This document shows positions 1 through 64,000 of a stretch of DNA of 64,000 bases, one piece after another. A program made the position numbers and the translations under genes. The notes under the pieces are model-generated. The model was not told the origin of the DNA and did no database searches. It saw only the letters and a program-made list of their open reading frames with translations. Source of the DNA: Levilactobacillus yonginensis (GTDB lineage Bacteria > Bacillota > Bacilli > Lactobacillales > Lactobacillaceae); contig NZ_RHNO01000005.1 of assembly GCF_003946265.1 (NCBI RefSeq), positions 62,001 through 126,000 of the forward strand, written 5' to 3'. Each line of letters starts with the position of its first letter. The stretch's first letter is position 1.

Positions 1-1109
1 CCCGCACCGGAATCTCCAAAGAAGACCACCGTCTTCGTTTGGCCGTTAGCGAAAGTAATGCGAACCATCGATCCGTGAATTGGCAACTTCTTTTCAGCAA
101 TCATATGGAGGTTGTGCAAAGTCAGACACATCTTCTTCATGTAACCGAAGTAAGTCGTCTGGTCGTTGTAAGGAATCTGCCCTACGTAAATCCCATTCGC
201 TTGGTCGTAGAAGTAGTGACCGTTTTCTGGGTGCTCATCGCTCGCCACTCCCGGTGTCCCAAACAACAAAATGAGGTCCGGTTGCTGCCCCGAAATTTCT
301 TCAGTATCTGCCATCTGAAAAAGATTAGCCAGGGCAATGCCCGATGCCAAATAGTCTCTATGGAAGTAAATGTAGGCCAGACTCTCCCCAATCTTAGCTG
401 GATAACACAGCCAGTCGCGTTCCGTTCCCTTGAAGTTTTCTAGGGGATTCGTCTTCGTTGCTGTGAAGAGTCCCTTACGCTTATTACTCTTGGTGTGGAG
501 CATCATTGGTGGCTGTAACATCATCCGACTAATGAAGTGGATGTCCTTAAGGGCCTCGTAGCCAGTTGGCAATGGCCACGCAACTTCCCGTAATAACAAC
601 GTGCCGTTGGTTCCGGCGTTGACTTCACGGTAAACGTGGTTCGCATGGCCCTTTAATTTTTCCTCGATGGCCCGGTACAACCGTATCACTAGGTCGTTAA
701 AATTCTGATCAATGGACATGAACTCACTGGCAACGACGTTATTCTCGTGGGCCGTCATCAGCGAGATCCGTAGGTACGTCCGATAATACGTGTATAAATC
801 TTCAACGCTGGCCAAAATTTCAGCTGTCTTGAAGGGTTGGTACGCGGTCACCTGATCCGTCAAAATGGCCTTGACCACGTCCATATAAGTTTCCGGTGTG
901 GCTAGGTTAAAGGTTGTGACGGGGTCGGCATCGACTGGGACCTTATCGCGCTGCTGGTTCAAGAATAAACGAACAAACGCAATCAACTCCTCACTATTTA
1001 CGAGGTCAAAAACACTCGTAATAAAGTGGGCATTGTAGTTTAAAACGGCAACGTTGCGGTCTGGGTTCGCGTAGAACGAAGGCGAATCGATCATAGTTGT
1101 GTTTGGCAT
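1..1109 (-). CDS. PEPCK-like P-loop protein, partial (C-terminus outside window)
   Basis: The gene runs off the left edge; about 369 codons are present. The start is an ATG at 1109 behind AAAGGGG at a normal distance. The last visible residues read TVVFFGDSGAG, a Walker A / kinase-1a-like P-loop about to be completed by Lys. The FFG-x-SG-x-GK arrangement after a short beta segment resembles the phosphate-binding loop of ATP-type phosphoenolpyruvate carboxykinase and HPr kinase. The long N-terminal part shows no motif I know, and the loop lies further from the N-terminus (about residue 364) than in classical PEPCK (about 250), so function is uncertain. Lactobacilli often carry such a protein annotated as PEPCK. 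It points away from the LysR gene and appears to have its own promoter. Confidence 0.6.
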   Translation of the reverse strand, partial: MPNTTMIDSPSFYANPDRNVAVLNYNAHFITSVFDLVNSEELIAFVRLFLNQQRDKVPVDADPVTTFNLATPETYMDVVKAILTDQVTAYQPFKTAEILASVEDLYTYYRTYLRISLMTAHENNVVASEFMSIDQNFNDLVIRLYRAIEEKLKGHANHVYREVNAGTNGTLLLREVAWPLPTGYEALKDIHFISRMMLQPPMMLHTKSNKRKGLFTATKTNPLENFKGTERDWLCYPAKIGESLAYIYFHRDYLASGIALANLFQMADTEEISGQQPDLILLFGTPGVASDEHPENGHYFYDQANGIYVGQIPYNDQTTYFGYMKKMCLTLHNLHMIAEKKLPIHGSMVRITFANGQTKTVVFFGDSGA

Positions 1110-1179
1110 AGTGAGGCCCCTTTCTGATTAAGCTTATCCGCTATTTTAGCGTACTTACTCGTTCGATGGAAGCAACATT

Positions 1180-2069
1180 TTATTTTCTTTGCTGACTAAA
1201 TAAATTGAAGAGTTCGGCTAAATAAGCGTGCTGCGGATTGTCCGCCTGATACATGGCGTAAATCACCCGGAGGTCTTCTGGCACCGCCACGGGAATCTTC
1301 ACCAAATCAAACGCCTCAAGGTAAAGGGTATCAGCCACCAGCCCAACCGCCGTCGACGACGACGACTGGACCATCCCCGCAATTGAAATTTCATCAGGAT
1401 AAACGGCCGTCAAATTCAATTGATCACCTAACCCGCGTCGCATCAACGTTCGCTGCACCTTCTGACCGATCAATAGATCTGGCGTATACGTGAGTACCTC
1501 ATAAGGCAACAGGTCGGTCAATGTCAGTCGCCGTCGCTGGGCCAACGGATGGTTAGGCGCCACGACCACGATAAAGGGCTGTTTCAACAACGGATGATAC
1601 AAGACACCCGGTTGCCGGCCGTCAACGGCAGCAATCCCTAGATCCAATGTTTTAGCCGCAAGTCCCCGCAACACGCGCTCCGTAGTTACACTGTGGAGTT
1701 CAAAGGTAATCTGGCGGGTATGGGCTTGCTCAAATTCATGCAAGATTTTCGGTAAATACGTGCCGATAACGGTGGGAATGCAGCCAACCCGAATTTTAAT
1801 GGGCTGTTGCGAGTCCGCCGCTACCACGGCCGCCCCCCATCGTCGAGTGTGGCTAACGTAGTTTGCACCACCTGCAAAAGCGCCCGACCGGTAGCGGTCA
1901 ACGTAATGTGCCGACCCTGGTGCGTGAAAAGTGTTAGGTTAAGTTCCGTTTCCAACCGATGAACAGCGTTGGTCAGACTCGGTTGGCTAACGCGCAGCTC
2001 ATTCGCCGCCTGCGTGTAGCTCTCCAACCGCCCAACACACGCAAAATACCGTAGTTGATTTAGATTCAT
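1180..2069 (-). pseudogene. LysR-family regulator split by a frameshift
   Basis: Two overlapping reading frames together make one ordinary LysR regulator of about 296 residues. The first (start ATG 2069, behind AGAGGG) encodes the winged-helix DNA-binding domain (NLNQLRYF, ESYTQAANEL, QPSLTNAVHRLE). The second encodes the effector-binding domain from KIRVGCIPTV onward. They are out of register at a run of six C on the + strand (1833-1838). One extra base, or loss of two, would restore the usual linker between the domains. This may be a sequencing error, a phase-variable tract or a real pseudogene. The gene is divergent from the aroE-like/SDR pair, the usual LysR layout, so it probably controls that pair in response to a pathway metabolite. 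Confidence 0.85.
1833..1838. other. Homopolymer run at LysR frameshift
   Basis: Six consecutive C on the + strand (G in the gene). The N-terminal reading frame ends in DDGGRPW-stop just after it and the C-terminal frame enters just before it, so the length of this run decides whether the LysR protein is whole. Confidence 0.85.
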
Positions 2070-2100
2070 TGGCATCCCTCTGTTCTCTATTTCACAATCC

Positions 2101-2126
2101 ATAGTCTCACGCTATAGGTGAAATAG
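2101..2126. promoter_or_regulatory. Candidate LysR operator
   Basis: The intergenic region holds overlapping dyads ATAG-N7-CTAT (2101-2115) and CTAT-N7-ATAG (2112-2126). The second contains a T-N11-A core (T2113, A2125), the classic LysR box. It lies between the divergent LysR and aroE-like starts, nearer the LysR gene, as expected for an autoregulatory site. Confidence 0.55.
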
Positions 2127-2229
2127 CAATCAGTATTGGTAATTTCTCATCAAGCCTTCTAGCATTAAGGGTGATAGGCATACTTAATATTTTTTAAAAA
2201 TACAAATATTGATTATAGGAGGTCATTTT

Positions 2230-3069
2230 ATGGAAATCGATGGACATACACAGTTAGTTGGCCTGATTGCTCACCCTGCTGGCCATTCACAGTCACCTGC
2301 CATGCACAACGCTGCCTTCGCCAAGGCTAATATCAACGCCAGATTTTTGGCCTTTGACGTCGAACCTGACCGGCTGAAGGATGCCGTCAACGCGATTCGT
2401 GCGTTTAATATGTTAGGCGCCAGTATCTCCATGCCGTTTAAACAAGCCATCATTCCCTTACTGGATCACCTCGACCAGACAGCCCAATTAGTTGGCGCGG
2501 TCAATACCGTTGTGAATCAGGGTGGCGAGCTGACCGGCTACACGACCGATGGTGTAGGCTTCGTGGCCGCCCTCCAGGACAACGCTGTTAGCTTACGGGG
2601 CCAAACCATGACACTGGCTGGGGTTGGCGGGGCCGGTACCCCCATCGCAATTCAGTCCGCCCTCGCTGGCCTCAAGGCCCTGAACGTCTTTAACATCAAC
2701 GACGCTTCGGCCAAAAACGCCAAACACATCGTCCGGGTCATCAACGACCAAACCGATTGCCGGGCGACTTTTTATCCCTTGGAAGACCGGGACCAATTTC
2801 ATAAAGCCCTGCAGACTAGTGACGTGTACGCTGATGCCACGGGGCTGGGCATGGGCCAGCTTGTCGACCAATCCTTAGTCGATGATCCTAGCTGGTTCCA
2901 CACCAACATGACGGTCTTCGATACCGTTTACGCCCCCAGCGTCACGAAACTCATGCGGATTGCGCAACAAGCTGGCGTCACCCACGTTTTGAACGGGCAA
3001 GGGATGCTACATAACCAAGGTGCCGCGGCGTTCAAACTCTGGACTGGTCAGGATATGCCCCAGAATTAG
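2230..3069 (+). CDS. Shikimate/quinate dehydrogenase family protein
   Basis: 279-residue NAD(P)-dependent oxidoreductase of the AroE/YdiB family, interconverting 3-dehydroshikimate and shikimate, or dehydroquinate and quinate. Visible features are the shikimate-binding Ser pair in GHSQSP (S20, S22), the catalytic Lys in SMPFK (K71), the AVNTVV and YTTDGVGF motifs, and a GVGGAG nucleotide-binding loop. An ATG exists at 2209, but AGGAGG at 2217-2222 selects the ATG at 2230. The gene is followed after 27 bp by an SDR gene and is divergent from a LysR regulator. That context suggests a catabolic or reductive quinate/shikimate role rather than the housekeeping aromatic pathway (inference). Confidence 0.88.
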   Translation: MEIDGHTQLVGLIAHPAGHSQSPAMHNAAFAKANINARFLAFDVEPDRLKDAVNAIRAFNMLGASISMPFKQAIIPLLDHLDQTAQLVGAVNTVVNQGGELTGYTTDGVGFVAALQDNAVSLRGQTMTLAGVGGAGTPIAIQSALAGLKALNVFNINDASAKNAKHIVRVINDQTDCRATFYPLEDRDQFHKALQTSDVYADATGLGMGQLVDQSLVDDPSWFHTNMTVFDTVYAPSVTKLMRIAQQAGVTHVLNGQGMLHNQGAAAFKLWTGQDMPQN

Positions 3070-3096
3070 GGAAATAATCTATAGGAGGAATTCAAC

Positions 3097-3915
3097 ATGT
3101 CAGAATGGTTAGGATTAGCAGATAAAGTTTGTGTCGTTACTGGCGCCGTTGGTGGTATGGGCACCAAGATTTGTGACGCTTTGGCTGAACAAAAAGCCAC
3201 GGTCGTTGCACTCGATATGGACCAGGAAAAAACGGCCGCCCTGGTGACTGACCTGATTAATACGTACCATATCGCCGGCCTAGCGGTCAATTGTGATGTT
3301 ACGAAAGAAGCCAGCGTGCAACGCGCTGTGGATCAAGTAAAGGATACGTTTGGCCGCGTAGATGTCGTGATCAACACGGCGGGCATTCTGAAATTCGACC
3401 CGCTAGAGGATTTAGATTATGAAACGTGGAAACAAGTCCTCGACGTTAACCTTAATGGCTATTATCTGGTAACCCATGAATTTGGCAAGCTAATGATTGC
3501 ACAAAAACACGGGACCTTCGTCCACATTTCAACGGTGGCCAGCGACATCCCCGAAACCTACAGTGGCGCTTATAGTACCAGCAAGGCCGGCGTGAATATG
3601 CTCTCCAAACAAGTAGCCGCTGAATGGGGCATGTTTGGCATCCGGAGTAACGTGCTGGAACCTTGCCTGGTCAAGACTCCCATGTCGGCAGCCTTCTACG
3701 CCGACCCAGCCGTTGAAAATGGCCGCAAGGAATTGACTGCCAGCAAACGAATCGGAACGACCGAAGACATCGCTAACGCCATTCTATTTCTGGCCAGCGA
3801 CCGGTCCAGCTACATCAACGCAGCGGGTATCGCCATCGATGGTGGCTTCAGCGTCATGATGCAAAACCAGATTCCCAAGCCAGGTGGCCGCCGTGGCTTT
3901 GCTGAAACGCACTAG
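3097..3915 (+). CDS. Short-chain dehydrogenase/reductase
   Basis: 272-residue classical SDR. It has the TGAVGGMG cofactor loop (T15-G22), an Asp after beta-2 (ALDMD), an N-x-AG motif (INTAG), a catalytic Ser in HIST and the YSTSK active site (Y159, K163). Near the C-terminus are YINAAGIAIDGG residues typical of the family. It starts 27 bp after the shikimate-dehydrogenase-like gene, behind AGGAGG, so the two are cotranscribed. The substrate is unknown; a hydroaromatic alcohol/ketone in the same route is a reasonable inference. A structured repeat follows immediately downstream. Confidence 0.88.
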   Translation: MSEWLGLADKVCVVTGAVGGMGTKICDALAEQKATVVALDMDQEKTAALVTDLINTYHIAGLAVNCDVTKEASVQRAVDQVKDTFGRVDVVINTAGILKFDPLEDLDYETWKQVLDVNLNGYYLVTHEFGKLMIAQKHGTFVHISTVASDIPETYSGAYSTSKAGVNMLSKQVAAEWGMFGIRSNVLEPCLVKTPMSAAFYADPAVENGRKELTASKRIGTTEDIANAILFLASDRSSYINAAGIAIDGGFSVMMQNQIPKPGGRRGFAETH

Positions 3916-3969
3916 TAACCTGGCCTTCTTTGGCTACAATTGATCATGGGCATTCTTAAATTGGTCGCA

Positions 3970-4151
3970 CTCCGGCGGTCAGGGATTCCGCCCGCTGTGG
4001 GGACGCTTCAGACTGGAAAACCACCCGTCTTCTCGCTCGATTTGAAGCCACGAAGAACCCGTGTCTCCAAAGTCGCCCGTGCTGTAAACTGGCTGAGAAA
4101 ACGCCAGCTAACACCACTTTCACAGCGGACTACATCCCTGACCACCTCCGG
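3970..4151 (-). repeat. Structured repeat copy A (sense strand minus)
   Basis: Full-length copy. The closing stem P1 pairs GGTCAGGGAT (3977-3986) with ATCCCTGACC (4134-4143). Inside, P2 pairs CTGGC with GCCAG, P3 is the CACG/CGTG hairpin with GGAG and GGCTTC sides, and P4 is weaker here. Terminal CCGGAG words lie outside the stem on both ends, read on the minus strand. It sits just after the SDR gene. Confidence 0.85.
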
Positions 4152-4425
4152 CTCTGATTGCATTAGCAAGATTGCTGCTGAGGAGCATCTGCACGCCACT
4201 CCTGAAAGGTAAATTGAAGCAACTTTTAGCCAAAATGGAAGGTTTCCTAATTTTCCCCACTATCATTGTCACAACAAGTCCAACTGGCATACAATGCTTT
4301 CAACGTTCGGCTTACAACTGAAGGCTGAAAGCACTGAAACACCCACTATTCCTGATACAACAAGGATTGGGTATTGATGTTTAGTCAGACATTTAAGCTG
4401 GCTTAGTTTCCATGAACCCGTTTAA
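4152..4425. other. Spacer between repeat copies A and B
   Basis: No ORF with a ribosome site and no RNA gene recognised. There is a weak inverted repeat around 4297-4336 (CTTTCA ... TGAAAG). Confidence 0.5.
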
Positions 4426-4600
4426 CCGGAGGGGGTCAGAGGTGGAGCCAGCTGTGTCGACGGTGTTAGCCGATTCTCGGCTTACAGCGTGGGACGTGTT
4501 TGGAGACTGGTGATTTTTTCCAGGCTTCAAACCGAGCCGAAGGACCGATCTTCAGGCCGTAGGCGTTCCCCACAGCAGGCGGAATCTCTGACAGCCGCAG
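4426..4600 (+). repeat. Structured repeat copy B (sense strand plus)
   Basis: P1 pairs GTCAGAG with CTCTGAC. P2 is AGCCG/CGGCT. P3 is GTTTGGAGaCTGG/CCAGgCTTCAAAC, where the inner CTGG/CCAG replaces the CACG/CGTG of other copies, a compensatory change. The GGACCG loop entry and the CCCCACAGC segment of the family are present. Confidence 0.85.
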
Positions 4601-4614
4601 GTCCAATTTCACGT

Positions 4615-4672
4615 CTATAATGCCTTATTATTCTTGGTTTGATAATGATTTTGGAACTTTCACCCTTTATAA
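4615..4672. repeat. Motif shared with 58954-59008, ahead of a terminator
   Basis: About 55 nt sharing an almost unbroken ATTCTTGGTTTGATAA core and a downstream CCCTTTA with the region after the LPQTG gene. In both places a rho-independent terminator follows at once. The role is unknown; it may be the 3' part of a small RNA or a shared 3' UTR. Confidence 0.5.
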
Positions 4673-4676
4673 GTAT

Positions 4677-4718
4677 AAAAAATGACTGTTGCAACCGCAC
4701 AACAGCCATTTTTATTTT
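4677..4718 (+). terminator. Rho-independent terminator, bidirectional
   Basis: AATGACTGTTG/CAACAGCCATT hairpin with an A tract before it and a T-rich tract after it. Confidence 0.8.
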
Positions 4719-4792
4719 CAGTATCATATAACACCATCGACAACCGTCAAGCAATCCACCTAACAAGCAAGCAGTGGCGTCGACTATCTGAG

Positions 4793-4969
4793 CCGCTAGT
4801 GGTCAGGTACGTAGCCCGTGAAGGTCCTGTTAGCCCGAGTGGTTTTCTGGGGCTTACAGGACTAGGACGACCTTTAAGACTCACGGTTCTTGAGGCTTAA
4901 AGGCGAGTCTAAAGACCGCTTCACAGGCTTTAGACGGTCCCACAGGCGGAGCTGCCTGACCACTAGCGG
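4793..4969 (+). repeat. Structured repeat copy C (sense strand plus)
   Basis: P1 is a perfect CCGCTAGTGGTCAGG/CCTGACCACTAGCGG stem. P2 is TCCTGT-t-AGCCC/GGGGCT-t-ACAGGA. P3 is CCTTTAAG/CTTAAAGG. P4 is GTCTAAAG/CTTTAGAC around the conserved ACCGC loop. All four stems have sequences different from the other copies yet remain paired. It ends 10 bp from the stop codon of the DHA2 gene. Confidence 0.9.
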
Positions 4970-4978
4970 CGGACAGTA

Positions 4979-6388
4979 TCACGCCTGTTTCCGACCGTCA
5001 CGAAGCATGGCAGCGAAAATCCAGCCAACAACCGCAACCCCTAGAAATGTCCAGAAAACCGCATGGTACCCGGCTAGGCTAGCGGTAACCGCTGAAGTCA
5101 CCTTCAACTGTCCTGCCGTCACGGTGGCTAAAATCAGGGTTGCCACGGCAACCCCCGTCGATCCCAAAATTTGGCGAACCGTGGTAATTACCGCGGTCCC
5201 ATGAGAAATCAACTGGTCCGGTAAGGAATTAGCCCCCAAAGTCACGGCCGGCATCATCACAAACGCGTTACCCCCTTCAATCAGGGCAGCGATTAAAATC
5301 ATCGCAATCAGTGACTGCTTGCCACCAACCACGGCCAACCATAACCAGCCCAGGACAATCATCGACATCCCAGTCAGCATGGTGGCTTTAAATCCAATAC
5401 GGTCAGCCAATTTCCCTGTCAACGGGTTCAACAAGCTTAGGACCACGGCCCCAGGAACTAAGGCCATCCCCGAAGCAAATGGCGAAATCCCCAGGACTTC
5501 TTGATAGTATAGCGGAAAGACAATCGTAACCACGATTAAAGCAATGTAGGAAGTTCCCGTCAATAAGACGGCCAAGTCAAAGTTGGCTGTCTTCAGCACA
5601 CGCAGATCCAGCAAGGGCGTGGCCACGTGAAATTGGCGAAAGACGAAGTAAGCTACCGCTAGCAGACTGACTACCAGTAGGCCGCCCATCACACCCCAAT
5701 TGACTGCCGCCTTACCGATTTGGTTAACGACGTACAGAATCCCAATAAAACCAACGCTACTGATAACGGACCAGTAGTCCAGGTGGGCCTTGTGCTGGGG
5801 CATGACGTCCTTAATAGTTTTGATGGCAATTAAGAACACAATCGTGATAATCATCATGAAGACAACGAAGAGTCCCTGCCAACTGGTATATTTCAAAACA
5901 ATTCCCGAAATAATTGGACCAACTGCTAATGCCGAACCCATGATCAGTCCAGCAAATCCCATGACGCTCCCTCGCTGCGCTTCTGGGGTGATTCGCAGCA
6001 TCACTGTCTGATAGGACGGAAACATGATGCCGACCGCCATGGCTTCCATGACCCGCCCCAGCATCATTAATGGAAAACTGGTGGCTAAGTAGATAATAAA
6101 CGTCCCAACATCAAACAACGCTAGTACGGTCACAAAGAGCACCGGAAATCGGATATTATTTAACAACCACGGACTGACTGGCATCATCACGACCATCACC
6201 AACATAAATCCCGTCGTCAGCCACTGAACGGTTGACGCTGGCACGTTGAAGTACCGCATCAACGTTGGGTACGCCGTCGACAGCGACGACTGGCTGATCG
6301 ACATGGTAAAGGTCCCCGCCAACAACGTCCAAATAAAGGCCAGATGACTATATGGCCGCCCCTGTAAATCAATTGCCTCTGAATCCAA
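4979..6388 (-). CDS. DHA2-type MFS drug exporter
   Basis: About 469 residues with a very hydrophobic pattern consistent with 14 membrane segments, as in EmrB/QacA proton-driven exporters. Family motifs include STAYPTLMRYF, STVQWLTTGFML, GRVMEAMAVGIMFPS and the motif-C region SALAVGPIISG. A GTG at 6397 abuts the GAGGGA ribosome site directly; the TTG at 6388 lies at normal spacing and is the preferred start. It is monocistronic and convergent with the SDR gene. It resembles the second DHA2 protein at 54399-55841. Export of toxic hydrophobic compounds is inferred from the family. Confidence 0.9.
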   Translation of the reverse strand: MDSEAIDLQGRPYSHLAFIWTLLAGTFTMSISQSSLSTAYPTLMRYFNVPASTVQWLTTGFMLVMVVMMPVSPWLLNNIRFPVLFVTVLALFDVGTFIIYLATSFPLMMLGRVMEAMAVGIMFPSYQTVMLRITPEAQRGSVMGFAGLIMGSALAVGPIISGIVLKYTSWQGLFVVFMMIITIVFLIAIKTIKDVMPQHKAHLDYWSVISSVGFIGILYVVNQIGKAAVNWGVMGGLLVVSLLAVAYFVFRQFHVATPLLDLRVLKTANFDLAVLLTGTSYIALIVVTIVFPLYYQEVLGISPFASGMALVPGAVVLSLLNPLTGKLADRIGFKATMLTGMSMIVLGWLWLAVVGGKQSLIAMILIAALIEGGNAFVMMPAVTLGANSLPDQLISHGTAVITTVRQILGSTGVAVATLILATVTAGQLKVTSAVTASLAGYHAVFWTFLGVAVVGWIFAAMLRDGRKQA

Positions 6389-6489
6389 GACACTCACTCC
6401 CTCACGCTACTTTAGAAACATTATCAACTGGTTTCTATCGTAGTCCTTTTGACGGGGACTGTAAACCGATTGGTCCCTGTTCAATCAAG

Positions 6490-6517
6490 TTACTTATGGC
6501 GCAAACTTTGGTACAAT
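6490..6517 (+). promoter_or_regulatory. Promoter of the 58-aa ORF
   Basis: TTACTT, 16 bp, TACAAT, about 70 bp ahead of the small ORF starting at 6586. Confidence 0.5.
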
Positions 6518-6585
6518 GAAATTATTATGTGGCTGGGTCTTTAAGACCAGTTATTGCGGACTACGCAAAGAATTGAGGGCGGACC

Positions 6586-6762
6586 ATGGACTTAGTGACT
6601 TATTTAAAAGATGAAATTGACTTTCTCACGGAACAAATGAAGCGCGCCGAAGACGAAAAGGATAATTCCATGCACTTCTTATGCGATGCACGGATCACCG
6701 AGGCCAAGCGAATCTTGACTCAGGTCAACGACGGTAAGATCAATCAGCTTAAAGCGGACTAA
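6586..6762 (+). CDS. Small acidic hypothetical protein, 58 aa
   Basis: ATG 6586 behind GAGGGCGG, TAA at 6760-6762. The protein starts MDLVTYLKDEIDF and ends NQLKAD; it is charged and probably all-helical, without membrane or signal segments. A plausible promoter lies upstream and a strong terminator directly downstream, so it is a self-contained transcription unit. I do not recognise the family and give no function. Confidence 0.75.
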   Translation: MDLVTYLKDEIDFLTEQMKRAEDEKDNSMHFLCDARITEAKRILTQVNDGKINQLKAD

Positions 6763-6766
6763 TCAG

Positions 6767-6800
6767 CGACCGAACGAGACTTTTCTCGTTCGGTCGTTCC
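6767..6800 (+). terminator. Rho-independent terminator
   Basis: A 13-bp perfect stem CGACCGAACGAGA/TCTCGTTCGGTCG with a 4-nt loop, 4 nt after the stop of the small ORF. Confidence 0.8.
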
Positions 6801-6887
6801 TGCCGTATCGAACTTATTCGGCTGAGTCGCCTAAATGACTGATTAGGTGTACATTAGAAGTGAACATATTTTTTAGGAGGTAACACG

Positions 6888-7682
6888 TTGATAACCATTA
6901 AATCTGATCGTGAAATTAAGAAAATGGCCGAATCTGGTGCCGTTTTAGCTGGTGTCCACAAGGGCTTACGGGACATCATCAAGCCAGGTATCTCTACCTG
7001 GGAAATCGAACGTTTTGCCAACAAATACATCGCTGAACACGGTGCCACCCCTTCAGAAAAAGGGTTTGAAGGCTACAAGTACGCTACCTGTGTCAGTGTT
7101 AACGACGAAGTGGCCCACGCCATTCCCCGCAAGGAACTCTTGCTCAAGGAAGGCGACATTGTGGCCGTTGACATGACCGTCAACTTAGATGGCTTTGAAA
7201 GTGACTCTTGCTGGACTTACGCCGTTGGTAAAATCAGTGACGAAGCGCAACATCTGATGGATGTTACGAAGAAGTCCCTTTACCTGGGGATTGACCAAGC
7301 CGTTGTCGGTAACCGTATCGGTGACATTGGTCACGCAATTCAGGCTTACACGGAAGGCCAAGAACACATGGGCGATGTCCGTGAACTGATTGGCCATGGG
7401 ATTCAACCAACCATGCATGAACAACCAAACGTTCCTAACTATGGTGAAGCAGGCCGTGGGTTACGTTTGCGGGCTGGCATGACGATTACCATCGAACCCA
7501 TGATCAACTTAGGCACTTGGGAAATTATTTCTAAAGAAGTTCCTGACAAGTCTTGGGAGTACTACGCAACGGCCGATGGCTCATTGTCCGCTCAGTACGA
7601 ACACACGTTGGTGATCACCGACGATGGTCCTAAGATCCTGACGTCACAAGACCCAGATATTGACGCTAAATACTTGCTATAA
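6888..7682 (+). CDS. map: Methionine aminopeptidase, type I
   Basis: 264 residues; removes the initiator Met from nascent proteins in the cytoplasm. The five metal ligands of the pita-bread fold are visible: D95 (VAVDMTVN), D106 (ESDSC), H170 (IGHGI), E203 (TIEPM) and E238 (QYEHT), with a substrate His at about H77. The start is TTG at 6888, seven bases after a perfect AGGAGG. The conserved SVNEVVCHGIP segment is SVNDEVAHAIP here, a normal Lactobacillaceae variant as far as I know. A methyltransferase gene follows after 24 bp. Confidence 0.95.
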   Translation: MITIKSDREIKKMAESGAVLAGVHKGLRDIIKPGISTWEIERFANKYIAEHGATPSEKGFEGYKYATCVSVNDEVAHAIPRKELLLKEGDIVAVDMTVNLDGFESDSCWTYAVGKISDEAQHLMDVTKKSLYLGIDQAVVGNRIGDIGHAIQAYTEGQEHMGDVRELIGHGIQPTMHEQPNVPNYGEAGRGLRLRAGMTITIEPMINLGTWEIISKEVPDKSWEYYATADGSLSAQYEHTLVITDDGPKILTSQDPDIDAKYLL

Positions 7683-7706
7683 TTCAGACTAAAGGAGGTC
7701 ATCTAC

Positions 7707-8423
7707 ATGCCCCTGACCAATCAAACACCTGAAGACCAAGTGCAAGCCACTTTTGATGGTATCGCCCCCCAGTATGATCAGATGAACAATCTAATCAGTC
7801 TGGGGACTCACCGCCTCTGGCGGCAACGCGTGATGGACGCAACCACCATTCATTCGGGTGACTTCGCCCTCGACCTCTGCTGTGGCACCGGCGACTGGAC
7901 GTTGGCGCTGGCAAATGCTGTTGGTCCGGCGGGACGCGTAGTTGGCCTCGACTTTAGTGGCGTCATGTTACGTGAGGCGCGTCCCAAGGTTAAAGCAGCT
8001 GGTTTAACGGACCGCATTACGCTACGTCAGGGGGATGCCATGCACCTCCCCTATCCAGATAACAGTTTTAATCTTGTCACGATTGGCTTCGGCCTTCGTA
8101 ACGTCCCGGATGCAAACCAAGTTTTACGTGAAATGACGCGGGTAGTTAAGCCGGGGGGACAGGTCGTTTGTCTGGAGACTTCACAACCAACCAATCCAGT
8201 GATTCACACAGGCTGGCAAGTTTACTTCGGTCACATCGTGCCCTTGATGGGTAAGCTGGCGCACCATTACCAAGCCTACAATTACCTGCAACAGTCGACA
8301 CATCAATTCGTGAGTGTGACTGAGCTGGCTACAATGTTTCGGGATGCTGGCCTCCGTCAGGTTCATTATCAGCAATTCAACTTGGGTGCGGCCGCGGTAC
8401 ACTTTGGCCGTAAGCCTTACTAA
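7707..8423 (+). CDS. UbiE/MenG family demethylmenaquinone methyltransferase
   Basis: 238-residue SAM-dependent C-methyltransferase, class I fold. Motifs: FDGIAPQYDQMN at the N-terminus, SAM loop LDLCCGTGDW, acidic residue in GLDFSG, QGDAMHLPYPDNSF and GFGLRNVPD, all typical of UbiE/MenG. The family methylates demethylmenaquinone in the last step of menaquinone synthesis. No other men gene is visible here, so a menaquinone role is an inference from family. AAAGGAGG lies before the ATG. It follows map closely and ends at a strong terminator. Confidence 0.88.
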   Translation: MPLTNQTPEDQVQATFDGIAPQYDQMNNLISLGTHRLWRQRVMDATTIHSGDFALDLCCGTGDWTLALANAVGPAGRVVGLDFSGVMLREARPKVKAAGLTDRITLRQGDAMHLPYPDNSFNLVTIGFGLRNVPDANQVLREMTRVVKPGGQVVCLETSQPTNPVIHTGWQVYFGHIVPLMGKLAHHYQAYNYLQQSTHQFVSVTELATMFRDAGLRQVHYQQFNLGAAAVHFGRKPY

Positions 8424-8437
8424 ATCTAAGCTAAACC

Positions 8438-8474
8438 AAAAAAGGTATCGAGACGATTGTCTCGGTACCTTTTT
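8438..8474 (+). terminator. Rho-independent terminator
   Basis: GGTATCGAGAC/GTCTCGGTACC stem with GATT loop, A6 before and T5 after; works in either direction between the convergent methyltransferase and Rgg-like genes. Confidence 0.9.
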
Positions 8475-8494
8475 GCTGTCCAGAACAGCTTTCT

Positions 8495-9349
8495 TTAATC
8501 ATTAAATGGGAATTCTTCAATCATCTGTAATAGCTTCGTATTGCTGTTCAAGCGGGCAAACGCCGAAGCATCTTGGAGGTCCTGCTTAATTTGGTGGGGA
8601 TCTCCTTGCAACCGCTGCTGGTTCAAGGCGCGCTGATACAAGATACGCGCTAAATAGTAGGTCACGTGGAAGCGCGCACAGACCTCAACCCCATAGGTCA
8701 ACAGGTCATTACTATTCTTCAATTCACCATTGCGACCATAAAATTGACCCGTGTAAAAAATAACGTTCAGGGCGCGCCAAATACTGTGACGATTCTTAAA
8801 GCTCAGATTTCGGATCTCACCGGCAACCTTATTGAAGTAGAAACCAGCCCGTTCATCATCATCTTCATTACTATAAGCAATCCCCATCCCAGTGTAAGCC
8901 AGCATGGAATACATAGAGTGATGACCTTCATCGAATCGGTTTAAAATTTGTGAAAAGTCGTAGAGCGAGTCGGCAATGGGACCACCGGTCAGCGCCGTGA
9001 TATACCCCCGAATGAAGTAAAACCGCATTTGAAAGGTCAACGTACCAGTCTCTGGATTGCCTAACTTTTTCAGGCTAGCTGCGGCCTCTTTGTATTCACC
9101 GATCAGCAATTGAAATTCAGCCTGCTCCAACGCCTGCGAACGAACAGAGTCTTCATCATGGTTTAACGGAAAAAGATCATTTAACGTTAATTCTAGACGA
9201 TCGCACAGTTGCAGAAGAATTTTTAAAGAAGGAACTTTGCCGTTACGTTCAAATTTACTGAGAGTTGCTTGTGTACAAATACCGTTAGCCAACTGGTCTT
9301 GCGACAAATGCAGTCGCTTCCGTGTTTCAATAAAAATATCTATATTCAT
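8495..9349 (-). CDS. Rgg/RRNPP-like transcriptional regulator
   Basis: 284 residues: an XRE helix-turn-helix at about 5-60 (LSQDQLANGICTQATLSKFERNG) followed by a helical TPR-like repeat domain with alternating aromatic and Leu residues. This is the layout of Rgg/GadR/MutR and PlcR-type regulators, which often sense short peptides. No small peptide gene is evident next to it, and the neighbouring genes give no target, so peptide control is inference only. The ATG at 9349 has only a weak ribosome site. The gene is convergent with the methyltransferase gene. Confidence 0.82.
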   Translation of the reverse strand: MNIDIFIETRKRLHLSQDQLANGICTQATLSKFERNGKVPSLKILLQLCDRLELTLNDLFPLNHDEDSVRSQALEQAEFQLLIGEYKEAAASLKKLGNPETGTLTFQMRFYFIRGYITALTGGPIADSLYDFSQILNRFDEGHHSMYSMLAYTGMGIAYSNEDDDERAGFYFNKVAGEIRNLSFKNRHSIWRALNVIFYTGQFYGRNGELKNSNDLLTYGVEVCARFHVTYYLARILYQRALNQQRLQGDPHQIKQDLQDASAFARLNSNTKLLQMIEEFPFND

Positions 9350-9410
9350 AAACTTATGCCATCCCTTAAAACGTTATGGGGCTATTATACCAAAATCCCC
9401 CCATCAACGC

Positions 9411-10040
9411 CTAGTTCTGCCAACCGTGATTATCCCGGTCCCAATCGCGTTTACGACTGCCGGAAACAAAGGGGTTTCCCGCGACCGTAAACCGTAATGG
9501 TCGATCCTGCCAGCTACCTGCACTGACCCCGACCCGCGATGTGGCCGCAACTTCCTTTGGTTGACGCGTCTTTTCTGCTGTAATCGTTAAATTATGTGTG
9601 CCGAGTAGCGTTCGGTTCAGGTCCTTGGATTGTAACCCGATAGCCGCTGTCAGCTTGCCAGGACCGTTACTAATATCTGGAACTGGCTTGTCACGGTGCT
9701 GCTGCATGAGGTCTAACCCTTCGTGGGGTTCAATTCCCCGAATCAAGATTCCTTGCGGTGTCCCCGCCGCCTGAGTAGCCACGTCCAACATGTAGTAGCC
9801 GCGTAAAATGTAAATGTAGATGGTGCCTGGTGCATCATACAAAGCAGCGTTAGCGGCCGTATGCCGCCCATTAAAGGCATGCGCTGCGGTATCCTGTTCA
9901 CCCAAATAGGCTTCCGCTTCAATGATCCACCCGCTCATTCTGCCGGCCGGCGTACCGTAGATCAACTCGTGACCCAGCAGGTCTTGCGTAATCTCTGGGG
10001 TAGAGCGGCCCGCGTAGAACTCTGCCAACTCATTTGTCAT
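9411..10040 (-). CDS. 3-methyladenine DNA glycosylase, AAG/MPG family
   Basis: 209-residue base-excision-repair glycosylase. Family features are the early TQDLLGHELI, the IIEAEAYLG active-site segment with catalytic Glu, DTAAHAFNGRHTAANAALYDAPGT pieces around the DNA-intercalating Tyr region, and NGPGKLTAAIGL near residue 130. It removes alkylated or deaminated purines. It is monocistronic and preceded upstream by structured repeat D, about 50 bp before the start codon, so its promoter must lie within or beside the repeat. The window encodes two further alkyl-base glycosylases of the unrelated Tag family. Confidence 0.92.
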   Translation of the reverse strand: MTNELAEFYAGRSTPEITQDLLGHELIYGTPAGRMSGWIIEAEAYLGEQDTAAHAFNGRHTAANAALYDAPGTIYIYILRGYYMLDVATQAAGTPQGILIRGIEPHEGLDLMQQHRDKPVPDISNGPGKLTAAIGLQSKDLNRTLLGTHNLTITAEKTRQPKEVAATSRVGVSAGSWQDRPLRFTVAGNPFVSGSRKRDWDRDNHGWQN

Positions 10041-10088
10041 GGTTTTAGTCGCTTCCTTTGTTTATTAACATACGTCAAGATTGTCCGC

Positions 10089-10283
10089 CTACGGCCGCCA
10101 GGGAGGGGCCGCTGTGGGGTCGCTGTGGGGTCGCCTTCAGCCCAAATACCGGGCTTTCGGCTCGACTTGAAGTCCCGCCAAAACCGCGGGTCTCCAAGCT
10201 CGACCCATGCTGTAAGACCGGGAAAAACCAACCGCCCGGCCTAACACCATCAACACAGCCGCCCCTCCCTGACGACCTCCGGC
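10089..10283 (-). repeat. Structured repeat copy D (sense strand minus)
   Basis: P1 pairs GGGAGGGGC with GCCCCTCCC. P2 pairs CCGGG with CCCGG, P3 is GACTTGAAG with CTCCAAGCTC, and P4 is the AGCCC/GGGCT hairpin. It carries an internal tandem duplication of the 11-nt unit GCTGTGGGGTC (10111-10132), making it longer than the other copies. Confidence 0.82.
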
Positions 10284-10382
10284 TAAATTTCTGAACTAAA
10301 TCCAACCTCTGCGTCTCCGAATTACTGCTCACCATCAATATGACACACCCAACTAATTCCTAGTAACGACCACAACCTAAGT

Positions 10383-10560
10383 CGGAGGCAGCCCGGGACG
10401 AAACTAGTCGTGACAGTGGTGTTGACTGGCGTTTCTTCAGCCAGTTTACACCACGGACGAGCTTGAAGACACGTGAGTTTCGTGGCTTCAAGTCGAGGAG
10501 CAAGACCGATTTTTGGCTTGCTCCGGTCCCCACGACTGGTTTCGTCCCGGGCTGCCGGAG
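10383..10560 (+). repeat. Structured repeat copy E (sense strand plus)
   Basis: The best-paired copy. P1 is CAGCCCGGGACGAAAC/GTTTCGTCCCGGGCTG plus AGTCGTG/CACGACT. P2 is ACTGGC/GCCAGT inside GTGGTGT/ACACCAC. P3 is CTTGAAGacACG/CGTggCTTCAAG. P4 is GAGCAAG/CTTGCTC with the conserved ACCG loop. CGGAG words flank both ends. Confidence 0.92.
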
Positions 10561-10634
10561 CACAGCAATTTTAATCATCAACTAAGATTTAATTCTCAAA
10601 ACAGAGATGGTAAACTGGGACACATGGAGATGGT

Positions 10635-11033
10635 ATGAAAATGGCTATTAAATGTGAACGTATCTATACAAAACCAGCCGATTTAGACGGCTACCGCGTC
10701 CTGGTCGATAGACTCTGGCCGCGTGGTATTTCTAAGGTCAACGCCCAACTGGCCTCCTGGGAAAAGGAGATGGGGCCCACGACCGAACTGCGTAAGTGGT
10801 TCAACCACGAACCGACTAAGTTCCCAGAGTTCAAACAAAAATATCTTACTGAGCTCGCCGCTAATGACGCCCTGCCCGACTTCTTAACATTAGTTGCTGA
10901 CCAATTAGCCACCCAGGACGTCATCTTCTTATACGGTGCCAAGGATGAGGAACACAACCAAGCCATCATTTTGAAGGACTTTGTGCTCACCCGACTGGCT
11001 GGCCAAGTGCCCGCAGCACGGTTGCAAGACTAA
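10635..11033 (+). CDS. DUF488 family protein
   Basis: 132 residues with the full DUF488 signature: YRVLVDRLWPRGISK near residue 20, a WFNHEPTKFPEF segment, and the C-terminal LYGAKDEEHNQA. The biochemical role is unknown; the family is widespread and small. The ATG at 10635 follows GGAG. Its last 47 bp overlap the convergent beta-phosphoglucomutase-like gene, so the two mRNAs share complementary 3' ends. Confidence 0.88.
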   Translation: MKMAIKCERIYTKPADLDGYRVLVDRLWPRGISKVNAQLASWEKEMGPTTELRKWFNHEPTKFPEFKQKYLTELAANDALPDFLTLVADQLATQDVIFLYGAKDEEHNQAIILKDFVLTRLAGQVPAARLQD

Positions 11034-11664
11034 GGTGTGTCGTATCTGCCAGCATGGCATCTGCTCCTGGTAACTTCCGTTGATTAACGCCTACCGTGTA
11101 ACATCCCGCAGCTTTAGCCGATTGCATTCCGGTGACTGTGTCTTCAAATGCCACGCAGTTTTCCGGTGGCAATCCCACCAGCTTCGCTGCAGCTAAATAT
11201 ACGTCAGGTGCGGGTTTGCTGTGTTGAAGCTGCACTGCTGCGACAATTTTGGAAAAGAATCCAGTCAACCCCAACCGATCAATTTCAGCCGGTGCGTTGG
11301 TCGACGCTGAGGCCAGAGCCATTGGATAGCCTGCCGCCACCAACTCATCCAAAAAACTGGTTACGCCAGGTAACCGATTGGCTGGTGTCATTTTGGTAAT
11401 CATCTGTTGATACAACTCATTCTCATGGGTGGCAATGGCTTGGAACTGTGGCGCCGTGAACTCGGACTGACGCCCATCAGAACTTAAAATGGTCTTCAAT
11501 GAATCACGCCGACTCATACCCGGTAGTACCTCAGCAAGCTGTGGTGTCCACGGAACTTCGAGTTCTCGCGCGATTTGCCGCCATGAGGCTAAGTGGTACT
11601 GCCATGAATCGGCGATTACGCCGTGTAAATCAAACAAGAATCCCTGAACTGCTGGTTTCTGCAT
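10987..11664 (-). CDS. Beta-phosphoglucomutase-like HAD phosphatase with altered DxD
   Basis: 225-residue HAD-superfamily protein. The start at ATG 11664 is chosen for the GGGGGAG site; an in-frame start at 11712 has none. The family isomerises beta-glucose-1-phosphate to glucose-6-phosphate during maltose/trehalose use. Residues seen are nucleophile D12 (FDLHGV), the SASTNAPAEI loop, Lys in SKPAPDVYLAAA and the EDTVTGMQSAKAAG acidic pair. The second Asp of the DLDGV motif, the general acid/base, is His14 here, which would impair mutase chemistry. No maltose phosphorylase gene is adjacent. It could be a phosphatase or an impaired mutase. Confidence 0.85.
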   Translation of the reverse strand: MQKPAVQGFLFDLHGVIADSWQYHLASWRQIARELEVPWTPQLAEVLPGMSRRDSLKTILSSDGRQSEFTAPQFQAIATHENELYQQMITKMTPANRLPGVTSFLDELVAAGYPMALASASTNAPAEIDRLGLTGFFSKIVAAVQLQHSKPAPDVYLAAAKLVGLPPENCVAFEDTVTGMQSAKAAGCYTVGVNQRKLPGADAMLADTTHLSLATVLRALGQPVG

Positions 11665-11693
11665 CAGAACTCCCCCTTTGAAAGCGTTTCGAG

Positions 11694-11743
11694 TATGCCT
11701 ATTATACACCAAAATATGTGTGGATTAATAACTGATAGGCATA
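11694..11743 (-). promoter_or_regulatory. Promoter with flanking inverted repeat for the HAD gene
   Basis: A TATAAT -10 box (minus strand, 11701-11706) overlaps TATGCCTAT (11694-11702), whose exact inverted copy ATAGGCATA lies at 11735-11743, 32 bp away on the other side of the promoter core. The arrangement suggests an operator pair. Confidence 0.5.
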
Positions 11744-11814
11744 TTTTGACTGAATAGGCTAACTTAACCGCCAAACTGACTAAGTCGATTCATCATGATT
11801 ACACTGCAACTAAT

Positions 11815-11862
11815 TAAAGCACATTGGACCTTCCTCGTGGAAAGTTCAATGTGCTTTTTGCT
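11815..11862. terminator. Bidirectional terminator-like hairpin
   Basis: AAAGCACATTGGAC/GTTCAATGTGCTTTTT imperfect stem downstream of the Usp gene. Confidence 0.65.
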
Positions 11863-11950
11863 AAAATACCTTATCAAAAACTAACCTTAAAGTCCGCCCG
11901 ATTGGCAACGCTAACGATCGCCCTGACCGCTATAGCCGACTACCAAGCCC

Positions 11951-12409
11951 CTAACGAATCACAATAACTGAGACATCAGACTTTTTCGTCAACCGCAGAC
12001 CAATTGCCCCCGGATGACCATGGCTAGCAAAATCTACGTCGGCCCCACAAACAATCAAGTCAGGTTGAAAATCTGGCACAATCTTTTGCAGAATCACGTC
12101 GTCCACGTCGCCACCTTCAGCCACAATGGGCCGAACTTGTTCAACGCCAAATGCAGTTGCCTTGTCGGCATACTCTTTAACGATCCGACGGAGATGATTC
12201 CGTCGTTCGTTCAATTTAGCTGGCATCAAGGACTCATAAATACTAATGTCATCATTTTCCAAAACAGATGCAATACCTAAATGCGCTTGATAGTCGCGCG
12301 CCATAGTCATTGCGAACCGAAAAGCCCGGCTGGTCGATGGACGGTCGTCCTCATCGATCGTAATTAAAATACGCCGGAAAAACAGCGGATTGTTACTTTC
12401 ATCTGCCAT
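11951..12409 (-). CDS. Universal stress protein, UspA family
   Basis: 152 residues, one Usp domain. It has the N-terminal RRILITIDEDD strand and acidic residues, the VCGADVDF loop and a C-terminal SVIVIR strand. The ATP-binding G-2x-G-9x-G(S/T) motif is imperfect (GADVDFASHGHPGAIGLRLTKKSDVSV), so nucleotide binding is uncertain. GGAGGG precedes the ATG. It is monocistronic. The role is stress adaptation by family only. Confidence 0.88.
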   Translation of the reverse strand: MADESNNPLFFRRILITIDEDDRPSTSRAFRFAMTMARDYQAHLGIASVLENDDISIYESLMPAKLNERRNHLRRIVKEYADKATAFGVEQVRPIVAEGGDVDDVILQKIVPDFQPDLIVCGADVDFASHGHPGAIGLRLTKKSDVSVIVIR

Positions 12410-12795
12410 AAAGTTATTTTCCCTCCAATGGATGATTCGGCTTCATTGTATCATACCTCTACTCTCAAGAGTAGCGCGCTAATTACCTAAAAAGTGTTCA
12501 CGCCTCCCTAATTGCGGCCACCAAATTCATGGGCAAGCACCAGGAATCAATTTACTAAGCCGCCAACAGTCTGCCCGCAAGATTCCCGCCTAACGGGTCT
12601 TATCGGATGTCTCTGGTAGTTTAATCCGCAACGCGATGATTTACCTAGAATCAAATTGGTCACCCTCAAAACGCCACTCGTGGATATAAACCAATGATAC
12701 TAATAATGACTGATTAATTTGACCATTCAGTCCTACCACCGTTGCTTCCTTGTAAAGAGACATTGGCGACCTTACTCAGTCATCTTTGTTTGCGC
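12410..12795. other. Gene-free stretch between BCCT and Usp genes
   Basis: About 390 bp without a credible ORF, RNA gene or copy of the structured repeat. The part nearest 12460 has a short CTCTACTCTCAAGAGTAG palindrome that may belong to the Usp promoter region. I see nothing else. Confidence 0.55.
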
Positions 12796-12838
12796 AACAA
12801 AAAACAGGTAACCTGACAAAGTTCAGGCTACCCGTTCG
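12796..12838 (-). terminator. Terminator of the BCCT gene
   Basis: On the minus strand GGGTAGCCTGAAC/GTCAGGTTACCTG followed by T6. Confidence 0.85.
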
Positions 12839-12849
12839 CTTAAGGTCGT

Positions 12850-14463
12850 TTAATTAGCGTGGTCTGGTGACAAAATCATTGGTCCGCGAACCGCCCGTGG
12901 CAATTCTACCGTAATCCGGCGAATCACAACTGGTTGTGGAACCACGACTGGTGCCACAGCATTTTTGGCCGTTAACATGTGCCAAATGGAATGCAACAAC
13001 AACAGGCAGACAATCATCAATGGGAATCCGGCAATCGTCGAGACCGTTTGAACGGTCTTGAAGCCTCCCACCATCACAATCCCGAAGGAGAAGAAGATGA
13101 AGACGACGACCCAGATCATCCGGTTCCAACGACTAGGTTCTTCCCCATCATCCAAGTGCAGACTGGTGAACGAAGAAACGATAAACGCTGATGACGAGAT
13201 GGTCGTTGCTAAGAAGATGAAACAAGAGATACAGTAGAGCGCCAAGATGATCATCTTAAATGGCAAGGTGGCAATGACCGTGGCAACCACGGCAGCCTGA
13301 CCCTGTGTATTCAAGATGTGAACCAAGTTAACGGCCCCGGTGCGTTGCAACCACAGAGAGTAGCCACCAAAGATGGCGTAAAAACTCATGCAACCCAAAG
13401 CACCATAAGTCAACATCCCCACGAGGACCTGACGAATCGTCCGGCCTTTAGAAATCCGGGCAATGAACAGTCCCATAACGGGCATGTAAGACAACCACCA
13501 GCCCCAGTAGAAAATCGTTTCCTGCTGTGCGGTACTGCTCCCCCCGTTGGGCAACGTGTTGGTCGACATGGACACAAACTTTTGTGCCATCAAACCTAAA
13601 CTGTTCGTTTCAGAATTTAAAATGTAAACCGTTGGTCCGATGACCAAGATAATGGCTAATAACCCCAGTGCCGTCCAGATATGAGCTGAACTCAACCGGT
13701 TGATTCCACCATTCAAACCGTGGAAAACCGTGACAGCAAACAAGATAAACAGAATAATAAAGAGCTCAATTTTTAGCATCAAATTGTCTTGCACACCGGT
13801 AAGCCGGCTCAGGACTTTGGAAATAATGGGAATTTCCATTCCGACTGAGGAGCCAATGCCCCCCATGATTCCAAAGACCACTAAGAAGTCGATGACGTGC
13901 CGTGCAACCACTTTGCCGCGACTATCCCCCTGCAAACTGGTAATGGCAGCGGAAACCCGTTGAACCTTACCATGCTTAACGTACAGAACGTAAGCAATCG
14001 CAATCGTGGCTGGTGCGAACATCATCCAGGCCATGGGACCCCAGTTGAATTGCCCCAACATGTGGGCGGCACCGTACGCATCACTAGAGAATGGCTTCAA
14101 ACCAAACGCTGGGTGTTGCAGGTACCGTAAGGGATCAACGATGGACAGCATCAAAATACTGGCATCGATGGCCGTAGCGAAGACCATGCTCCCCCACTGA
14201 AAGTTGCTGTAGTGGGGCTTGTCTTCGGGGTCACCCAATTTAACCTTACCAAACTTACCAAATGCCAAATACATAAAAAATAAAAAGTTGACCACGTACA
14301 CCATCATATAGGCCCATGACATGCGAGTATCAATCCAGTTCAATATTGAACTCAGGCCGGCTTGTAACTGGCCGCCGCCTAAAATAAATAGCAATGACGC
14401 GAGAATAAATAAAACGATGGTTGGTACGAATACTAACTTATCAATATTTTTACGCGCTAAAAT
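12850..14463 (-). CDS. BCCT family betaine/carnitine/choline transporter, probable ATT start
   Basis: Sodium- or proton-coupled importer of quaternary amines, used against osmotic stress. Family signs are a 12-segment hydrophobic pattern and the GDPEDKPHYSNFQWGSMVFAT segment read in pieces, plus later W-rich helices (YWGWWLSYMPVMGLFIARISKGRTIRQ). The first ATG/GTG/TTG in frame is TTG 14394, which would cut membrane segment 1 and has no ribosome site. An ATT at 14461-14463 lies seven bases after GAGGAGG and gives 537 residues starting LARKNIDKLVF, the normal family length. An in-frame TGA lies just upstream. ATT initiation is inferred. Confidence 0.88.
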   Translation of the reverse strand: MLARKNIDKLVFVPTIVLFILASLLFILGGGQLQAGLSSILNWIDTRMSWAYMMVYVVNFLFFMYLAFGKFGKVKLGDPEDKPHYSNFQWGSMVFATAIDASILMLSIVDPLRYLQHPAFGLKPFSSDAYGAAHMLGQFNWGPMAWMMFAPATIAIAYVLYVKHGKVQRVSAAITSLQGDSRGKVVARHVIDFLVVFGIMGGIGSSVGMEIPIISKVLSRLTGVQDNLMLKIELFIILFILFAVTVFHGLNGGINRLSSAHIWTALGLLAIILVIGPTVYILNSETNSLGLMAQKFVSMSTNTLPNGGSSTAQQETIFYWGWWLSYMPVMGLFIARISKGRTIRQVLVGMLTYGALGCMSFYAIFGGYSLWLQRTGAVNLVHILNTQGQAAVVATVIATLPFKMIILALYCISCFIFLATTISSSAFIVSSFTSLHLDDGEEPSRWNRMIWVVVFIFFSFGIVMVGGFKTVQTVSTIAGFPLMIVCLLLLHSIWHMLTAKNAVAPVVVPQPVVIRRITVELPRAVRGPMILSPDHAN

Positions 14464-14535
14464 AAATAATCCTCCTCATTTGTTTCCTGCAGGCCAAACC
14501 TACAGCGGACGCTGCCTCGTGAGATTGTACGAAAA

Positions 14536-14581
14536 AAGCGCTAGTTCAGGGTCGTCATACGAGCCACCTGCACAGCGCTTA
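14536..14581 (-). terminator. Terminator or attenuator ahead of the BCCT gene
   Basis: Minus-strand AAGCGCT ... AGCGCTTTTTT with inner AGG/CCT pairing, between the acetyltransferase stop and the BCCT start. It ends the acetyltransferase transcript or attenuates the BCCT leader. Confidence 0.6.
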
Positions 14582-14764
14582 AACGTTAAATACAAATTGC
14601 TTACGTAAATCTCTTTGAAGCGATATCCAAAGTCTATTATACGCAGAAGGATTAATTAGTAAAATCTTGCGGATGAATAAGAAATTTCTACTGGAAATAG
14701 AGCGGTTACACATCCGATAGCCATTGGAATCTAAGAATTTGATTAGAATTTCAAGACCGGACGC

Positions 14765-15370
14765 TTATTTCAGTAAATCTGGCCACTGTTCACGAGCTGC
14801 AGCGTCACCAGTCGCACCGTTATCAATTTGCTTAATGACCCGGGCTGGGTTACCAGCAATTACCACATCATCGCCAAAGGACTTGGTGACAACCGAACCG
14901 GCGCCAACCACAACGTTATTGCCCAGCGTCACACCAGGCAGAATTGTCACCCGGCCACCTAACCAAGCATTATCACCGATCGTAATTGGGGCGCCCATTT
15001 CAACGTCAGCCTTACGGGCCATCGCATTCAATGGGTGAACTGGCGTGTACAGGCCGATGTTGGGCCCAAAGTAACAGTGCGAGCCAATCGTGATTGGGCA
15101 GGTATCCAACAAAGTCATATCATAATTCCCATAAAAATGGTCACCGATATGAATATTCCAGCCGTAATCAAACATAAACTCAGCCTCAACGAAGAAACCT
15201 TCGCCAACGTCTGGCATTAAGCGCTTGTACGCCGCCATCCGTTCACCGTTGTCATCAATTTGATTGGCGGCTCTCAGGGTCTTACGAGCCAGAACTCGAC
15301 GATCGATCAGTTCCTTATCGAATTGATCATAGGGCTTACCGGCCGTCATATTTTCTCGTGCAGTTGCCAT
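14765..15370 (-). CDS. Maltose/galactoside O-acetyltransferase family
   Basis: 201 residues with a left-handed beta-helix of hexapeptide repeats (PITIGSHCYFGPNIGLYTP, GAPITIGDNAWLGGRVTILPGVTLGNNVVVGAGSVV in pieces) after an N-terminal helical Mac domain (YDQFDKELIDRRVLARKTLRAAN). The catalytic His is in the TPVHPL segment. The family moves acetyl from acetyl-CoA to a sugar hydroxyl. The ATG at 15370 is preferred to an upstream TTG that is too close to GAGGAG. The next repeat, F, begins about 150 bp upstream. Confidence 0.92.
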   Translation of the reverse strand: MATARENMTAGKPYDQFDKELIDRRVLARKTLRAANQIDDNGERMAAYKRLMPDVGEGFFVEAEFMFDYGWNIHIGDHFYGNYDMTLLDTCPITIGSHCYFGPNIGLYTPVHPLNAMARKADVEMGAPITIGDNAWLGGRVTILPGVTLGNNVVVGAGSVVTKSFGDDVVIAGNPARVIKQIDNGATGDAAAREQWPDLLK

Positions 15371-15525
15371 GTTTATCAATCACTCCTCTTGTTTTTAATC
15401 ATAACACTTTTTAAAAAGGCCTTGCGAGCGACACTTTTCTAGAGCAACTGAAGGTTGAAAGCTTTTAAAAGCCATAAAGTCGGATATAGAAACAATACTA
15501 GGCGACCTAGTATGTCCTTCCGCCT

Positions 15526-15681
15526 TACCGGCCGCCAGCTATGGGCTGGAACGGTGCGGACACAACTTGAAGCCTCGAAAGCCCCGAGTCTCCAAGCTTG
15601 GTCTTCAGCTAAGTCAGTCGGAAAACCACCGACTAACTAAGCAGAACGACGCGCCTGAGCCCATAGCTGGCGACCTCTCGG
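15526..15681 (-). repeat. Structured repeat copy F (sense minus, lacks hairpin P4)
   Basis: P1 is a perfect CGCCAGCTATGGGCT/AGCCCATAGCTGGCG stem. P2 is AGTCGG/CCGACT extended by GCTTAGT-type pairs. P3 is GAGtCTcCAAG with CTTGAAGcCTCG. The P4 hairpin is missing; only GTGCGGAC remains where other copies have GTGGGGAC. Confidence 0.85.
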
Positions 15682-15782
15682 CTCACAAAGTATTTTGTTG
15701 CCAACTAATCTGCTGTCTGTGAGGCTGCCATACGGGGCGCGAGAAATCTTTCAGCGTTCATCATAACAAAACACAATCAAAC

Positions 15783-15957
15783 CCGAGGTGGCCAGGGATG
15801 TAGCCAGCTGTGAAAGTGGTGTTTGCTGGTGATTTTTGGCCAGCTTACACCACGGGCGACTTTGGAGACACGGGTTCTTCGTGGCTTCAAATCGAGCGAG
15901 AAGCCCGCCCTTTGGCTGAAGCGTCCCCACAGCAGGCGGAATCCCTGGCCACCGGAG
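15783..15957 (+). repeat. Structured repeat copy G (sense strand plus)
   Basis: P1 GGCCAGGGAT/ATCCCTGGCC, then CTGTG/CACAG. P2 is GCTGG/CCAGC inside GTGGTGT/ACACCAC. P3 is identical in sequence to copy A (GGAGACACG ... CGTGGCTTC), so A and G form a subfamily. Confidence 0.88.
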
Positions 15958-16032
15958 TGCAAATTTAGCAGTACCCATTTTGCTAATACTATTAAATCAA
16001 AAATTTATCTTTCAAACTCTAGCAGAACAAAT

Positions 16033-16068
16033 AAAAAGTGGTGAAGACTTGTGTCTTCACCACTTTGC
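16033..16068. terminator. Bidirectional terminator
   Basis: AAAGTGGTGAAGAC/GTCTTCACCACTTT perfect stem, TTGT loop, 13 bp after the stop of the VOC-family gene. Confidence 0.88.
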
Positions 16069-16080
16069 ATACTGCTATTT

Positions 16081-16554
16081 CTATTCTGAATCACTCGCTG
16101 TATCTTCGGTGAACGTCATGCCCTGCTCCCGTAAGATCCAAGTAATGCCGTACGCATCAACCACTTGCCCCATCTTACCGCCGGCCCGCTGCGCCGTAAA
16201 CGGACTGATAACCTTTACATCAGATTTCACTAGCTGTTGATAAAGTGCAGCTAGTGCCTTAACACTCGCACTGTCATCCTCATCCACAGCAATCATGAGT
16301 GAAATCTGAGTGGACGACGTCGGTTGCCCCATTAAAGCGTCAGCACACTGAATATCTAGTCCCATAACTTGAAAACCACCACGCATGGTGATTTGTTCCA
16401 AGTCGACCGTGGGTTCCAGGCCTAAACGTTCGGCTTCCTCTGGTGTTGGACTGACTCGGTAGGCGTTCTTGGCGTCAAAGACATCTTGGTAATATGTGAT
16501 TGCCTCTTTCGCATTTTCAAATTCCAAATATGGAATCATTTTAACTTGCATCAT
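16081..16554 (-). CDS. PhnB-like VOC (glyoxalase fold) protein
   Basis: 157 residues with the PhnB-like pattern: IPYLEFENAKEAITYYQDVF at the N-terminus, GFQVMGLD, SLMIAVDEDD, and the final AGGKMGQVVDAYGITWIL. The family has the paired beta-alpha-beta-beta-beta fold; many members lack an assigned reaction. ATG 16554 or 16551 fits the weak GGGG site better than ATG 16569. It is monocistronic. The exact substrate is unknown. Confidence 0.85.
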   Translation of the reverse strand: MMQVKMIPYLEFENAKEAITYYQDVFDAKNAYRVSPTPEEAERLGLEPTVDLEQITMRGGFQVMGLDIQCADALMGQPTSSTQISLMIAVDEDDSASVKALAALYQQLVKSDVKVISPFTAQRAGGKMGQVVDAYGITWILREQGMTFTEDTASDSE

Positions 16555-16661
16555 CGGTACCCCATTCACTACAATTTTTGTTCAGTGTTCAATTTATCAT
16601 CTAGCTTGAACGTTTCCCCCAAATAGATGACCCGCATAATATTTATGAAACTATTATAGCC

Positions 16662-17522
16662 TTAATCGTCGTTAAACGGTAGGTTTTGTAAATTTCGCGC
16701 AATATCAGCAACGGACTGCTCGCGACTTTGATGGGTTGAATCAAGTTTAGCTGATTCCGGCTTTCCAACTTGCGTATCCGCTGAAGTCTTCGGTGCCGCC
16801 TGCCCAGGAACCATTTGGTCCATCGTCTGATTCAACAAATGATCGACGAACACATTGCCTTGATTAGTCGCGTGCCCCTTCGTCCAAGCAAACGTCAGCC
16901 CTGTAAATTGCGGTAACAAACGGTCGACCGCTTGCCACAATTCTGCGTTAACTAGCGGTCCGGCAGAGCGTTTCCAACCACGCCGTTTCCAGCCAGCTAG
17001 CCACCCCTTGGTCACAGCATTCAATACATACTGAGAATCCAAGACGAACTGAATGCCCGTCGCCGTCTCACCCAGAGATTCTAACCGCTTGAGGGCGTTC
17101 AGAAAAGCCATGATTTCCATCCGGTTATTCGTTGCACCAAATTCACCGTCTGACCCAGTGACAACGCGATCTGGTAATTCGATTCGGTAAGCCCAAGCAG
17201 CCTTATCAGCCGTCTTGACGTGTCCACCAGCAACGTTTCCCGTATTCCGAGAACCACCATCCGTGTACACTGTAATCGTTGCCGGAAGCTGATTACTAGG
17301 CTGAGCTTGTTGGGAACGGGCGGCCGGTTGCCGCCGTCCCGTAGTTGGCGCTGGTTTTGCACTACCAGCCGTTCCCTGCATGAAGGCCTTGGCCTCATTT
17401 TCTGAGGCAAAACTCTTATATTGCGCACCAGAAAAACCACTGACCTGTTTCTGTGTTTCTGGCCAGGTCCGGTAGATTCCCGGTTGCCGACCCTTCCTGA
17501 CTGCGTAGTACTTTTGTGCCAA
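16662..17522 (-). CDS. rnhA: Ribonuclease H type 1 with N-terminal hybrid-binding domain
   Basis: About 286 residues. The N-terminal RHBD (AQKYYAVRKGRQPGIYRTW, then QVSGFSGAQYKSF) binds RNA-DNA hybrids; a Q/A/P-rich linker follows; the catalytic domain carries TDGGSRNTGN (first Asp), NNRMEIMAFLNAL (Glu), LDSQYVLNAV (second Asp) and the GHATNQGN His loop with a final Asp. It removes RNA from hybrids during replication and repair. The frame is open to 17648, but the TTG at 17522 behind GCGGGGA matches the usual family N-terminus, and promoter-like sequence lies in the upstream part. The C-terminal tail of about 60 residues is extra. Confidence 0.9.
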   Translation of the reverse strand: MAQKYYAVRKGRQPGIYRTWPETQKQVSGFSGAQYKSFASENEAKAFMQGTAGSAKPAPTTGRRQPAARSQQAQPSNQLPATITVYTDGGSRNTGNVAGGHVKTADKAAWAYRIELPDRVVTGSDGEFGATNNRMEIMAFLNALKRLESLGETATGIQFVLDSQYVLNAVTKGWLAGWKRRGWKRSAGPLVNAELWQAVDRLLPQFTGLTFAWTKGHATNQGNVFVDHLLNQTMDQMVPGQAAPKTSADTQVGKPESAKLDSTHQSREQSVADIARNLQNLPFNDD

Positions 17523-17797
17523 TTGAATCCCCGCTTTCAAACTAATCTTAGCTAGTTTACCATACTTTACCGACCTATCAGTGAAATCGGCAATTACCAC
17601 TTTTGTGTAGCCGTTACCATCTTTGTAACACCTAGGTAAACTTTTCAACTGCCGTTTCTAGTGATTCTTTTAAATTGCCTAAATTTAAAGTGTAAATTGT
17701 TTTCATAACTTTTAGATTATGCTAACCTAGTATGTGTGAGTATTGACCGGAGCACCACAGAATCACTTAATTTTCCAACTCTAAGAGGGGGTTTTTC

Positions 17798-18277
17798 ATG
17801 AAGAATCCGATCCGTGCATCCATTATTACCGTTGACCAAGCCCGTGAAATGTTAAAGGACCAGCGCGAACAACGCGATGAACGTTTTCCGCAGCTAGCTA
17901 TCTCCGGTCAATACATTTTACCAGACTACCGACTAACCCGTAAACGTGAAGCGTTTAAGATTCGCCGGCATACATTTCTTAAAAAGCATTTCCGCTCCTA
18001 CGTGGCCTTTGATTCCGATAACGGTCAAACGTTATGGATTCACAACTTTCCTAGCCTTTCCGAAGCTTGTTTCTGGTTAAACACTGGCCTCAAGCCTAAC
18101 GATACGGATTCCGCGAAATCGTATAAGGAATGGAAGACGGAACACGTCGCAGAAATTGAAACTTTGAAAGAACAACTACGCTCACTACACCTTGAAAAGA
18201 AGAAGGCTGCGCCAGCTGAGAAACCAATCAGCGTCACAACCGTCCAAAAGGCCAAGCGCTCCAAAGCAAAAAAATAA
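17798..18277 (+). CDS. Hypothetical basic protein, 159 aa
   Basis: ATG 17798 follows GAGGGGG at good spacing. The N-terminal two thirds are charged with aromatic pairs (HFRSYVAFDSDNGQTLWIHNFPSL); the C-terminal third is a Lys/Glu-rich helix ending KAKRSKAKK, suggesting a nucleic-acid- or ribosome-associated protein (weak inference). No family recognised. It is divergent from the RNase HI gene and closed by a strong terminator, so it is expressed as a single unit. Confidence 0.75.
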   Translation: MKNPIRASIITVDQAREMLKDQREQRDERFPQLAISGQYILPDYRLTRKREAFKIRRHTFLKKHFRSYVAFDSDNGQTLWIHNFPSLSEACFWLNTGLKPNDTDSAKSYKEWKTEHVAEIETLKEQLRSLHLEKKKAAPAEKPISVTTVQKAKRSKAKK

Positions 18278-18287
18278 ACGCAAACAA

Positions 18288-18337
18288 TAGCGTCGCCATC
18301 AAGACCAGTCAACTGGTTGTGATAGCGACGTTTTTAT
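18288..18337 (+). terminator. Terminator of the 159-aa gene
   Basis: AGCGTCGC ... GCGACGTTTTT long stem with an inner GACCAGT/ACTGGT hairpin. Confidence 0.88.
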
Positions 18338-18365
18338 TTTGTTCAGTCAAATTGGTGACCCAAAT

Positions 18366-18405
18366 AAAAAACCGGCCTGTTTTATTTGTATAAAACAGGC
18401 CAGCC
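18366..18405 (-). terminator. Terminator for the cytosine deaminase transcript
   Basis: GGCCTGTTTTAT/ATAAAACAGGCC palindrome; the T6 tract is on the minus strand. The transcript of the codA-like gene would therefore run through repeat copy H (antisense strand) before ending here. Confidence 0.75.
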
Positions 18406-18540
18406 ATTAATTAAATTAAGTTTTAAAAGTCTAACTGTGGTAAAAGCTGAGCAACCTAATCCTTGGGCTACATGTTCACAGCAACAACCAGAATTGTGCC
18501 ATTTTAGCAGAACCCTAGTTGCAAGCCCACTCAACCGTAG

Positions 18541-18720
18541 CCTCAGGATGCCAGGTACGACGACCGCAGTGTCAACGGTGTTGATTAGCGTCTTTAGCTA
18601 ATCTACAGCGTGGGACGAGCTGAGAGCCTCGGCGAGTTCCCGAGGCTCTCAGTCGAGGAGAAAGACCGCTCTTCGGCTTTCTCCGGTCCCCACAGCGGTT
18701 GCCGTGCCTGGCAGCCGGAG
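18541..18720 (+). repeat. Structured repeat copy H (sense plus, unpaired single)
   Basis: P1 is TGCCAGG/CCTGGCA with ACCGC/GCGGT nearer the junction. P2 is ATTAGC/GCTAAT. P3 is a perfect CTGAGAGCCTCGG/CCGAGGCTCTCAG stem. P4 is GAGAAAG/CTTTCTC. The GTGGGACG and GGTCCCCACAGCGG junction motifs are intact. It lies between two convergent genes, 14 bp from the codA-like stop. Confidence 0.92.
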
Positions 18721-18733
18721 GCGGCCATTTAAA

Positions 18734-19969
18734 TTACAGGTCCAAATGCACCTGCTTCGGATCGGTCTTCACCACAATCTTACCATGGTGAATCGAGTAA
18801 AGAACTTCAGAGCGTTGGTTCAAAGCGTTGTAGAAGTTATCATTATTCATAATAATCAGGTTAGCTGGTTTGCCAGCAGTCAGGCCATAGTGGTCGGTAA
18901 CGTGCATCGCCTTGGCACCGTGGGTCGTCACAAATTGATAGGAATTCATAATGTCGTCGTAGCCCATCATTTGCGTCACATGGATACCCATGTGCAGGGA
19001 GTCTAACATGTTACCATCCCCCATTGGGTACCACGGATCTTTGATGTCATCTTCACCAAAGGCCACGTTAACGCCGGCCGCGTTTAATTCCTTGACCCGC
19101 GTTAACCCGCGACGCTTGGGATAAGTGTCGAATCGGCCACCCAAGTGGGTATTGATCAGTGGATTAGAAATCATGTTGATGTGAGACATCTGCAGTAACC
19201 GCATCAATTTGTAGGCGTAAGCATTGTTGTAAGACCCCATCGCCGTCGTATGACTAGCCGTTACTTGGTCGCCCAAACCGGTCTCCAGTGCTAACGTGGC
19301 CAACGTTTCTAGGCCGCGAGAAGCGGGATCGTCAATTTCATCACAGTGCGCATCAACCAATTTACCGTACTTCTGAGCGAGGTCAACGGCAAAGTGAAGT
19401 GACTCAACACTGTATTCTCGTGTAAATTCAAAGTGAGGAATGGCGCCAATGACGTCCACACCCAACTTGGCAGCTTGTTCCATCAATTCCTTACCATGAG
19501 GGAATGATAAAATTCCTTCTTGTGGGAAAGCTACCAGTTGGAGTTCAATAAAGTCCTTGACCTCATCACGCACCTCAATCAGTGCTTTTAAGGCCGTTAA
19601 GCTAGGATCTGTTACGTCAACGTGAGAACGGACGAATTGAATACCATTGGCCGCTTGACGTTCCAGTGCTTGCCGTGCACGGGTCTTGACGTCTTCAATG
19701 CTCAACGTCTTCTTCCGCTCGGACCAAATACGAATCCCATCAAATAGGGTACCAGACTGGTTCCATTCAGGATCCCCAGCGGTCATGGTGCTATCCAAGT
19801 GAACGTGCGGGTCGACGAACGGTGGCAAAATTAGCTTCCCCGTTGCATCAATTACCTGTTCACCATCTTGGGGTGTCAAATGGTCAGCAATAGCTGTAAA
19901 TTTACCATCCTCAATCCGAATATCTTGTGGTTGCGTTGCGTTCTCAATAAGTCCTTGTTGAATTAACAT
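18734..19969 (-). CDS. codA: Cytosine deaminase
   Basis: 411-residue amidohydrolase, very close along its length to Escherichia coli CodA as I recall it. Features: PPFVDPHVHLD metal-binding HxH, WNQSGTLFDGI, GIQFVRSHVDV, AIPHFEFTRE, DAHCDEIDD, TASHTTAMGSYN, GRFDTYPKRRG and FGEDDIKDPWYP with the metal-binding Asp. It converts cytosine to uracil for pyrimidine salvage. The ATG at 19969 is the family start; the frame extends upstream without support. AGGAGG is 13 bases upstream, slightly far. It forms an operon with a small membrane protein gene 32 bp upstream. A cytosine permease is not adjacent; the NCS1 permease at 60 kb belongs to another operon. Confidence 0.93.
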   Translation of the reverse strand: MLIQQGLIENATQPQDIRIEDGKFTAIADHLTPQDGEQVIDATGKLILPPFVDPHVHLDSTMTAGDPEWNQSGTLFDGIRIWSERKKTLSIEDVKTRARQALERQAANGIQFVRSHVDVTDPSLTALKALIEVRDEVKDFIELQLVAFPQEGILSFPHGKELMEQAAKLGVDVIGAIPHFEFTREYSVESLHFAVDLAQKYGKLVDAHCDEIDDPASRGLETLATLALETGLGDQVTASHTTAMGSYNNAYAYKLMRLLQMSHINMISNPLINTHLGGRFDTYPKRRGLTRVKELNAAGVNVAFGEDDIKDPWYPMGDGNMLDSLHMGIHVTQMMGYDDIMNSYQFVTTHGAKAMHVTDHYGLTAGKPANLIIMNNDNFYNALNQRSEVLYSIHHGKIVVKTDPKQVHLDL

Positions 19970-20001
19970 GCGCGTTAACCTACCTCCTGTACACGATTTT
20001 T

Positions 20002-20298
20002 TCAATAGAAACCGGGAATCGTCAGTCCGAGTAAGAGGACGGTACTGTCTGCGACCATCCCTGCCGTGACCAAGATAGCCAAGCAGGTGGCCGGCACTAA
20101 ACACCACCAAGGGCTCCGTCTAGCGAAGTGAACGATTCCTATTAAGCTTATCACAGTTAACCCTAGTCCGAGCGTCAAAGTCACCGGTTCGTTGTGAAAT
20201 AGTTGATAAAGACTATTGAACGCCCCCGACAAGGCCGCCCAACTCGCCAACGCACCGAATCCCAACCAAATGCCTAAATACCCGATACTTTTGGTCAT
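20002..20298 (-). CDS. Small membrane protein upstream of codA
   Basis: 98 residues with three hydrophobic segments (about 10-30, 38-58, 65-95) and little loop sequence. The ATG at 20298 follows GGGGGGAG. It ends 32 bp before codA and is presumably cotranscribed. No family recognised; a transport or membrane role linked to pyrimidine salvage is only a guess from position. Confidence 0.75.
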   Translation of the reverse strand: MTKSIGYLGIWLGFGALASWAALSGAFNSLYQLFHNEPVTLTLGLGLTVISLIGIVHFARRSPWWCLVPATCLAILVTAGMVADSTVLLLGLTIPGFY

Positions 20299-20417
20299 AC
20301 TGACTCCCCCCTGCCCTAGTATAAATAAATAAATTTAGCCCAAGTGGTGGCGCTTCCACAGATGGTTATGCTATGCTGAACTTGTTTTATATCTTTCATT
20401 TGGAGGTTTCGAGACTC

Positions 20418-21236
20418 ATGACTAATTCTTACCCACAAGCCTTAACCATTGCTGGCTCTGATAGTGACGGCAGCGCTGGTATGCAAGCTGATTTACATAC
20501 GTTTTTCGCCCGTGGTATTTACGGCGCTTCCGTAATGACTGCCTGTGTCGCCGGTAACTCCTATGGGATTCACGCCAGCGTTCCCATGCCCACGGATTTT
20601 ATCGATCAAGAATTTGCCGACCTCGCTGATGATTACCAGATTCGGGCATCAAAAACCGGGATGCTGGCTGACTCAGCACTGATTGAAACCGTCGTAAAAA
20701 ATTATCAAAAGGCAGACTTTGGACCGCTCGTTGTCGATCCAGTCATTATGACTAAGCACGGTAACCAATTATTGGAAGAAAGTGCCTTCAACACCCTGCG
20801 AACTGACCTATTGCCATTGGCTACCGTACTGACTCCCAACTTCTACGAAGCCGAAAAGATCGCCGAAATGTCAATCAAGAACGACGATGACATGGTACTG
20901 GCCACCAAGAAAATGCAAGCTATGGGTGCCAAGAACATTATCACGAAGGGGAGCCACGCCGACACCAATCAACAAGAGGTCCGCGATTACGTGCTTCTCG
21001 AGTCCGGTGAGGGCTTCTGGTTAAGCGAGCCTTACCACGAGACCGACCGGGTCAACGGAACGGGAGACACCCTCTCAGCCTGCATTACTGCTGAACTGGC
21101 TAAGGGAACTCCTATGAAAAAGGCCATTCAAATTGCCAAGCAATTCGTGAACGCTGCCATCGGTGAACCAATCGAAGTCGGCCACAAGTTTGGCCCCATT
21201 AATCACTGGGCCGCTCTGGACCGTCAATTAAGCTAA
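20418..21236 (+). CDS. ThiD/PdxK-type ribokinase-fold kinase
   Basis: 272 residues. Motifs: ALTIAGSDSDGSAGMQADLHTF at the N-terminus, ASKTGML, VVDPVIMTKHG, LTPNFYEAE, TKGSH and the C-terminal anion hole NGTGDTLSA with catalytic Asp. Members phosphorylate hydroxymethylpyrimidine (phosphate) for thiamine, or pyridoxal; the sequence alone does not decide between these. The ATG at 20418 fits GGAGG; an upstream in-frame start has no site. No thiamine gene is adjacent. It is monocistronic with a terminator 40 bp after the stop. Confidence 0.88.
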   Translation: MTNSYPQALTIAGSDSDGSAGMQADLHTFFARGIYGASVMTACVAGNSYGIHASVPMPTDFIDQEFADLADDYQIRASKTGMLADSALIETVVKNYQKADFGPLVVDPVIMTKHGNQLLEESAFNTLRTDLLPLATVLTPNFYEAEKIAEMSIKNDDDMVLATKKMQAMGAKNIITKGSHADTNQQEVRDYVLLESGEGFWLSEPYHETDRVNGTGDTLSACITAELAKGTPMKKAIQIAKQFVNAAIGEPIEVGHKFGPINHWAALDRQLS

Positions 21237-21274
21237 GAGCGATCACCTTTAATAAATCCTTGTAAAATCAATCA

Positions 21275-21302
21275 GTCGTGGCCTAGCGCCACGGCTTTTT
21301 TA
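21275..21302 (+). terminator. Rho-independent terminator
   Basis: CGTGGC/GCCACG stem then T6. Confidence 0.8.
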
Positions 21303-21313
21303 ATGCCACTGGC

Positions 21314-21496
21314 TCACCAGCGGTCGGGACTCCAGGTCCGACCATCCACTTCGCCACCCAGTTGGTCATGGCGTTGGTCCTGCTCCCTAACGACTTCATC
21401 TAATGCTAGCCAGAACGCCCTGTCCGTAAACTTGGCCTGACGACTAGCTAACTTTTGAATGGCCTGGTGAAGCCACACCGTATCCTCTTCAGTCAT
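21314..21496 (-). CDS. Small hypothetical protein, 60 aa
   Basis: Starts at ATG 21496 behind AAGGAG and overlaps the end of the oxidoreductase gene by 8 bp, so it is translationally coupled. The peptide is charged and helical (TEEDTVWLHQAIQKL), with no membrane segment. No family recognised. The strong ribosome site and overlap argue that it is real. Confidence 0.7.
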   Translation of the reverse strand: MTEEDTVWLHQAIQKLASRQAKFTDRAFWLALDEVVREQDQRHDQLGGEVDGRTWSPDRW

Positions 21497-22181
21497 CTTC
21501 CTGCTCCTTTATCATTGCCAGAGTATCCTGGAGTGTCTCCAGGTCCGTCTGCTTCTGCTTAAATGCCTCTTCGATTAGGCGGCCAGTTGACTGGTCTTGC
21601 TCAGCCAATTGCGCAATCATTGTCGCCAAATGGTCGCTAAACCACGCCTGACGGTTCTTTAAACTATCTGGTTGTTGCTGAGTCAAATACCGTTGATAGG
21701 CAATGACCAAGCGTAATTTAGCCGGCTCATCCAGATAACTAAACTGATGAATGGCAAACGTTGGTAGCCAGGTCATTTTCGCTCGTTGTGCCACCGCCGC
21801 CAGCGGCGCGAGTGCGGCATCCAGTGTTAAGCCTTCCGCACCGCCCCGTTGAAATGCTTCGGCGGGCATACCGGTGGTCACGACCACCCCGAGCTCCTTG
21901 CCAGCTAAGGGGTATCGGTGATCACCATAGACAAAGGATCGCGTCAAAACGGTATCCTCCCACTGCTTCAGTCCGGCCGGTGCTGCATACCAATACAACG
22001 GAAACTGAAGGATTATGCGGTCCGCTTGCCGTAATTGGGCTTGTTCATACGCAACGTCTAAAACCGTCTGACTCTCAATGTGTTCCCACGAAATATTTTC
22101 TGCAGGCAAACTGGCCTTTAAAAATTCCTGCGTCCCGGAGTCCGCAATTTGTGGATGGGAAACCAATACTAACGTGTTCAA
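21489..22181 (-). CDS. NAD(P)H-dependent flavodoxin-fold oxidoreductase
   Basis: 230 residues. The MNTLVLVSHPQIADSGTQEFL start and the IILQFPLYWYAAPAGLKQWEDTVLTRSFVYG block (read in pieces) are typical of the MdaB/KefG/YwrO quinone reductase group, with FMN/FAD bound by the N-terminal loop. It would reduce quinones or act as a KefC-type ancillary subunit; no Kef transporter is present. The C-terminal third is a Gln/Glu-rich helix beyond the usual family length of about 190. It is followed by the coupled 60-aa ORF. Confidence 0.87.
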   Translation of the reverse strand: MNTLVLVSHPQIADSGTQEFLKASLPAENISWEHIESQTVLDVAYEQAQLRQADRIILQFPLYWYAAPAGLKQWEDTVLTRSFVYGDHRYPLAGKELGVVVTTGMPAEAFQRGGAEGLTLDAALAPLAAVAQRAKMTWLPTFAIHQFSYLDEPAKLRLVIAYQRYLTQQQPDSLKNRQAWFSDHLATMIAQLAEQDQSTGRLIEEAFKQKQTDLETLQDTLAMIKEQEDD

Positions 22182-22289
22182 TAACTCTCAACTCCTGACT
22201 TCAGTCTTATTTAGACCAACTTTATCACAATTTTTTTGAGCGACGCCCATGAACGCTCGCTAACTTTCACGAAAAAAAGTCAAAAGAAA

Positions 22290-22315
22290 AAGCTCAGTGC
22301 TTAACTGAGCTATGA
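22290..22315 (-). terminator. Rho-independent terminator
   Basis: AGCTCAGT/ACTGAGCT stem; T-rich tract on the minus strand, after the 50-aa membrane peptide gene. Confidence 0.8.
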
Positions 22316-22319
22316 TTCG

Positions 22320-22472
22320 TTAACTTAATCGACGATTTGAATTATCGTGAAATTTATCTTCGCGGGTCGCCAGATGCTTACTCTTCTTACGGAAAGCCTC
22401 TCGGTTGTTCAGGTACAATTGACCCGCACCGGCAAGCACAATAATCAACAAAATAATAACTACAGCATGCAT
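22320..22472 (-). CDS. Small single-span membrane protein, 50 aa
   Basis: ATG 22472 lies seven bases after GGGGGG; TAA at 22320-22322. The N-terminal hydrophobic stretch (about residues 3-17) is followed by a strongly basic and polar tail rich in Lys, Arg and His. A terminator follows 5 bp after the stop. No family recognised; such one-span basic peptides are common in lactobacilli. Confidence 0.7.
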   Translation of the reverse strand: MHAVVIILLIIVLAGAGQLYLNNREAFRKKSKHLATREDKFHDNSNRRLS

Positions 22473-22580
22473 AGCAATTCCCCCCGTCAACTTTAGGTTA
22501 CATTTATATTATCGTAATGTTACAGAAAGATTGCAAGGGGTTGAACGCAATTATTAGAATTTCTTGATAATTTTAGTAGT

Positions 22581-22877
22581 TTACTTACTTTCAGACTTGG
22601 CAGAACTGCCTGAAGACTTTTGGTCGGATGACGAGGACTGCTTTTTATCCCGTATTTTTCGTACGTGATTGGAAACCTGATCGGTGGGATTAACCTGTTT
22701 TTGCGCGACTAAATTAGATAAGGGGTACGCTACCAATAAAACGGCCAGCGAAATGCCCAGATAAATCAAATTCTGCTTACGACTCCCATGCGCCTGCGTA
22801 ATTTGAAAAAAGTAATAAATCAAACTGATGGCCGCAAAAAACACCACAATTTCCGCAATCACGTGAACAACTGCCAC
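22581..22877 (-). CDS. Two-span membrane protein with Ser/Lys tail, 98 aa
   Basis: GTG start at 22877 behind GGAGG. Two hydrophobic segments (about 6-26 and 36-58) are followed by a polar tail ending in a Ser/Lys-rich run (QSSSSDQKSSGSSAKSESK). The tail composition resembles low-complexity extracellular or cytoplasmic linkers. No family recognised. Confidence 0.75.
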   Translation of the reverse strand: MAVVHVIAEIVVFFAAISLIYYFFQITQAHGSRKQNLIYLGISLAVLLVAYPLSNLVAQKQVNPTDQVSNHVRKIRDKKQSSSSDQKSSGSSAKSESK

Positions 22878-22952
22878 AAGAGCACCTCCGTCCGTTTAAC
22901 TTTACTCTACTCGTAGAACCATATTCCTGTCAATCGAACCCAATATCCACAA

Positions 22953-22981
22953 TTGACAGGCCCTCTCGCCTTCTCTATAAT
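22953..22981 (+). promoter_or_regulatory. Consensus promoter of tRNA-Arg
   Basis: TTGACA, exactly 17 bp, TATAAT: a perfect sigma-70-type promoter 29 bp ahead of the tRNA. Confidence 0.9.
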
Positions 22982-23009
22982 TAGAGGTTGTTGGCTAACT
23001 ACCTATTAT

Positions 23010-23083
23010 GTCGCAATAGCTCAGCTGGATAGAGCAACGGTCTTCTAAACCGTAGGTCGAGGGTTCGAATCTCTCTTGCGACA
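23010..23083 (+). tRNA. tRNA-Arg (anticodon TCT)
   Basis: Complete cloverleaf: acceptor GTCGCAA/TTGCGAC, D-arm GCTC/GAGC, anticodon stem ACGGT/ACCGT with loop CTTCTAA (anticodon TCT, reading AGA/AGG), T-arm GAGGG-TTCGAAT-CTCTC, discriminator A. CCA is not encoded. It stands alone between a perfect promoter and a terminator. Confidence 0.96.
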
Positions 23084-23091
23084 TCATTTAA

Positions 23092-23130
23092 AAAAGGTTT
23101 GGGACGAAAGTCTCAGACCTTTTTTTGTAT
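23092..23130 (+). terminator. Terminator of tRNA-Arg
   Basis: AAAAAAGGTTTGGGAC/GTCTCAGACCTTTTTTT stem with GAAA tetraloop. Confidence 0.88.
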
Positions 23131-23152
23131 TCCGAATATATATAGTCGAAAC

Positions 23153-23263
23153 GTGTGACCAAAGGCAGTCAACTCCGCTTAACCCCGATAGACAAACAAT
23201 CCAAGACCAGGATTATTCGTCTATCGACGTTAATGCTCATTGATTAACCGCCTTTGGTCACAC
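23153..23263. repeat. Long inverted repeat between tRNA and cytochrome b5-like gene
   Basis: Outer arms GTGTGACCAAAGGC (23153-23166) and GCCTTTGGTCACAC (23250-23263) are perfect complements. Inside, CGATAGAC plus AATCC pairs with GGATT plus GTCTATCG around a 7-nt AAGACCA loop. It lies at the 3' side of the b5-like gene but lacks a clear T tract on that strand. Confidence 0.8.
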
Positions 23264-23274
23264 TCACTTTTTGC

Positions 23275-23514
23275 TTACGCTTGGTAAATCCCGACAACTG
23301 GTAAATCCTTCAGCACTCGCCGACCATGAGGTGATTGACCATCAATTATGTGGGTCAATTCCTGACCCGCCAAATTACCGTGGTGCTTGCCACCAGCCCA
23401 GGCAGCCTTGTCGGAAACGTCATAAACCGTCTGATCAACCGCAATGTAAGCCGGTTGCCCATTTTGCCCATTATACTTTGCTAACTCTGCCGCATTAAAA
23501 ACTTTTTCACTCAT
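23275..23514 (-). CDS. Cytochrome b5-like heme/steroid-binding domain protein
   Basis: 79 residues. It follows the b5 pattern: VFNAAELAKYNG, AYIAVDQTVYDVSDKAAW, GGKHHGNLAGQELTHII (first axial His) and SPHG (possible second His). Stand-alone b5 domains of this length occur in Gram-positive bacteria; heme binding is plausible but not proven here. The start ATG 23514 fits GGGAG; three upstream codons in frame are not needed. The long inverted repeat is immediately downstream. Confidence 0.85.
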   Translation of the reverse strand: MSEKVFNAAELAKYNGQNGQPAYIAVDQTVYDVSDKAAWAGGKHHGNLAGQELTHIIDGQSPHGRRVLKDLPVVGIYQA

Positions 23515-23624
23515 CCAGCACAACTCCCTTTATTAGATGAATTTATCGTAACCGTTTTCATAATAGAACACAAGCATTTTACCTGTCACTTGATAGGTGA
23601 AATACTTACCGACATTTGGACACA

Positions 23625-23658
23625 AAAAAACCACCGACACACAGTCGGTGGTTTTTTC
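23625..23658. terminator. Bidirectional terminator after cspA
   Basis: ACCACCGAC/GTCGGTGGT stem with A7 before and T6 after. Confidence 0.9.
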
Positions 23659-23682
23659 AAACTCGATTTAGGCTAAAATAAA

Positions 23683-23886
23683 TTAGTCAACAACCGAAAC
23701 GTTAGCAGCTTGTGGGCCACGGTCGCCTTGTTCTACATCAAGGGATACGTGTTGGCCTTCTTCAAGCGTCTTGAAGCCTTCACTGTTGATAGCAGAGAAG
23801 TGAACGAAAACGTCTGAGCCGTTTTCCAAAGTGATGAAGCCGTAACCTTTATCAGCGTTGAACCATTTAACAGTACCTTGTTCCAT
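23683..23886 (-). CDS. cspA: Cold shock protein
   Basis: 67-residue OB-fold nucleic-acid chaperone. RNP1 (KGYGFI) and RNP2 (VFVHFSAI) are intact, with the usual [11 protein letters not shown] start and GPQAANV end. It destabilises RNA structure at low temperature and in growth. GGAGG precedes the ATG at 23886; a longer frame upstream is only open leader. The promoter is about 115 bp upstream, leaving the long 5' UTR typical of cold-shock mRNAs. Confidence 0.96.
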
Positions 23887-24037
23887 AAGAATGAAACCTC
23901 CATGCGCATAGCGCAATAATATTTGCATTTGAAAGCTGGGGTAAAAAGGAGCCATTCTTAAAGAACGTCGAGCCTTTAAAACTTCCGAACCATAAATACA
24001 TTAACAATAGGATAACAGGTATTCCGCAGAATAGCAA
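23887..24037 (-). promoter_or_regulatory. cspA promoter and long 5' leader
   Basis: Minus-strand TTGCTA (24032-24037), 17 bp, TATCCT (24009-24014). The leader is about 115 nt, consistent with post-transcriptional cold induction (family knowledge). Confidence 0.65.
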
Positions 24038-24079
24038 ATGGGAAGTTCGAAAAAACCGAATTAAATTTAGTCCAACCCT

Positions 24080-24691
24080 TTAGGTATTTTGTGTTATCCA
24101 CGTTTGTGCGGCCAATACTTCTTGCGGCGTCAGCATATGACTGCCACCCGTCACCAACATTTCTGTGGTGGCGCCAACCTGGTCGCAAGCAGTTTGTACG
24201 CGTTGTACTGTGTCCACGGATACTAAAAGATCTCGCTGACCAGCGGATAACCAGACCTGATAACCAGGTCGTGAAACGGGGTGCGCAACTGGCAACCATA
24301 GCGGATGAAATAAAACGGCCGCCTGTCCCGGTATGACTCCTGTACGGGCACCATAAGCGGCCATTGCCGCCCCATTAGAGTAGCCGACCAGGATTAGCTT
24401 ATCCGCGTCCCACCGGTGTTCCTGACAGATACTAGTGACCGCTTCACCCAGCCAAGCCGCCTCGTTATGGACCTGCTGTGGATCTGTCGGTCCCGCAGCC
24501 GTCTGCCGAAAATATTGACGTTCAGCCCCACTCCCTTGACGCCCGGCAATCGTGATCAAAGGACTTTGGGGTGCCAATCGCCGACCAAAATTTAATATCT
24601 CTTGATTCGTCCCACCAGTGCCCTGTAACAATAATAAAGGCGCCGCAGTATTGGCGCCCGGCATCCATTCAATTAAATCTTCATCTACCAT
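24080..24691 (-). CDS. Alpha/beta-hydrolase (carboxylesterase/phospholipase type)
   Basis: 203 residues. The oxyanion region LLLLQGTGG, nucleophile elbow GYSNG, an Asp in AGQRDLLVS and His in GGSHML make a complete Ser-Asp-His triad. The layout matches small bacterial carboxylesterases that resemble dienelactone hydrolase. It starts 9 bp after the upstream 106-aa gene, which argues for an operon. The substrate is unknown. Confidence 0.87.
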   Translation of the reverse strand: MVDEDLIEWMPGANTAAPLLLLQGTGGTNQEILNFGRRLAPQSPLITIAGRQGSGAERQYFRQTAAGPTDPQQVHNEAAWLGEAVTSICQEHRWDADKLILVGYSNGAAMAAYGARTGVIPGQAAVLFHPLWLPVAHPVSRPGYQVWLSAGQRDLLVSVDTVQRVQTACDQVGATTEMLVTGGSHMLTPQEVLAAQTWITQNT

Positions 24692-24700
24692 TAGTAACTC

Positions 24701-25021
24701 CTATCGCCGAACAATCAGTTCAATTAGTCCCTTTCTGGGTGCAAAATTCAGCCCATCGCAAACTTCCGTTAAAATTTTTCCGTACTCCGATAAAACATCT
24801 GCTGGCAATGGTGTATGGGTTCGTAAGTGTTCAATTAAATCTTGTGCCGAATCCATGTCGGCCAACGTCACGAACAATAAGGCATTATTAATCAAATCTC
24901 GTAATAAATCCGTCAGCAAACCATTGGGCTTACCGGCAGCATCGGTGATGACGACCTGCTGGCTCTCAACCTCTTGGTGATTCACAGAAATATGTTTTAA
25001 TACATCGAAAATCGTTTGCAC
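24701..25021 (-). CDS. Hypothetical protein, 106 aa
   Basis: GTG start at 25021 behind GAGGGAG. A helical, Leu-rich protein with acidic patches (LADMDSAQDLIEHLRTH); no signal or membrane segment. No family recognised. It is cotranscribed with the alpha/beta-hydrolase 9 bp downstream. Confidence 0.72.
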   Translation of the reverse strand: MQTIFDVLKHISVNHQEVESQQVVITDAAGKPNGLLTDLLRDLINNALLFVTLADMDSAQDLIEHLRTHTPLPADVLSEYGKILTEVCDGLNFAPRKGLIELIVRR

Positions 25022-25088
25022 GACTCGTCACTCCCTCATCTAAGCGTTGTGTTAACTAGATAATACAGCAATTCGTGTTGAACTGAAA

Positions 25089-26228
25089 CTAATTACCTGA
25101 AAACGCTTGCGAATCTACTTGTTTCTGATACCGGGCCATGACTTTTTCCTGTACTTTGGGGAGCGGTAGATCCGTAATTTCCCCCGCTGGCACCCACTTT
25201 CCCGGATAGAAAGGTAACCCTGGCGTCGTTGGTAAGTTGGCCTCCAAGAGCTTTACCTGCCAGCGCTGATGCGTATACGTATGACTTACTAGCCGGCCAC
25301 CGACCATCGTCAATGAGAGTGGTAATTGGTAGTCAGAGGCAAATAAGTTTTCCAAACTTTCAATATCCTGGGCCAGTGTCGCTTCATCACCAGCTTCTGC
25401 TGATTGCAGTGACGCCTTCGTAACAAACGGGAACGTCCAATACCCGGTTAACATTTCCCGTTCTGTCCGTTGAACCAGTAGATACCCCGCCGGTGAATGA
25501 ATAATTAGGGCGTAGTAATCAATTAGCTTTGGTCGAGGAGCCTTAGTCTTCACTGGAAAGTCTTCAACCTTACCTAATTGGTAGGAAGCATCAAAGTCTT
25601 TGACTGGTGAATGGGCTGGGTCAGAATTCTTGGCGGTCATGTAGCTGGAACCTAAATCCATGATGGCTTGGTTAAAAGCACCCGGCCGGTCCGGATCAAC
25701 AATCGGTTGGATAATTTCTTCAAACAGTTGTCGCGTCTTGGGCTTAGCAATATCCGCATCGATCAATAATAATCGACTAAAAACCCGGAAGGCATTGCCA
25801 TCGACCGCTGGCACCGCTTGTCCAAAGGCAATACTGGCAATCGCACAGGATGTGTAGGGGCCAATGCCGACTAGATCGGCCAAGGTAGCCGCCGTTGGGG
25901 GCCAGACGCCCTGATAGTCCGTGACGATCTGTTGCGCCGCGCGCTGCAAGTTTCGTGCTCGAGAATAATAGCCCAGTCCCTGCCAAGCCTTCAGTAAGGT
26001 CGCTTCATCCGCTCGCGCTAAATCAGCGACGGTCGGAAAAGTCGCCATGAATCGTTCGTAGTACGGAATCACCGTATTGACCTGCGTTTGTTGCAGCATC
26101 ACTTCACTCACCCATACGTGATAGGGATCGTGATCCTGCCGCCAGGGTAAATCGCGACCCTCACGATCGTACCAAGCCAGCAACTTTTGCCGAAATTTTC
26201 GAATCGTTGCCTCAGACCATTCTTTCAT
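25089..26228 (-). CDS. mutY: Adenine DNA glycosylase MutY, clusterless
   Basis: 379 residues; removes A opposite 8-oxoG. The N-terminal HhH-GPD domain has WVSEVMLQQTQV with the catalytic Glu, GLGYYSRARNL, the hairpin VGIGPYTS and AVDGNAFRV with the catalytic Asp. The C-terminal NUDIX-like domain recognises 8-oxoG (QRTEREMLTGYW). The four Cys that hold the 4Fe-4S cluster in most MutY are absent: the segment after MDLG at about residues 186-210 contains no Cys. Clusterless MutY is known from lactobacilli. The start ATG 26228 is seven bases after GAGGAGG; the upstream in-frame codons are not needed. Confidence 0.94.
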   Translation of the reverse strand: MKEWSEATIRKFRQKLLAWYDREGRDLPWRQDHDPYHVWVSEVMLQQTQVNTVIPYYERFMATFPTVADLARADEATLLKAWQGLGYYSRARNLQRAAQQIVTDYQGVWPPTAATLADLVGIGPYTSCAIASIAFGQAVPAVDGNAFRVFSRLLLIDADIAKPKTRQLFEEIIQPIVDPDRPGAFNQAIMDLGSSYMTAKNSDPAHSPVKDFDASYQLGKVEDFPVKTKAPRPKLIDYYALIIHSPAGYLLVQRTEREMLTGYWTFPFVTKASLQSAEAGDEATLAQDIESLENLFASDYQLPLSLTMVGGRLVSHTYTHQRWQVKLLEANLPTTPGLPFYPGKWVPAGEITDLPLPKVQEKVMARYQKQVDSQAFSGN

Positions 26229-26420
26229 TCTGCTACCTCCTCTAATGGTTCCCAGTGGCAACCAAGTTTGGCAGCACCGCTCCTAGGAACCGAGACTTAA
26301 TTTTTACATTCTAGCGAATTTCACTGGCCACGACAAGCTAACGGCCCAGCAACGCTTGACGCCACCCCAGGACTCCCCTATTATCAGAGAAGATATTACA
26401 TAGATAACGGAGTGGTAAAT

Positions 26421-28073
26421 GTGAAACGATGGGGACTCGTTATAGGTCTTGGGTTACTCTGTTTCGGCCTAACTAGCTGCAGTATTAGCCAGCGGGCAGA
26501 TTCAACCAGTGACAGTCAAGGCGTGATGACCAGAAAACAGGTGTTAACGCTAGCTACCAGCCGGCCGTTAACCACTTTAGACACGGATAAAATGACTGAA
26601 TTTGGTCGCCTGAATAACACGATTGAGGGTCTCTACACCACTACGGATAATGGACAAGCGGCATTAGCACTCGCACAAAAGGTTAAGGTCAATGCCAGTA
26701 AGACGACCTACACGTTTACGTTATGGAAGGATTCCTATTGGAGTAATGGGGACCGCATCACAGCCAAGAACTTCGTTTACTCCTGGCAGCGGGCTTTAGC
26801 ACCACAGACCAAGGCCCCAAACGCCGACCTTTTTACGGGAATTCACAACGCCCGCAAAATTCTTGACGGTAAACTTCCCGCCAGTGAATTGGGCGTTTCG
26901 GCACCCAGCAAATTCAAACTGATCGTCCACCTTGACCATCCGATGGCCGAACTGCCACAACGCCTAGCATACCCCCTGTTTGGCCCCCAGAACCAAAAAA
27001 TCGCTGAAAAATATGGCAAAAAATACGCCACCAAGCCCCAATACCAAGTCTACGCTGGGCCATTTATGGTCGGCACGCAGGGCAATACCCAGACCCACTG
27101 GCACATGGTTCCCAATCCGCACTACTGGGACAAACAGCACGTGTACCTCCAACGAATCAACGTTGACGTCTATAACAACACGTCTAGCATGTGGCAGGAC
27201 TACCGCAAAGGGACGCTAGATGAAGTGCGGTTGGTCTCCACGCAAAACATTAAATCGTATCAGAAACAGACAGCCTATACGGCACGGCCCTATTCTAAGA
27301 TGGTCATTTTAAATTACCGGCAGCAGGGCCCCAATCCCCTCGTTAATCAATTGTTACAGCAACGGCTTGCGCGACTTGCCATTTCTCATATTCTGAATCG
27401 TAAGAAATTGGGACAAGCCTCATACGGCGTGACCTCACTTCCCGCCCAAGGTGTCGTCCCAGCCGGATTAAGTCGGGGGCAAAAGGGAACGGCCGACTTT
27501 GCCGCTGCCCAGCCCAAGCAGGAAACCCTGGCCTACCAACCTAAGCTTGCCAAACAAGAATGGCAAACGGCTCGTCGCCGAGCGGGGGTTAAAAACGTCA
27601 CCCTATCCCTAAGTTATCTACGTGCTCCCAACAGTCTTAAAGTAGCAAAAGCCTTGCAACGCCAGCTCACCAGCTTGCCTGGACTGACCATCAAACTCAA
27701 GTCTCGCGAGTGGGCGGTCAATCAATCGGATGGTCCAACCGACACTGACCTAACGCTGGCAACACAACACGCCCAGTATGCCGACCCCCTGGCAATGCTG
27801 GCCCTCTTCACTAGCTCCAACATGGCCAACACAGGCCACTGGTCCAGTGCGGCGTACGATAAGCTCATCGCCCAGGCTAGCAACGCCCCGTCGTTTAACA
27901 ATCGCCGATGGCGGACCCTGCTTGCGGCTGAAAGCCGTTTAATGCAGGATCAAGGTGTCACACCACTGTTCCAACCGGCTAGCACGTACTTGATCAATCC
28001 TAAGCTAAACGGCGTGCAATACAACACCGTGGGGACGCAGTCCAACTTTAAGGAAGCCTACTTTGTGAAATAA
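26421..28073 (+). CDS. Oligopeptide ABC transporter substrate-binding lipoprotein
   Basis: About 550 residues, family 5 solute-binding protein (OppA/DppA). A lipoprotein signal peptide ends in the lipobox LTSC, so the protein is anchored outside the membrane. Core signs are WSNGDRITAKNFVYSW, YPLFGPQNQKIAEKYGKKYA and the NAQYADPLAML-type C-terminal lobe. No permease or ATPase gene adjoins it, so it must serve a transporter encoded elsewhere. The GTG at 26421 is eight bases after GGAG; GTG 26412 overlaps the site. It is paralogous to the protein at 37675-39315. Confidence 0.92.
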   Translation: MKRWGLVIGLGLLCFGLTSCSISQRADSTSDSQGVMTRKQVLTLATSRPLTTLDTDKMTEFGRLNNTIEGLYTTTDNGQAALALAQKVKVNASKTTYTFTLWKDSYWSNGDRITAKNFVYSWQRALAPQTKAPNADLFTGIHNARKILDGKLPASELGVSAPSKFKLIVHLDHPMAELPQRLAYPLFGPQNQKIAEKYGKKYATKPQYQVYAGPFMVGTQGNTQTHWHMVPNPHYWDKQHVYLQRINVDVYNNTSSMWQDYRKGTLDEVRLVSTQNIKSYQKQTAYTARPYSKMVILNYRQQGPNPLVNQLLQQRLARLAISHILNRKKLGQASYGVTSLPAQGVVPAGLSRGQKGTADFAAAQPKQETLAYQPKLAKQEWQTARRRAGVKNVTLSLSYLRAPNSLKVAKALQRQLTSLPGLTIKLKSREWAVNQSDGPTDTDLTLATQHAQYADPLAMLALFTSSNMANTGHWSSAAYDKLIAQASNAPSFNNRRWRTLLAAESRLMQDQGVTPLFQPASTYLINPKLNGVQYNTVGTQSNFKEAYFVK

Positions 28074-28108
28074 CCTGACTAGATTTCAGTTGAAATGATC
28101 CAATTTAA

Positions 28109-28144
28109 AAGAGAGGACTCGCTACGTGGCGGGTCCTCTCTTTG
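28109..28144 (+). terminator. Rho-independent terminator
   Basis: AAAGAGAGGAC ... GTCCTCTCTTT stem with inner CGC/GCG. Confidence 0.88.
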
Positions 28145-28165
28145 TTTATATTGATAATTTGCGCT

Positions 28166-28336
28166 CTCCGGCGACCAGAGGTGGGGCCTGCTGTGGGGAC
28201 GCTTCAGCCAAAAAACGGGCTTCCCGCTCGTTTTGAAGCCACGAAGCCCCCATGTCTTCAAAGACGCCCATGTCGTAAGCTAGCAAAAAACGCTAACTAA
28301 CGACATTTTCACTGCTGACCCCACCCCTAGCCGCCG
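28166..28336 (-). repeat. Structured repeat copy I (sense strand minus)
   Basis: CTCCGG terminus at 28166. Conserved GTGGGGACGCTTCAGCC, P3 GTTTTGAAG/CTTCAAAGAC and P2 TAGC/GCTA are present. The P1 stem is interrupted (GGGGCC side against GACCCCACC), making this one of the less regular copies. It is 17 bp from copy J. Confidence 0.8.
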
Positions 28337-28353
28337 TTACTCACAACATGAGT

Positions 28354-28532
28354 CGGAGGCCGTCAGGGAGGTAATTCGCAGTGACAACGGTGTTATTTGG
28401 CGTTCTGGGCCAAATTACACCGTGGGACGGGGCTGAGACTCGGCGAACTTTCCGAGGCTTAACCCCGTGGGAAAAGACCGCTCTATGGCTTTTCCCGGTC
28501 CCCACAGCGGACCACCTCCCTGACGGCCGGAG
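28354..28532 (+). repeat. Structured repeat copy J (sense strand plus)
   Basis: P1 GGCCGTCAGGGAGGT/ACCTCCCTGACGGCC, then CGCAGTG/CACAGCG. P2 ATTTGGC/GCCAAAT. P3 GGGGCT with CTCGG/CCGAG inside. P4 GGGAAAAG/CTTTTCCC. Ends 18 bp before the stop of the 106-aa gene. Confidence 0.9.
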
Positions 28533-28550
28533 ACGGCAACCAGTTCCGTT

Positions 28551-28871
28551 TTACTGATTACCGTCTAAATGTTCGGTACCTAGTTGTACTACAGCGTCGC
28601 TAACAAATTCGCTAGTGAGCCGCTGCATGGGGGTGAACTCGTGTCGGTCCTTATACGCAACGGGATAAGCCGCAATAACCGCCACCTTCAGACCATTTTC
28701 AGTCAGGAAAATTTGGCCAACACCACGATACTTTCCCTTGCTGTGGCGTCCTGTGCGCCAGGAGTGTAATTTAAAATCGCCATCCGGTTCTCGTTTAATT
28801 TCATACTGGCCAGAAGCGTTCGCAGCCACTGGCACCCCGACGTACTGATTCACGTCATACTTAGCCTTCAT
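28551..28871 (-). CDS. Hypothetical protein coupled to lipoate ligase
   Basis: 106 residues; its ATG overlaps the stop of lplA (ATGA at 28868-28871), so it is translationally coupled. The protein is beta-rich and basic in the middle (KLHSWRTGRHSKGKYRGVGQIF), with no signal peptide. No family recognised. The coupling suggests a function in lipoate handling or in a step sharing regulation with it (inference). Confidence 0.78.
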   Translation of the reverse strand: MKAKYDVNQYVGVPVAANASGQYEIKREPDGDFKLHSWRTGRHSKGKYRGVGQIFLTENGLKVAVIAAYPVAYKDRHEFTPMQRLTSEFVSDAVVQLGTEHLDGNQ

Positions 28872-29905
28872 TCAGCCACCTCCGTGAGTGCCGTGACAAT
28901 TGGCGAAATGGCATCCGCACCAAGAATGGCACTGATTGCTGGCTGAGTCAGTACGGCCTTAACCGCGGCTGGTGTTGTCGCTACACCCACTAACTGCTCG
29001 GCAATCTCAGCTAGTTCTGCGGACGTCCCGACTGTGCCAAAGAAGGCCATCGTCCGGAACTTGTCAGCGTGACGGGTAAAGTTCAAGTGTAATTGCCCCG
29101 TTGCCAATTCAAGCTTACGATACTCGCGAAAACCAGGGTTAGCCCCATAATTCCAAGCATCAGTATCGTACTTTTCGGCTAATCGTTGATCAATAATTTC
29201 CCAGTCATGCGCACTCAAATGGTAAGTCTCAATGTCAGTCAAGTTCTCGACTTCAAAGACGTGACATAGGAGGGCCTCTTTAAATTCTTGAATATCTAGA
29301 TTTCGGTATTCTGGTGCCAAGTACTGCCGCAGATTCGTAATCGTTACCCGGTTAGAATCCACACCCCGGTGCGGCTTGTCACTCGCTGGCAGCAAGGCCT
29401 TGTGCGCGGCATCAACGTTCAAATCATACATAATCGTCCCACCAGCGGCATAACCATCCCCGTTTTTAAACATCGTCATCCCGGAGAATTTCTTGCCGTC
29501 AACGACCAGGGCACTCTTATTACTGATTCCTGGATGCTGTACCCCCATCGCCGTCAGTGCTCGTAAGATTGGTTGGGCAAAGACTGTATAGTCACCAAAT
29601 TTGGACCCATCTTGGGGATCACCGTTGATAATGTGTTCAAAAATCAGATTCCGTTCGTCGTGATAGACTGCGCCACCACCTGACGTCCGCCGCACCAGCT
29701 GAACGTCGTGCTTGGCCAAGTACTTAAAATCGACCTCCATCGTGACGGTTTGATTGATGCCCACAATAACGGCTGGCTGGTTGACGTACATCATCAAACC
29801 GTGTCCTGGTAATTTCAAATCATTGACCAAGTAATTGTCGATTGACTGATTCACAATGGCATCCGTGACGACCTGTCCTTGGCGATTCGTATCAATTAGA
29901 AACAT
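28868..29905 (-). CDS. lplA: Lipoate-protein ligase
   Basis: 345 residues. The BPL/LplA catalytic domain shows the RRTSGGGAVYHD lipoyl-binding loop, GVDSNRVTITNL and the GMTMFKNGDGYAAGGTIMYDLN core; a C-terminal accessory domain follows (KLELATGQLHLNF). It activates free lipoate with ATP and attaches it to Lys of E2 or GcvH-type proteins. It is divergent from a GcvH-like lipoyl protein 156 bp away, a probable substrate. A 106-aa protein gene is coupled downstream. Confidence 0.94.
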   Translation of the reverse strand: MFLIDTNRQGQVVTDAIVNQSIDNYLVNDLKLPGHGLMMYVNQPAVIVGINQTVTMEVDFKYLAKHDVQLVRRTSGGGAVYHDERNLIFEHIINGDPQDGSKFGDYTVFAQPILRALTAMGVQHPGISNKSALVVDGKKFSGMTMFKNGDGYAAGGTIMYDLNVDAAHKALLPASDKPHRGVDSNRVTITNLRQYLAPEYRNLDIQEFKEALLCHVFEVENLTDIETYHLSAHDWEIIDQRLAEKYDTDAWNYGANPGFREYRKLELATGQLHLNFTRHADKFRTMAFFGTVGTSAELAEIAEQLVGVATTPAAVKAVLTQPAISAILGADAISPIVTALTEVAE

Positions 29906-29964
29906 GGGTGACTCTCCCTTCGCTGTGACTAAATTAAGTTCAGTTTAGCATAAGCCCTCAGGCC

Positions 29965-30027
29965 CAACAACTGATAAACGGTGCCGTGAGCAAGTTGTTG
30001 TCAGCGGTTACATCTAAAGCGTATACT
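29965..30027 (+). promoter_or_regulatory. lplA-gcvH-like divergent promoter region
   Basis: CAACAACT (29965-29972) and AGTTGTTG (29993-30000) form an exact inverted repeat. The second arm runs into the GcvH-like promoter: TTGTCA (29998-30003), 18 bp, TATACT (30022-30027). The repeat is placed like an operator for both genes. Confidence 0.55.
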
Positions 30028-30061
30028 AGATTCTAGCAATGACATTAGGGAGGAATACACG

Positions 30062-30445
30062 ATGACTGAACACCCACAATCATTTTGGCAACGACTCATG
30101 AACCTGTTCCGTGGAAAGCACGCGGCCAGCACCCCGACCGTAACCGTCAAAGATGGCGTTTGGCTGGAAATGCGGGACCAGGGACACTACCGCTTAGGTC
30201 TCACTAGCGACGCTTTAGAGCAGATCGGTGACATTAGCTTTGCCGACCTACCAATCCTCGCAGACGACGTCTTAGCCGCCGGAGATGACATCCTAGAAGT
30301 TGAGAGCGACAAGGCTGTCGAAAACTTCAAAACACCCTACGCGGGAACCGTGGTTAAGGTCAATGAGGATCTCGTCACAGATCCCACGGTTATCAACGGC
30401 AACAAGCAGGCTGATAACTGGGTCCTAGACTTACAAGTAGCCTAA
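30062..30445 (+). CDS. GcvH-like lipoyl carrier protein
   Basis: 127 residues. The lipoyl domain has the Lys acceptor in VESDKAVENF (K84) and the GcvH tail pattern YAGTVVKVNEDL, DNWVLDLQV. The protein is much like glycine cleavage H protein, but no GcvP, GcvT or GcvL is in the window. In staphylococci and streptococci a GcvH-like protein works with a dedicated ligase, a macrodomain protein and a SirTM deacylase; no macrodomain or sirtuin is visible here. Its divergent neighbour is lplA. A lipoyl relay or storage role is inferred. AGGGAGG precedes the ATG. Confidence 0.88.
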   Translation: MTEHPQSFWQRLMNLFRGKHAASTPTVTVKDGVWLEMRDQGHYRLGLTSDALEQIGDISFADLPILADDVLAAGDDILEVESDKAVENFKTPYAGTVVKVNEDLVTDPTVINGNKQADNWVLDLQVA

Positions 30446-30467
30446 TTATAGAAATATCAGGTTAAAC

Positions 30468-30510
30468 ATAAAGCAGGTCCGGAAATGGTTTCCGGACCTG
30501 CTTTATGTTT
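30468..30510 (+). terminator. Rho-independent terminator
   Basis: AAAGCAGGTCCGGAAA/TTTCCGGACCTGCTTT perfect stem, works in both directions. Confidence 0.9.
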
Positions 30511-30517
30511 AATAATC

Positions 30518-30718
30518 TTAGCAGTACCTGTCGCTGTGATCATCCTGATACATGTCGGCTGTACTGAAGAAATTAGCATCCGTATCATAGGATGCAGCTA
30601 ACGTATTCTGGACATTGATTTCATCGAACGGGTCCCTCCACTTGGCGCCTAACTGCCACGTTCCTAAGGAGACTTCATTGATATCAAAGTTGGTTTGTCC
30701 AAGTTTATGATACTTCAT
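30518..30718 (-). pseudogene. Aldo/keto reductase remnant (N-terminal 66 residues)
   Basis: The sequence reads MKYHKLGQTNFDINEVSLGTW, then TLAASYDTDANFFSTADMYQ, and stops after SDRYC. This is the first strand-helix units of an AKR barrel, normally about 310-330 residues. The conserved Asp of the FFDTAD motif is Ser here, and the catalytic Tyr/Lys/His lie in the missing part. It is therefore a truncated, decaying gene. A weak ribosome site remains before the ATG. Confidence 0.85.
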
Positions 30719-30928
30719 TCACTGTTCCTACTTTCTCAAGCCAGTCCAACCAGTGCTTATATCGCCTTTTATGCCGACTTTTATTTTGGCCGTCAACGTT
30801 CGCGTGAAACCGGTTGAACAAAATATTTACCATTTCCTCATAAAAGGACTACCATAAAAGTTGAAGCCGGTGGCATATGCCAGTAACACAAACCGCTGAC
30901 CCCAATTTTTATTTGGAGGTAATTGGTT

Positions 30929-31144
30929 ATGGCTGTTGTAGAAAAGACTGCTTTATTGGATGAAAAGATGAGTGAAGTATTTGACTGGTCCGATGCTTCG
31001 TTACCTGTACGGGACGCTTTGTGGGACCACTTCATGGAATCCAATGGTCACAACACCGATGAAACTGAAGCTTCTATGAAGGAAGTCGACGCTAAGTCAG
31101 ACGCTGAAGTCCGTTCTTACGTCGAAGAAAACCTCAAGAAGTAA
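30929..31144 (+). CDS. Small acidic protein, 71 aa
   Basis: ATG 30929 is eight bases after GGAGGT. The protein is acidic and helical (AVVEKTALLDEKMSEVFDWSD ..., ending VEENLKK) with no membrane segment. A strong terminator follows. The codon use and site quality suggest a well-expressed cytoplasmic protein. No family recognised. Confidence 0.8.
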   Translation: MAVVEKTALLDEKMSEVFDWSDASLPVRDALWDHFMESNGHNTDETEASMKEVDAKSDAEVRSYVEENLKK

Positions 31145-31160
31145 CCGGCTGTTTCAACCT

Positions 31161-31200
31161 AAAAAACACCCTGCCATTTATGTGGCGGGGTGTTTTTTTT
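31161..31200 (+). terminator. Rho-independent terminator
   Basis: AAACACCCTGCCA/TGTGGCGGGGTGTTT imperfect stem followed by T8. Confidence 0.88.
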
Positions 31201-31240
31201 ACGGTTAATTCTTAGATGGTTGTGCTCCAATGCTCCAACG

Positions 31241-31411
31241 CTCCGGTGTTCCGGGCGGGCGCCTACTGTGGGGACGCTTCAGCCAAAAATCGGGCTTCTC
31301 GCTCGTTTTGAAGCCACGCAAACCACGTGTCTTCAAAAGCGCCCGTGCTGTAAACTGGAAGCCCACCAGTTAACACCACCTTCACAGTTGCCGCCCGCCC
31401 GGAACACCTCC
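31241..31411 (-). repeat. Structured repeat copy K (sense strand minus)
   Basis: P1 TTCCGGGCGGGC/GCCCGCCCGGAA is perfect. P2 ACTGG/CCAGT, P3 TTTTGAAG/CTTCAAAA with CACG/CGTG inside, and the GTGGGGACGCTTCAGCC motif match copy I closely. Confidence 0.88.
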
Positions 31412-31610
31412 ACTGAGAATCAAACAATATTGAAAGCCACCATATTCCGGCTCTCAAAAGCTCTCAACTACCTGTTTAAAAACAAAAAATGGTCGCCACA
31501 TAACGTGACAACCAGTCCTTGGATTTAACCGATCAATTTTATAAACCATAATTGCTTTGGTAACTATCATAAAAATTAACTAACCCACAATTAATCCAAT
31601 CGCAATCATA

Positions 31611-31735
31611 GCCGCCAGTTGGCCGGGTGAGCGACGGCTGTGTGATTTTCGGGAGGCTTCATGTCGAGGAGCAAGACCGCCCTGTGGCTTGCTCCGGTCC
31701 CCACAGCAGGCGTTCACCCGGCCAGCTGGCGGCGG
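31611..31735 (+). repeat. Structured repeat copy L (sense plus, internal deletion)
   Basis: P1 GCCGCCAG-t-TGGCCGGGTGA with TCACCCGGCCA-g-CTGGCGGC is long and intact, and P4 GAGCAAG/CTTGCTC with ACCG loop and GGTCCCCACAGC is intact. P2 and the 5' half of P3 are deleted, leaving only GGCTTCATGTCGAG of P3. Confidence 0.88.
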
Positions 31736-31769
31736 TGAAACGTCTCGTATCAGGGTTTAATGCGGATCA

Positions 31770-32396
31770 TTAGTGATTGACGCGTGGTGTGACGTTGTAT
31801 GACCGCAGATAACGCCGACCGCTAGTCGGATCAATCACCATCCGAGTCACACTCGTATTAGCGGGCTCAGGGAGCGATGTGGTCGCTGGGGCGTTCATCA
31901 TCAACAGTGTCGTAGCTTTAATAGTCAGGCCGTGGCTGACCACCAAGATGTGATCATCCGGATGGTCCACGACTTCTTCAGCCAGCCACTGTCCCACTCG
32001 CCGTTGAATGGTCAGATAGGATTCGCCGCCAGCTTGGACCAAAACGTCGGGTAAAGCTTCACCGGTGACCGGATCAAACTCAGCTGGCAATTTGTCCTGA
32101 AGCTCACGAAAGTTTGCCCCGGTCCATTCACCGTAGTCAGCTTCCATCAGGCGATCATCGAACTGAGGAAACACGCTCAATGTCCGTGTCAAGGCTGCCG
32201 TTGTCTGCCGTGTCCGATGGAGCGGACTGCTGACCAGTTGATCGTAGCGTTCACTGCGTAGCCATTGCGCTAACCGTTCCGCTTGCTGTAACCCACCCAC
32301 GGTCAAGTGAGTCACTCCTGTATCTAACTGTCCCTGCATCAAATGGTCAACGTTTGCTTGCGTTTGACCATGACGCACCCAATCAAAGACTGTCAC
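31770..32396 (-). CDS. Histidine phosphatase (phosphoglycerate mutase-like)
   Basis: 208 residues. The N-terminal RHGQT motif holds the phospho-acceptor His; VSSPLHRTRQTT provides the second Arg, EADYGEW the acid, and VVSHGLTIKA the second His. It fits GpmB/CobC-type broad phosphatases rather than glycolytic mutase. The exporter gene lies 12 bp upstream, so the two form an operon. The substrate is unknown. Confidence 0.9.
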   Translation of the reverse strand: MTVFDWVRHGQTQANVDHLMQGQLDTGVTHLTVGGLQQAERLAQWLRSERYDQLVSSPLHRTRQTTAALTRTLSVFPQFDDRLMEADYGEWTGANFRELQDKLPAEFDPVTGEALPDVLVQAGGESYLTIQRRVGQWLAEEVVDHPDDHILVVSHGLTIKATTLLMMNAPATTSLPEPANTSVTRMVIDPTSGRRYLRSYNVTPRVNH

Positions 32397-32408
32397 ACAA
32401 TCACTTCC

Positions 32409-33344
32409 TTATTGTCGGAAAGGTTCAACCTTCCGACGTCCCTGCTGTAACAAGTATATGGCTAAAATAACCAAAGCTGACCCAACAATTTCAGCAATGC
32501 TGACTTTTAAACTTAAGAATATGATCGAAAGAATAAACGTAACCACTGGCTGCGTCGCATCAACAATACTAATGACGTCTGATGGGGCAAACCGCGTACT
32601 ATAGAGTACCAGTGCAAATGGCAGGATGGTCCCCACGATAATCACGGTACTCATCGACCCCACCAGTTCGGTTGTGATCGGTGGCATGCTGACCCATACA
32701 GGATGAACCAAGTTAAATGCCACCCCAGCAACCAGTGTCCCCCACCCCAGAACTGTAATAGGTGAATGGCCATACTGTTTTATCAATGGTCGCGGCAACG
32801 TCACATAAAAGGCCGCCGTCAGACCAGAACCAATTCCCCACATCAAGGAGTCAAACGGAATGGATAACCGGGTAACATCTCCCCGTGTAATGGCCAAGAA
32901 GACCCCAATCATGGCAACGGCAAACGCCACCAGGTCACTCCGCAGTGGTCGGTCATGCTTGAACAACAAGCTTCCCACCACAATAAAGAGTGGGCTTAAG
33001 TATTGTAGAATCGTTGATGCAGCCGAGTTACCAGTTTGAACAGACATGTAAAAAGTCATCAGGTTCGCACCCAGACCTAACAGTCCGTAAGCTAGAAACC
33101 AGCCCACCTCACGCAGGCTCCGGAAGATGGTGAACGTTTCCTTACCATAAAAAATCAAACTGATGAGAATCAGCACAATCCCCGCACCTGAAGTTCTCGC
33201 TGATAAGAACCAACTAGCGGGAATTGATTGCCCCTGCGAGATGAATTGAAGGACGGTCCCCGAGACCCCCCACATTGCAGAAGCCACGATTGCCCAAAAG
33301 ATTCCCTTCATCACGTTTTCGGTTGACGCTGTCGAAGTTTTCAA
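32409..33344 (-). CDS. EamA/RhaT-family metabolite transporter
   Basis: About 311 residues with ten hydrophobic segments in two EamA halves (IFWAIVASAMWGVSGTVLQ ... and DLVAFAVAMIGVFLAITRG ...). Drug/metabolite transporters of this group export amino acids or other small metabolites. The preferred start is the TTG at 33344, ten bases after AAAGGA; the frame extends to a GTG at 33371. It is followed after 12 bp by the histidine phosphatase gene. Confidence 0.88.
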   Translation of the reverse strand: MKTSTASTENVMKGIFWAIVASAMWGVSGTVLQFISQGQSIPASWFLSARTSGAGIVLILISLIFYGKETFTIFRSLREVGWFLAYGLLGLGANLMTFYMSVQTGNSAASTILQYLSPLFIVVGSLLFKHDRPLRSDLVAFAVAMIGVFLAITRGDVTRLSIPFDSLMWGIGSGLTAAFYVTLPRPLIKQYGHSPITVLGWGTLVAGVAFNLVHPVWVSMPPITTELVGSMSTVIIVGTILPFALVLYSTRFAPSDVISIVDATQPVVTFILSIIFLSLKVSIAEIVGSALVILAIYLLQQGRRKVEPFRQ

Positions 33345-33645
33345 AGCCGAATAATCCTTTCTCTCCCACACCCCAAAATGGTATGTATCATAATCTATTT
33401 ATTTTACCGAATATCTATTAGAATTCACTGACAAAAATGGTCATGACTAACCATCGTCGTCCTCTTTAATTTTAGCTCAAAAACCTGATTCAGTCCGAAA
33501 AATATTTCGATCAAATCTGGCCGGGTGGAAAGTTTCCTTAGAACCCGGCAGGAGCCGCCTTTTAACAGTGTCCTCACGCCACTAAATGCAGCAACTAACC
33601 CGATTGTCGAAACTTCTAACCCACTCAATATATCCCAAAATCACA

Positions 33646-33680
33646 AAATGAGTTTGGGAACTAATCCCAAACTCATTTAT
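33646..33680 (-). terminator. Terminator of metQNI
   Basis: AAATGAGTTTGGGA/TCCCAAACTCATTT perfect stem with T tract on the minus strand. Confidence 0.88.
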
Positions 33681-33731
33681 TACTTCTAAATTCATTTGAC
33701 TAAGCTATAACAAGTTTAAGCTTTAACATTC

Positions 33732-34406
33732 CTAAGCGTGATCAACTTTGCGGGCCCAGAAGTCCCCAATAAGTTGAATGGCAAAGACAATGACTAAGAT
33801 AATCAACATTGCGCCAACTGTGACGTCACTTTCAAATCGACTGTACCCGACGTTGATGGCCAAATTCCCTAAGCCACCACCACCGATGGCACCGGCCATG
33901 GCCGTCAAGTCGATCAGACTGATCAACGTTAGGACGGATGAACGGATAATATCCGGCAGGCCCTCGCGCAAGTATACCCGGAAGATAATGGCAATGGGAC
34001 CAGAACCAACCGATTCAGCGGCTTCAATCACACCCCGGTCAACTTCCGCCAAGGCATTTTGAATCTGCCGTGCGTAAAATGGTGCAGAACCAATAACCAA
34101 TGGCACAATTGCTGCGGTGGTCCCGATAGCGGTCCCAACAATCAACCGCGTCAACGGTGCGATGACGGCCAGCAAAATAACAAACGGAATTGACCGACAC
34201 AGGTTAACCAACTTATCCAAGATATTGTAAACAACGCGGTTTTCCAAGATACCACCGGGTTGGGTCACAATCAGACCAATCCCGATAGCCATCCCAATGA
34301 TACCGGCAACCACTGCAGTAAAGAACGTCATGTACAGTGTTTCCCACGTTGCTTGAATGAAGTCACCCTTCATTGTGACCGCATTTGGAAAGTATTTTGC
34401 TAACAT
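33732..34406 (-). CDS. metI: Methionine ABC transporter permease
   Basis: 224 residues, five to six membrane helices, and the EAA-type loop AAESVGSGPIAIIFRVYLREGLP that contacts the ATPase. SIPFVILLAVIAPLTRLIVGT is typical of MetI. It forms the channel for L/D-methionine with MetN and MetQ. It begins directly after the metN stop, so the two are tightly coupled. A terminator follows about 50 bp downstream. Confidence 0.94.
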   Translation of the reverse strand: MLAKYFPNAVTMKGDFIQATWETLYMTFFTAVVAGIIGMAIGIGLIVTQPGGILENRVVYNILDKLVNLCRSIPFVILLAVIAPLTRLIVGTAIGTTAAIVPLVIGSAPFYARQIQNALAEVDRGVIEAAESVGSGPIAIIFRVYLREGLPDIIRSSVLTLISLIDLTAMAGAIGGGGLGNLAINVGYSRFESDVTVGAMLIILVIVFAIQLIGDFWARKVDHA

Positions 34407-35468
34407 TTAGGCCACCTCCGAATTAGGATCAAGCTGCGTGACGTTGATACCAGCGTCTTCACAGTAAGTCCAGGCTTCATTCAACTGGTCGGGTTCACCA
34501 GCCATAACAACGATCAAGTTACCCAATGGCGTATCCTGAAGAATTTCAACATTCCCATACAGGATGTTTGAAACAACTGAATACCGCTTGTACAGTTCCG
34601 TAATCAACGGGGCATCCGCAGTTGCGCCAACGTACTGCAGTTGGACCAGGATGTGATGGTCGTCCAAGCCCAGCGTTCCCGCTTGCTTGTAAATCTTTTC
34701 CATCGCTTGGTTGATTTGCGTGGCCGTATTAATAAAGTCTTGAGTCAATGGCTTATCTGGCTTACTGAAGATGGTCACCAGGTCACCACGTTCAATAATT
34801 TCACCAGCGTCCATGACTGCTACCTTGTTACAGATTTCCTTCACGGCTTCCATTTCATGGGTGATCAGTACCACGGTCAGGCCCAATTCCTTGTTCAACC
34901 GTTTCAATAATTCCAAAATGGAAGACGTGGTCTTGGGGTCCAGTGCACTCGTGGCTTCATCACTGATCAGAATCTCAGGGTCGTTGGCTAGGGCCCGCGC
35001 AATAGCGACCCGTTGCTTTTGACCACCGGAGAGCTGAGCCGGATAGTCTTCCGCCTTTTCACTCAACCCAACCAGGTCCAGTAAATGGGCAACTTTTTGC
35101 TTCCGTTCTGCACGCGATAACTTGCTACCCTTTAGTGGGTAATCAACGTTATCCGCGATGGTCCGGGAGGTCATGAGGTTAAAATGCTGAAAGATCATGC
35201 CGATTTTAGTCCGGGCGGTCCGCAATTCCTTGGAACTCAAATCTAGAATATTTTGACCGCTGACTTCGACAGTGCCGGCAGTTGGCCGTTGGAGGCGGTT
35301 GATTACCCGCACGAGGGTACTTTTCCCCGCTCCAGAATAGCCGACGACACCGTAGATGTCACCGCGGTTGACCGTCAAGGACACATTTTTCACGGCCGTT
35401 ACGGTCTGACCCTTATTGTGAAAGGTCACGTCGATATCTTTTAACTGAATAATCGCTTCGTTAGTCAC
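34407..35468 (-). CDS. metN: Methionine ABC transporter ATP-binding protein
   Basis: About 353 residues. Walker [11 protein letters not shown]-loop, LSGGQKQR signature, Walker [13 protein letters not shown] and switch His in LITHEME are all present; a C-terminal NIL/ACT-like regulatory domain (about 270-353) senses methionine in the family. An ATG at 35477 sits too close to AAGGAG; the GTG at 35468, ten bases away, is preferred. It follows metQ by about 180 bp, with no strong terminator in the gap. Confidence 0.94.
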
Positions 35469-35653
35469 AGACTTCATTCTCCTTACTCGCCAATGCCGGC
35501 AAATTTCATTTTGTTTCTATAATATATGACACTTTAATTCATTTAGACTGACTAGCTGTTGCTACTCATGGTTGGAAAATCACAGCACCGTCTACTATAG
35601 CAAGTTAGCGGGTACTTTGTCCATAAATACCATTAGCTAATCTGATTCCTAAA

Positions 35654-36466
35654 TTACCAAGCTGGAATGGTCAAACCATGGTAGTACTTCTTCAACAACT
35701 TCTTCGTTGCTTCGGTCTGGTAAGCCTTCACGATCTTCTTGTAGGTCTTGTTGTTCTTGTCAGACTTGTTGGTTGCGATGATGTTGATGTAAGGAATCGA
35801 AGCTTTGTTGATCTTTTCTTTAAAGATAGTTTCCTTGTTAGGCAGCTTAGCTTCAGCGGCGAATTCGTTGTTGATAACCGCACCGGTTGCATCAGTCAAT
35901 GAACGTGGCGTTTGAGCAGCGTCAACGGCCGTAATCTTTAACTTCAACTTGTTTTCCGTAATGTTCTTTGGTGTAGGTAATTCAACCTTGCTATCAACCT
36001 TGATCAAGCCAGCTGATTGCAGTAAATGTAATGCCCGGCCTTCGTTGGTGGAGTCGTTAGGAATTGTAATTTGGTCACCCTTCTTGATGGCTGAAACGCT
36101 CTTAACCTTCTTGGAGTATAACCGTAGTGGTGCCCGAACAGTCTTCCCGATGGAAACGATGTTGCTCTTGTGGGCCTTGTTCCATTGATCCATGAAGTAA
36201 GTGTGTTGGAACGAGTTCAAATCAATTTCATGGTTGGTCAACGCAGCGTTAGGCTGGTTGTAATCGGTAAAGGTCACCAATTTGATGTTGATGCCTTGCT
36301 TCTTTAATTTAGATTGAATAGGTTTCCAGATTTTTTCGTCGGAACCCATGATCCCAACTTTCACAGTCTTGTTGCTGGAACTGCTAGACTTCCCACAACC
36401 GGCAACGATTAACAATGGAATCAATAATAATAGGAGCCAGCTAAAATGTTTAAATGATTTCTTCAT
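35654..36466 (-). CDS. metQ: Methionine-binding lipoprotein
   Basis: 270 residues. A signal peptide ends in lipobox VAGC. The NlpA/MetQ family is clear from KVGIMGSDEKIWKPIQ, LNSFQHTYFMDQWN, TIPNDSTNEGRALHLLQ and INNEFAAEA. It captures methionine outside the cell for MetNI. The ATG at 36466 is eight bases after AAGGGGA; a TTG six bases earlier is less likely. It is the first gene of the T-box-controlled operon. Confidence 0.95.
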   Translation of the reverse strand: MKKSFKHFSWLLLLLIPLLIVAGCGKSSSSSNKTVKVGIMGSDEKIWKPIQSKLKKQGINIKLVTFTDYNQPNAALTNHEIDLNSFQHTYFMDQWNKAHKSNIVSIGKTVRAPLRLYSKKVKSVSAIKKGDQITIPNDSTNEGRALHLLQSAGLIKVDSKVELPTPKNITENKLKLKITAVDAAQTPRSLTDATGAVINNEFAAEAKLPNKETIFKEKINKASIPYINIIATNKSDKNNKTYKKIVKAYQTEATKKLLKKYYHGLTIPAW

Positions 36467-36540
36467 ACTCAAAATCCCCTTTATTTTTCAATAATTTCTA
36501 AATCCTCAAAAGTTAAACGCCACGGTTGCAAACAATGACC

Positions 36541-36820
36541 AAAAGAAAAAGTCCGCTCCTAAATTAATAGAAACGAACTTGTCGTGGTACCATTCTAATT
36601 TAAGTCGGCATATAAAATAATGCTGGCTCCTCATTAACACTCGCTAGCTAACGCCTTAAAGTGCGTGCACGATAATGAGTGCCAGTCATTACCACCTCAT
36701 CCTAGGGACTCAGTGATACCAATTAATTTCAGGCCATCTTCACCCCGCCGTGGGTTACTCGCTTCCAGCAAATCGCGAGCTCTCTTAGAACCATTGACGA
36801 AGGCTACTCTCCTGATCACA
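36541..36820 (-). promoter_or_regulatory. Methionine T-box leader
   Basis: Minus-strand leader with stem I start GATCAGGAGAGTAG at 36820, AUG specifier at 36735-36737 in the 3' side of stem I (GAAG-AUG-G), T-box sequence with UGGUACCACG at 36583-36592 (acceptor-pairing UGGU, fitting discriminator A), and a terminator AAGTTCGTTTCT/AGGAGCGGACTT plus T5 at 36545-36580. Uncharged tRNA-Met would favour the antiterminator and switch on metQNI. Confidence 0.92.
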
Positions 36821-36848
36821 TTGTTTTCAATCGCTTAATTTAATAGCA

Positions 36849-36877
36849 AGTCTAATGCAACTTTAATCCGGTGTCAA
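36849..36877 (-). promoter_or_regulatory. metQNI promoter
   Basis: Minus-strand TTGACA (36872-36877), exactly 17 bp, TAGACT (36849-36854), upstream of the T-box. Confidence 0.85.
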
Positions 36878-36988
36878 GAACGAATTTGGATAAATGTTTT
36901 TATGTTAACGCCCACAACACGGGTCTTTACCTATATTGACCTGAAAAAATAATATTGTCGACATTATTTTTTCTCATCCAAATTTCAC

Positions 36989-37537
36989 TTAGTCATCGAG
37001 AATTTGTTCGCGTAGAATTCCAGCCGCCAGTAAAAACATATGCGTGACGACCGGCCCAACAAAACTGAACCCCCGCTGCTTTAAATCTTTAGCGACCGCC
37101 GTCCCAATAGCCGATTGATTAGTCAGTTCATCCCGGGTCACAGCCGGTAACAGGTATGGTGTCCCATCGACGAAAGCCCAGAGATAATCGGCAAAGCTAC
37201 CAAATTCCTGTTGCACCTGAATAATTGCCCGCGCATTTCGAATGGTCGCCCGAATTTTGCGCCCGTTACTGATCATATCAGTGTCCCGCGCAATGCGTTC
37301 ACCATCCAGCTCATCTTCAAAACCAGCCACGACTTGCGGATCCATCCCTGCAAACAGCCGACGATACACGGGTAATTTACTAGCCGCGGCCTGCCAGCTC
37401 AGACCAACTTGAAAGACGCCAACTGTTAGAAGCTCATACAGGACGTGGTCGTCGTGGGTCGGTGTTCCAAAGTACGCGTGATATTCTTGGGTGCCATTGG
37501 TCATCCACTCGTGGCCGTCATTTGGTCCAATTGCCAT
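36989..37537 (-). CDS. Tag-family glycosylase paralogue lacking zinc ligands
   Basis: About 182 residues aligned by eye with 3-methyladenine DNA glycosylase I. The core VLYELLTVGVFQVGLSWQ, DTDMISNGRKIRATIRNARA and FSFVGPVVTHMFLLAAG is kept. The zinc-binding RC-x-W, YHD-x-EW and C-terminal H-x3-C of true Tag are replaced (DGHEW, YHAYFG, no C-terminal Cys), unlike the paralogue at 48254-48814. It may be a diverged glycosylase or one with other specificity. The start is uncertain; ATG 37537 fits the domain boundary. Upstream lies a repeat remnant. Confidence 0.82.
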   Translation of the reverse strand: MAIGPNDGHEWMTNGTQEYHAYFGTPTHDDHVLYELLTVGVFQVGLSWQAAASKLPVYRRLFAGMDPQVVAGFEDELDGERIARDTDMISNGRKIRATIRNARAIIQVQQEFGSFADYLWAFVDGTPYLLPAVTRDELTNQSAIGTAVAKDLKQRGFSFVGPVVTHMFLLAAGILREQILDD

Positions 37538-37596
37538 TGTCTCGTCACCATCCTCTGTTATCATGATACAACAATGAGCGACGGGCAACCATATCA

Positions 37597-37645
37597 CGCC
37601 GCTAGATATGGGCTGGCACAGTGCGGACACAAAGCCTTTGGCGCA
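37597..37645 (-). repeat. Remnant of structured repeat (copy N)
   Basis: CGCCGCTAGATATGGGCTGG ... AGTGCGGACACAA resembles one arm and junction of copy F (CGCCAGCTATGGGCTGG, GTGCGGACACAA). The other arm is missing. Confidence 0.65.
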
Positions 37646-37674
37646 CGAACAAATCATCTTTCACTTTTTAGTCA

Positions 37675-39315
37675 TTACTTGATGTACGCGTACTTATAAC
37701 TCCACTGCGTTCCCGCCGTGTTATGAATGATTCCCTTGGCAGTATTACGTTGGAGGTAGGCGTAATTCGCCTGGTAGAGCGGTGTGAAACTTTGCGTCTG
37801 GTTGAGCATCTTAGCTGCTTTAACCATATCCTGCCAGCGAACCTCCGGCTGACCGGCATCCTGATTCTGTGCCTTATCGATCAGTTGGTCATACTGCTTG
37901 TTAGACCACTTGCCATAGTTCAGTGAATTGGAACTGACTGGAATCTGGAGGAAGGAAATTGGATCATTGAAATCGGCACCCCAGTGCGACAGGTAGAGAT
38001 CAAAGTCGCCACTAGTTGCGCGTGACTGCGCAACAGATGCTGGCACGTTTTGAATCTTCAGATCAAAGCCCTTTAGATTCTTTTCCAAAGCCCCTTTGAG
38101 ATACTGTGTGACCGTGCTAGCGGCCGCATCGTCATTCCCAGCCATGATGCTCAGGTCGACCTTCTTGATCCCCAATTGTTTCAGTCCTTGGGCCCATTTC
38201 TTTCTAGCCAATGTTGGATTGTAAGTGGTGGAATTCTTAACAGTTTGTTGCTTAGCAAAGTCTTCACCCGTCTTGGGATCCTTAGCCAAACCACTGGCTA
38301 CGAATCCAGTTGGCGTCACGGAACCGTCGCCCAAGACCTTCTTCGTCAGTTGGCTGCGATTGATAGACAGTGCAATGGCCTGCCGAATGTTTTGATTATT
38401 CATGATTCGGCGTTTTTCTTTATTGGCATCTTGGAAGTTATACTTCAAGTGGATCACGATGGAGTAAGGATATTCTTTAAATGCCTTGTCATTCTTATAG
38501 TTTTTAACTTGTTCATTGGTTAGGTTAGCAAAATCGAGCTTGTTATTTTGATACAGACTCAACCCAGTCTGCGGGTTGGTCACAACCTGATACTTGATTT
38601 TTTGCAGCTTAACCACGTTCTTATCCCAGTACTGATTGTTTTTCACAAATGACCAGGTATTCCCAGTCCCACTCCAGTTAGTAATCTTGAAGGGACCGCT
38701 GTAGACCATGTATTCTGATTTGGTTGCATATTTCTTACCGTATTTGTCGATAACCTTTTGGTTTTGAGGGGCAAATAGGGGATACGCCATCAAAATTTTA
38801 AAGTAGGCAATCGGTCGATCCAACTTAACGACCACCGTCTGCTGATTCTTGGCGTGAATCCCAATCGTACTAGGATCGGCCTTCCCCGCAATGATCTTAT
38901 CCCCATTTTTGATGCCGGAGAACATGTTGGTGTAGGAAGACTTAGTGGCTGGTGTTAACGTCCGCCGCCAAGAATAAACGAAATCTTGGGCAGTAATTTT
39001 GTCACCATTACTCCACTTAGCATTGTCACGAATGTGAAAGGTCCAAGTCTTTTGGTCCTTGGACTCCTGAACTTTATCCGCCAAGCCTGGTGCTACTTGA
39101 CCATTTTTTCCTAATCGATAAAAGCCTTCAAACACGTTCCCAGTTTGGCCATAACCGGTGGCCTTGGCTAAATCAATTGTATCAAGCTGTGCGGTGGCGG
39201 GTAGCCGCAACTCTTGGGTGGGCTTCGCTGAGGAAGCTGATTGGCCACAAGCTGCTAACCCCAGGCTTAAAGCCATTACAGCTGCGACGAGTCCGAATCC
39301 GGTCCATTTTCTCAT
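37675..39315 (-). CDS. Oligopeptide-binding lipoprotein with Cys-leader control
   Basis: 546 residues, OppA/DppA family, lipobox LAAC. Core motifs WSNGDKITAQDFVYSWRR, YPLFAPQNQKVIDKYGKKYA and SHWGADFNDPISFLQ are present. No permease or ATPase gene is adjacent, so it feeds a transporter elsewhere. A 35-aa Cys-rich leader peptide and a terminator lie just upstream, implying control by cysteine supply. A role in taking up Cys-containing peptides or glutathione is therefore inferred. The ATG at 39315 is ten bases after GGGAG. It is about the same length as the protein at 26421-28073 and shares its motifs. Confidence 0.92.
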   Translation of the reverse strand: MRKWTGFGLVAAVMALSLGLAACGQSASSAKPTQELRLPATAQLDTIDLAKATGYGQTGNVFEGFYRLGKNGQVAPGLADKVQESKDQKTWTFHIRDNAKWSNGDKITAQDFVYSWRRTLTPATKSSYTNMFSGIKNGDKIIAGKADPSTIGIHAKNQQTVVVKLDRPIAYFKILMAYPLFAPQNQKVIDKYGKKYATKSEYMVYSGPFKITNWSGTGNTWSFVKNNQYWDKNVVKLQKIKYQVVTNPQTGLSLYQNNKLDFANLTNEQVKNYKNDKAFKEYPYSIVIHLKYNFQDANKEKRRIMNNQNIRQAIALSINRSQLTKKVLGDGSVTPTGFVASGLAKDPKTGEDFAKQQTVKNSTTYNPTLARKKWAQGLKQLGIKKVDLSIMAGNDDAAASTVTQYLKGALEKNLKGFDLKIQNVPASVAQSRATSGDFDLYLSHWGADFNDPISFLQIPVSSNSLNYGKWSNKQYDQLIDKAQNQDAGQPEVRWQDMVKAAKMLNQTQSFTPLYQANYAYLQRNTAKGIIHNTAGTQWSYKYAYIK

Positions 39316-39380
39316 AAAATCATTGCTCCCTTGTCCTCAAATTTAGTGGTGTGCAATCCCTAAATCCAATTTTTATGCAT

Positions 39381-39424
39381 AAAAAGCGGGTTACCCTTCA
39401 CCCGTATCGTGAAAGGTAACCCGC
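39381..39424 (-). terminator. Attenuator terminator before the peptide-binding protein gene
   Basis: Minus-strand GCGGGTTACC/GGTAACCCGC stem with inner CAC/GTG and T5, located between the leader peptide stop and the structural gene. Confidence 0.88.
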
Positions 39425-39457
39425 TACACTGACAACCTGAGTCGTCGTTATGTATTG

Positions 39458-39565
39458 CTACGGTTTAGCCGGAAGTCCACGATATGAGCAACGCAAAAAG
39501 CACACGTTACATTCGCAACATGCGGCTAAAACCGTTTGAACTTGGTTGGCGTTGTTAATCATCAT
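39458..39565 (-). CDS. Cysteine-rich leader peptide, 35 aa
   Basis: ATG 39565 follows GGAGGGG; the ORF reads MMINNANQVQTVLAACCECN then VCFLRCSYRG and ends LPAKP, TAG at 39458-39460. Five Cys codons lie within eleven codons. Two complementary segments (39523-39534 and 39461-39471, CGGCTAAAACCG against CGGTTTAGCCG) bracket the Cys codons, so a stalled ribosome would open that hairpin. The gene is too short for usual annotation. The arrangement is that of a translation-coupled attenuator sensing Cys-tRNA. Confidence 0.8.
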   Translation of the reverse strand: MMINNANQVQTVLAACCECNVCFLRCSYRGLPAKP

Positions 39566-39615
39566 CGTGGTCTCCCCTCCTTATTTTTAGTAATTAAACG
39601 GATTGCACAAGACTA

Positions 39616-39644
39616 AAGTTACCCCATCGCCAGCCGTTTGTCAA
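39616..39644 (-). promoter_or_regulatory. Promoter of Cys leader/peptide-binding protein
   Basis: Minus-strand TTGACA (39639-39644), 17 bp, TAACTT (39616-39621); transcription would start about 45 bp before the leader ATG. Confidence 0.75.
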
Positions 39645-39727
39645 AGAAAAAAACCGACTCACTAACATCTCCTCTAGGAAAACGGTATACTGGAATTAAG
39701 TTTGACTAGTAGAAAGGATTTGAACGT

Positions 39728-41974
39728 ATGGACATCGAACGAACGCTTGCTGCACTGACGTTACCAGAGAAGGCCGCTTTGGTTTCTGGAAAGAATAACT
39801 GGTACACGGCCGCTGTAAAGCGACTGGGCATTCCTGCCTTGATGATGACGGATGGTCCGTCGGGGCTCCGGAAACAAAATCCTGGTTCCGAAGCTGACTT
39901 CACGGACTCAATTCAAGCAATTGCCTTTCCCACGGCGGCGCTCAGCGCTAGTTCGTGGAATGAATCTCTCTTGCAGAAGATGGGAGAACATTTAGGAGAG
40001 GAAGCACGTGCTGAACAAGTGAGCCTGTTATTAGGCCCCGGCATCAACCTCAAACGCTCCCCTCTAGGTGGTCGTAACTTTGAATACTTCTCAGAAGATC
40101 CACTAGTCGCCGGTAAATTAGGTAGCGCCTACGTTAAGGGTGTTCAATCCCAACATGTCGGTGTGGCCGTTAAACATTTTGCCGCAAACAACCGGGAAAA
40201 TCAACGGTTTACAGCTTCCAGCGATATGTCGGAACGAACGTTACGTGAGCTTTATTTACGGACATTTGAAATTGTCGTCAAGGCGGCACTGCCCGCTACC
40301 GTTATGACTTCTTATAACAAAATAAATGGTGTTCTCAATTCTCAAAACCAACGACTCTTACGGAGTATTCTGCGGGACGAATGGGGCTTTCATGGTGCCG
40401 TGATGTCTGATTGGGGAGCAGTCGCCGATCACCCACAAGCCTTGCGCGCAGGACTGGACTTGGAAATGCCTGGTAAGGGCCAGGCTTCCGTGGATGAAAT
40501 CATTCGCGCGATTGATACCGGTGAACTAGACGAAGGAACGTTAAACAAATCCGTCCGTCATTTACTCCATATCATTGATAATTGGTCACCAGCTGAAAAA
40601 CCAAGTACTTACGACCATGAAGCGCATCACAACTTCGCCCGGACCGTTGCCGATGATAGTATCGTTTTGCTCAAGAATCACGCAAATGAATTACCTTTGA
40701 CACCTGGTCACGAAGGTAAACTTGTCGTAATCGGCGAGTTGGCTGAGAAACCACGCTATCAGGGTTCTGGTAGCTCACATGTTAACCCAACCAACTTGGT
40801 AACGCCGTTAGCAGCGTTGCAAAATAGTGACCTTAAAGCTGACTACTATCCTGGGTATCGTTTGGATCAAAGCGAAACTGATGATACTTTAGCACAGACG
40901 GCGCTCAACGCAGCCAAAAACGCAGACCACGTCATTGTTTTCGCGGGTTATCCGGAAAGCGCTGAATCAGAGGGCTTTGATAAAAATTCACTGATGCTGC
41001 CTGAAAACCAAGGTGACCTAGTGGGTCAACTGGCTAAGCTCAACCCCCACACAACGGTGATTCTTCAAAATGGGTCTGCAGTAGAAATGCCTTGGGTCCA
41101 CAGCACGGCTGCAGTCGTTGAAACGTACCTAGCCGGTGAATCAGTCGGTGAATCTACCTGGGATATCATTACCGGTGCGGTAAATCCTTCCGGTCACTTG
41201 ACGGAAACTTTCCCCCGGCGCTTAACTGATACGCCGATGGCACCAACCTTTGGTCAAGATCCTCATCATGAATACTACACAGAAGGTATCTTCATGGGCT
41301 ACCGTTATTACGATACACATGAAATGCACGTTCTCTTCCCATTTGGTCATGGACTAAGTTACACTAACTTTGAATACTCTAAGTTAGTCATTGACCAAAA
41401 CGAACATGGCGCCACCGTCACCTTTGGGATCACCAACACGGGTGACCGGATTGGCCAGGCTGTGCCACAACTTTACGTTGCCAATCATTCCACGCACAAA
41501 CCGATGCCTACCAAAGAGTTGCGGGCCTTCACCAAGCTGAGCATTGACCCCCACGAAACGAAGTTAGTCACGTTCAAATTAAATCGTCGTGACTTTAGTT
41601 GGTGGTGTGAATCCAAGCAACGCTGGGAAGCTGATACCGGTGACTACGAAATTATGATTGGTGAATCTTCCCGTGACATCCGGCTTCAAACGAAGTTGAC
41701 CATGGACTTCAAAAATTCACCAGCACCAATCACCACTGAAACTTATTTTGCCCAAGTCGTTCAGGAACCACGATTACGCGACCTCTTCCAACGCATCGTT
41801 TTGGATTCAGAACAGGATCGCACGAATAACTTCCTAACAATTAAGGATGACGCTGGTAATCTGGTCTTGATGCAAAACCAGATGTTCCTTAACATGCCGC
41901 TCCGTGCAGCCGTTGCATTAGGCGTTCCAGCAAACTTAATTTCTAGTTTCATTGCCGCTGCAAACGACCATTAG
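39728..41974 (+). CDS. Beta-glucosidase, glycoside hydrolase family 3
   Basis: 748 residues without signal peptide, so cytoplasmic. The N-terminal barrel has MTDGPSGLR, the KHFAANNREN segment and the nucleophile in VMSDWGA (D228). The second domain contains GRxxY-type and SGSSHVNP residues and the acid/base region, and a C-terminal fibronectin III-like domain includes FPFGHGLSYTNFEYS. It cleaves beta-linked glucosides or glycosides entering the cell, including plant phenolic glucosides (family knowledge). A promoter TATACT at 39685-39690 and a terminator downstream make it monocistronic. Confidence 0.94.
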   Translation: MDIERTLAALTLPEKAALVSGKNNWYTAAVKRLGIPALMMTDGPSGLRKQNPGSEADFTDSIQAIAFPTAALSASSWNESLLQKMGEHLGEEARAEQVSLLLGPGINLKRSPLGGRNFEYFSEDPLVAGKLGSAYVKGVQSQHVGVAVKHFAANNRENQRFTASSDMSERTLRELYLRTFEIVVKAALPATVMTSYNKINGVLNSQNQRLLRSILRDEWGFHGAVMSDWGAVADHPQALRAGLDLEMPGKGQASVDEIIRAIDTGELDEGTLNKSVRHLLHIIDNWSPAEKPSTYDHEAHHNFARTVADDSIVLLKNHANELPLTPGHEGKLVVIGELAEKPRYQGSGSSHVNPTNLVTPLAALQNSDLKADYYPGYRLDQSETDDTLAQTALNAAKNADHVIVFAGYPESAESEGFDKNSLMLPENQGDLVGQLAKLNPHTTVILQNGSAVEMPWVHSTAAVVETYLAGESVGESTWDIITGAVNPSGHLTETFPRRLTDTPMAPTFGQDPHHEYYTEGIFMGYRYYDTHEMHVLFPFGHGLSYTNFEYSKLVIDQNEHGATVTFGITNTGDRIGQAVPQLYVANHSTHKPMPTKELRAFTKLSIDPHETKLVTFKLNRRDFSWWCESKQRWEADTGDYEIMIGESSRDIRLQTKLTMDFKNSPAPITTETYFAQVVQEPRLRDLFQRIVLDSEQDRTNNFLTIKDDAGNLVLMQNQMFLNMPLRAAVALGVPANLISSFIAAANDH

Positions 41975-41979
41975 AACAG

Positions 41980-42017
41980 AAAAGTCACCATTCCCAATTG
42001 AGAATGGTGACTTTTTT
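41980..42017. terminator. Bidirectional terminator
   Basis: AAAAGTCACCATTC/GAATGGTGACTTTTTT stem between the convergent GH3 and GNAT genes; it touches the GNAT stop codon. Confidence 0.9.
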
Positions 42018-42462
42018 ATTGCATCGATAATACCATATCAAGATGTGGAATACCTGTATCCAAATAGACGTCACTGACTGGTTCAAACCCAAATGACGCA
42101 TAAAATTCCTGCAGGTAAGCCTGCGCTTGAATCACAATCTGTTGGGCTCGGAGATAATTCTGCTGGGCAGTCGCAATTGCTGCTGCTACCAGCCTTCGGC
42201 CAATTCCCTGCTTACGGGCAAATGGCGCAACCACCACGCGACCAATTCGGACCTGGCTCCCCTCGTCCATAATTCGGGCGTAGGCGCTCAGCCGCTGTGC
42301 TTCATCAAACCGCACCAAATGCTGGGCGGTTAGATCCAAGTCGTCTACTTCTTGGTACGCACATGCTTGCTCCACCACAAAAACGGTGACCCGCAACTGA
42401 TAAATCTGAAAAAGCTCGTTCGTCGTGAGCTGATTAAAGTTCTTCGCTACAAACTCTGTCAT
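42016..42462 (-). CDS. ElaA-like GNAT acetyltransferase
   Basis: 148 residues. The ElaA pattern is clear: LYQLRVTVFVVEQACAYQEVDDLD in pieces near residues 20-43, the acetyl-CoA loop RKQGIGRRLV and the QAYLQEFYASFGFEPVSD tail. The substrate is unknown. It begins 8 bp after the choloylglycine hydrolase gene and is cotranscribed with it. Confidence 0.9.
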   Translation of the reverse strand: MTEFVAKNFNQLTTNELFQIYQLRVTVFVVEQACAYQEVDDLDLTAQHLVRFDEAQRLSAYARIMDEGSQVRIGRVVVAPFARKQGIGRRLVAAAIATAQQNYLRAQQIVIQAQAYLQEFYASFGFEPVSDVYLDTGIPHLDMVLSMQ

Positions 42463-42470
42463 CGGTTCAC

Positions 42471-43454
42471 CTAGTTCAAGTGACTGACGTGTGGTGTGTG
42501 ATCTAACGGGTATTCAACTGGCGTATCCCAATCGTTCAACATCTCATCCGTTAACACAACCCGTTGTAGTTCCTGATTATCATACGGTTCCATGTAAAAG
42601 GCCCGTTCGTCCAAGCTCATGTATCCACGGTACTGCGTGTAATCGCTCTTCCCATCTGCTTTTAGCTTAACACCCTTAGGAATCGTGACCGTGTCCAACA
42701 AATGTTGCAGTAAGTTCAACGTCGAAGGAATATCCGCCGTAGGAATACTGTAATGCTTATTATAAACTGTCCGAACAAACCGTGATGGCGACGTGTAGTC
42801 CCCTGGTAACCCTAAGGCCCCAGTTCCTGGCCCTTGCGTCTTCAAAGGCAGTCCTAAATAATCATGCAAAGGACGTTCCTCAGCTTGCATTGTCCCGTAC
42901 GTACTTAAATTCTGTAAGTGCCAGCTCAATTGTGGTGCATTGGCCATGACACCGACTGGATCATCAATCAGATGTAAGTCCTCGCTTGTCGCCTCTAACA
43001 CAGCTGTATCACCAGTAGGATCACTGAAAATATAGTGTAACGGTGTCGTTAATCCCAAGAGTGCAACTGGCACATCTAAAATTTGAATTGTTTTGACTAA
43101 GTCACGTAACTCAGCAACACTTTTAGCATTGCCCAAAACCCAAGCTGTCACATCGTGCGGTGCTAAGCCCAGCTTTCCCGCCTTAGCCGTTTCTTCGTAT
43201 TGCGCATATTGTGGGAAGTAAAGTGCTGCCGCACCAAGACCAAACTCATTAACACCATCCACAACGATATAGTGGCTCAAATTACGCCCAGCCCCCACAA
43301 AACCGTACTTGGTGGTGAATTCACCGGCATCACCTTGAAATGTTTGGTGACGCGGCATAAAGATTGGTTGGCCACCTAGTTCAAAGGCAAAGTCCATGGT
43401 GCGGGCCAGAAAATGGTCCCCCCGACTATTTTCAAAGGTCAAGCTAGTACACAT
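42471..43454 (-). CDS. Choloylglycine hydrolase / penicillin V acylase family
   Basis: 327 residues, Ntn-hydrolase. The start is ATG 43454, chosen because the next codon is the nucleophilic Cys (M-C-TSLTF), exposed after Met removal. RTMDF with Arg, an Asp in MDF, the FGLGAAALYFPQY segment and the Asn/Arg of the C-terminal part (SPSRFVRTVYNK) are the expected catalytic set. It could act on conjugated bile acids, penicillin V or N-acyl homoserine lactones; the sequence by eye does not decide. The GNAT gene follows. Confidence 0.88.
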   Translation of the reverse strand: MCTSLTFENSRGDHFLARTMDFAFELGGQPIFMPRHQTFQGDAGEFTTKYGFVGAGRNLSHYIVVDGVNEFGLGAAALYFPQYAQYEETAKAGKLGLAPHDVTAWVLGNAKSVAELRDLVKTIQILDVPVALLGLTTPLHYIFSDPTGDTAVLEATSEDLHLIDDPVGVMANAPQLSWHLQNLSTYGTMQAEERPLHDYLGLPLKTQGPGTGALGLPGDYTSPSRFVRTVYNKHYSIPTADIPSTLNLLQHLLDTVTIPKGVKLKADGKSDYTQYRGYMSLDERAFYMEPYDNQELQRVVLTDEMLNDWDTPVEYPLDHTPHVSHLN

Positions 43455-43935
43455 CAAAACCATCCCGTTTCTAATTTAGTTATCAGTTATTTTAAACCAT
43501 CAGCGGAGAATGTGCACGCAAAATCGTTAATTATATAACTATTTTTCTGTTTGATGGAATATCTCATAACTCCCCATGAAACGTTTGTCTTACCAACATT
43601 CCCAGCCAGTGATAATTCCCCAGCAAAGGTAGCTCAGCTTCTAAAGCGCCATTGAAAAAAGTACCTTTTTGACGGAATCTCGTGGTTTACAGGTGTTTAT
43701 TCGAAATGAATCGACTATCCTAAGGCTGAAAGGTTCTTCGCCAATCCAAATAATTTGGTAACGCTCGTCGTCTTCTCACGGATGGTTACCCAAACACATT
43801 AGAAGCTTTTCAAAATTTGACAATTACCAACTACCGACACATCCTTGTAGGTAAAATCAACTACCCCATCAACTTCTCTTGTTCATCCCTCATTTTCCGG
43901 AAGTGGCTTTGAATCGACGTTGAGCTTTTCTGATT
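43455..43935. other. Gene-free stretch before sbcC terminator
   Basis: About 480 bp, AT-richer than its surroundings. I find no ORF with a ribosome site, no RNA gene and no structured repeat. It contains promoter-like AT-rich sequence near 43530-43560 for the choloylglycine hydrolase gene. Confidence 0.5.
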
Positions 43936-43968
43936 TAAGTCGTCAACCAAACGTTGACGACTTTTTTA
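43936..43968. terminator. Hairpin at the sbcC stop
   Basis: AAGTCGTCAAC/GTTGACGACTT stem; T6 on the + strand, weaker on the minus strand. It overlaps the sbcC stop codon. Confidence 0.7.
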
Positions 43969-46900
43969 ATCTGCTACGTGGTAATGAATCGTGCTCTCAC
44001 CATTTCCGGTGGCGACAACCTGCAATTGATTAGGAACTTGATCTCGTAATTCGCTAACGTGACTAATGATGCCAATCATCCGATGTTTACCTTCAATAGT
44101 TTCCAACGAATCTAACGCCACCATCAAAGCCTCCTCATCTAGTGACCCGAAACCTTCATCAATAAAGAGTGCATCAACATCCACACTTCCAGTCGTTTGT
44201 TGAATGACCTCACCCAATGCTAATGCCAGTGCCAAAGATGCAATGAAACTCTCACCACCAGAAAGTGTGTGCACGCTACGTTGCTCACCAACATGATCAT
44301 CATAAACGTTGATTTCAAGACCAGAACGTTTCTTAGAACTAGCTTGCGTCGAATCGATAATAAACTGGTATCGCCCGTTAGTCAGCTGACGCAACCGATG
44401 ATTTCCAACAGACAGAATCTGCCGCAAATACGTTTGCAAAACGTATCTTTCCAGACCTAACTTACTATTCGGACCATCCCCATTTACCACACCGGCAAGT
44501 TCTGCAAGTTCCTGAGTCGTTTTTAATTCATCGGCTTGACGCGCTACTTGCTTTTGAATCTGTTGCGCTAACCCAGCGTTATGTTCTTGCTGATTAAGTA
44601 GTTGTCGATGTTGATCCTGCAATTCGTCTGCATGATTATTGGCGCTATGCAACGCCTGCTGAGTTGCAACTTGATCCGGCTCTGGTCGGTCTTTAACTCG
44701 CCCTTGTAAATCGTGAACTGTCGTTGTCAACTTTTCCTTTGCCGTTTCAAAACTTCGTAACTTCAGCCTTTTGGCTGGTAATTCAGCCACCAATGGTATT
44801 TGTTCAACGACTCTTTGTTCAGTAACCTGACTATCTTGCTTCTGCCGTTGCGCAATAACTGCAGCTACTTCAGCCGTGGCTTGCTCCAACCGCAGGGTTT
44901 CCTGAGCAACCTCTTGTTTAGCCGTCGCTAACCTCGTTTGACCGACAGCGAGTGCCTGCTTGGCAGTCTGAACTTGCTCTTCCATCTCTGCCAGCGTTGC
45001 TTGATGCTGTTGCAACTGAGCTTGTAATTGCTTATTTTGCTCTTTGAAGGTTACTAACGTTGGTGCATCTGCTGGCAGTTGCTTTTGCTCCGTGGTCAGC
45101 TCGATTGTGACTTTCTCCAACTGGCTCTGGTGTTTCCTCAATTCAAGTTGGGCCTGCTGCAACGTCTCTTGACCAGCTGTAGCCTCTCGGACTAATACCT
45201 CTAGCTGTTCCTGTGCTTGCTTGATTTGAGCTAATTGGGCTTGAATCTGCGTGCGGGCCTTTTCTTGTGTCGCTTGGCGTTCCACTAGCAGATCAGCTAA
45301 TTGGGAAATAGGCGTTACCGAAACTTCCATAGCCTGACATAACTCAGTGATTGCCTGCTGCTGTTCCCCGGTAAGACTAACAATCTGTTTTTCCTGTGAA
45401 GCCAGTTCCGCCCGTAAATGTGCTGCCTGATTTTCTTGCTTGTCAGCTGCGGCTTGCAATGCTTGGACTTCTGTCTCAGCCACCTCAGTCACGGTCGTCA
45501 CCCCTGGATGAGGATGCTCAACTGAACCACAGACAGGACAAGGTGTTCCCGGCGTGAGTTTGGCACTTAGAACGGCAATCTGACTCCGTAAAAATTCTTG
45601 ATACTTATCCTGAGCCAAATTACGTCGTTGCGCAGCCTCAACCATTGCCTTTTCTGCTTGATCCTGCAAGTTATCTCGCTTGGTACTTAGTTGCTTAAGC
45701 TGACGATCGGTCTGTTGTATTTGATGCAATTGTCGTTGCCAGGCATCCAATTGGGCTTCTTTCTGGGTCAAGCGTTTATCTGACTCATAGACTTGTGCCT
45801 GCCGATTCACAATTTCTTCTTGTGTATCTTGTGACTTTTGGTTCTGCTGAACTAATTTTTGGGCATCAGTTTCCGTCTGCCGAGCATTGGCAACCAGTGT
45901 CTGCAGCTGCGTCACCTGTTCCGTCAAATCGCTAACCCGTTGATAAACTGGCAAAATCTTTTCCTGCTGAGCAATTGCCGTCGTCTCAGTGGTGATTTTT
46001 TCCTGTAAGTCTTGGCTGGCCGCTAAGGTATCTTGAGCTGTCTCAAAGGTTTTAGTCGCGGCCTTCACTTGTTTTTCCGATGAATTTTGCGAATCCTTGC
46101 GAGTATGCAACGCTTGTTGCGCACTGGTCTTCTCCGCTAATTGTGATTGCACAGTTTGAACCCATTCAAGGTCTGCAATTAGAGCCGTTAATTGAGCCAT
46201 AGCCGGAGCTTGCTCTTGTAACGTTGTCAGTGCCAGCGTCTGTTCTCGCAGCTGTACGCGATCTTTCAACAGTTGCTTTTCTTGTTCATCCTGTCGTAGT
46301 AACTGGTTAACCTGCGTTTTCGTTTCAGCCAACTCTGTGACAATCTTTTGATCAGCCGCTTGCATTGCTTGTTGCTGTGTTGTCATTAAGTCAATGACCT
46401 CAGCTGTCTGGTGCTTCTCAACCAGCTCAGCTGCGCGATTTTGTTTATCAGGCTGCCATTTAAGTTCTGACTGTAAACGCTCAAGTTCCTGGGCTGACGC
46501 TCGATTAGCCGTTTGATTCTGTTTCAGCTTTAGCTTAAGTTGATCCGTCCATCGAGAAAAAATTTCAGTATGAAAGAGCTGTTCGAGAACGGTTGCTTTG
46601 TCCTCACTCGGCGCGATTAAAAAACGACGAAATTGTCCCTGCGGCAGTAAGACAATCTGAGCAAACTGGTCACCATCCATCTGTAACAAATCCTGTAGAA
46701 AATCACGAACTGGTGTCGCTTTCGTTATCTGATTGACCTCTTCCGTCCCCCGATATACCGTCAGAGTGACACTGGCCTTAGCTTCAGTCAGGCCCTCTCC
46801 CCGTTGCTTTTTTAGGAGCTGCTGTGGTTCACGAACCAATTCATACGTTTTGTCCCGATGAGTAAACGTAAACGTCACTCGGGTCCTATCTTCTGGTGTT

Positions 46901-47109
46901 GCGAAGTCCGAGCGCATGGACTTCGCTTCCCGATCAACGCCAGATGTCTGGTCAAATAGGGCATAACACATCCCATCAAAGATGGTCGTCTTACCGCTCC
47001 CCGTCTTGCCACTAATCAAAAATAACGGCGTTGTAGAAAATTTAGTGAAATCAACCATCTCATCACGATATGGACCAAAGTATTGTAGATGTAAACTCAC
47101 TGGGCTCAT
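43966..47109 (-). CDS. sbcC: Exonuclease SbcC (Rad50-like SMC ATPase)
   Basis: 1047 residues. The N-terminal Walker A is SGKTGSGKTT; two very long coiled coils rich in Gln, Glu and Lys flank the zinc hook CPVCG at about residue 520; the C-terminal head has LSGGESFIASLALALALG and Walker B ALFIDEGFGSLD. With SbcD it opens hairpins and trims double-strand ends. It overlaps sbcD by four bases (ATGA), so translation is coupled. Hairpin cleavage by SbcCD is notable in a region full of long palindromic repeats. Confidence 0.96.
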   Translation of the reverse strand: MSPVSLHLQYFGPYRDEMVDFTKFSTTPLFLISGKTGSGKTTIFDGMCYALFDQTSGVDREAKSMRSDFATPEDRTRVTFTFTHRDKTYELVREPQQLLKKQRGEGLTEAKASVTLTVYRGTEEVNQITKATPVRDFLQDLLQMDGDQFAQIVLLPQGQFRRFLIAPSEDKATVLEQLFHTEIFSRWTDQLKLKLKQNQTANRASAQELERLQSELKWQPDKQNRAAELVEKHQTAEVIDLMTTQQQAMQAADQKIVTELAETKTQVNQLLRQDEQEKQLLKDRVQLREQTLALTTLQEQAPAMAQLTALIADLEWVQTVQSQLAEKTSAQQALHTRKDSQNSSEKQVKAATKTFETAQDTLAASQDLQEKITTETTAIAQQEKILPVYQRVSDLTEQVTQLQTLVANARQTETDAQKLVQQNQKSQDTQEEIVNRQAQVYESDKRLTQKEAQLDAWQRQLHQIQQTDRQLKQLSTKRDNLQDQAEKAMVEAAQRRNLAQDKYQEFLRSQIAVLSAKLTPGTPCPVCGSVEHPHPGVTTVTEVAETEVQALQAAADKQENQAAHLRAELASQEKQIVSLTGEQQQAITELCQAMEVSVTPISQLADLLVERQATQEKARTQIQAQLAQIKQAQEQLEVLVREATAGQETLQQAQLELRKHQSQLEKVTIELTTEQKQLPADAPTLVTFKEQNKQLQAQLQQHQATLAEMEEQVQTAKQALAVGQTRLATAKQEVAQETLRLEQATAEVAAVIAQRQKQDSQVTEQRVVEQIPLVAELPAKRLKLRSFETAKEKLTTTVHDLQGRVKDRPEPDQVATQQALHSANNHADELQDQHRQLLNQQEHNAGLAQQIQKQVARQADELKTTQELAELAGVVNGDGPNSKLGLERYVLQTYLRQILSVGNHRLRQLTNGRYQFIIDSTQASSKKRSGLEINVYDDHVGEQRSVHTLSGGESFIASLALALALGEVIQQTTGSVDVDALFIDEGFGSLDEEALMVALDSLETIEGKHRMIGIISHVSELRDQVPNQLQVVATGNGESTIHYHVAD

Positions 47110-48239
47110 TCTTTATCCTCCTTTTCAGCTGCTTGTAGGGTCTCCTTCGCCCATTTTTGTTGCGTCGCTTGCATCGGATGTTGTGTTACTTGTTCAAAAA
47201 ACTCAGTCATCAGTTGTAGTGGATCACGTTGTACTTGCTGAATATCCAACTCATCTGGTGTAACCGTCAGCTGATTGATGCGTTGTAACTCAATCACTCT
47301 GGGAAAACGGGTCTTTAAGCGTTGCATCACATTCGGAATTGGCGTCGTGTCCGTCAGCTCAATCGCAATAAAATCTTCTGATTGGACGTCATAATCCTGT
47401 TCCGGATTCATTAAATGCTCGAAACTATCCGTTAATACGACTAAATCATGCCAGGGTTTTAGTGGTTTAAAGATCACCGTAACCGGCGTCGTATCCGTGT
47501 CGACAATCCAAACACCTTTAGTATCTTCAGACTCACTAGTCGAAAACTTTAAGGGGGAGCCACTATATTTCACCGTTGGTTCATTTTGCAGGGCTTCTTT
47601 TCGATGCAAATGACCCAGGGCAACGTAATCAAATGGTGCCAGTAAATCTACTGGTACGGCGTTTAACCCTCCCACCTGGACGGCCGTTTCAGAATCACTA
47701 TGCTGACTACCGGCTGCAAAAAAATGCGCAACCAGGACATGATGGTATCCCGACTGAAACTTCTCCTGCATAGCTGCTACTAAACGTTCCATTGCTTGAT
47801 TGACTGTTTTAATTTGATCATCTTGAAAAAATTGACGAGCCTGAAAGGGTTCAAAATACGGTAGCAAAAAGAACTGTGTGTCACCAATCGTTATTGGCTC
47901 AAGAGCGCTCGCCAAAGTTGTCCGCAAATAAAATTCTGTACTCGTAAACCATTGCTGCCCATAACCCAAACGTACACCAGAATCATGATTTCCGCTGATG
48001 GCCAACAAAGGAAATTTTTCTTGTCGATTAAGGTCAACTAACATGTCATCTAACGTCGCGACTGCCGCTTCGCTCGGCAAGGCTCGGTCATAGAGGTCCC
48101 CAGCAACAACGACGGCATCTACTTTTTCAGCCTTAGCAATCGCCTTGATTTGTTGATAGGCGTCACGTTGTTCTGGTAATAAATCGTAGCCGTTTAATTT
48201 CTTTCCAATATGCCAATCTGCTGTATGTAAAAACCGCAT
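47106..48239 (-). CDS. sbcD: Exonuclease SbcD (Mre11-like nuclease)
   Basis: 377 residues. The metallophosphoesterase motifs are RFLHTADWHIGK, VVAGDLYDRALP, AISGNHDSG and YVALGHLHRKE. It is the Mn-dependent nuclease subunit of SbcCD. GGGGAGG precedes the ATG at 48239. The gene order tag-sbcD-sbcC suggests a DNA-repair operon: the tag stop lies 14 bp upstream of sbcD. Confidence 0.96.
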   Translation of the reverse strand: MRFLHTADWHIGKKLNGYDLLPEQRDAYQQIKAIAKAEKVDAVVVAGDLYDRALPSEAAVATLDDMLVDLNRQEKFPLLAISGNHDSGVRLGYGQQWFTSTEFYLRTTLASALEPITIGDTQFFLLPYFEPFQARQFFQDDQIKTVNQAMERLVAAMQEKFQSGYHHVLVAHFFAAGSQHSDSETAVQVGGLNAVPVDLLAPFDYVALGHLHRKEALQNEPTVKYSGSPLKFSTSESEDTKGVWIVDTDTTPVTVIFKPLKPWHDLVVLTDSFEHLMNPEQDYDVQSEDFIAIELTDTTPIPNVMQRLKTRFPRVIELQRINQLTVTPDELDIQQVQRDPLQLMTEFFEQVTQHPMQATQQKWAKETLQAAEKEDKE

Positions 48240-48253
48240 GTCTGGTCCTCCCC

Positions 48254-48814
48254 TTACTGATTCTCCGGTGCCCAGTCACAACTGAGCAAATGATCATTAA
48301 CTAAGCCTGCTGCTTGTAAAAATGAATACACCGTCGTTGGCCCCACAAATTTAAACCCCAGCTTTTTCATCTCTCTTGAAATTTGTTGGGCCAGATCCGT
48401 CGTTGCGGGCATGTCTGCAGTGGTAGTTACAGCATGACGAATCGGCTGGCCACCCACGAACTGCCATAACCAACTTGAAAAATCGACCGGTGCCGACCAC
48501 TCGTGAATCACGCGCGCATTGTTGACCGTAGCTTCTAGCTTGCGGCGATTTCGGATGATCCGTGAATCAGTCATCAGCTGATCAACGTCCGCTGACGTCA
48601 TTGCCGCCACCTGTTCAATTTTGAATTCATGAAAATCTTGTTGGAAGGCAGCGCGTTTATTAATCACCGTTTGCCAACTCAGCCCTGCCTGATAAGTTTC
48701 CAAACATAACAGCTCAAATAGCTTCTGCTGATTGTGTTCTGGCCGACACCATTCCTCATCATGATACTGTTGCATTGCAGGCGAAGAATTCGCCCAGTCA
48801 CATCGTTTAGCCAT
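48254..48814 (-). CDS. tag: DNA-3-methyladenine glycosylase I
   Basis: 186 residues. Zinc ligands are all present: Cys5 (KRCDW), His18 (YHDEEW), and the C-terminal His and Cys in NDHLLSC. The core FELLCLETYQAGLSWQTVINKR has the catalytic Glu; DSRIIRNRRKL and FKFVGPTTVYSFLQA complete the fold. It removes 3-methyladenine from DNA. ATG 48814 is the start, after GGAGG; the upstream frame is not needed. It is followed closely by sbcD and sbcC. Confidence 0.95.
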   Translation of the reverse strand: MAKRCDWANSSPAMQQYHDEEWCRPEHNQQKLFELLCLETYQAGLSWQTVINKRAAFQQDFHEFKIEQVAAMTSADVDQLMTDSRIIRNRRKLEATVNNARVIHEWSAPVDFSSWLWQFVGGQPIRHAVTTTADMPATTDLAQQISREMKKLGFKFVGPTTVYSFLQAAGLVNDHLLSCDWAPENQ

Positions 48815-49035
48815 TTTAAATCCTCCAGTTTCTCTTCTAAAACTACTATACCAGATTGCCTCAGTACAGCCAAACAAACGTTCTATTTATTAATATTTGG
48901 AAGCGCAATCATGCCTATTAGACAACGATAATAGCGTGAATAATTTTTCGGATTCTATCACTTGACCAGGTGATTGGAAAAGCCTATGCTATTGTAAATG
49001 TTGAATGTTTTGGGGAATTAAGGGAGGTTAACATC

Positions 49036-49965
49036 ATGCGCAGATTACACCATCTAAAGGTCCGTTCACTTCTCATGGTAGCAGGCGCTACCTTGTTAGT
49101 GACCCCCGTTGTCAGTAGCAGTGCAATCACAGCGGAAGCCGCAAGTGTCACACCATCGACAACCACGCTCAAGAAAAGTTCGAGTTACTACCGCAAACAT
49201 GCGAAGACTCTAGGCAAGAAATACAAATTAGCGTTTGATGCGCAAACCGCTCTTAAAAAGAACGGTAAAGCTGTGGTTTATGTCAATACCAAGGACAAGA
49301 ACCTTAAGCAAAGCGTCAAAGTCGCCATGAACTATTGGAATAAGCAACTGGGCAAAAAGGAATTCACCCAGGGCACCAAAAAGTCCCATACGTTCACATT
49401 CTCAGTCTCTAAAACCAAGCCTAGCAAGAGTGATTCGAGTGACGCTTGGTGGACTCCCGGTAAGAAGCAGTTGCAGATTCGGCAATCCTACTATACTGCT
49501 GAAAAACAGGAAATTGGTTCAGCAATGACGGAACAACTGAACGATTCCTTCTACAAACAATACAAGAGCACTATTGAGGCTAAAGCCAAGGCTAACCTTG
49601 TTGCGAAGGGCGTCTCGACTAGCGACAAAAACTACTCAACGTTGTTCGATCAAGAAGCTGGAAACGTTGAGACATCCCTGCCAGCTTATTCTACCTTGGT
49701 CAAGGACGTGAAGGCGGTTGAAAATAGCTATGCTAATACTGGCCGGATGTACGCCTACGCTAGCATCATTGCTCACGAAATGGGCCACGTCATGGGCCTA
49801 AACCATTCGCCGAATACCAAAGATCTCATGTACTACGAAAGTGGCAACAGCAATGTTTACAGCTACAAAAAAGTTAAGGCTGGCTTATCCAAATACACAC
49901 CGGTTACCAAGACTGACAAAGCCCGGGCAAAACTAGCTTTGAAAATTTACACAGCTGTACACTGA
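49036..49965 (+). CDS. Secreted matrixin-like zinc metalloprotease
   Basis: 309 residues. A signal peptide with a basic N-terminus and hydrophobic core ends near AEA-AS. The mature protein is Lys- and Ser-rich, with the metzincin site H247-E248-MG-H251-VMGLN-H257 followed by DLMYY as the Met-turn. M10A-type proteins of this size are found in lactobacilli as exported proteases of unknown target. GGGAGG precedes the ATG at 49036. It is followed by a GH25 lysozyme gene with its own leader. Confidence 0.88.
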   Translation: MRRLHHLKVRSLLMVAGATLLVTPVVSSSAITAEAASVTPSTTTLKKSSSYYRKHAKTLGKKYKLAFDAQTALKKNGKAVVYVNTKDKNLKQSVKVAMNYWNKQLGKKEFTQGTKKSHTFTFSVSKTKPSKSDSSDAWWTPGKKQLQIRQSYYTAEKQEIGSAMTEQLNDSFYKQYKSTIEAKAKANLVAKGVSTSDKNYSTLFDQEAGNVETSLPAYSTLVKDVKAVENSYANTGRMYAYASIIAHEMGHVMGLNHSPNTKDLMYYESGNSNVYSYKKVKAGLSKYTPVTKTDKARAKLALKIYTAVH

Positions 49966-49977
49966 TTAACTACGTCA

Positions 49978-50020
49978 AAAGATTGCGACCGAATTTTTGG
50001 TCACGGTCTTTTTTGTTTGC
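49978..50020 (+). terminator. Rho-independent terminator
   Basis: AAGA ... GACC-loop-GGTC ... TCTT imperfect stem followed by T6. Confidence 0.65.
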
Positions 50021-50111
50021 AATCGAACTGTAACTAATTGTAAATTTCTAGTAACCTGTTCGCTTGGGTTACCGTGTACAATGGACTCAAATACTGAGGA
50101 GGACATCATTC

Positions 50112-51056
50112 ATGCAAATTAGTTTACGTAAATTAGGGGCCGGTTTAGCTGCCTTTGCTGCTGTTGTCGCTGTTGGGGTTAGTTTAAACACGACCACTGC
50201 GAACGCCGCTGGCAAAAAAGTTGCTGATATTTCGCAATACCAAGGGAATATCAACTGGAAGAAGGCGTCCAAGGACTTAAAGTACGCCATTATTCGGGTG
50301 CAACACGGTAGTAAGGGTGACACTGGTTACATGGTTGACAGTAAGCGAAATGTCAACGCCAAAGGCGCATACAAGTATGGTGTTCCATTTGGCCAATACA
50401 TGTTTGCCGAATTTACCAGCGTGAAGGATGCCCAACAAGAAGCCAAGGACTTCTACAAGCGGAGTAACTCCCACACGAAGTTCTACGCTTTGGATGAAGA
50501 AAAGCGGATGCCTGGTGCCAAGAGTAAGGAACAAACTTACGTTAACGCTTGGTTAAAGACTATGCGTAGTTTAACTGACAAGCCACTGATCATGTACTCT
50601 GGTGAATGGTACGCTAACTCTAACAACTTGAACTTCTCCAAATTCGATGGGACTTGGATTGCCAAGTACAGTTCTACCAAGCCTAAAGTTTCTGGTACTT
50701 CCGTTGACTTATGGCAACACACGAGTTCAGGTAAAGTTTCCGGTATCAGCGGGAACGTTGACTTGAACAAGGTTTTAGACAATGCCGCTGTTAAGAGTTG
50801 GTTCGCAGGTAACACGACTCACTCAAAGACGAGCTACTACAGCTCAGCTAGTGGTGTCACGGGTATCAAGACCAAGAAGGCCGTTTACGAATACTCTTCC
50901 ACCCTCTTTACCAAGAGTCACCGCGGTACCAAAGTGGCTGCTGGTAAAAAGTTAGCCGTTAAGGCAGTTGTTAAGAACAACAAGAATGCTTACCGTTTCC
51001 AATTAACGAATGGTAAGTACGTCACTGCCAACCAAGCATACGTTTCAACTTACTAA
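50112..51056 (+). CDS. Secreted GH25 muramidase with C-terminal surface-binding repeat
   Basis: 314 residues. The signal peptide ends TANA-AG. The GH25 barrel starts VADISQYQG and has the acidic FYALDEEKR strand and a final VDLWQHTSSG block. After about residue 235 comes a basic, Tyr- and Lys-rich module (AYRFQLTNGKYVTANQAYV) resembling DUF5776/SLAP-type cell-wall-binding domains. It cleaves peptidoglycan glycan strands, likely in cell separation or remodelling. GAGGAGG precedes the ATG at 50112. Confidence 0.9.
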   Translation: MQISLRKLGAGLAAFAAVVAVGVSLNTTTANAAGKKVADISQYQGNINWKKASKDLKYAIIRVQHGSKGDTGYMVDSKRNVNAKGAYKYGVPFGQYMFAEFTSVKDAQQEAKDFYKRSNSHTKFYALDEEKRMPGAKSKEQTYVNAWLKTMRSLTDKPLIMYSGEWYANSNNLNFSKFDGTWIAKYSSTKPKVSGTSVDLWQHTSSGKVSGISGNVDLNKVLDNAAVKSWFAGNTTHSKTSYYSSASGVTGIKTKKAVYEYSSTLFTKSHRGTKVAAGKKLAVKAVVKNNKNAYRFQLTNGKYVTANQAYVSTY

Positions 51057-51066
51057 ACTTGTATAT

Positions 51067-51101
51067 AAAAGGCGTCTGACCGCTGTCAGACGCCTTTTTT
51101 G
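51067..51101. terminator. Bidirectional terminator
   Basis: AAAAGGCGTCTGAC/GTCAGACGCCTTTTTT perfect stem between the convergent GH25 and GH8 genes. Confidence 0.92.
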
Positions 51102-51117
51102 CGTTCAGATGATTCAC

Positions 51118-52248
51118 TTATTCCAAACCAGTAACCACTTGAAGGGTCGCGGAGTAGTAGTTCTTCCGTGGAATCTTTTTAGATAGTTGCTTAGCCGTTT
51201 TATTCTTTAAGGCCGTCTTTTTCATTGTCTTGGCGGCAAAGTGAACGGGGGCAACAAATGCCGCGTTGCTGTAATTGTTCACTGCCCGACCACCCAAGGT
51301 ATAGACTGCTTGCACCTGCTTTTTTTGATTAAAAAACCGCAATTGTTTAGTCAACGCATTTTTAGTCACCTTATCATGCTTCAGCTTATAGGTTTGGGCA
51401 AGTCGCCAAGGAACCCGGCAAGCATTATAGCCAACTTGATTATCCGTTCCGGACTCAATGCTATACGGCGTAACAGCCTTTAATTTAAGACTCTTACCCG
51501 TAGCCAAAATGAAATCTGGGAACAAACCGGTCTTATGACGAGCGCTTAGCTTCTTAACAGCTATTTGGCTACGACTAGCTACCTTAGTCCAGGTGCTATC
51601 TTTCATGTATTTAGCAAATGTCTTAAAGTACCCGGTCGTCAAATCTGAGGGCCGCAACTTACTCCGATCATAGCTGCTAGTCGCCCAATTACCCATGGTT
51701 GGCAAATAGGTGGTTGGGTTGAGTTCCTTTTGCTTAATCGCGGTCAACAATTTCTTAGCCGCCTGCTTATAATTGATCTGCTTACTCCCCCACTTTTTGT
51801 CCGCTAAGATTAGGGCGTACGCAATGTCTAAATCACCATCCGTCGCACTATTCTTCTGCGACCCTTGACTGGTCATCTTTCCGGACCGTTTAGTCTGCTG
51901 CCACTGCATCAAAGGCAGTTTATTGGAGACTCGGTGCGCACGATAGTACTTGTACATCTGATTAAAGGTCGTCCGCGTATTAGCCCCTTTCTTCGCTGCT
52001 AAAACCGTGGCTAACATACCGTATCCTTGGCCTTCAGATAGAGCCGTGGTACTGCCCGGACCATCATTGGACTTCACATATTTTTGCGTTTTACCACCTA
52101 CGTATATTTTCTTCCACTGGTTGTACTGTGTGACTGCCTGACTGGTTTTCGCCTGAGCAGGTAGCGGCTGTCCCAGTGCAAGCCCCAAAGCGCAACCACT
52201 TAACAGAACAACCCCCAACGTTTTAAGTAACCATCGTTGTTTTCGCAT
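51118..52248 (-). CDS. Secreted glycoside hydrolase family 8
   Basis: 376 residues with a signal peptide (LSGCALGLALG ... PAQA). The family-8 general acid Glu lies in LSEGQGYGML, and ATDGDLDIAYALILADKKWG has the paired Asp; GTDNQVGYNACRVPWRLA is the conserved later block. GH8 includes endoglucanases, chitosanases and BcsZ-type enzymes; a role in processing self-made or plant beta-glucan is possible. The ATG at 52248 follows AGGAAG; the frame extends 9 codons upstream without a better site. Confidence 0.92.
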   Translation of the reverse strand: MRKQRWLLKTLGVVLLSGCALGLALGQPLPAQAKTSQAVTQYNQWKKIYVGGKTQKYVKSNDGPGSTTALSEGQGYGMLATVLAAKKGANTRTTFNQMYKYYRAHRVSNKLPLMQWQQTKRSGKMTSQGSQKNSATDGDLDIAYALILADKKWGSKQINYKQAAKKLLTAIKQKELNPTTYLPTMGNWATSSYDRSKLRPSDLTTGYFKTFAKYMKDSTWTKVASRSQIAVKKLSARHKTGLFPDFILATGKSLKLKAVTPYSIESGTDNQVGYNACRVPWRLAQTYKLKHDKVTKNALTKQLRFFNQKKQVQAVYTLGGRAVNNYSNAAFVAPVHFAAKTMKKTALKNKTAKQLSKKIPRKNYYSATLQVVTGLE

Positions 52249-52356
52249 CCATTTCAGCTTCCTTTCCTCAACCACATTTCCTTTAAATTATAGCGTTTTC
52301 AGAGATAGTTTGTCGTGACAAATGAACCATTATTTGACGATTGACCCCATCAAAAA

Positions 52357-52383
52357 AGTCGCCCCATTGAATTGAGACGACTC
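52357..52383 (-). terminator. Terminator of the MerR-cupin-CMD operon
   Basis: Minus-strand AGTCGTCTC ... GGGCGACT stem followed by T6. Confidence 0.75.
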
Positions 52384-52388
52384 ACTGA

Positions 52389-52709
52389 TTAATCTGTAAA
52401 GATTTCTTTCGCAATATTGAAAGCAGACCAAGCCTTAGGCCAACCAACATAGAATGAAAGGTGCGTAATGACTTCAGCAATCTCGTCTTTGGTGATGCCG
52501 TTACCCTTGCCAATCTTTAAACGCGCTGGTAATTGTTCAAAATTCCCGGCAGAAATCAACGCTGAAATCGTAATCAGACTTCGTTGGTGAGCTGACAATT
52601 TGTCCTCTCGTGACCACACTTGTCCGAATAGAACATCATCATTTAATTCTGCAAATTTCGGAGCAAAATCGCCCAAGTTATCGCGTCCTGCAGTTTGTTT
52701 TTTAGCCAT
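52389..52709 (-). CDS. Carboxymuconolactone decarboxylase family protein
   Basis: 106 residues. The CMD signature LSAHQRSLITISALIS, then KDEIAEVITHLSFYVGWPKAWSAF, is clear. The CxxC of AhpD-type peroxidase reductants is absent, so it is of the CMD-like type. It is the last gene of a three-gene operon and starts 12 bp after the cupin stop. CMD-like and cupin pairs are common redox or quinone-associated modules in lactobacilli; the substrate is unknown. Confidence 0.9.
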   Translation of the reverse strand: MAKKQTAGRDNLGDFAPKFAELNDDVLFGQVWSREDKLSAHQRSLITISALISAGNFEQLPARLKIGKGNGITKDEIAEVITHLSFYVGWPKAWSAFNIAKEIFTD

Positions 52710-52721
52710 TTAACAGACCTC

Positions 52722-53132
52722 CTAGTCTAAAGCATCGTAAGTCTTATCATCAACTGGTTCTAACCATTCTGGCGTACCGGCCGTGATCGCGATGTGACTA
52801 AACCAGCTATCCTTCGTCGCACCATGCCAATGCTTAACGCCATCCTTGGTAACCACGACGTCGCCCGCTTTTAAGTGGCGTGCTGGTTGACCAGCTTCTT
52901 GATACCAGCCTTCGCCACCGGTAACCAACAGGATTTGGAAACCATCATGATGGATGTGCCAGTTATTCCGACAACCAGGTTCAAAGGTAACGTTCCCAAC
53001 ACCAACGTTCACGTCTGGATCGTTAACTAACCCTTGTAAATAGCTCTGACCTACGAAAAAGTCTTGATAAGCAACGTTTTTGTCGCCAGCTGGAAAAATT
53101 ACACCATTTTTGATATCTTCATTTTTTGCCAT
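52722..53132 (-). CDS. Cupin-domain protein
   Basis: 136 residues, one cupin barrel. Motif 1 is NNWHIHHDGFQILLVTGGEG with metal-binding His pair and Gln/Glu, and motif 2 is GDVVVTKDGVKHWHGA with the third His. Such small cupins often bind Mn or Fe and act on aldehydes, quinones or nothing known. It is cotranscribed with MerR upstream (15 bp) and CMD downstream. Confidence 0.9.
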   Translation of the reverse strand: MAKNEDIKNGVIFPAGDKNVAYQDFFVGQSYLQGLVNDPDVNVGVGNVTFEPGCRNNWHIHHDGFQILLVTGGEGWYQEAGQPARHLKAGDVVVTKDGVKHWHGATKDSWFSHIAITAGTPEWLEPVDDKTYDALD

Positions 53133-53147
53133 TTTAAAGTGTCCTTT

Positions 53148-53567
53148 CTAATCCTGAAATCTCTGTAAATAGTCATGGAAACTTTCTGAATCATCAATTG
53201 TATGAGCTGTCTTGCCATCATACCAGTCGATTTTATGTCCCAAGACCTTTAGATGCATCTGTTGTTCCGCAATCTCAGCTTCGGCGTTGTCCTTGACTCG
53301 TTGTAACAGTTGACGCCGTTCAGCAATCGTTGTATCGCCTTCCGCACGCAACTTGACGTACCGTTTTAAATCATTGAGCTGCATCCCCGTTCCTTTTAAA
53401 TGTAGGATAAATCCCACCCAACGGATGTCTTCTGCAACGTAGTAACGCACACCATTGTCATCGCGCTGTGACAGAATCAAGCCTTGATCCTCGTAGTAGC
53501 GTAACGTATAAGCAGATAAACCCACTAACTTTGAAAACTCGCCAATTCGATAACGTTTGTCAGCCAA
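53148..53567 (-). CDS. MerR-family regulator
   Basis: About 139 residues. The winged HTH is RIGEFSKLVGLSAYTLRYYEDQGL; a long dimerisation helix follows (ERRQLLQRVKDNAEAEIAEQQMHLKVL) with no effector-binding Cys cluster, placing it near AdhR/NmlR-type sensors. The TTG at 53567 is eight bases after GGAGG and begins the domain; the upstream frame is not supported. It lies directly behind a 19-bp-spaced promoter carrying a perfect palindrome, so it is probably autoregulated. Confidence 0.9.
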   Translation of the reverse strand: MADKRYRIGEFSKLVGLSAYTLRYYEDQGLILSQRDDNGVRYYVAEDIRWVGFILHLKGTGMQLNDLKRYVKLRAEGDTTIAERRQLLQRVKDNAEAEIAEQQMHLKVLGHKIDWYDGKTAHTIDDSESFHDYLQRFQD

Positions 53568-53600
53568 CTTCAACACCTCCGTTAATTGCTTACAAGACTT

Positions 53601-53631
53601 AGTAAACACCTTAGAGTGTACTCTAAGGCAA
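53601..53631 (-). promoter_or_regulatory. MerR-type promoter and operator
   Basis: Perfect palindrome CCTTAGAGTGTACTCTAAGG (53609-53628) between minus-strand TTGCCT (53626-53631) and TTTACT (53601-53606), spaced 19 bp. The long spacer filled by a dyad is the hallmark of MerR-activated promoters. Confidence 0.88.
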
Positions 53632-53647
53632 GCGAAAATAACAAAAA

Positions 53648-53672
53648 AGGTCGATAAATTTTATCGACCCCC
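53648..53672 (-). terminator. Terminator of the TetR gene
   Basis: GGTCGATAAA/TTTATCGACC stem with T tract on the minus strand. Confidence 0.75.
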
Positions 53673-53676
53673 TAAT

Positions 53677-54243
53677 CTAATCAATTTTAAATTGGGCAAT
53701 TGCCAACGCCATTGTTTGTTCAAAACGTTGATTGACCTTACGCTGAGAAAGATTCAGGAATCCCCCGATTTCCTGCATAATGAATCCAAACAACACTGAC
53801 CGGTACAATGTTGATTCGACCAGTCCCGTATCTCCAGCTTCATCAAGGTGTAGGCTCCGAAACATTTGTTGGTACAGGTCGACCAACGCCTTGTGTGTCC
53901 GCGTCAATTGATGTAAATCATTCGGATTCATGAGCAAAGGGGCCAGGTGTTGTTGCTGATTACAGCTTTGCCGAAATTCTTGAGCAAAAACCATCAGTGC
54001 TTCCTTACCTGAAACACCGACCAAGCGACGCATCAATCGATCTTCAATTTCCTTAACAAACTGTAACCCAACTTGATCCAACAAATCATTCAAGCTCTCA
54101 ACGTAGTTATAGAGCGATTGTGGCCGTACCTCCAATGCCGCCGCCAATGCCCGAATGGTTAAATGGTCGACCCCTTCTTCAGCAATCATCAAATTAGCCC
54201 GATCGATCACCTTTTCATGCGATAAAGTCCGTCGTTTCACCAT
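53677..54243 (-). CDS. TetR-family repressor of the adjacent exporter
   Basis: 188 residues. The N-terminal HTH is clear (LMIAEEGVDHLTIRALAAALEVRPQSLYNYVESLNDLL in pieces); the C-terminal ligand domain is helical, with a QFVKEIEDR and LDEAGDTGLVESTLYRS pattern. It is divergent from a DHA2 exporter, and a 15-bp operator-like palindrome lies in the shared region, so local repression with drug release is likely. ATG 54243 is chosen for GAGAGGGG; the frame is open to 54297, inside the operator. Confidence 0.9.
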   Translation of the reverse strand: MVKRRTLSHEKVIDRANLMIAEEGVDHLTIRALAAALEVRPQSLYNYVESLNDLLDQVGLQFVKEIEDRLMRRLVGVSGKEALMVFAQEFRQSCNQQQHLAPLLMNPNDLHQLTRTHKALVDLYQQMFRSLHLDEAGDTGLVESTLYRSVLFGFIMQEIGGFLNLSQRKVNQRFEQTMALAIAQFKID

Positions 54244-54282
54244 AGTGTGTACCCCTCTCCAGCCTCTTTTCGCTATTATACA

Positions 54283-54297
54283 TTGAAACGGTTTCAA
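54283..54297. promoter_or_regulatory. Candidate TetR operator
   Basis: Perfect dyad TTGAAAC-G-GTTTCAA in the TetR-DHA2 intergenic region. Confidence 0.75.
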
Positions 54298-54398
54298 AAT
54301 AAACTGATGTATGTAATTTATTTTCTTTAAATATCAGTATATAATATGCATTAATTAATGAGGGCCAGTGTGCTCCCCAAATAAAGAGGCTTATATCA

Positions 54399-55841
54399 AT
54401 GACTGACAACAATAATCATGCTTATAATCGGGTGGGCCTCATGGTCACCCTCATGTTCGGAACTTTTTGTACGGCATTAACCACAAACATGTTGGTTACC
54501 GCCTACCCGACCTTGATGAACCGCTTCGCAATTTCTAGTGCCACCGTTCAATGGCTAACTACCGGTTTTTTGCTGGTCATGGGGATCATGATTCCCATCA
54601 GCGCGTGGCTAATTAACAACTATAGTCTACGAACAATTTATTTAACCGCCCTCAGCTTCTTTTTAGTTGGCCTAGTTATCAGTTACACGGCCAGCAGCTT
54701 TGGGCTAATTCTGTTGGGACGATTAATTCAAGCGATTGGTGTAGGCATCACCTTTCCAACTATTCAAACCGTCCTACTCGTAACTTTCCCTGCCGACAAA
54801 CGGGGGGCCATGATGGGGCTCGGTGGAATCGTCATTGGTTTAGCACCCGCTCTAGGCCCGACCGTCTCTGGGTGGATTCTAGACAACGCTAGCTGGCGCG
54901 ATTTATTTGGCGTCATGATTCCACCTGTTATTTTGGTTCTCGCCCTGTCGCTTTTCTTTGTGCGGCCAGTCATCCCAATTAAAAAGTCCCCAATCGATAA
55001 ATTTGCGATTCTCTTATCAACGATTGGTTTTGGGAGCCTCCTCTATGGCTTTTCAGAAGTTGGCGAAAATGGTTGGGGCTCGGTGACTGTAATTGGCGGT
55101 ATTTTGGTTGGCTTAATTTTTATCGGTTGGTTTGCCCGCCACGAATGGCCACAGGCGCAGCCCTTCTTAAACGTCCGCTTGTTAAAAATCCCTTCATTTA
55201 CGATTGCCTCCTTCATAACTGCACTTTCCAACACGGCCATGATTGGGATTCAAGTCGTACTTCCGATGTACCTTCAACAGGTTCGGGGACTATCACCCTT
55301 CCACTCTGGACTGATGATTCTGCCTGGCGCCTTAATTTATGGGGTTGTCAGCCTAATCAGCGGCACGCTCTACGACCGGATGGGTGGTCGGCGCTTGGCT
55401 CTAATTGGCACCTTTCTCCTAACACTGGGGACCCTACCATTCGCCTTTCTTACGCAAAGCACGCCTTATAGTTACGTTGTTTGTGAGTATACAATTCTGA
55501 TGATTGGGGTCGCCCTAGTAACCATGCCAATTACGGCAGCCAGTTCCATCGACCTTCAAGGCATTCAACTCAGCCACGGTACAGCCGTTAACAGTACCAT
55601 GCGGCAGGTAATGACTTCGATGGGAACCGCCATTCTGGGGAGCGTCCTGGCTAACGTGACCACCAACCATTTACCAGCCCAGACGCTACGCCACACAGCA
55701 CCACTCCTTTACCAAAGTCAAAGTTACCAAGCTGCCATGACCGGCTTTCACGCAGCCTTCCTTGTTGCAACGGCATTCGGCATTCTCGACTTTATCTTTG
55801 CCTGTTTCTTAAAGTCTCGCCAACGGGAGGTAATCGCATGA
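54399..55841 (+). CDS. DHA2-type MFS drug exporter
   Basis: 480 residues and about 14 hydrophobic segments. It shares STVQWLTTGFLL, GRLIQAIGVGITFP and GLAPALGPTVSGW with the exporter at 4979-6388 and other EmrB/QacA proteins. It is divergent from TetR and overlaps a DUF4811-type gene by four bases. Export of hydrophobic drugs or metabolites under TetR control is inferred. The start ATG 54399 follows AGAGG. Confidence 0.92.
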   Translation: MTDNNNHAYNRVGLMVTLMFGTFCTALTTNMLVTAYPTLMNRFAISSATVQWLTTGFLLVMGIMIPISAWLINNYSLRTIYLTALSFFLVGLVISYTASSFGLILLGRLIQAIGVGITFPTIQTVLLVTFPADKRGAMMGLGGIVIGLAPALGPTVSGWILDNASWRDLFGVMIPPVILVLALSLFFVRPVIPIKKSPIDKFAILLSTIGFGSLLYGFSEVGENGWGSVTVIGGILVGLIFIGWFARHEWPQAQPFLNVRLLKIPSFTIASFITALSNTAMIGIQVVLPMYLQQVRGLSPFHSGLMILPGALIYGVVSLISGTLYDRMGGRRLALIGTFLLTLGTLPFAFLTQSTPYSYVVCEYTILMIGVALVTMPITAASSIDLQGIQLSHGTAVNSTMRQVMTSMGTAILGSVLANVTTNHLPAQTLRHTAPLLYQSQSYQAAMTGFHAAFLVATAFGILDFIFACFLKSRQREVIA

Positions 55842-56581
55842 TTTTAATTCTATTATTCGTCGGAATTTTAATTTTCATCGGTGGCCTATTACTCATGCCC
55901 ACCAAAGCAACTCGTTTGATTACCGGTGCTATCGGTTTGCTCTTATTGCTCACCATGGCAACCTTTATGATTGGCAACGACAACTGGCACTGGGGAATGC
56001 ATCAGACTACAACCACGTCGACAGTCAACATCACGTCGATGTCCCCCGATAAACGATTGGGACTACTAGTCTATCAACCGATCCGCCAATCCAAATATGA
56101 ACAAGTCTACGTTTATAAGAATTCTCATGCGACCCAACAACACACCAACGCTAGCTTAAAGACTAGCAACCGTGTAGCCTATACCTCAACAAAACAGGCC
56201 CAACTGACGACCAAACGAACTTATTGGACTTACAATCAGCATTGGCAATGGTTATTCAAGTGGACCGGTAGCCACCACGAGTTGATCCGTCGTCAAAATG
56301 CGTTTGTTCTGCCTGACTCATGGACGACCTTGAGTTCCGCTCAAGCCAAGTGGCTAGCAACCACGGTTAAGACCCAAGAGGCCGCAGCAAAACGCAACCT
56401 ACAAAAACAGGTCACCACAGCGTTCGAAGCTGCCTTAGCCCAGCAACCCACGATGACTACGCAACAGCAACAAGCTTTAAAGAAGAAATTGACTAAACAA
56501 GCGCAACTTGTAGCTAACCAACGTCTATCTCAAAATTTAACAAAATTAGTGAAGGCTGCCCACTCACAACCGATTCGATAA
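55838..56581 (+). CDS. DUF4811-type membrane protein
   Basis: 247 residues. Two N-terminal hydrophobic segments (2-22, 28-47) precede a long exported-looking domain rich in Thr and Gln with the WTYNQHWQWLFKWTGS core; the C-terminus is a helical Gln/Lys stretch. This matches my memory of DUF4811 proteins found behind DHA2 exporters in lactobacilli. Coupled by ATGA to the exporter, it may be an accessory subunit. Family assignment is from memory. Confidence 0.75.
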   Translation: MILILLFVGILIFIGGLLLMPTKATRLITGAIGLLLLLTMATFMIGNDNWHWGMHQTTTTSTVNITSMSPDKRLGLLVYQPIRQSKYEQVYVYKNSHATQQHTNASLKTSNRVAYTSTKQAQLTTKRTYWTYNQHWQWLFKWTGSHHELIRRQNAFVLPDSWTTLSSAQAKWLATTVKTQEAAAKRNLQKQVTTAFEAALAQQPTMTTQQQQALKKKLTKQAQLVANQRLSQNLTKLVKAAHSQPIR

Positions 56582-57186
56582 TATTAACATCGTGCATGGA
56601 CGCGATAATCCGGTAGCATCTTTGTAAGGCTGTCGACCAAACGGCGCCGTTTAACAAGACACTTGTTTTACGTTGCCGCTAATATAGGCTTGGTTTTCCA
56701 TCGTCACCCTATTCATTGCCCACAATTAGCCTTCTACTCATCTAAGACAGTTATCACTTCAATCAGCTCATAAATACGTTTCCGCCAGCCCGCGACTCGT
56801 TCACGGGCTTTTTGATTTATCATACTATGCCTTTTGCCGGCTAGTTAACCACCCCTGGTAAGCCAAGTTTCCGCTCTGAACAACTTACCCATTTGCCAAA
56901 TTAGCCAGCTATAAAATAGTTCATTAAACCGCTTCATAGCAACGCTAGTGGCGACAGTTTTTAAAATTCAGCCATCAAATCACCTTAAAAATTCTCAGTT
57001 GGCTCTGCCAGCTTTTTAACAACCAAAATCTTCTCTCGCTCCTACCCTGACCTTTTCGATTGCGACTATAGTAAAAATAAAGCGGTTGAAGGATTGTCAA
57101 AAATATTTTGTCTGATGAGCCATTATTGTAAAATACACTACCACGTACAATAGTGACTCGTAAATGTTGATTGGAGGAGGATTACG
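56582..57186. other. Gene-free stretch before the LPQTG gene
   Basis: About 600 bp without a credible ORF. A terminator-like CCCG ... CGGGC-T5 hairpin occurs at 56788-56813. The last 120 bp hold the promoter region of the surface-protein gene. Confidence 0.55.
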
Positions 57187-58935
57187 ATGATAAGAAAGGT
57201 TACCACCGTCGTGATTGGTATTCTAATAACCATTACCGTCTTTATCCTTGGCGGTCTTGGTGCAGGTGGCATCACAGCTCACGCGGGAAGTGTCACGGTA
57301 TCTGGCCTGGATGGCAATAATGCAACGATTACGGATTCCAACGGCACACCCATCCCTAATGGAAGCGACTTAAGCAAATGGAATAACTATACGATTGACT
57401 ACAACTGGCGGATTCCAGACGGACAAGTCATCAAGGATGGTGATACTGCCACCGTCACGTTCCCACACAGTGCTGTTGGCCGCCGGGACGTTACTTTCCC
57501 GTTGTATGACGATAACGGTCAAAAGATTGGGACGTTTAGCATCAAGGAAGGTGAAAGCACCGGGACCATTACGTTCAACGGTGCGCTAGCGAATACCACG
57601 AAGAATCGTACGGGGAATCTACAATTTTATGTTAAAGGAAGTACGACGGAGGATAACACGAACCTAAACTGGGGAATCAATAAGGTTGGCTGGGTTTCTG
57701 AGCGCAATCCAGACGGCTCGCCAGCCAAATTGACTTGGAATATCGCTTTCAATCCAACCAGTTCAAGTCTGGGGCAGGCCGTCGTTACCGATAGTCTCGG
57801 TCCCGGCCAGGAATACATTCCTGGTAGTGTTCACGCCCACACCGGGAGTTACGATAGCAATGGCTTCTTCATCAGTGACGGCGGATCCATTTCGCCAGCC
57901 ATCAACGTCATGGGTAGCGTCTTAACCTTCACCTTTAGCGATGTCAAGACGGCCGTCAACATGACCTACCAAACTACTCCTACCATTTCTGGTACCGGTG
58001 GAACCTGGAAAAACAATGCTTCAATGAACGGCAAAAATGTCAGTGCCCGTATCGTCTGGGGCGGTAGCGGGACCGGCAATGGTAATGGCGACGACCAACA
58101 GGCCGGTGAAGTTATTCTGAAAAAGACAGCCAAAACTAATGGTGAAGTCCTAGCAGGTGCCGTTTACGATTTACAAGATGCTAATGGTAAAGTCATTAAG
58201 ACAAACTTGGTGACTGATGCTGAAGGGATCATCAAGTGTGATGGCCTCGCCGCCGGCAATTATCAATTTGTTGAGGTTACCCCACCAGCCGGGTTTGAAT
58301 TAAACAACCCCCCCATTCCATTTACCATTACCGACGGACAAACCGCCGCAGTTACTGTCGCAGCAACCGATGTTCGGGAGAATTCTAGTTCTGAAGGCGG
58401 CGGTACACCGGAAAATCCTGGTGGCGGTGGCAACACCGAAACCCCAACCAACCCTGGCAATCCGGGAACTGGTACAGAAACCCCAACCAACCCCGGAACT
58501 GAGACGCCTACTAATCCTGGAACAGAAACACCAACCAATCCAGCAACGCCTCAAAAACCTCAGAAACCAGGAAAACCGACGACGCCAAATAAACCAACAA
58601 AACCTAATAAACCAGTCAAGCCCACTAAGCCAAATGGCCCGACGACTCACAAACCGGGGACTAGTAGCTCAAATAGTCAGCAGACCATTACGGGCGGCAG
58701 TGGCGCCTACCCAACCACGCCTGGTAATGGCAGTACTAACCAGCAATCCGGTGGCACTACCGTAGCTGGTAGTGGTAGCAGCTCAAATAGTGGTGCTGCA
58801 GCTGGTACCTACGTGGGCGCAACCTTACCTCAAACTGGTGAACGCTCTTCCCAAGGTTACGTTTGGTTAGGTGTTATGTTACTTGTCATTACGGGTCTTG
58901 GTGCCTACGATTGGAAGTTAGAACATAAAGGCTAA
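57187..58935 (+). CDS. LPQTG-anchored adhesin-like surface protein
   Basis: 582 residues. The signal peptide ends AHA-GS. Residues about 35-290 form an MSCRAMM/collagen-adhesin-like N2-N3 region (TVTFPHSAVGRR, LTWNIAFNPT). At 310-400 lies a Cna-B/SpaA domain with isopeptide Lys (VILKK) and Glu (FVEVTPPAGF). A Pro/Thr/Gly-rich wall-spanning stretch with ETPTNPGT repeats and a K-P-T-K-P region leads to LPQTGE (L547) with membrane helix and basic tail. Sortase would anchor it to peptidoglycan. The ligand is unknown. GGAGGAGG precedes the ATG at 57187. Confidence 0.92.
   Translation: MIRKVTTVVIGILITITVFILGGLGAGGITAHAGSVTVSGLDGNNATITDSNGTPIPNGSDLSKWNNYTIDYNWRIPDGQVIKDGDTATVTFPHSAVGRRDVTFPLYDDNGQKIGTFSIKEGESTGTITFNGALANTTKNRTGNLQFYVKGSTTEDNTNLNWGINKVGWVSERNPDGSPAKLTWNIAFNPTSSSLGQAVVTDSLGPGQEYIPGSVHAHTGSYDSNGFFISDGGSISPAINVMGSVLTFTFSDVKTAVNMTYQTTPTISGTGGTWKNNASMNGKNVSARIVWGGSGTGNGNGDDQQAGEVILKKTAKTNGEVLAGAVYDLQDANGKVIKTNLVTDAEGIIKCDGLAAGNYQFVEVTPPAGFELNNPPIPFTITDGQTAAVTVAATDVRENSSSEGGGTPENPGGGGNTETPTNPGNPGTGTETPTNPGTETPTNPGTETPTNPATPQKPQKPGKPTTPNKPTKPNKPVKPTKPNGPTTHKPGTSSSNSQQTITGGSGAYPTTPGNGSTNQQSGGTTVAGSGSSSNSGAAAGTYVGATLPQTGERSSQGYVWLGVMLLVITGLGAYDWKLEHKG
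58420..58560 (+). repeat. In-gene Pro/Thr repeat tract
   Basis: Repeats of about 24 bp encoding ETPTNPGT (with one longer unit), followed by K-P-rich codons. Such repeats vary in number between strains. Confidence 0.75.
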
Positions 58936-58953
58936 GCGAGACTAATTTTAAGC

Positions 58954-59008
58954 CTATACCGCTCTACCATTCTTGGTTTGATAACGATTTTTGATTTTCC
59001 CCCTTTAG
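58954..59008. repeat. Motif shared with 4615-4672
   Basis: Second copy of the ATTCTTGGTTTGATAA ... CCCTTTA segment, again directly before a terminator, after the LPQTG gene. Confidence 0.5.
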
Positions 59009-59018
59009 GTCTTAAAAG

Positions 59019-59055
59019 AAAGTCCGTGCAATCGCTCTGATTGCACGGACTTTTT
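59019..59055. terminator. Bidirectional terminator
   Basis: AGTCCGTGCAATC/GATTGCACGGACT perfect stem then T5. Confidence 0.92.
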
Positions 59056-59065
59056 GCCTATTCCT

Positions 59066-59956
59066 TTATCTATTATGTTCCAAAGCACCAGCAACCTGGC
59101 CCACCACTTTGGCTGCCAAATGATTGGCCTCGGCGACGGCTGTTAGCAACGGTTGGCCGGTTGCGAGGGCTGCCAGTAATCCACCGCAGTGGCTGTCACC
59201 AGCACCAATTGTATTGATCACGCGTGCAACCTCTCCCGTAACCCGTGTACACTGTCCCTGGTCAACGACGTAGGCACCGTCCGCACCCAATGTAACCACG
59301 ACAGGCTCACCCGTTAAACGATGGATGTGCTGGGCAGCGACTTGATAGCTCGTTTCTCCTGCCACCAAGCTGCCCGCCTCCGTCGCATTACAGTGAACGA
59401 TTGTACCTGGTACGAATAACGCCTCCAACACTGCCGGCTGTAAATATTGGCTTCGGGGGGACGCATCAAACAGAACCTTGGCACCAACCTTACGCCGACG
59501 AAGGGCATCTAAAATAGTCTTAGCAGCCCCTAATTCCTCTAATTCATAGCCAGAAATGTAGAAGTAATCGTAAGTTTTTAGATCTACTGATTGAAACCAA
59601 CGTTCAGACCACAGTTGTTCAATCCCATTAACCGTTAAAAAAGTGCGCTCCCCATCCGACTCAACTAATGAAACATCCCAGCCATTATCAGCACGGTCAT
59701 CCCTGACAAGCAGCGGAATCTTTCTATCAGCTAGCGTCTGTTCAACAATGCTGGCATAGGTGCCCAGTCCAACCGGTGCAAGTAAATCAGCCGCCGCCCC
59801 CTGATATGCTAGCGCACGTTGGACGTTGAAGGCCGAGCCACCAACCTGCGTCGCTTCCAAATTACCAGTAACGTCTTCTCCTGATTGCGGCAAGCGATTA
59901 AGTCCGACGACAATATCAACGTAAGCTGCACCAATCACTAAGGTTCGTTTTGTCAT
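59066..59956 (-). CDS. PfkB-family sugar/nucleoside kinase
   Basis: 296 residues. PfkB motifs: GGSAFNVQRALAYQG near residue 37 and NTIGAGDSHCGGLLA with the catalytic Asp near the C-terminus. It is the last gene of an operon with an ADP-ribosylglycohydrolase and a permease, matching the yegU-yegV pair of enterobacteria, where the kinase substrate is unknown. A nucleoside or ribosyl-type sugar is likely from context. It begins 2 bp after the permease gene. Confidence 0.9.
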   Translation of the reverse strand: MTKRTLVIGAAYVDIVVGLNRLPQSGEDVTGNLEATQVGGSAFNVQRALAYQGAAADLLAPVGLGTYASIVEQTLADRKIPLLVRDDRADNGWDVSLVESDGERTFLTVNGIEQLWSERWFQSVDLKTYDYFYISGYELEELGAAKTILDALRRRKVGAKVLFDASPRSQYLQPAVLEALFVPGTIVHCNATEAGSLVAGETSYQVAAQHIHRLTGEPVVVTLGADGAYVVDQGQCTRVTGEVARVINTIGAGDSHCGGLLAALATGQPLLTAVAEANHLAAKVVGQVAGALEHNR

Positions 59957-59958
59957 TT

Positions 59959-61323
59959 TTAACGCGCCTCACTCGTACTGGCACGGCCAACTGACTTGAG
60001 CAGTAACATGCAAACAACTGCCACGATACCAGCTACGAAAACCCCCAGACTATTATCTCGGAAGATGCCGTGCGCAAACGGCCCATTCCAAATCGCATTA
60101 TTCGTGAACAGAAAACCCGTAACAACTGCAACAATCCAGGACGTAATGCCCTTCCAGTTGTATTTATTTTGAGAATCGTTTTCTAGTAAGCTAACATCGT
60201 ACCCCTGCCGCCGATACATCACGCTATCACAGAGAAAGATTGCAACCCAAGCAGCTAAACAAGTGCCCAAGAAACCCAAGAACAATTCAAAGTTAGCCAA
60301 AAAGTTGCCTGAAATAAAAAGCACGTAGATGGGAATCAAGACCACAATTGCCCCATGGATCACTAGCGAAGTTTGTTGTGACACCTTGATGCCAACCGTT
60401 GCCAAATTAATTCGGGCAGAACGGAGGCTAATAATGCATTGTGGAATCAAGCCACCGGCAGCGACTAGGAAATAAATCACCGAGATCCATGACGGTAAGG
60501 CATCGTTCATCACATCAATAGGATTTGAGGCCGTCGCCAATGAAGGTTCTACCGTGCTCAGAAGTACCCCACCCCACATTAAAACGAAGAGGGGGATGGC
60601 ACCACCTAGTGTTGTATTCCAAAAGGTTGCGGACTGACTCGTTTGTGGCTTCACATAAGCGCCCCAGTCAGCAGCAGCCATGGACCAACTGATTCCCGAC
60701 CCCGCTGCCACAATTGAAACGGCTGGCCAGAACCCACCTAACCAATGGCCACTAGGAGCTGCGAGTGCTGCCTGCCAATCGGCCTTCATTAAAAATAAAA
60801 TTAAGATGACGAGTGTCAGCAGGCCAAAAATCCAAGATAACCAGGTTTGGATCTTCGCTAAAACTGCTTCACTCAATAATCCTGATAAAATAACTAATCC
60901 TGCAAAAATTGCCAGGGCAATGGCAACGGTCACCCCATTTTTAGCGATATGTAAAATCTTAAACAAGGATACTAGCAACAACGTCCCCGTAATCACGTTG
61001 ATGGCCAACCACCCCACCATATTAAACCAAGCGATGGCGTTAGGAATCTTGTTCCCATGAGTCCCGTAAGCGGCCCGGGAAAGTTTAAAAGTGGTAATTC
61101 CCTCTCTTTTTCCTAAAGTCGCAACCCAGCCTGGAAACACAAAGGATAGCCCTCCCACCAATGACGCGAGTGTCGCCTGAAAGAAGGATAAGTGAAAGCT
61201 AACGATCATCGCGCCAAACACAATCCCCATAATTCCAATGTTGGCGGCAAACCAATTATAGAAAAGCTTTCCAGGTGTTAGTGTCTTCTCCTCATCTGGC
61301 ACCTTAATAACATCTTCATTCAC
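59959..61323 (-). CDS. NCS1-family nucleobase/nucleoside permease
   Basis: 454 residues with about 12 hydrophobic segments. NCS1 features: FYNWFAANIGIMGIVFGA near helix 1, SRAAYGTHGNKIPNAIAWFNMVGW around helix 3, and GSGISWSMAAADWGAYVKP in the middle. The group imports cytosine, uridine, allantoin or hydantoins. It sits between the ADP-ribosylglycohydrolase and kinase genes and probably brings in their substrate. GTG start at 61323 behind GGGGAG. It replaces the MFS transporter YegT of the enterobacterial operon. Confidence 0.9.
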   Translation of the reverse strand: MNEDVIKVPDEEKTLTPGKLFYNWFAANIGIMGIVFGAMIVSFHLSFFQATLASLVGGLSFVFPGWVATLGKREGITTFKLSRAAYGTHGNKIPNAIAWFNMVGWLAINVITGTLLLVSLFKILHIAKNGVTVAIALAIFAGLVILSGLLSEAVLAKIQTWLSWIFGLLTLVILILFLMKADWQAALAAPSGHWLGGFWPAVSIVAAGSGISWSMAAADWGAYVKPQTSQSATFWNTTLGGAIPLFVLMWGGVLLSTVEPSLATASNPIDVMNDALPSWISVIYFLVAAGGLIPQCIISLRSARINLATVGIKVSQQTSLVIHGAIVVLIPIYVLFISGNFLANFELFLGFLGTCLAAWVAIFLCDSVMYRRQGYDVSLLENDSQNKYNWKGITSWIVAVVTGFLFTNNAIWNGPFAHGIFRDNSLGVFVAGIVAVVCMLLLKSVGRASTSEAR

Positions 61324-61337
61324 AAAAAATTCTCCCC

Positions 61338-62351
61338 TTAAAATAATGTACTATTTCTAAATGATTGCATCGGTACCACGTAGTCTAGCAACCGGTGCTC
61401 TGGATTCTCTTCATCAATCAACGTGATCCACTCTGGTAAAATACTGTGATACCCATTCTTGGCTCCACAGATAGCAGTAGCCATCGCACCAATCGTATCG
61501 GTATCGCCCCCCAAATTGGCACAGAACAGGGCACACTGCTGGACATCCCGTGTGTAATAGGCAATCGCCACAGCTGCAGGGACCGATTCACTAATTGTGG
61601 TTCCCGTGCCCACCGTTTCATAAATCAATCGAGCGAACCGCTCCGGATCATCAGCATTTTCCCATGCTAATCGCAGACCTATCTGTAGACGGGCCACGAC
61701 GGCTGCCGACCAGGTCGGCACCCCATAATCTTTGGCTGCGGCGCTAGCAGTCATCGCAAACGCCACAATGTCGTCCCAGTCCAAATCATCCATCGCCGCC
61801 GTAACCGCCCCGGCCACCATTGCTGCTCCAGCAAAGGCCACATCCGATGAATGGGTCACTTGCGTCACAGCACATACCATGTCTACCAGCTCTTGGCAAT
61901 GCCGCGTATCAAACAGTGCACCAATTGGGGCAATTCGCATAGCACAACCATTCGTCAACGCACTGGCCGTCACGGGATGCGCGTCCGCACCCGATTTGAG
62001 GGCCAACAGTGCTGCCTTAGAACTCGGGCCCAGAATGTTTTGATCAAATGCGTCAATGGCATCCGCCCACCGTAAGAGATGCTTTCCAAAAACCGCAGTC
62101 TCTGGTACCCAATTGCTCTCCATCAAGGCTTCCAAAATAACTAAGGCCTGGTTCGTATCATCCGTGTACTGGCCCCTCGTAAAATTAACGGCTACCTCAT
62201 TCGTGGTCGGGCCATCTAAAAGTGTGGTGATGGGTCCACCAAAATACCGCTGGATTCGCTCAACTGGCCAGAGTTCTCCTGGCATCCCCATAGCGTCGCC
62301 AATCGCTTGACCGTACAAAACACCCTTCAATTTATCTGTTTGATTTTGCAT
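61338..62351 (-). CDS. ADP-ribosylglycohydrolase family protein
   Basis: 337 residues. Two acidic Mg-binding motifs are clear: YTDDTNQALVIL near residue 61 and GGDTDTIGAMATAICGA near residue 280, with GDAMGMPGE at the start. Members cleave N- or O-glycosidic bonds of ADP-ribose or related ribosides. First gene of the operon with NCS1 permease (14 bp downstream) and PfkB kinase. Together they suggest uptake, glycosidic cleavage and phosphorylation of a ribosylated compound. AGGTG precedes the ATG. Confidence 0.92.
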   Translation of the reverse strand: MQNQTDKLKGVLYGQAIGDAMGMPGELWPVERIQRYFGGPITTLLDGPTTNEVAVNFTRGQYTDDTNQALVILEALMESNWVPETAVFGKHLLRWADAIDAFDQNILGPSSKAALLALKSGADAHPVTASALTNGCAMRIAPIGALFDTRHCQELVDMVCAVTQVTHSSDVAFAGAAMVAGAVTAAMDDLDWDDIVAFAMTASAAAKDYGVPTWSAAVVARLQIGLRLAWENADDPERFARLIYETVGTGTTISESVPAAVAIAYYTRDVQQCALFCANLGGDTDTIGAMATAICGAKNGYHSILPEWITLIDEENPEHRLLDYVVPMQSFRNSTLF

Positions 62352-62489
62352 ATTTTCACCTCACACTTAGCTGATGTGTCGATTGTCCAGATTTCTAATA
62401 TAACCGAAACTACCGTGGATGTCTAAGTTAACGTCTTATAAATTTCATTATATGAATCTTATGCTTTTTGAAAATTGCTTTGTACATAA

Positions 62490-62526
62490 AGAGCGGTGAT
62501 TCAGTTACCTGAATCACCGCTCTATT
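62490..62526. terminator. Terminator downstream of the DHA1 exporter
   Basis: AGAGCGGTGATTCA/TGAATCACCGCTCT perfect stem with T-rich flank on the minus strand. Confidence 0.8.
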
Positions 62527-62595
62527 CATCAATTAATCAAATTCTTCATATTCATTCGGGTCTTAGGTCTTACCCTACTTCCCTAGCAAAGTGAA

Positions 62596-63783
62596 TTATT
62601 CAACCTCTGCTTGGCGTTCACGATGTTGTCTGATAACCTGATTCAAAATAATGGCTAATACTAGTGAGATGACCCCAAACACAGCAGCTCCCCAACTAAT
62701 TCGCTTAAGTCCCACCACTCCCAGTAAACCAGAGGCAGTTGCCGACCCTAACGAAATACCAAAATTAAAGAAAATCGAGTTTAATGAAGACGCGAGCACG
62801 GTTGATTGCGGGTATTCCTGTTCTGCCAAATTTAAGAAATGAATCTGAATCGGCGAGTTGAGTAGCGTCACAATCAAGGTCAACACCAGCAGGAAAGCCA
62901 TCCCCAGAAGCTGACTGCCTAAGGCAAATGGCAACAGCAGGAGTAAGATGATGTCGGCCACGTAAAACCTTGGCATGATCCGTAATCCATTCCGTTCAGC
63001 CAACATCCCCGAGAAACGGTTGCATAGAATACTCATGATCCCAATCAAGAATAACAACCAGTTGAGGCTAGCCGTGCTAAAGCCCATTGCTTGCGTCAAT
63101 AACGGTCGAATGTACGTGTAATAAGCGTACATCATCGCGGCGGTAAATAGGACCAACGCAATCCCGACGTAGACCCGACTATCTTTTAACAGAACCAACT
63201 GATTCTTGATACTCCCTTGTACCTGTTCAACCTGACGTGGGAGCAACCATCCCAGCAGGAGACAAGTGATGGCACTGATCACCGAAATTAAGTAAAAAGC
63301 GTCATGCCAACTATAAGCCGTACTGATGGCCGTTCCCAGTGGCACCCCAAACACAGAGGCAATGCTAAAGCCAGCAAAGATCCACGACACCAGGCTAGCC
63401 CGCTTGTTACGCGGCGCAATGGCACTGGCAAAGGTCATAATCAACGAAATTATGGCACCAGCCACCATCGCAGCAATGATTCTGGAAATCAACAGCATTG
63501 TGAAGTTAACGGCCAACCCACTCAACGTATTCCCTATCAAAAAAATCACCATGAGGGTCATGAGCGTCTTATAGCGGCTGAACCGACTCGTCAGAATGGT
63601 GATAAACGGGGTACTAACCGCGTACACCGTCGCGAAGATCGTCACTAAATACCCAACAGTCGCTTCGGCAATTTGATATTCCTTAGCAATGTCAGAGAGC
63701 ACCCCGACCACAATGAATTCATTACAGCCCAACATGAAGGCCACTAAGACAAACACGATAGCTTGCCAACGATACTTATTCAC
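62596..63783 (-). CDS. DHA1-type MFS exporter
   Basis: 395 residues, about 12 hydrophobic segments. EFIVVGVLSDIAKEYQIAEATVGYLVTIFATVYA is the opening pattern of AraJ/PbuE-like sugar or purine exporters; GVPLGTAIS and NSIFFNFGISLGSATASGLLG follow. GTG start at 63783 behind GGAGG. A second gene of the same family lies 45 bp upstream and runs off the window; their C-terminal ends align closely, so they are tandem duplicates. Confidence 0.9.
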   Translation of the reverse strand: MNKYRWQAIVFVLVAFMLGCNEFIVVGVLSDIAKEYQIAEATVGYLVTIFATVYAVSTPFITILTSRFSRYKTLMTLMVIFLIGNTLSGLAVNFTMLLISRIIAAMVAGAIISLIMTFASAIAPRNKRASLVSWIFAGFSIASVFGVPLGTAISTAYSWHDAFYLISVISAITCLLLGWLLPRQVEQVQGSIKNQLVLLKDSRVYVGIALVLFTAAMMYAYYTYIRPLLTQAMGFSTASLNWLLFLIGIMSILCNRFSGMLAERNGLRIMPRFYVADIILLLLLPFALGSQLLGMAFLLVLTLIVTLLNSPIQIHFLNLAEQEYPQSTVLASSLNSIFFNFGISLGSATASGLLGVVGLKRISWGAAVFGVISLVLAIILNQVIRQHRERQAEVE

Positions 63784-63828
63784 AATCCTTTTCCTCCGGT
63801 CTTAAAGTTACAATCAATTCCTTTATCA

Positions 63829-64000
63829 TCATCTTCTGCGCTTGGCAATCGTGTGATTCAAGACCAGCGCCACAATCATTGATGCCCCAGCAAAAATGGC
63901 TGCCGTTGGTCCTAAGTGTTTCAGGCTACCACGAGCTAACGTCAACGACCCTGCCGCCGACCCCATTGAGATACCGACGTTATAAAAAATAGCATTTAAC
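63829..64000 (-). CDS. DHA1-type MFS exporter, partial (C-terminal 56 residues)
   Basis: The reading frame enters from the right edge as LNAIFYNVGISMGSAAGSLTL and ends NHTIAKRRR with TGA at 63829-63831. It aligns without gaps with the C-terminus of the next gene (LNSIFFNFGISLGSATAS ... ILNQVIRQHR), so it is a paralogue in tandem. The two form one transcription unit. Confidence 0.88.
   Translation of the reverse strand, partial: LNAIFYNVGISMGSAAGSLTLARGSLKHLGPTAAIFAGASMIVALVLNHTIAKRRR

Follow-up and report, generated by a model that had tools for sequence, protein, structure and literature searches.

Intergenic repeats of Levilactobacillus yonginensis are strongly folded modules carried inside MITEs

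Main finding

The window, a 64,000-nucleotide stretch of the L. yonginensis genome, contains a family of intergenic repeats. These repeats were found to be real, strongly folded modules, and the elements were identified as internal modules of MITEs. MITEs are usually regarded as passive transposon leftovers. As this strongly covarying module was common to units with different ends, selection other than that by a transposase may act on it.

Modules in the window

An earlier note on this DNA had named 12 places between genes, and all 12 hold an element according to both the sequence and a covariance model. The model, R1, was built from 10 of the 12 window copies and recovered all 12 elements, with E values of 3e-15 (15526-15680) and 9e-14 (31612-31731) for the two copies outside model building. 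The remaining R1 matches in the window at E <=1 were antisense shadows at the same 12 places. Five copies, those at 3970, 10089, 15526, 28166, and 31241, were on the minus strand. Every P1 and P4 arm that had been quoted as an example was present in the sequence. The modules and the two units in the window are listed below.

3970..4151, minus strand: full-length structured module (R1 156.9 bits; orthologue L133:13706-13887 in L. tongjiangensis)
4318..4670, no strand: MITE unit of 353 bp with terminal inverted repeats (TIR) CTGAAGGCTGAAAG / CTTTCACCCTTTAT, whose sole module is 4426 (found by unit pattern)
4426..4600, plus strand: full-length structured module within unit 4318..4670 (R1 150.7 bits)
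4793..4968, plus strand: full-length structured module (R1 126.8 bits; orthologue L133:12867-13042)
10089..10282, minus strand: full-length module with an 11-nt duplication ahead of the P1 return arm (R1 134.2 bits)
10382..10560, plus strand: full-length module, divergent partner of 10089 (R1 179.7 bits)
15448..16022, no strand: MITE unit of 575 bp with TIR CTGAAGGTTGAAAG / CTTTCAAACTCTAG and an inverted pair of modules (found by unit pattern)
15526..15680, minus strand: short-type module without P4, left pair member (R1 72.7 bits)
15782..15957, plus strand: full-length module, right pair member (R1 174.4 bits)
18541..18720, plus strand: full-length single module (R1 171.6 bits)
28166..28340, minus strand: full-length module (R1 152.4 bits), not recognisable in L. 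tongjiangensis
28353..28532, plus strand: full-length module, divergent partner of 28166 across a gap of 12 bp (R1 161.4 bits)
31241..31413, minus strand: full-length module (R1 154.4 bits)
31612..31731, plus strand: module that lacks P2 and half of P3 (R1 66.5 bits), intact in L. tongjiangensis

The last copy, which had been described as a deleted one, was a deletion derivative, and its orthologue in L. tongjiangensis was intact. The orthologue of the 10089 copy was without the 11 nt that are duplicated here. Compared with L. tongjiangensis, the 15526 copy had a double change in P1 from C-G to A-T that was plain in the alignment, and 31241..31413 differed by 8 substitutions at 172 aligned sites. 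The module at 18541..18720, located 14 nt from the stop codon of the minus-strand gene 18734-20110, was absent in G032 together with flanking sequence. A terminator-like hairpin near 28110-28145 precedes the module at 28166..28340. The lipoate ligase gene adjoining the 28354 copy had its nearest relative in L. tongjiangensis.

Abundance and distribution

Many genome-wide copies had been named beforehand as supporting evidence, and at least 150 matches were obtained in the L. yonginensis genome, a lower bound since only the best 150 of 1308 candidates were scored. In 444 kb of this genome, made up of stretches in part picked because matches had already been seen there, 103 non-overlapping matches were found, of which 73 were at least 168 nt and 24 were 138-167 nt long. 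Four matches below 120 nt were left out of the set of 99 copies used for gene context, and genes were called with a purpose-built caller. None of these 99 copies of at least 120 nt overlapped any called gene by more than 25 nt, which agrees with the intergenic placement first proposed.

Within the genus, 33 of 35 genomes (L. yonginensis included) had matches, the two without being G012 and G025. The Lactobacillaceae scan, in which six candidates per genome were scored under strict filters, gave matches in at least 122 of 397 genomes and at least 13 of 40 genera. In an order-wide sample, 12 of 295 genomes matched, and all of them were labelled Lactobacillaceae. No match was found among 72,556 plasmids with three queries or among 50,697 phages with one query, records very near the L. 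yonginensis genome possibly being excluded from both. The repeats make up much of the long intergenic sequence in this food-fermentation genus, and covariance models now exist for annotating them.

The family had been thought undescribed. No Rfam family overlapped the elements, either at the gathering score or, for window positions 1-32000, at E <=10. Two weak matches at chance level were seen nearby, at 4297-4340 and 18301-18425. Among the matches listed in a literature search that largely covered papers free of subscription, no description of the repeats or of the TIR strings was found, and the accessible part of PMC2267715 held nothing concerning these repeats.

Fold and covariation

Read in sense, a full copy is closed by the 13-pair stem P1, which encloses an inner stem, the hairpins P2 and P3, and a variable P4. 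A short GGG/CCC stem closes P3 and P4, so that two nested three-way junctions are formed. The folding proposed earlier, P1 with internal hairpins, held except for P4 of the 15526 copy and for the words that had been taken as single-stranded, most of which are paired. P2 is formed by GGTGTT and TTACA as its arms; within GGTCCCCACAG, CCC is the partner of GGG and CAC that of GTG. The proposed four-stem layout applied to full copies and failed for the 15526 copy, which is without P4 and belongs to a shorter sub-family, that of the 24 matches of 138-167 nt among the 103. When three of the twelve copies were folded singly, z values against shuffles were -8.7, -10.3, and -8.8.

Conservation extended past P1 on both sides, reaching GTAG at the left and GCGGC at the right, as determined from 64 unique copies of the L. 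yonginensis genome with nine copies in MITE flanks excluded. The position frequencies of GTAG in these copies were G 53%, T 65%, A 81%, and G 78%, and CTAG dominated over GTAG in G342. At the borders, no T-run was enriched on the 3' side and no promoter word on the 5' side.

Covariation of the arms, the central claim made from the window copies, was confirmed in alignments of 10, 137, and 54 rows and in orthologues. Among the 62 pairs of the 10-copy alignment, 39 had a double change, and 84 double-change cells were counted against 28.2 after shuffling, a number reached in 0 of 500 shuffles. Across 137 genus copies, covariation was seen at 60 of 62 pairs, including P1 at 13 of 13 pairs; the double-change cells numbered 1575 against 401 when shuffled and at most 235 when the partner was slid by 1-3 columns. 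Similarly, 55 of 62 pairs covaried in an alignment of 54 rows, including one antisense duplicate, from six genomes that represent six other genera, with 757 cells against 191 when shuffled. Since these alignments were fitted to the model and the shuffles ignored relatedness, orthologues were examined in addition. The 15 comparisons with L. tongjiangensis or G032 yielded six pair-keeping double changes, where the null had a mean of 1.3 with a maximum of 5 in 1000, and 32 broken pairs, where the null gave 42.9 and 0 of 1000 were as low. The P1 double change of the short 15526 copy comes on top of these six.

MITE units carrying the module

A structured RNA, a MITE- or REP-like element, and an mRNA 3' processing module had been put forward as options. 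The MITE option was chosen because TIRs and target duplications were found, and the mRNA 3' processing module was not upheld. The unit with TIR CTAAAGGTTGAAAG occurred in two genera and had 7-8 bp target duplications and two inverted modules with their 3' ends outward. In the L. yonginensis genome, nine copies shared long flanks ending in CTAAAGGTTGAAAG ... CTTTCAACCTTTAG or variants, and two units of this type, 4318-4670 and 15448-16022, were inside the window. The flanks of the former matched at 4 of 8 positions (7 of 8 in the orthologous unit L133:13174-13537) and those of the latter at 6 of 8, as did those of the orthologous unit L133:1303-1882. As the flanks of the nine units found by pattern in L. 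yonginensis and G028 loci matched at only 2 to 7 of 8 positions, the duplications of these nine units were considered worn.

Younger units were available in G320, a genome of another genus, where 132 TIR ends were found at <=1 mismatch against 0 for the reversed pattern. A total of 19 units with TIR CTAAAGGTTGAAAG were taken, 18 from G320 and 1 from G028, and 15 of the 19 were composites of 500-556 bp that were 83-98% identical. The model detected the right-hand module in all 15 composites. The left-hand module was visible in the alignment, where it was partly deleted in L220, and the model detected it in the G320 pairs of L190-L192. Regarding the flank repeats of the 19 units, 10 matched at 7 or 8 of 8 positions, 7 matched at 7 of 7 with a one-base shift that was judged by eye, one matched at 6 of 7, and one not at all. 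Three further G320 units all matched at 8 of 8.

In G342, of a third genus, two other units were revealed by alignment, each with one module behind a leader of approximately 150-200 nt and with the TIRs AGGTTCTTTCT and ACGCGTGGTGCTAGTT. Their target duplication was clear in 1 of 4 units of sub-family A and in 2 of 3 units of sub-family B. Thus, one module was common to three units with different TIRs. With regard to size, the units measured 500-556 bp (the 15 composites, all in G320 by this count) and 575 and 353 bp (the window), and no coding gene was recognised inside them as judged by length and alignment.

A unit with CTGTCTAA on both sides was present only in L. tongjiangensis at window position ~8480 and was absent in the L. 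yonginensis genome and G032. For single modules, no clean empty site was seen among the sites read.

An automatic scan of flanks found a TIR in just 7 of 97 L. yonginensis copies against 2.6 expected (null 0.027). At a score of >=12, it found 1 of 30 in G342 (null 0.044) and 6 of 23 in other genera (null 0.116), and it misses the G342 units that alignment revealed. Most L. yonginensis copies probably inserted long ago and have since lost recognisable TIRs through decay.

None of the three TIRs could be linked to a transposase at the loci searched in L. yonginensis, G028, G342, and G320. PF01610 gave one truncated match in G342, two fragments in L. yonginensis, and none in G028. ISL3 was considered as the origin of the sub-family A TIR in G342 and was rejected, as the single truncated match did not have that TIR nearby. 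By eye, no transposase-looking frame was present in 3.7 kb between two TIRs of G320. An autonomous element between widely spaced divergent copies was likewise rejected, because the three intervals had one called gene each and none looked transposase-like by eye.

Arrangement relative to genes and to each other

Neighbouring modules were mostly divergent. In the L. yonginensis genome, 36 of 41 neighbours <=1 kb apart were divergent, 5 were tandem, and none was convergent; in other genera, 11 of 12 neighbours within 700 bp were divergent and 1 was tandem. Compared with independent filling of intergenic ends, modules were paired 15 vs 3.2 times between tandem genes, 17 vs 9.4 times between convergent genes, and 4 vs 0.4 times between divergent genes. 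The idea that pair members are inverted duplicates of each other was dropped, as their mean identity was 0.631 (20 full-full pairs) vs 0.647 among all full copies.

In 94 of 99 copies and in 24 of 25 single copies, it was the 3' end of the element and not the 5' end that had the nearer gene, as results from the position of the module near one end of the unit. The gene past the 3' end ran antisense to the element in 70 of the 99 copies. In G342, the rule was weaker (22 of 30), and this gene was co-directional with the element in 19 of 30 cases. Terminators were taken from a purpose-built scan. For 8 of 13 genes with a sense module as first element, the gene's own terminator preceded the module; thus, the module is not a terminator replacement.

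Fate of resident copies and strand of the fold

Retained orthologues differed by 4.7% vs 11.1% for flanks between L. yonginensis and G028 (16 comparisons) and by 8.4% vs 15.8% between L. yonginensis and G032 (7 comparisons), and the element was slower than its own flanks in 21 of the 23, after exclusion of short hits, weak matches, and the copies in a nearly identical tract and with copies of the same region sharing a flank value. Many copies were lost in G032 through deletion. In the 60 kb of G032 that correspond by synteny to the first 46 kb of the window together with the neighbouring stretch on its left, no R1 match at E 1e-4 was found, and at least 77 matches were found elsewhere in G032. 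The sites read in G032 held remnants, larger losses, or rewritten sequence. One deletion occurred between the terminal direct repeats and left GTAGCCGAAGGCGG, and two elements were gutted in the nearly identical tract.

The compensatory changes had been attributed either to selection on the fold or to a process that keeps the arms complementary, and the result looks like a mixture: variants that propagated favour G.U over A.C on one strand, whereas changes in resident copies do not. In 73 full copies (old paralogues, with P4 and one fixed wobble excluded), the ratio of G.U to A.C was 133:34, and it was 241:69 in the 137 copies. In the young G320 units, variants common to at least two copies comprised 8 G.U, 1 A.C, and 5 double changes, whereas private one-side changes comprised 11 G.U, 9 A.C, and 8 others, in addition to 10 private double changes. 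As the bias was absent from these private changes, from single orthologue differences (26:23), and from G342 (38:36) and was weak in other genera (41:22), it is not general. The fold seems to have been selected on one strand during propagation of the units and to be strand-neutral or less important once they are resident, the numbers being small.

Templated correction from arm to arm accounts for the orthologue data equally well. According to this explanation, the module is a hairpin-rich passenger, and template switching during replication within imperfect inverted repeats rewrites one arm from the template of the other, so that the arms stay complementary with no functional selection. It fits the divergence at orthologue stems (5.0%) and at unpaired sites (9.6%, near the flank value), the double changes exceeding the null in the 15 comparisons, the lack of strand preference among single orthologue changes, the private changes of young units, of which 10 were double and 28 one-sided, and the within-element deletions that are common in G032. 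However, the G.U excess of the old paralogues, the bulges and junction words conserved across genera, and the same two-junction layout in units with different TIRs are left unexplained, and the arms of P1 are approximately 150 nt apart and yet covary along the whole stem. Considering the data together, we regard arm correction as somewhat unlikely.

Proposed function

The account that we tentatively find plausible is that of a propagating MITE lineage in which the fold is selected on one strand and the module would act at the exit of transcripts, independently of orientation. Different TIRs probably imply different transposases, which makes host machinery a more likely partner than a transposase for a module shared among such units. 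In a unit with an inverted pair, a transcript entering from either side would meet exactly one sense module, at its exit. The folded RNA would there slow transcription, terminate it, or establish a stable 3' end, which is the least certain step. An insertion would then be harmless in either orientation, and insertions with an intact fold would preferentially be kept. The sharing among TIRs and the single sense module per direction suggest this role from sequence, with modest confidence.

It is possible, if doubtful, that the module is a transferable RNA device for transposons: a two-junction fold, present across Lactobacillaceae in three or more MITE units that differ in their ends and arranged as an inverted pair so that each exiting transcript carries one copy, would silence insertions via host RNA polymerase or nucleases. 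If true, such a device would help to account for the tolerance of a 2.7 Mb genome towards so many insertions. Harmless insertion, if true, would moreover provide a testable answer to the persistence of non-coding insertions in small genomes.

A signal at the DNA level is unlikely. A single-stranded DNA fold or cruciform would in this case aid excision, capture, or replication-coupled insertion, or would bind a host DNA factor. The position of the module near unit ends with its 3' end outward would suit such a signal, as would the fact that fold selection is apparent in the lineage of propagating units but not clear among residents, and GTAG at the stem foot resembles the REPs that are cut by RAYT on single strands, as described in the accessible part of PMC3733652. 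However, three TIR types share the module, which makes it an unlikely mark of one transposase, and Y1_Tnp (PF01797) does not follow the repeats: it occurred in 23 of 35 genomes, including the repeat-free G012 and G025, and was absent from, e.g., G002, G003, G021, and G030.

That the module is an mRNA 3' element, i.e., a stabiliser or processing site within the 3' UTR of the neighbouring gene, is very unlikely: copies are common between convergent genes (44 elements, with 40 such intergenic regions of >=100 nt), and the mRNAs of 34 genes should carry an element, antisense and <=60 nt from the stop codon with no terminator between, yet these mRNAs carry the antisense strand, whereas G.U:A.C was 46:13 on the sense strand there, the gene at the 3' end was antisense in most copies, and a terminator came first in 27 of 35 cases with an antisense element >=60 nt away.

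Comparison with known systems

Similar to the structured RNAs of Rfam, the module has a covarying fold of the strength expected for a structured RNA, and no described family matches it. The BOX and RUP repeats have a modular build that includes a folded part. They are small interspersed repeats of a Gram-positive, Streptococcus pneumoniae (PMC3049150, accessible part). The likeness to the present repeats, small and interspersed in a Gram-positive as well, is one of description.

The bcr1 repeat is approximately 155 nt long and has a conserved fold. Together, bcr1, bcr2, and bcr3 are high-copy intergenic repeats of the B. cereus group that are MITE-like in structure and function and often lie in UTRs (PMC3446304, accessible part). 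The present repeats are likened to them as high-copy intergenic MITE-like repeats, again by description. However, bcr repeats belong to the B. cereus group, and one module shared among different TIRs is not mentioned for them in the accessible part of PMC3446304.

GTAG REPs are palindromes of 20-40 bp moved by RAYT, and the accessible part of PMC3733652, in which Lactobacillus and Firmicutes are unmentioned, describes features of REPs and BIMEs that are also found here, namely, GTAG at the stem foot, inverted pairs, and many intergenic copies. A RAYT/Y1 link was not supported, as no dedicated RAYT gene accompanying the repeats was found in the 35 genomes, where PF01797 does not follow them. 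Unlike GTAG REPs, the modules described here are 140-195 nt long, fold with two junctions, and reside inside units with TIRs and target duplications.

Lineage-specific MITE and possible module fusion

When the same site was compared among genomes, a MITE was found in L. tongjiangensis, while the source genome and G032, another genome of the genus, were without it. The unit carried a short-type module, which lacks P4, and CTGTCTAA flanked it on both sides.

L133:8887-9351 (L. tongjiangensis; site at window ~8480), MITE with short-type module

At L046:8036-8177 and the orthologous regions, a divergent pair seems to have been merged by recombination into a single module in L. tongjiangensis, with P1 arms from different members. 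Flipping or fusion may be possible for inverted module pairs.

The source genome and G032 were 98-99.96% identical over approximately 37 kb (G000:C23 about 120,000-157,600, L049 and L050, vs G032:C1, L152 and L153), with only 87-93% identity in the adjoining stretches. The contamination rating of the G032 assembly was 3%. This tract would have been either exchanged recently or introduced by contamination of one assembly.

Purine loops

By eye, many copies showed symmetric purine loops, with GAA opposite GAA in the P4 internal loop and GGA opposite GGA at the P1 foot, the latter producing the terminal direct repeat CCGnAGG. At both positions, such loops replaced Watson-Crick pairs of other copies, again as judged by eye.

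Units in other genera

Facing TIRs, 3.7 kb apart, were located in G320, but no autonomous element was found between them because the open frames inside the interval, judged by eye, resembled ordinary genes.

G320:C5:241500-247000 (L203), facing TIR pair

In G342, A and T tracts accompanied a hairpin resembling a terminator (GGCTAGATATTTTT ... AAAAATATCTAGCC) in the leader of sub-family A, one of two single-module unit types there; the two loci below are examples. This is a further hint of transcription within such units.

Upstream of L183:14181, leader with terminator-like hairpin
Upstream of L185:15079, leader with terminator-like hairpin

Known RNA family in the window

One Rfam match, in this case in a Levilactobacillus, scored 89.1 bits, above the gathering score.

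Window 23624-23986, (-) strand, cspA thermoregulator (RF01766)
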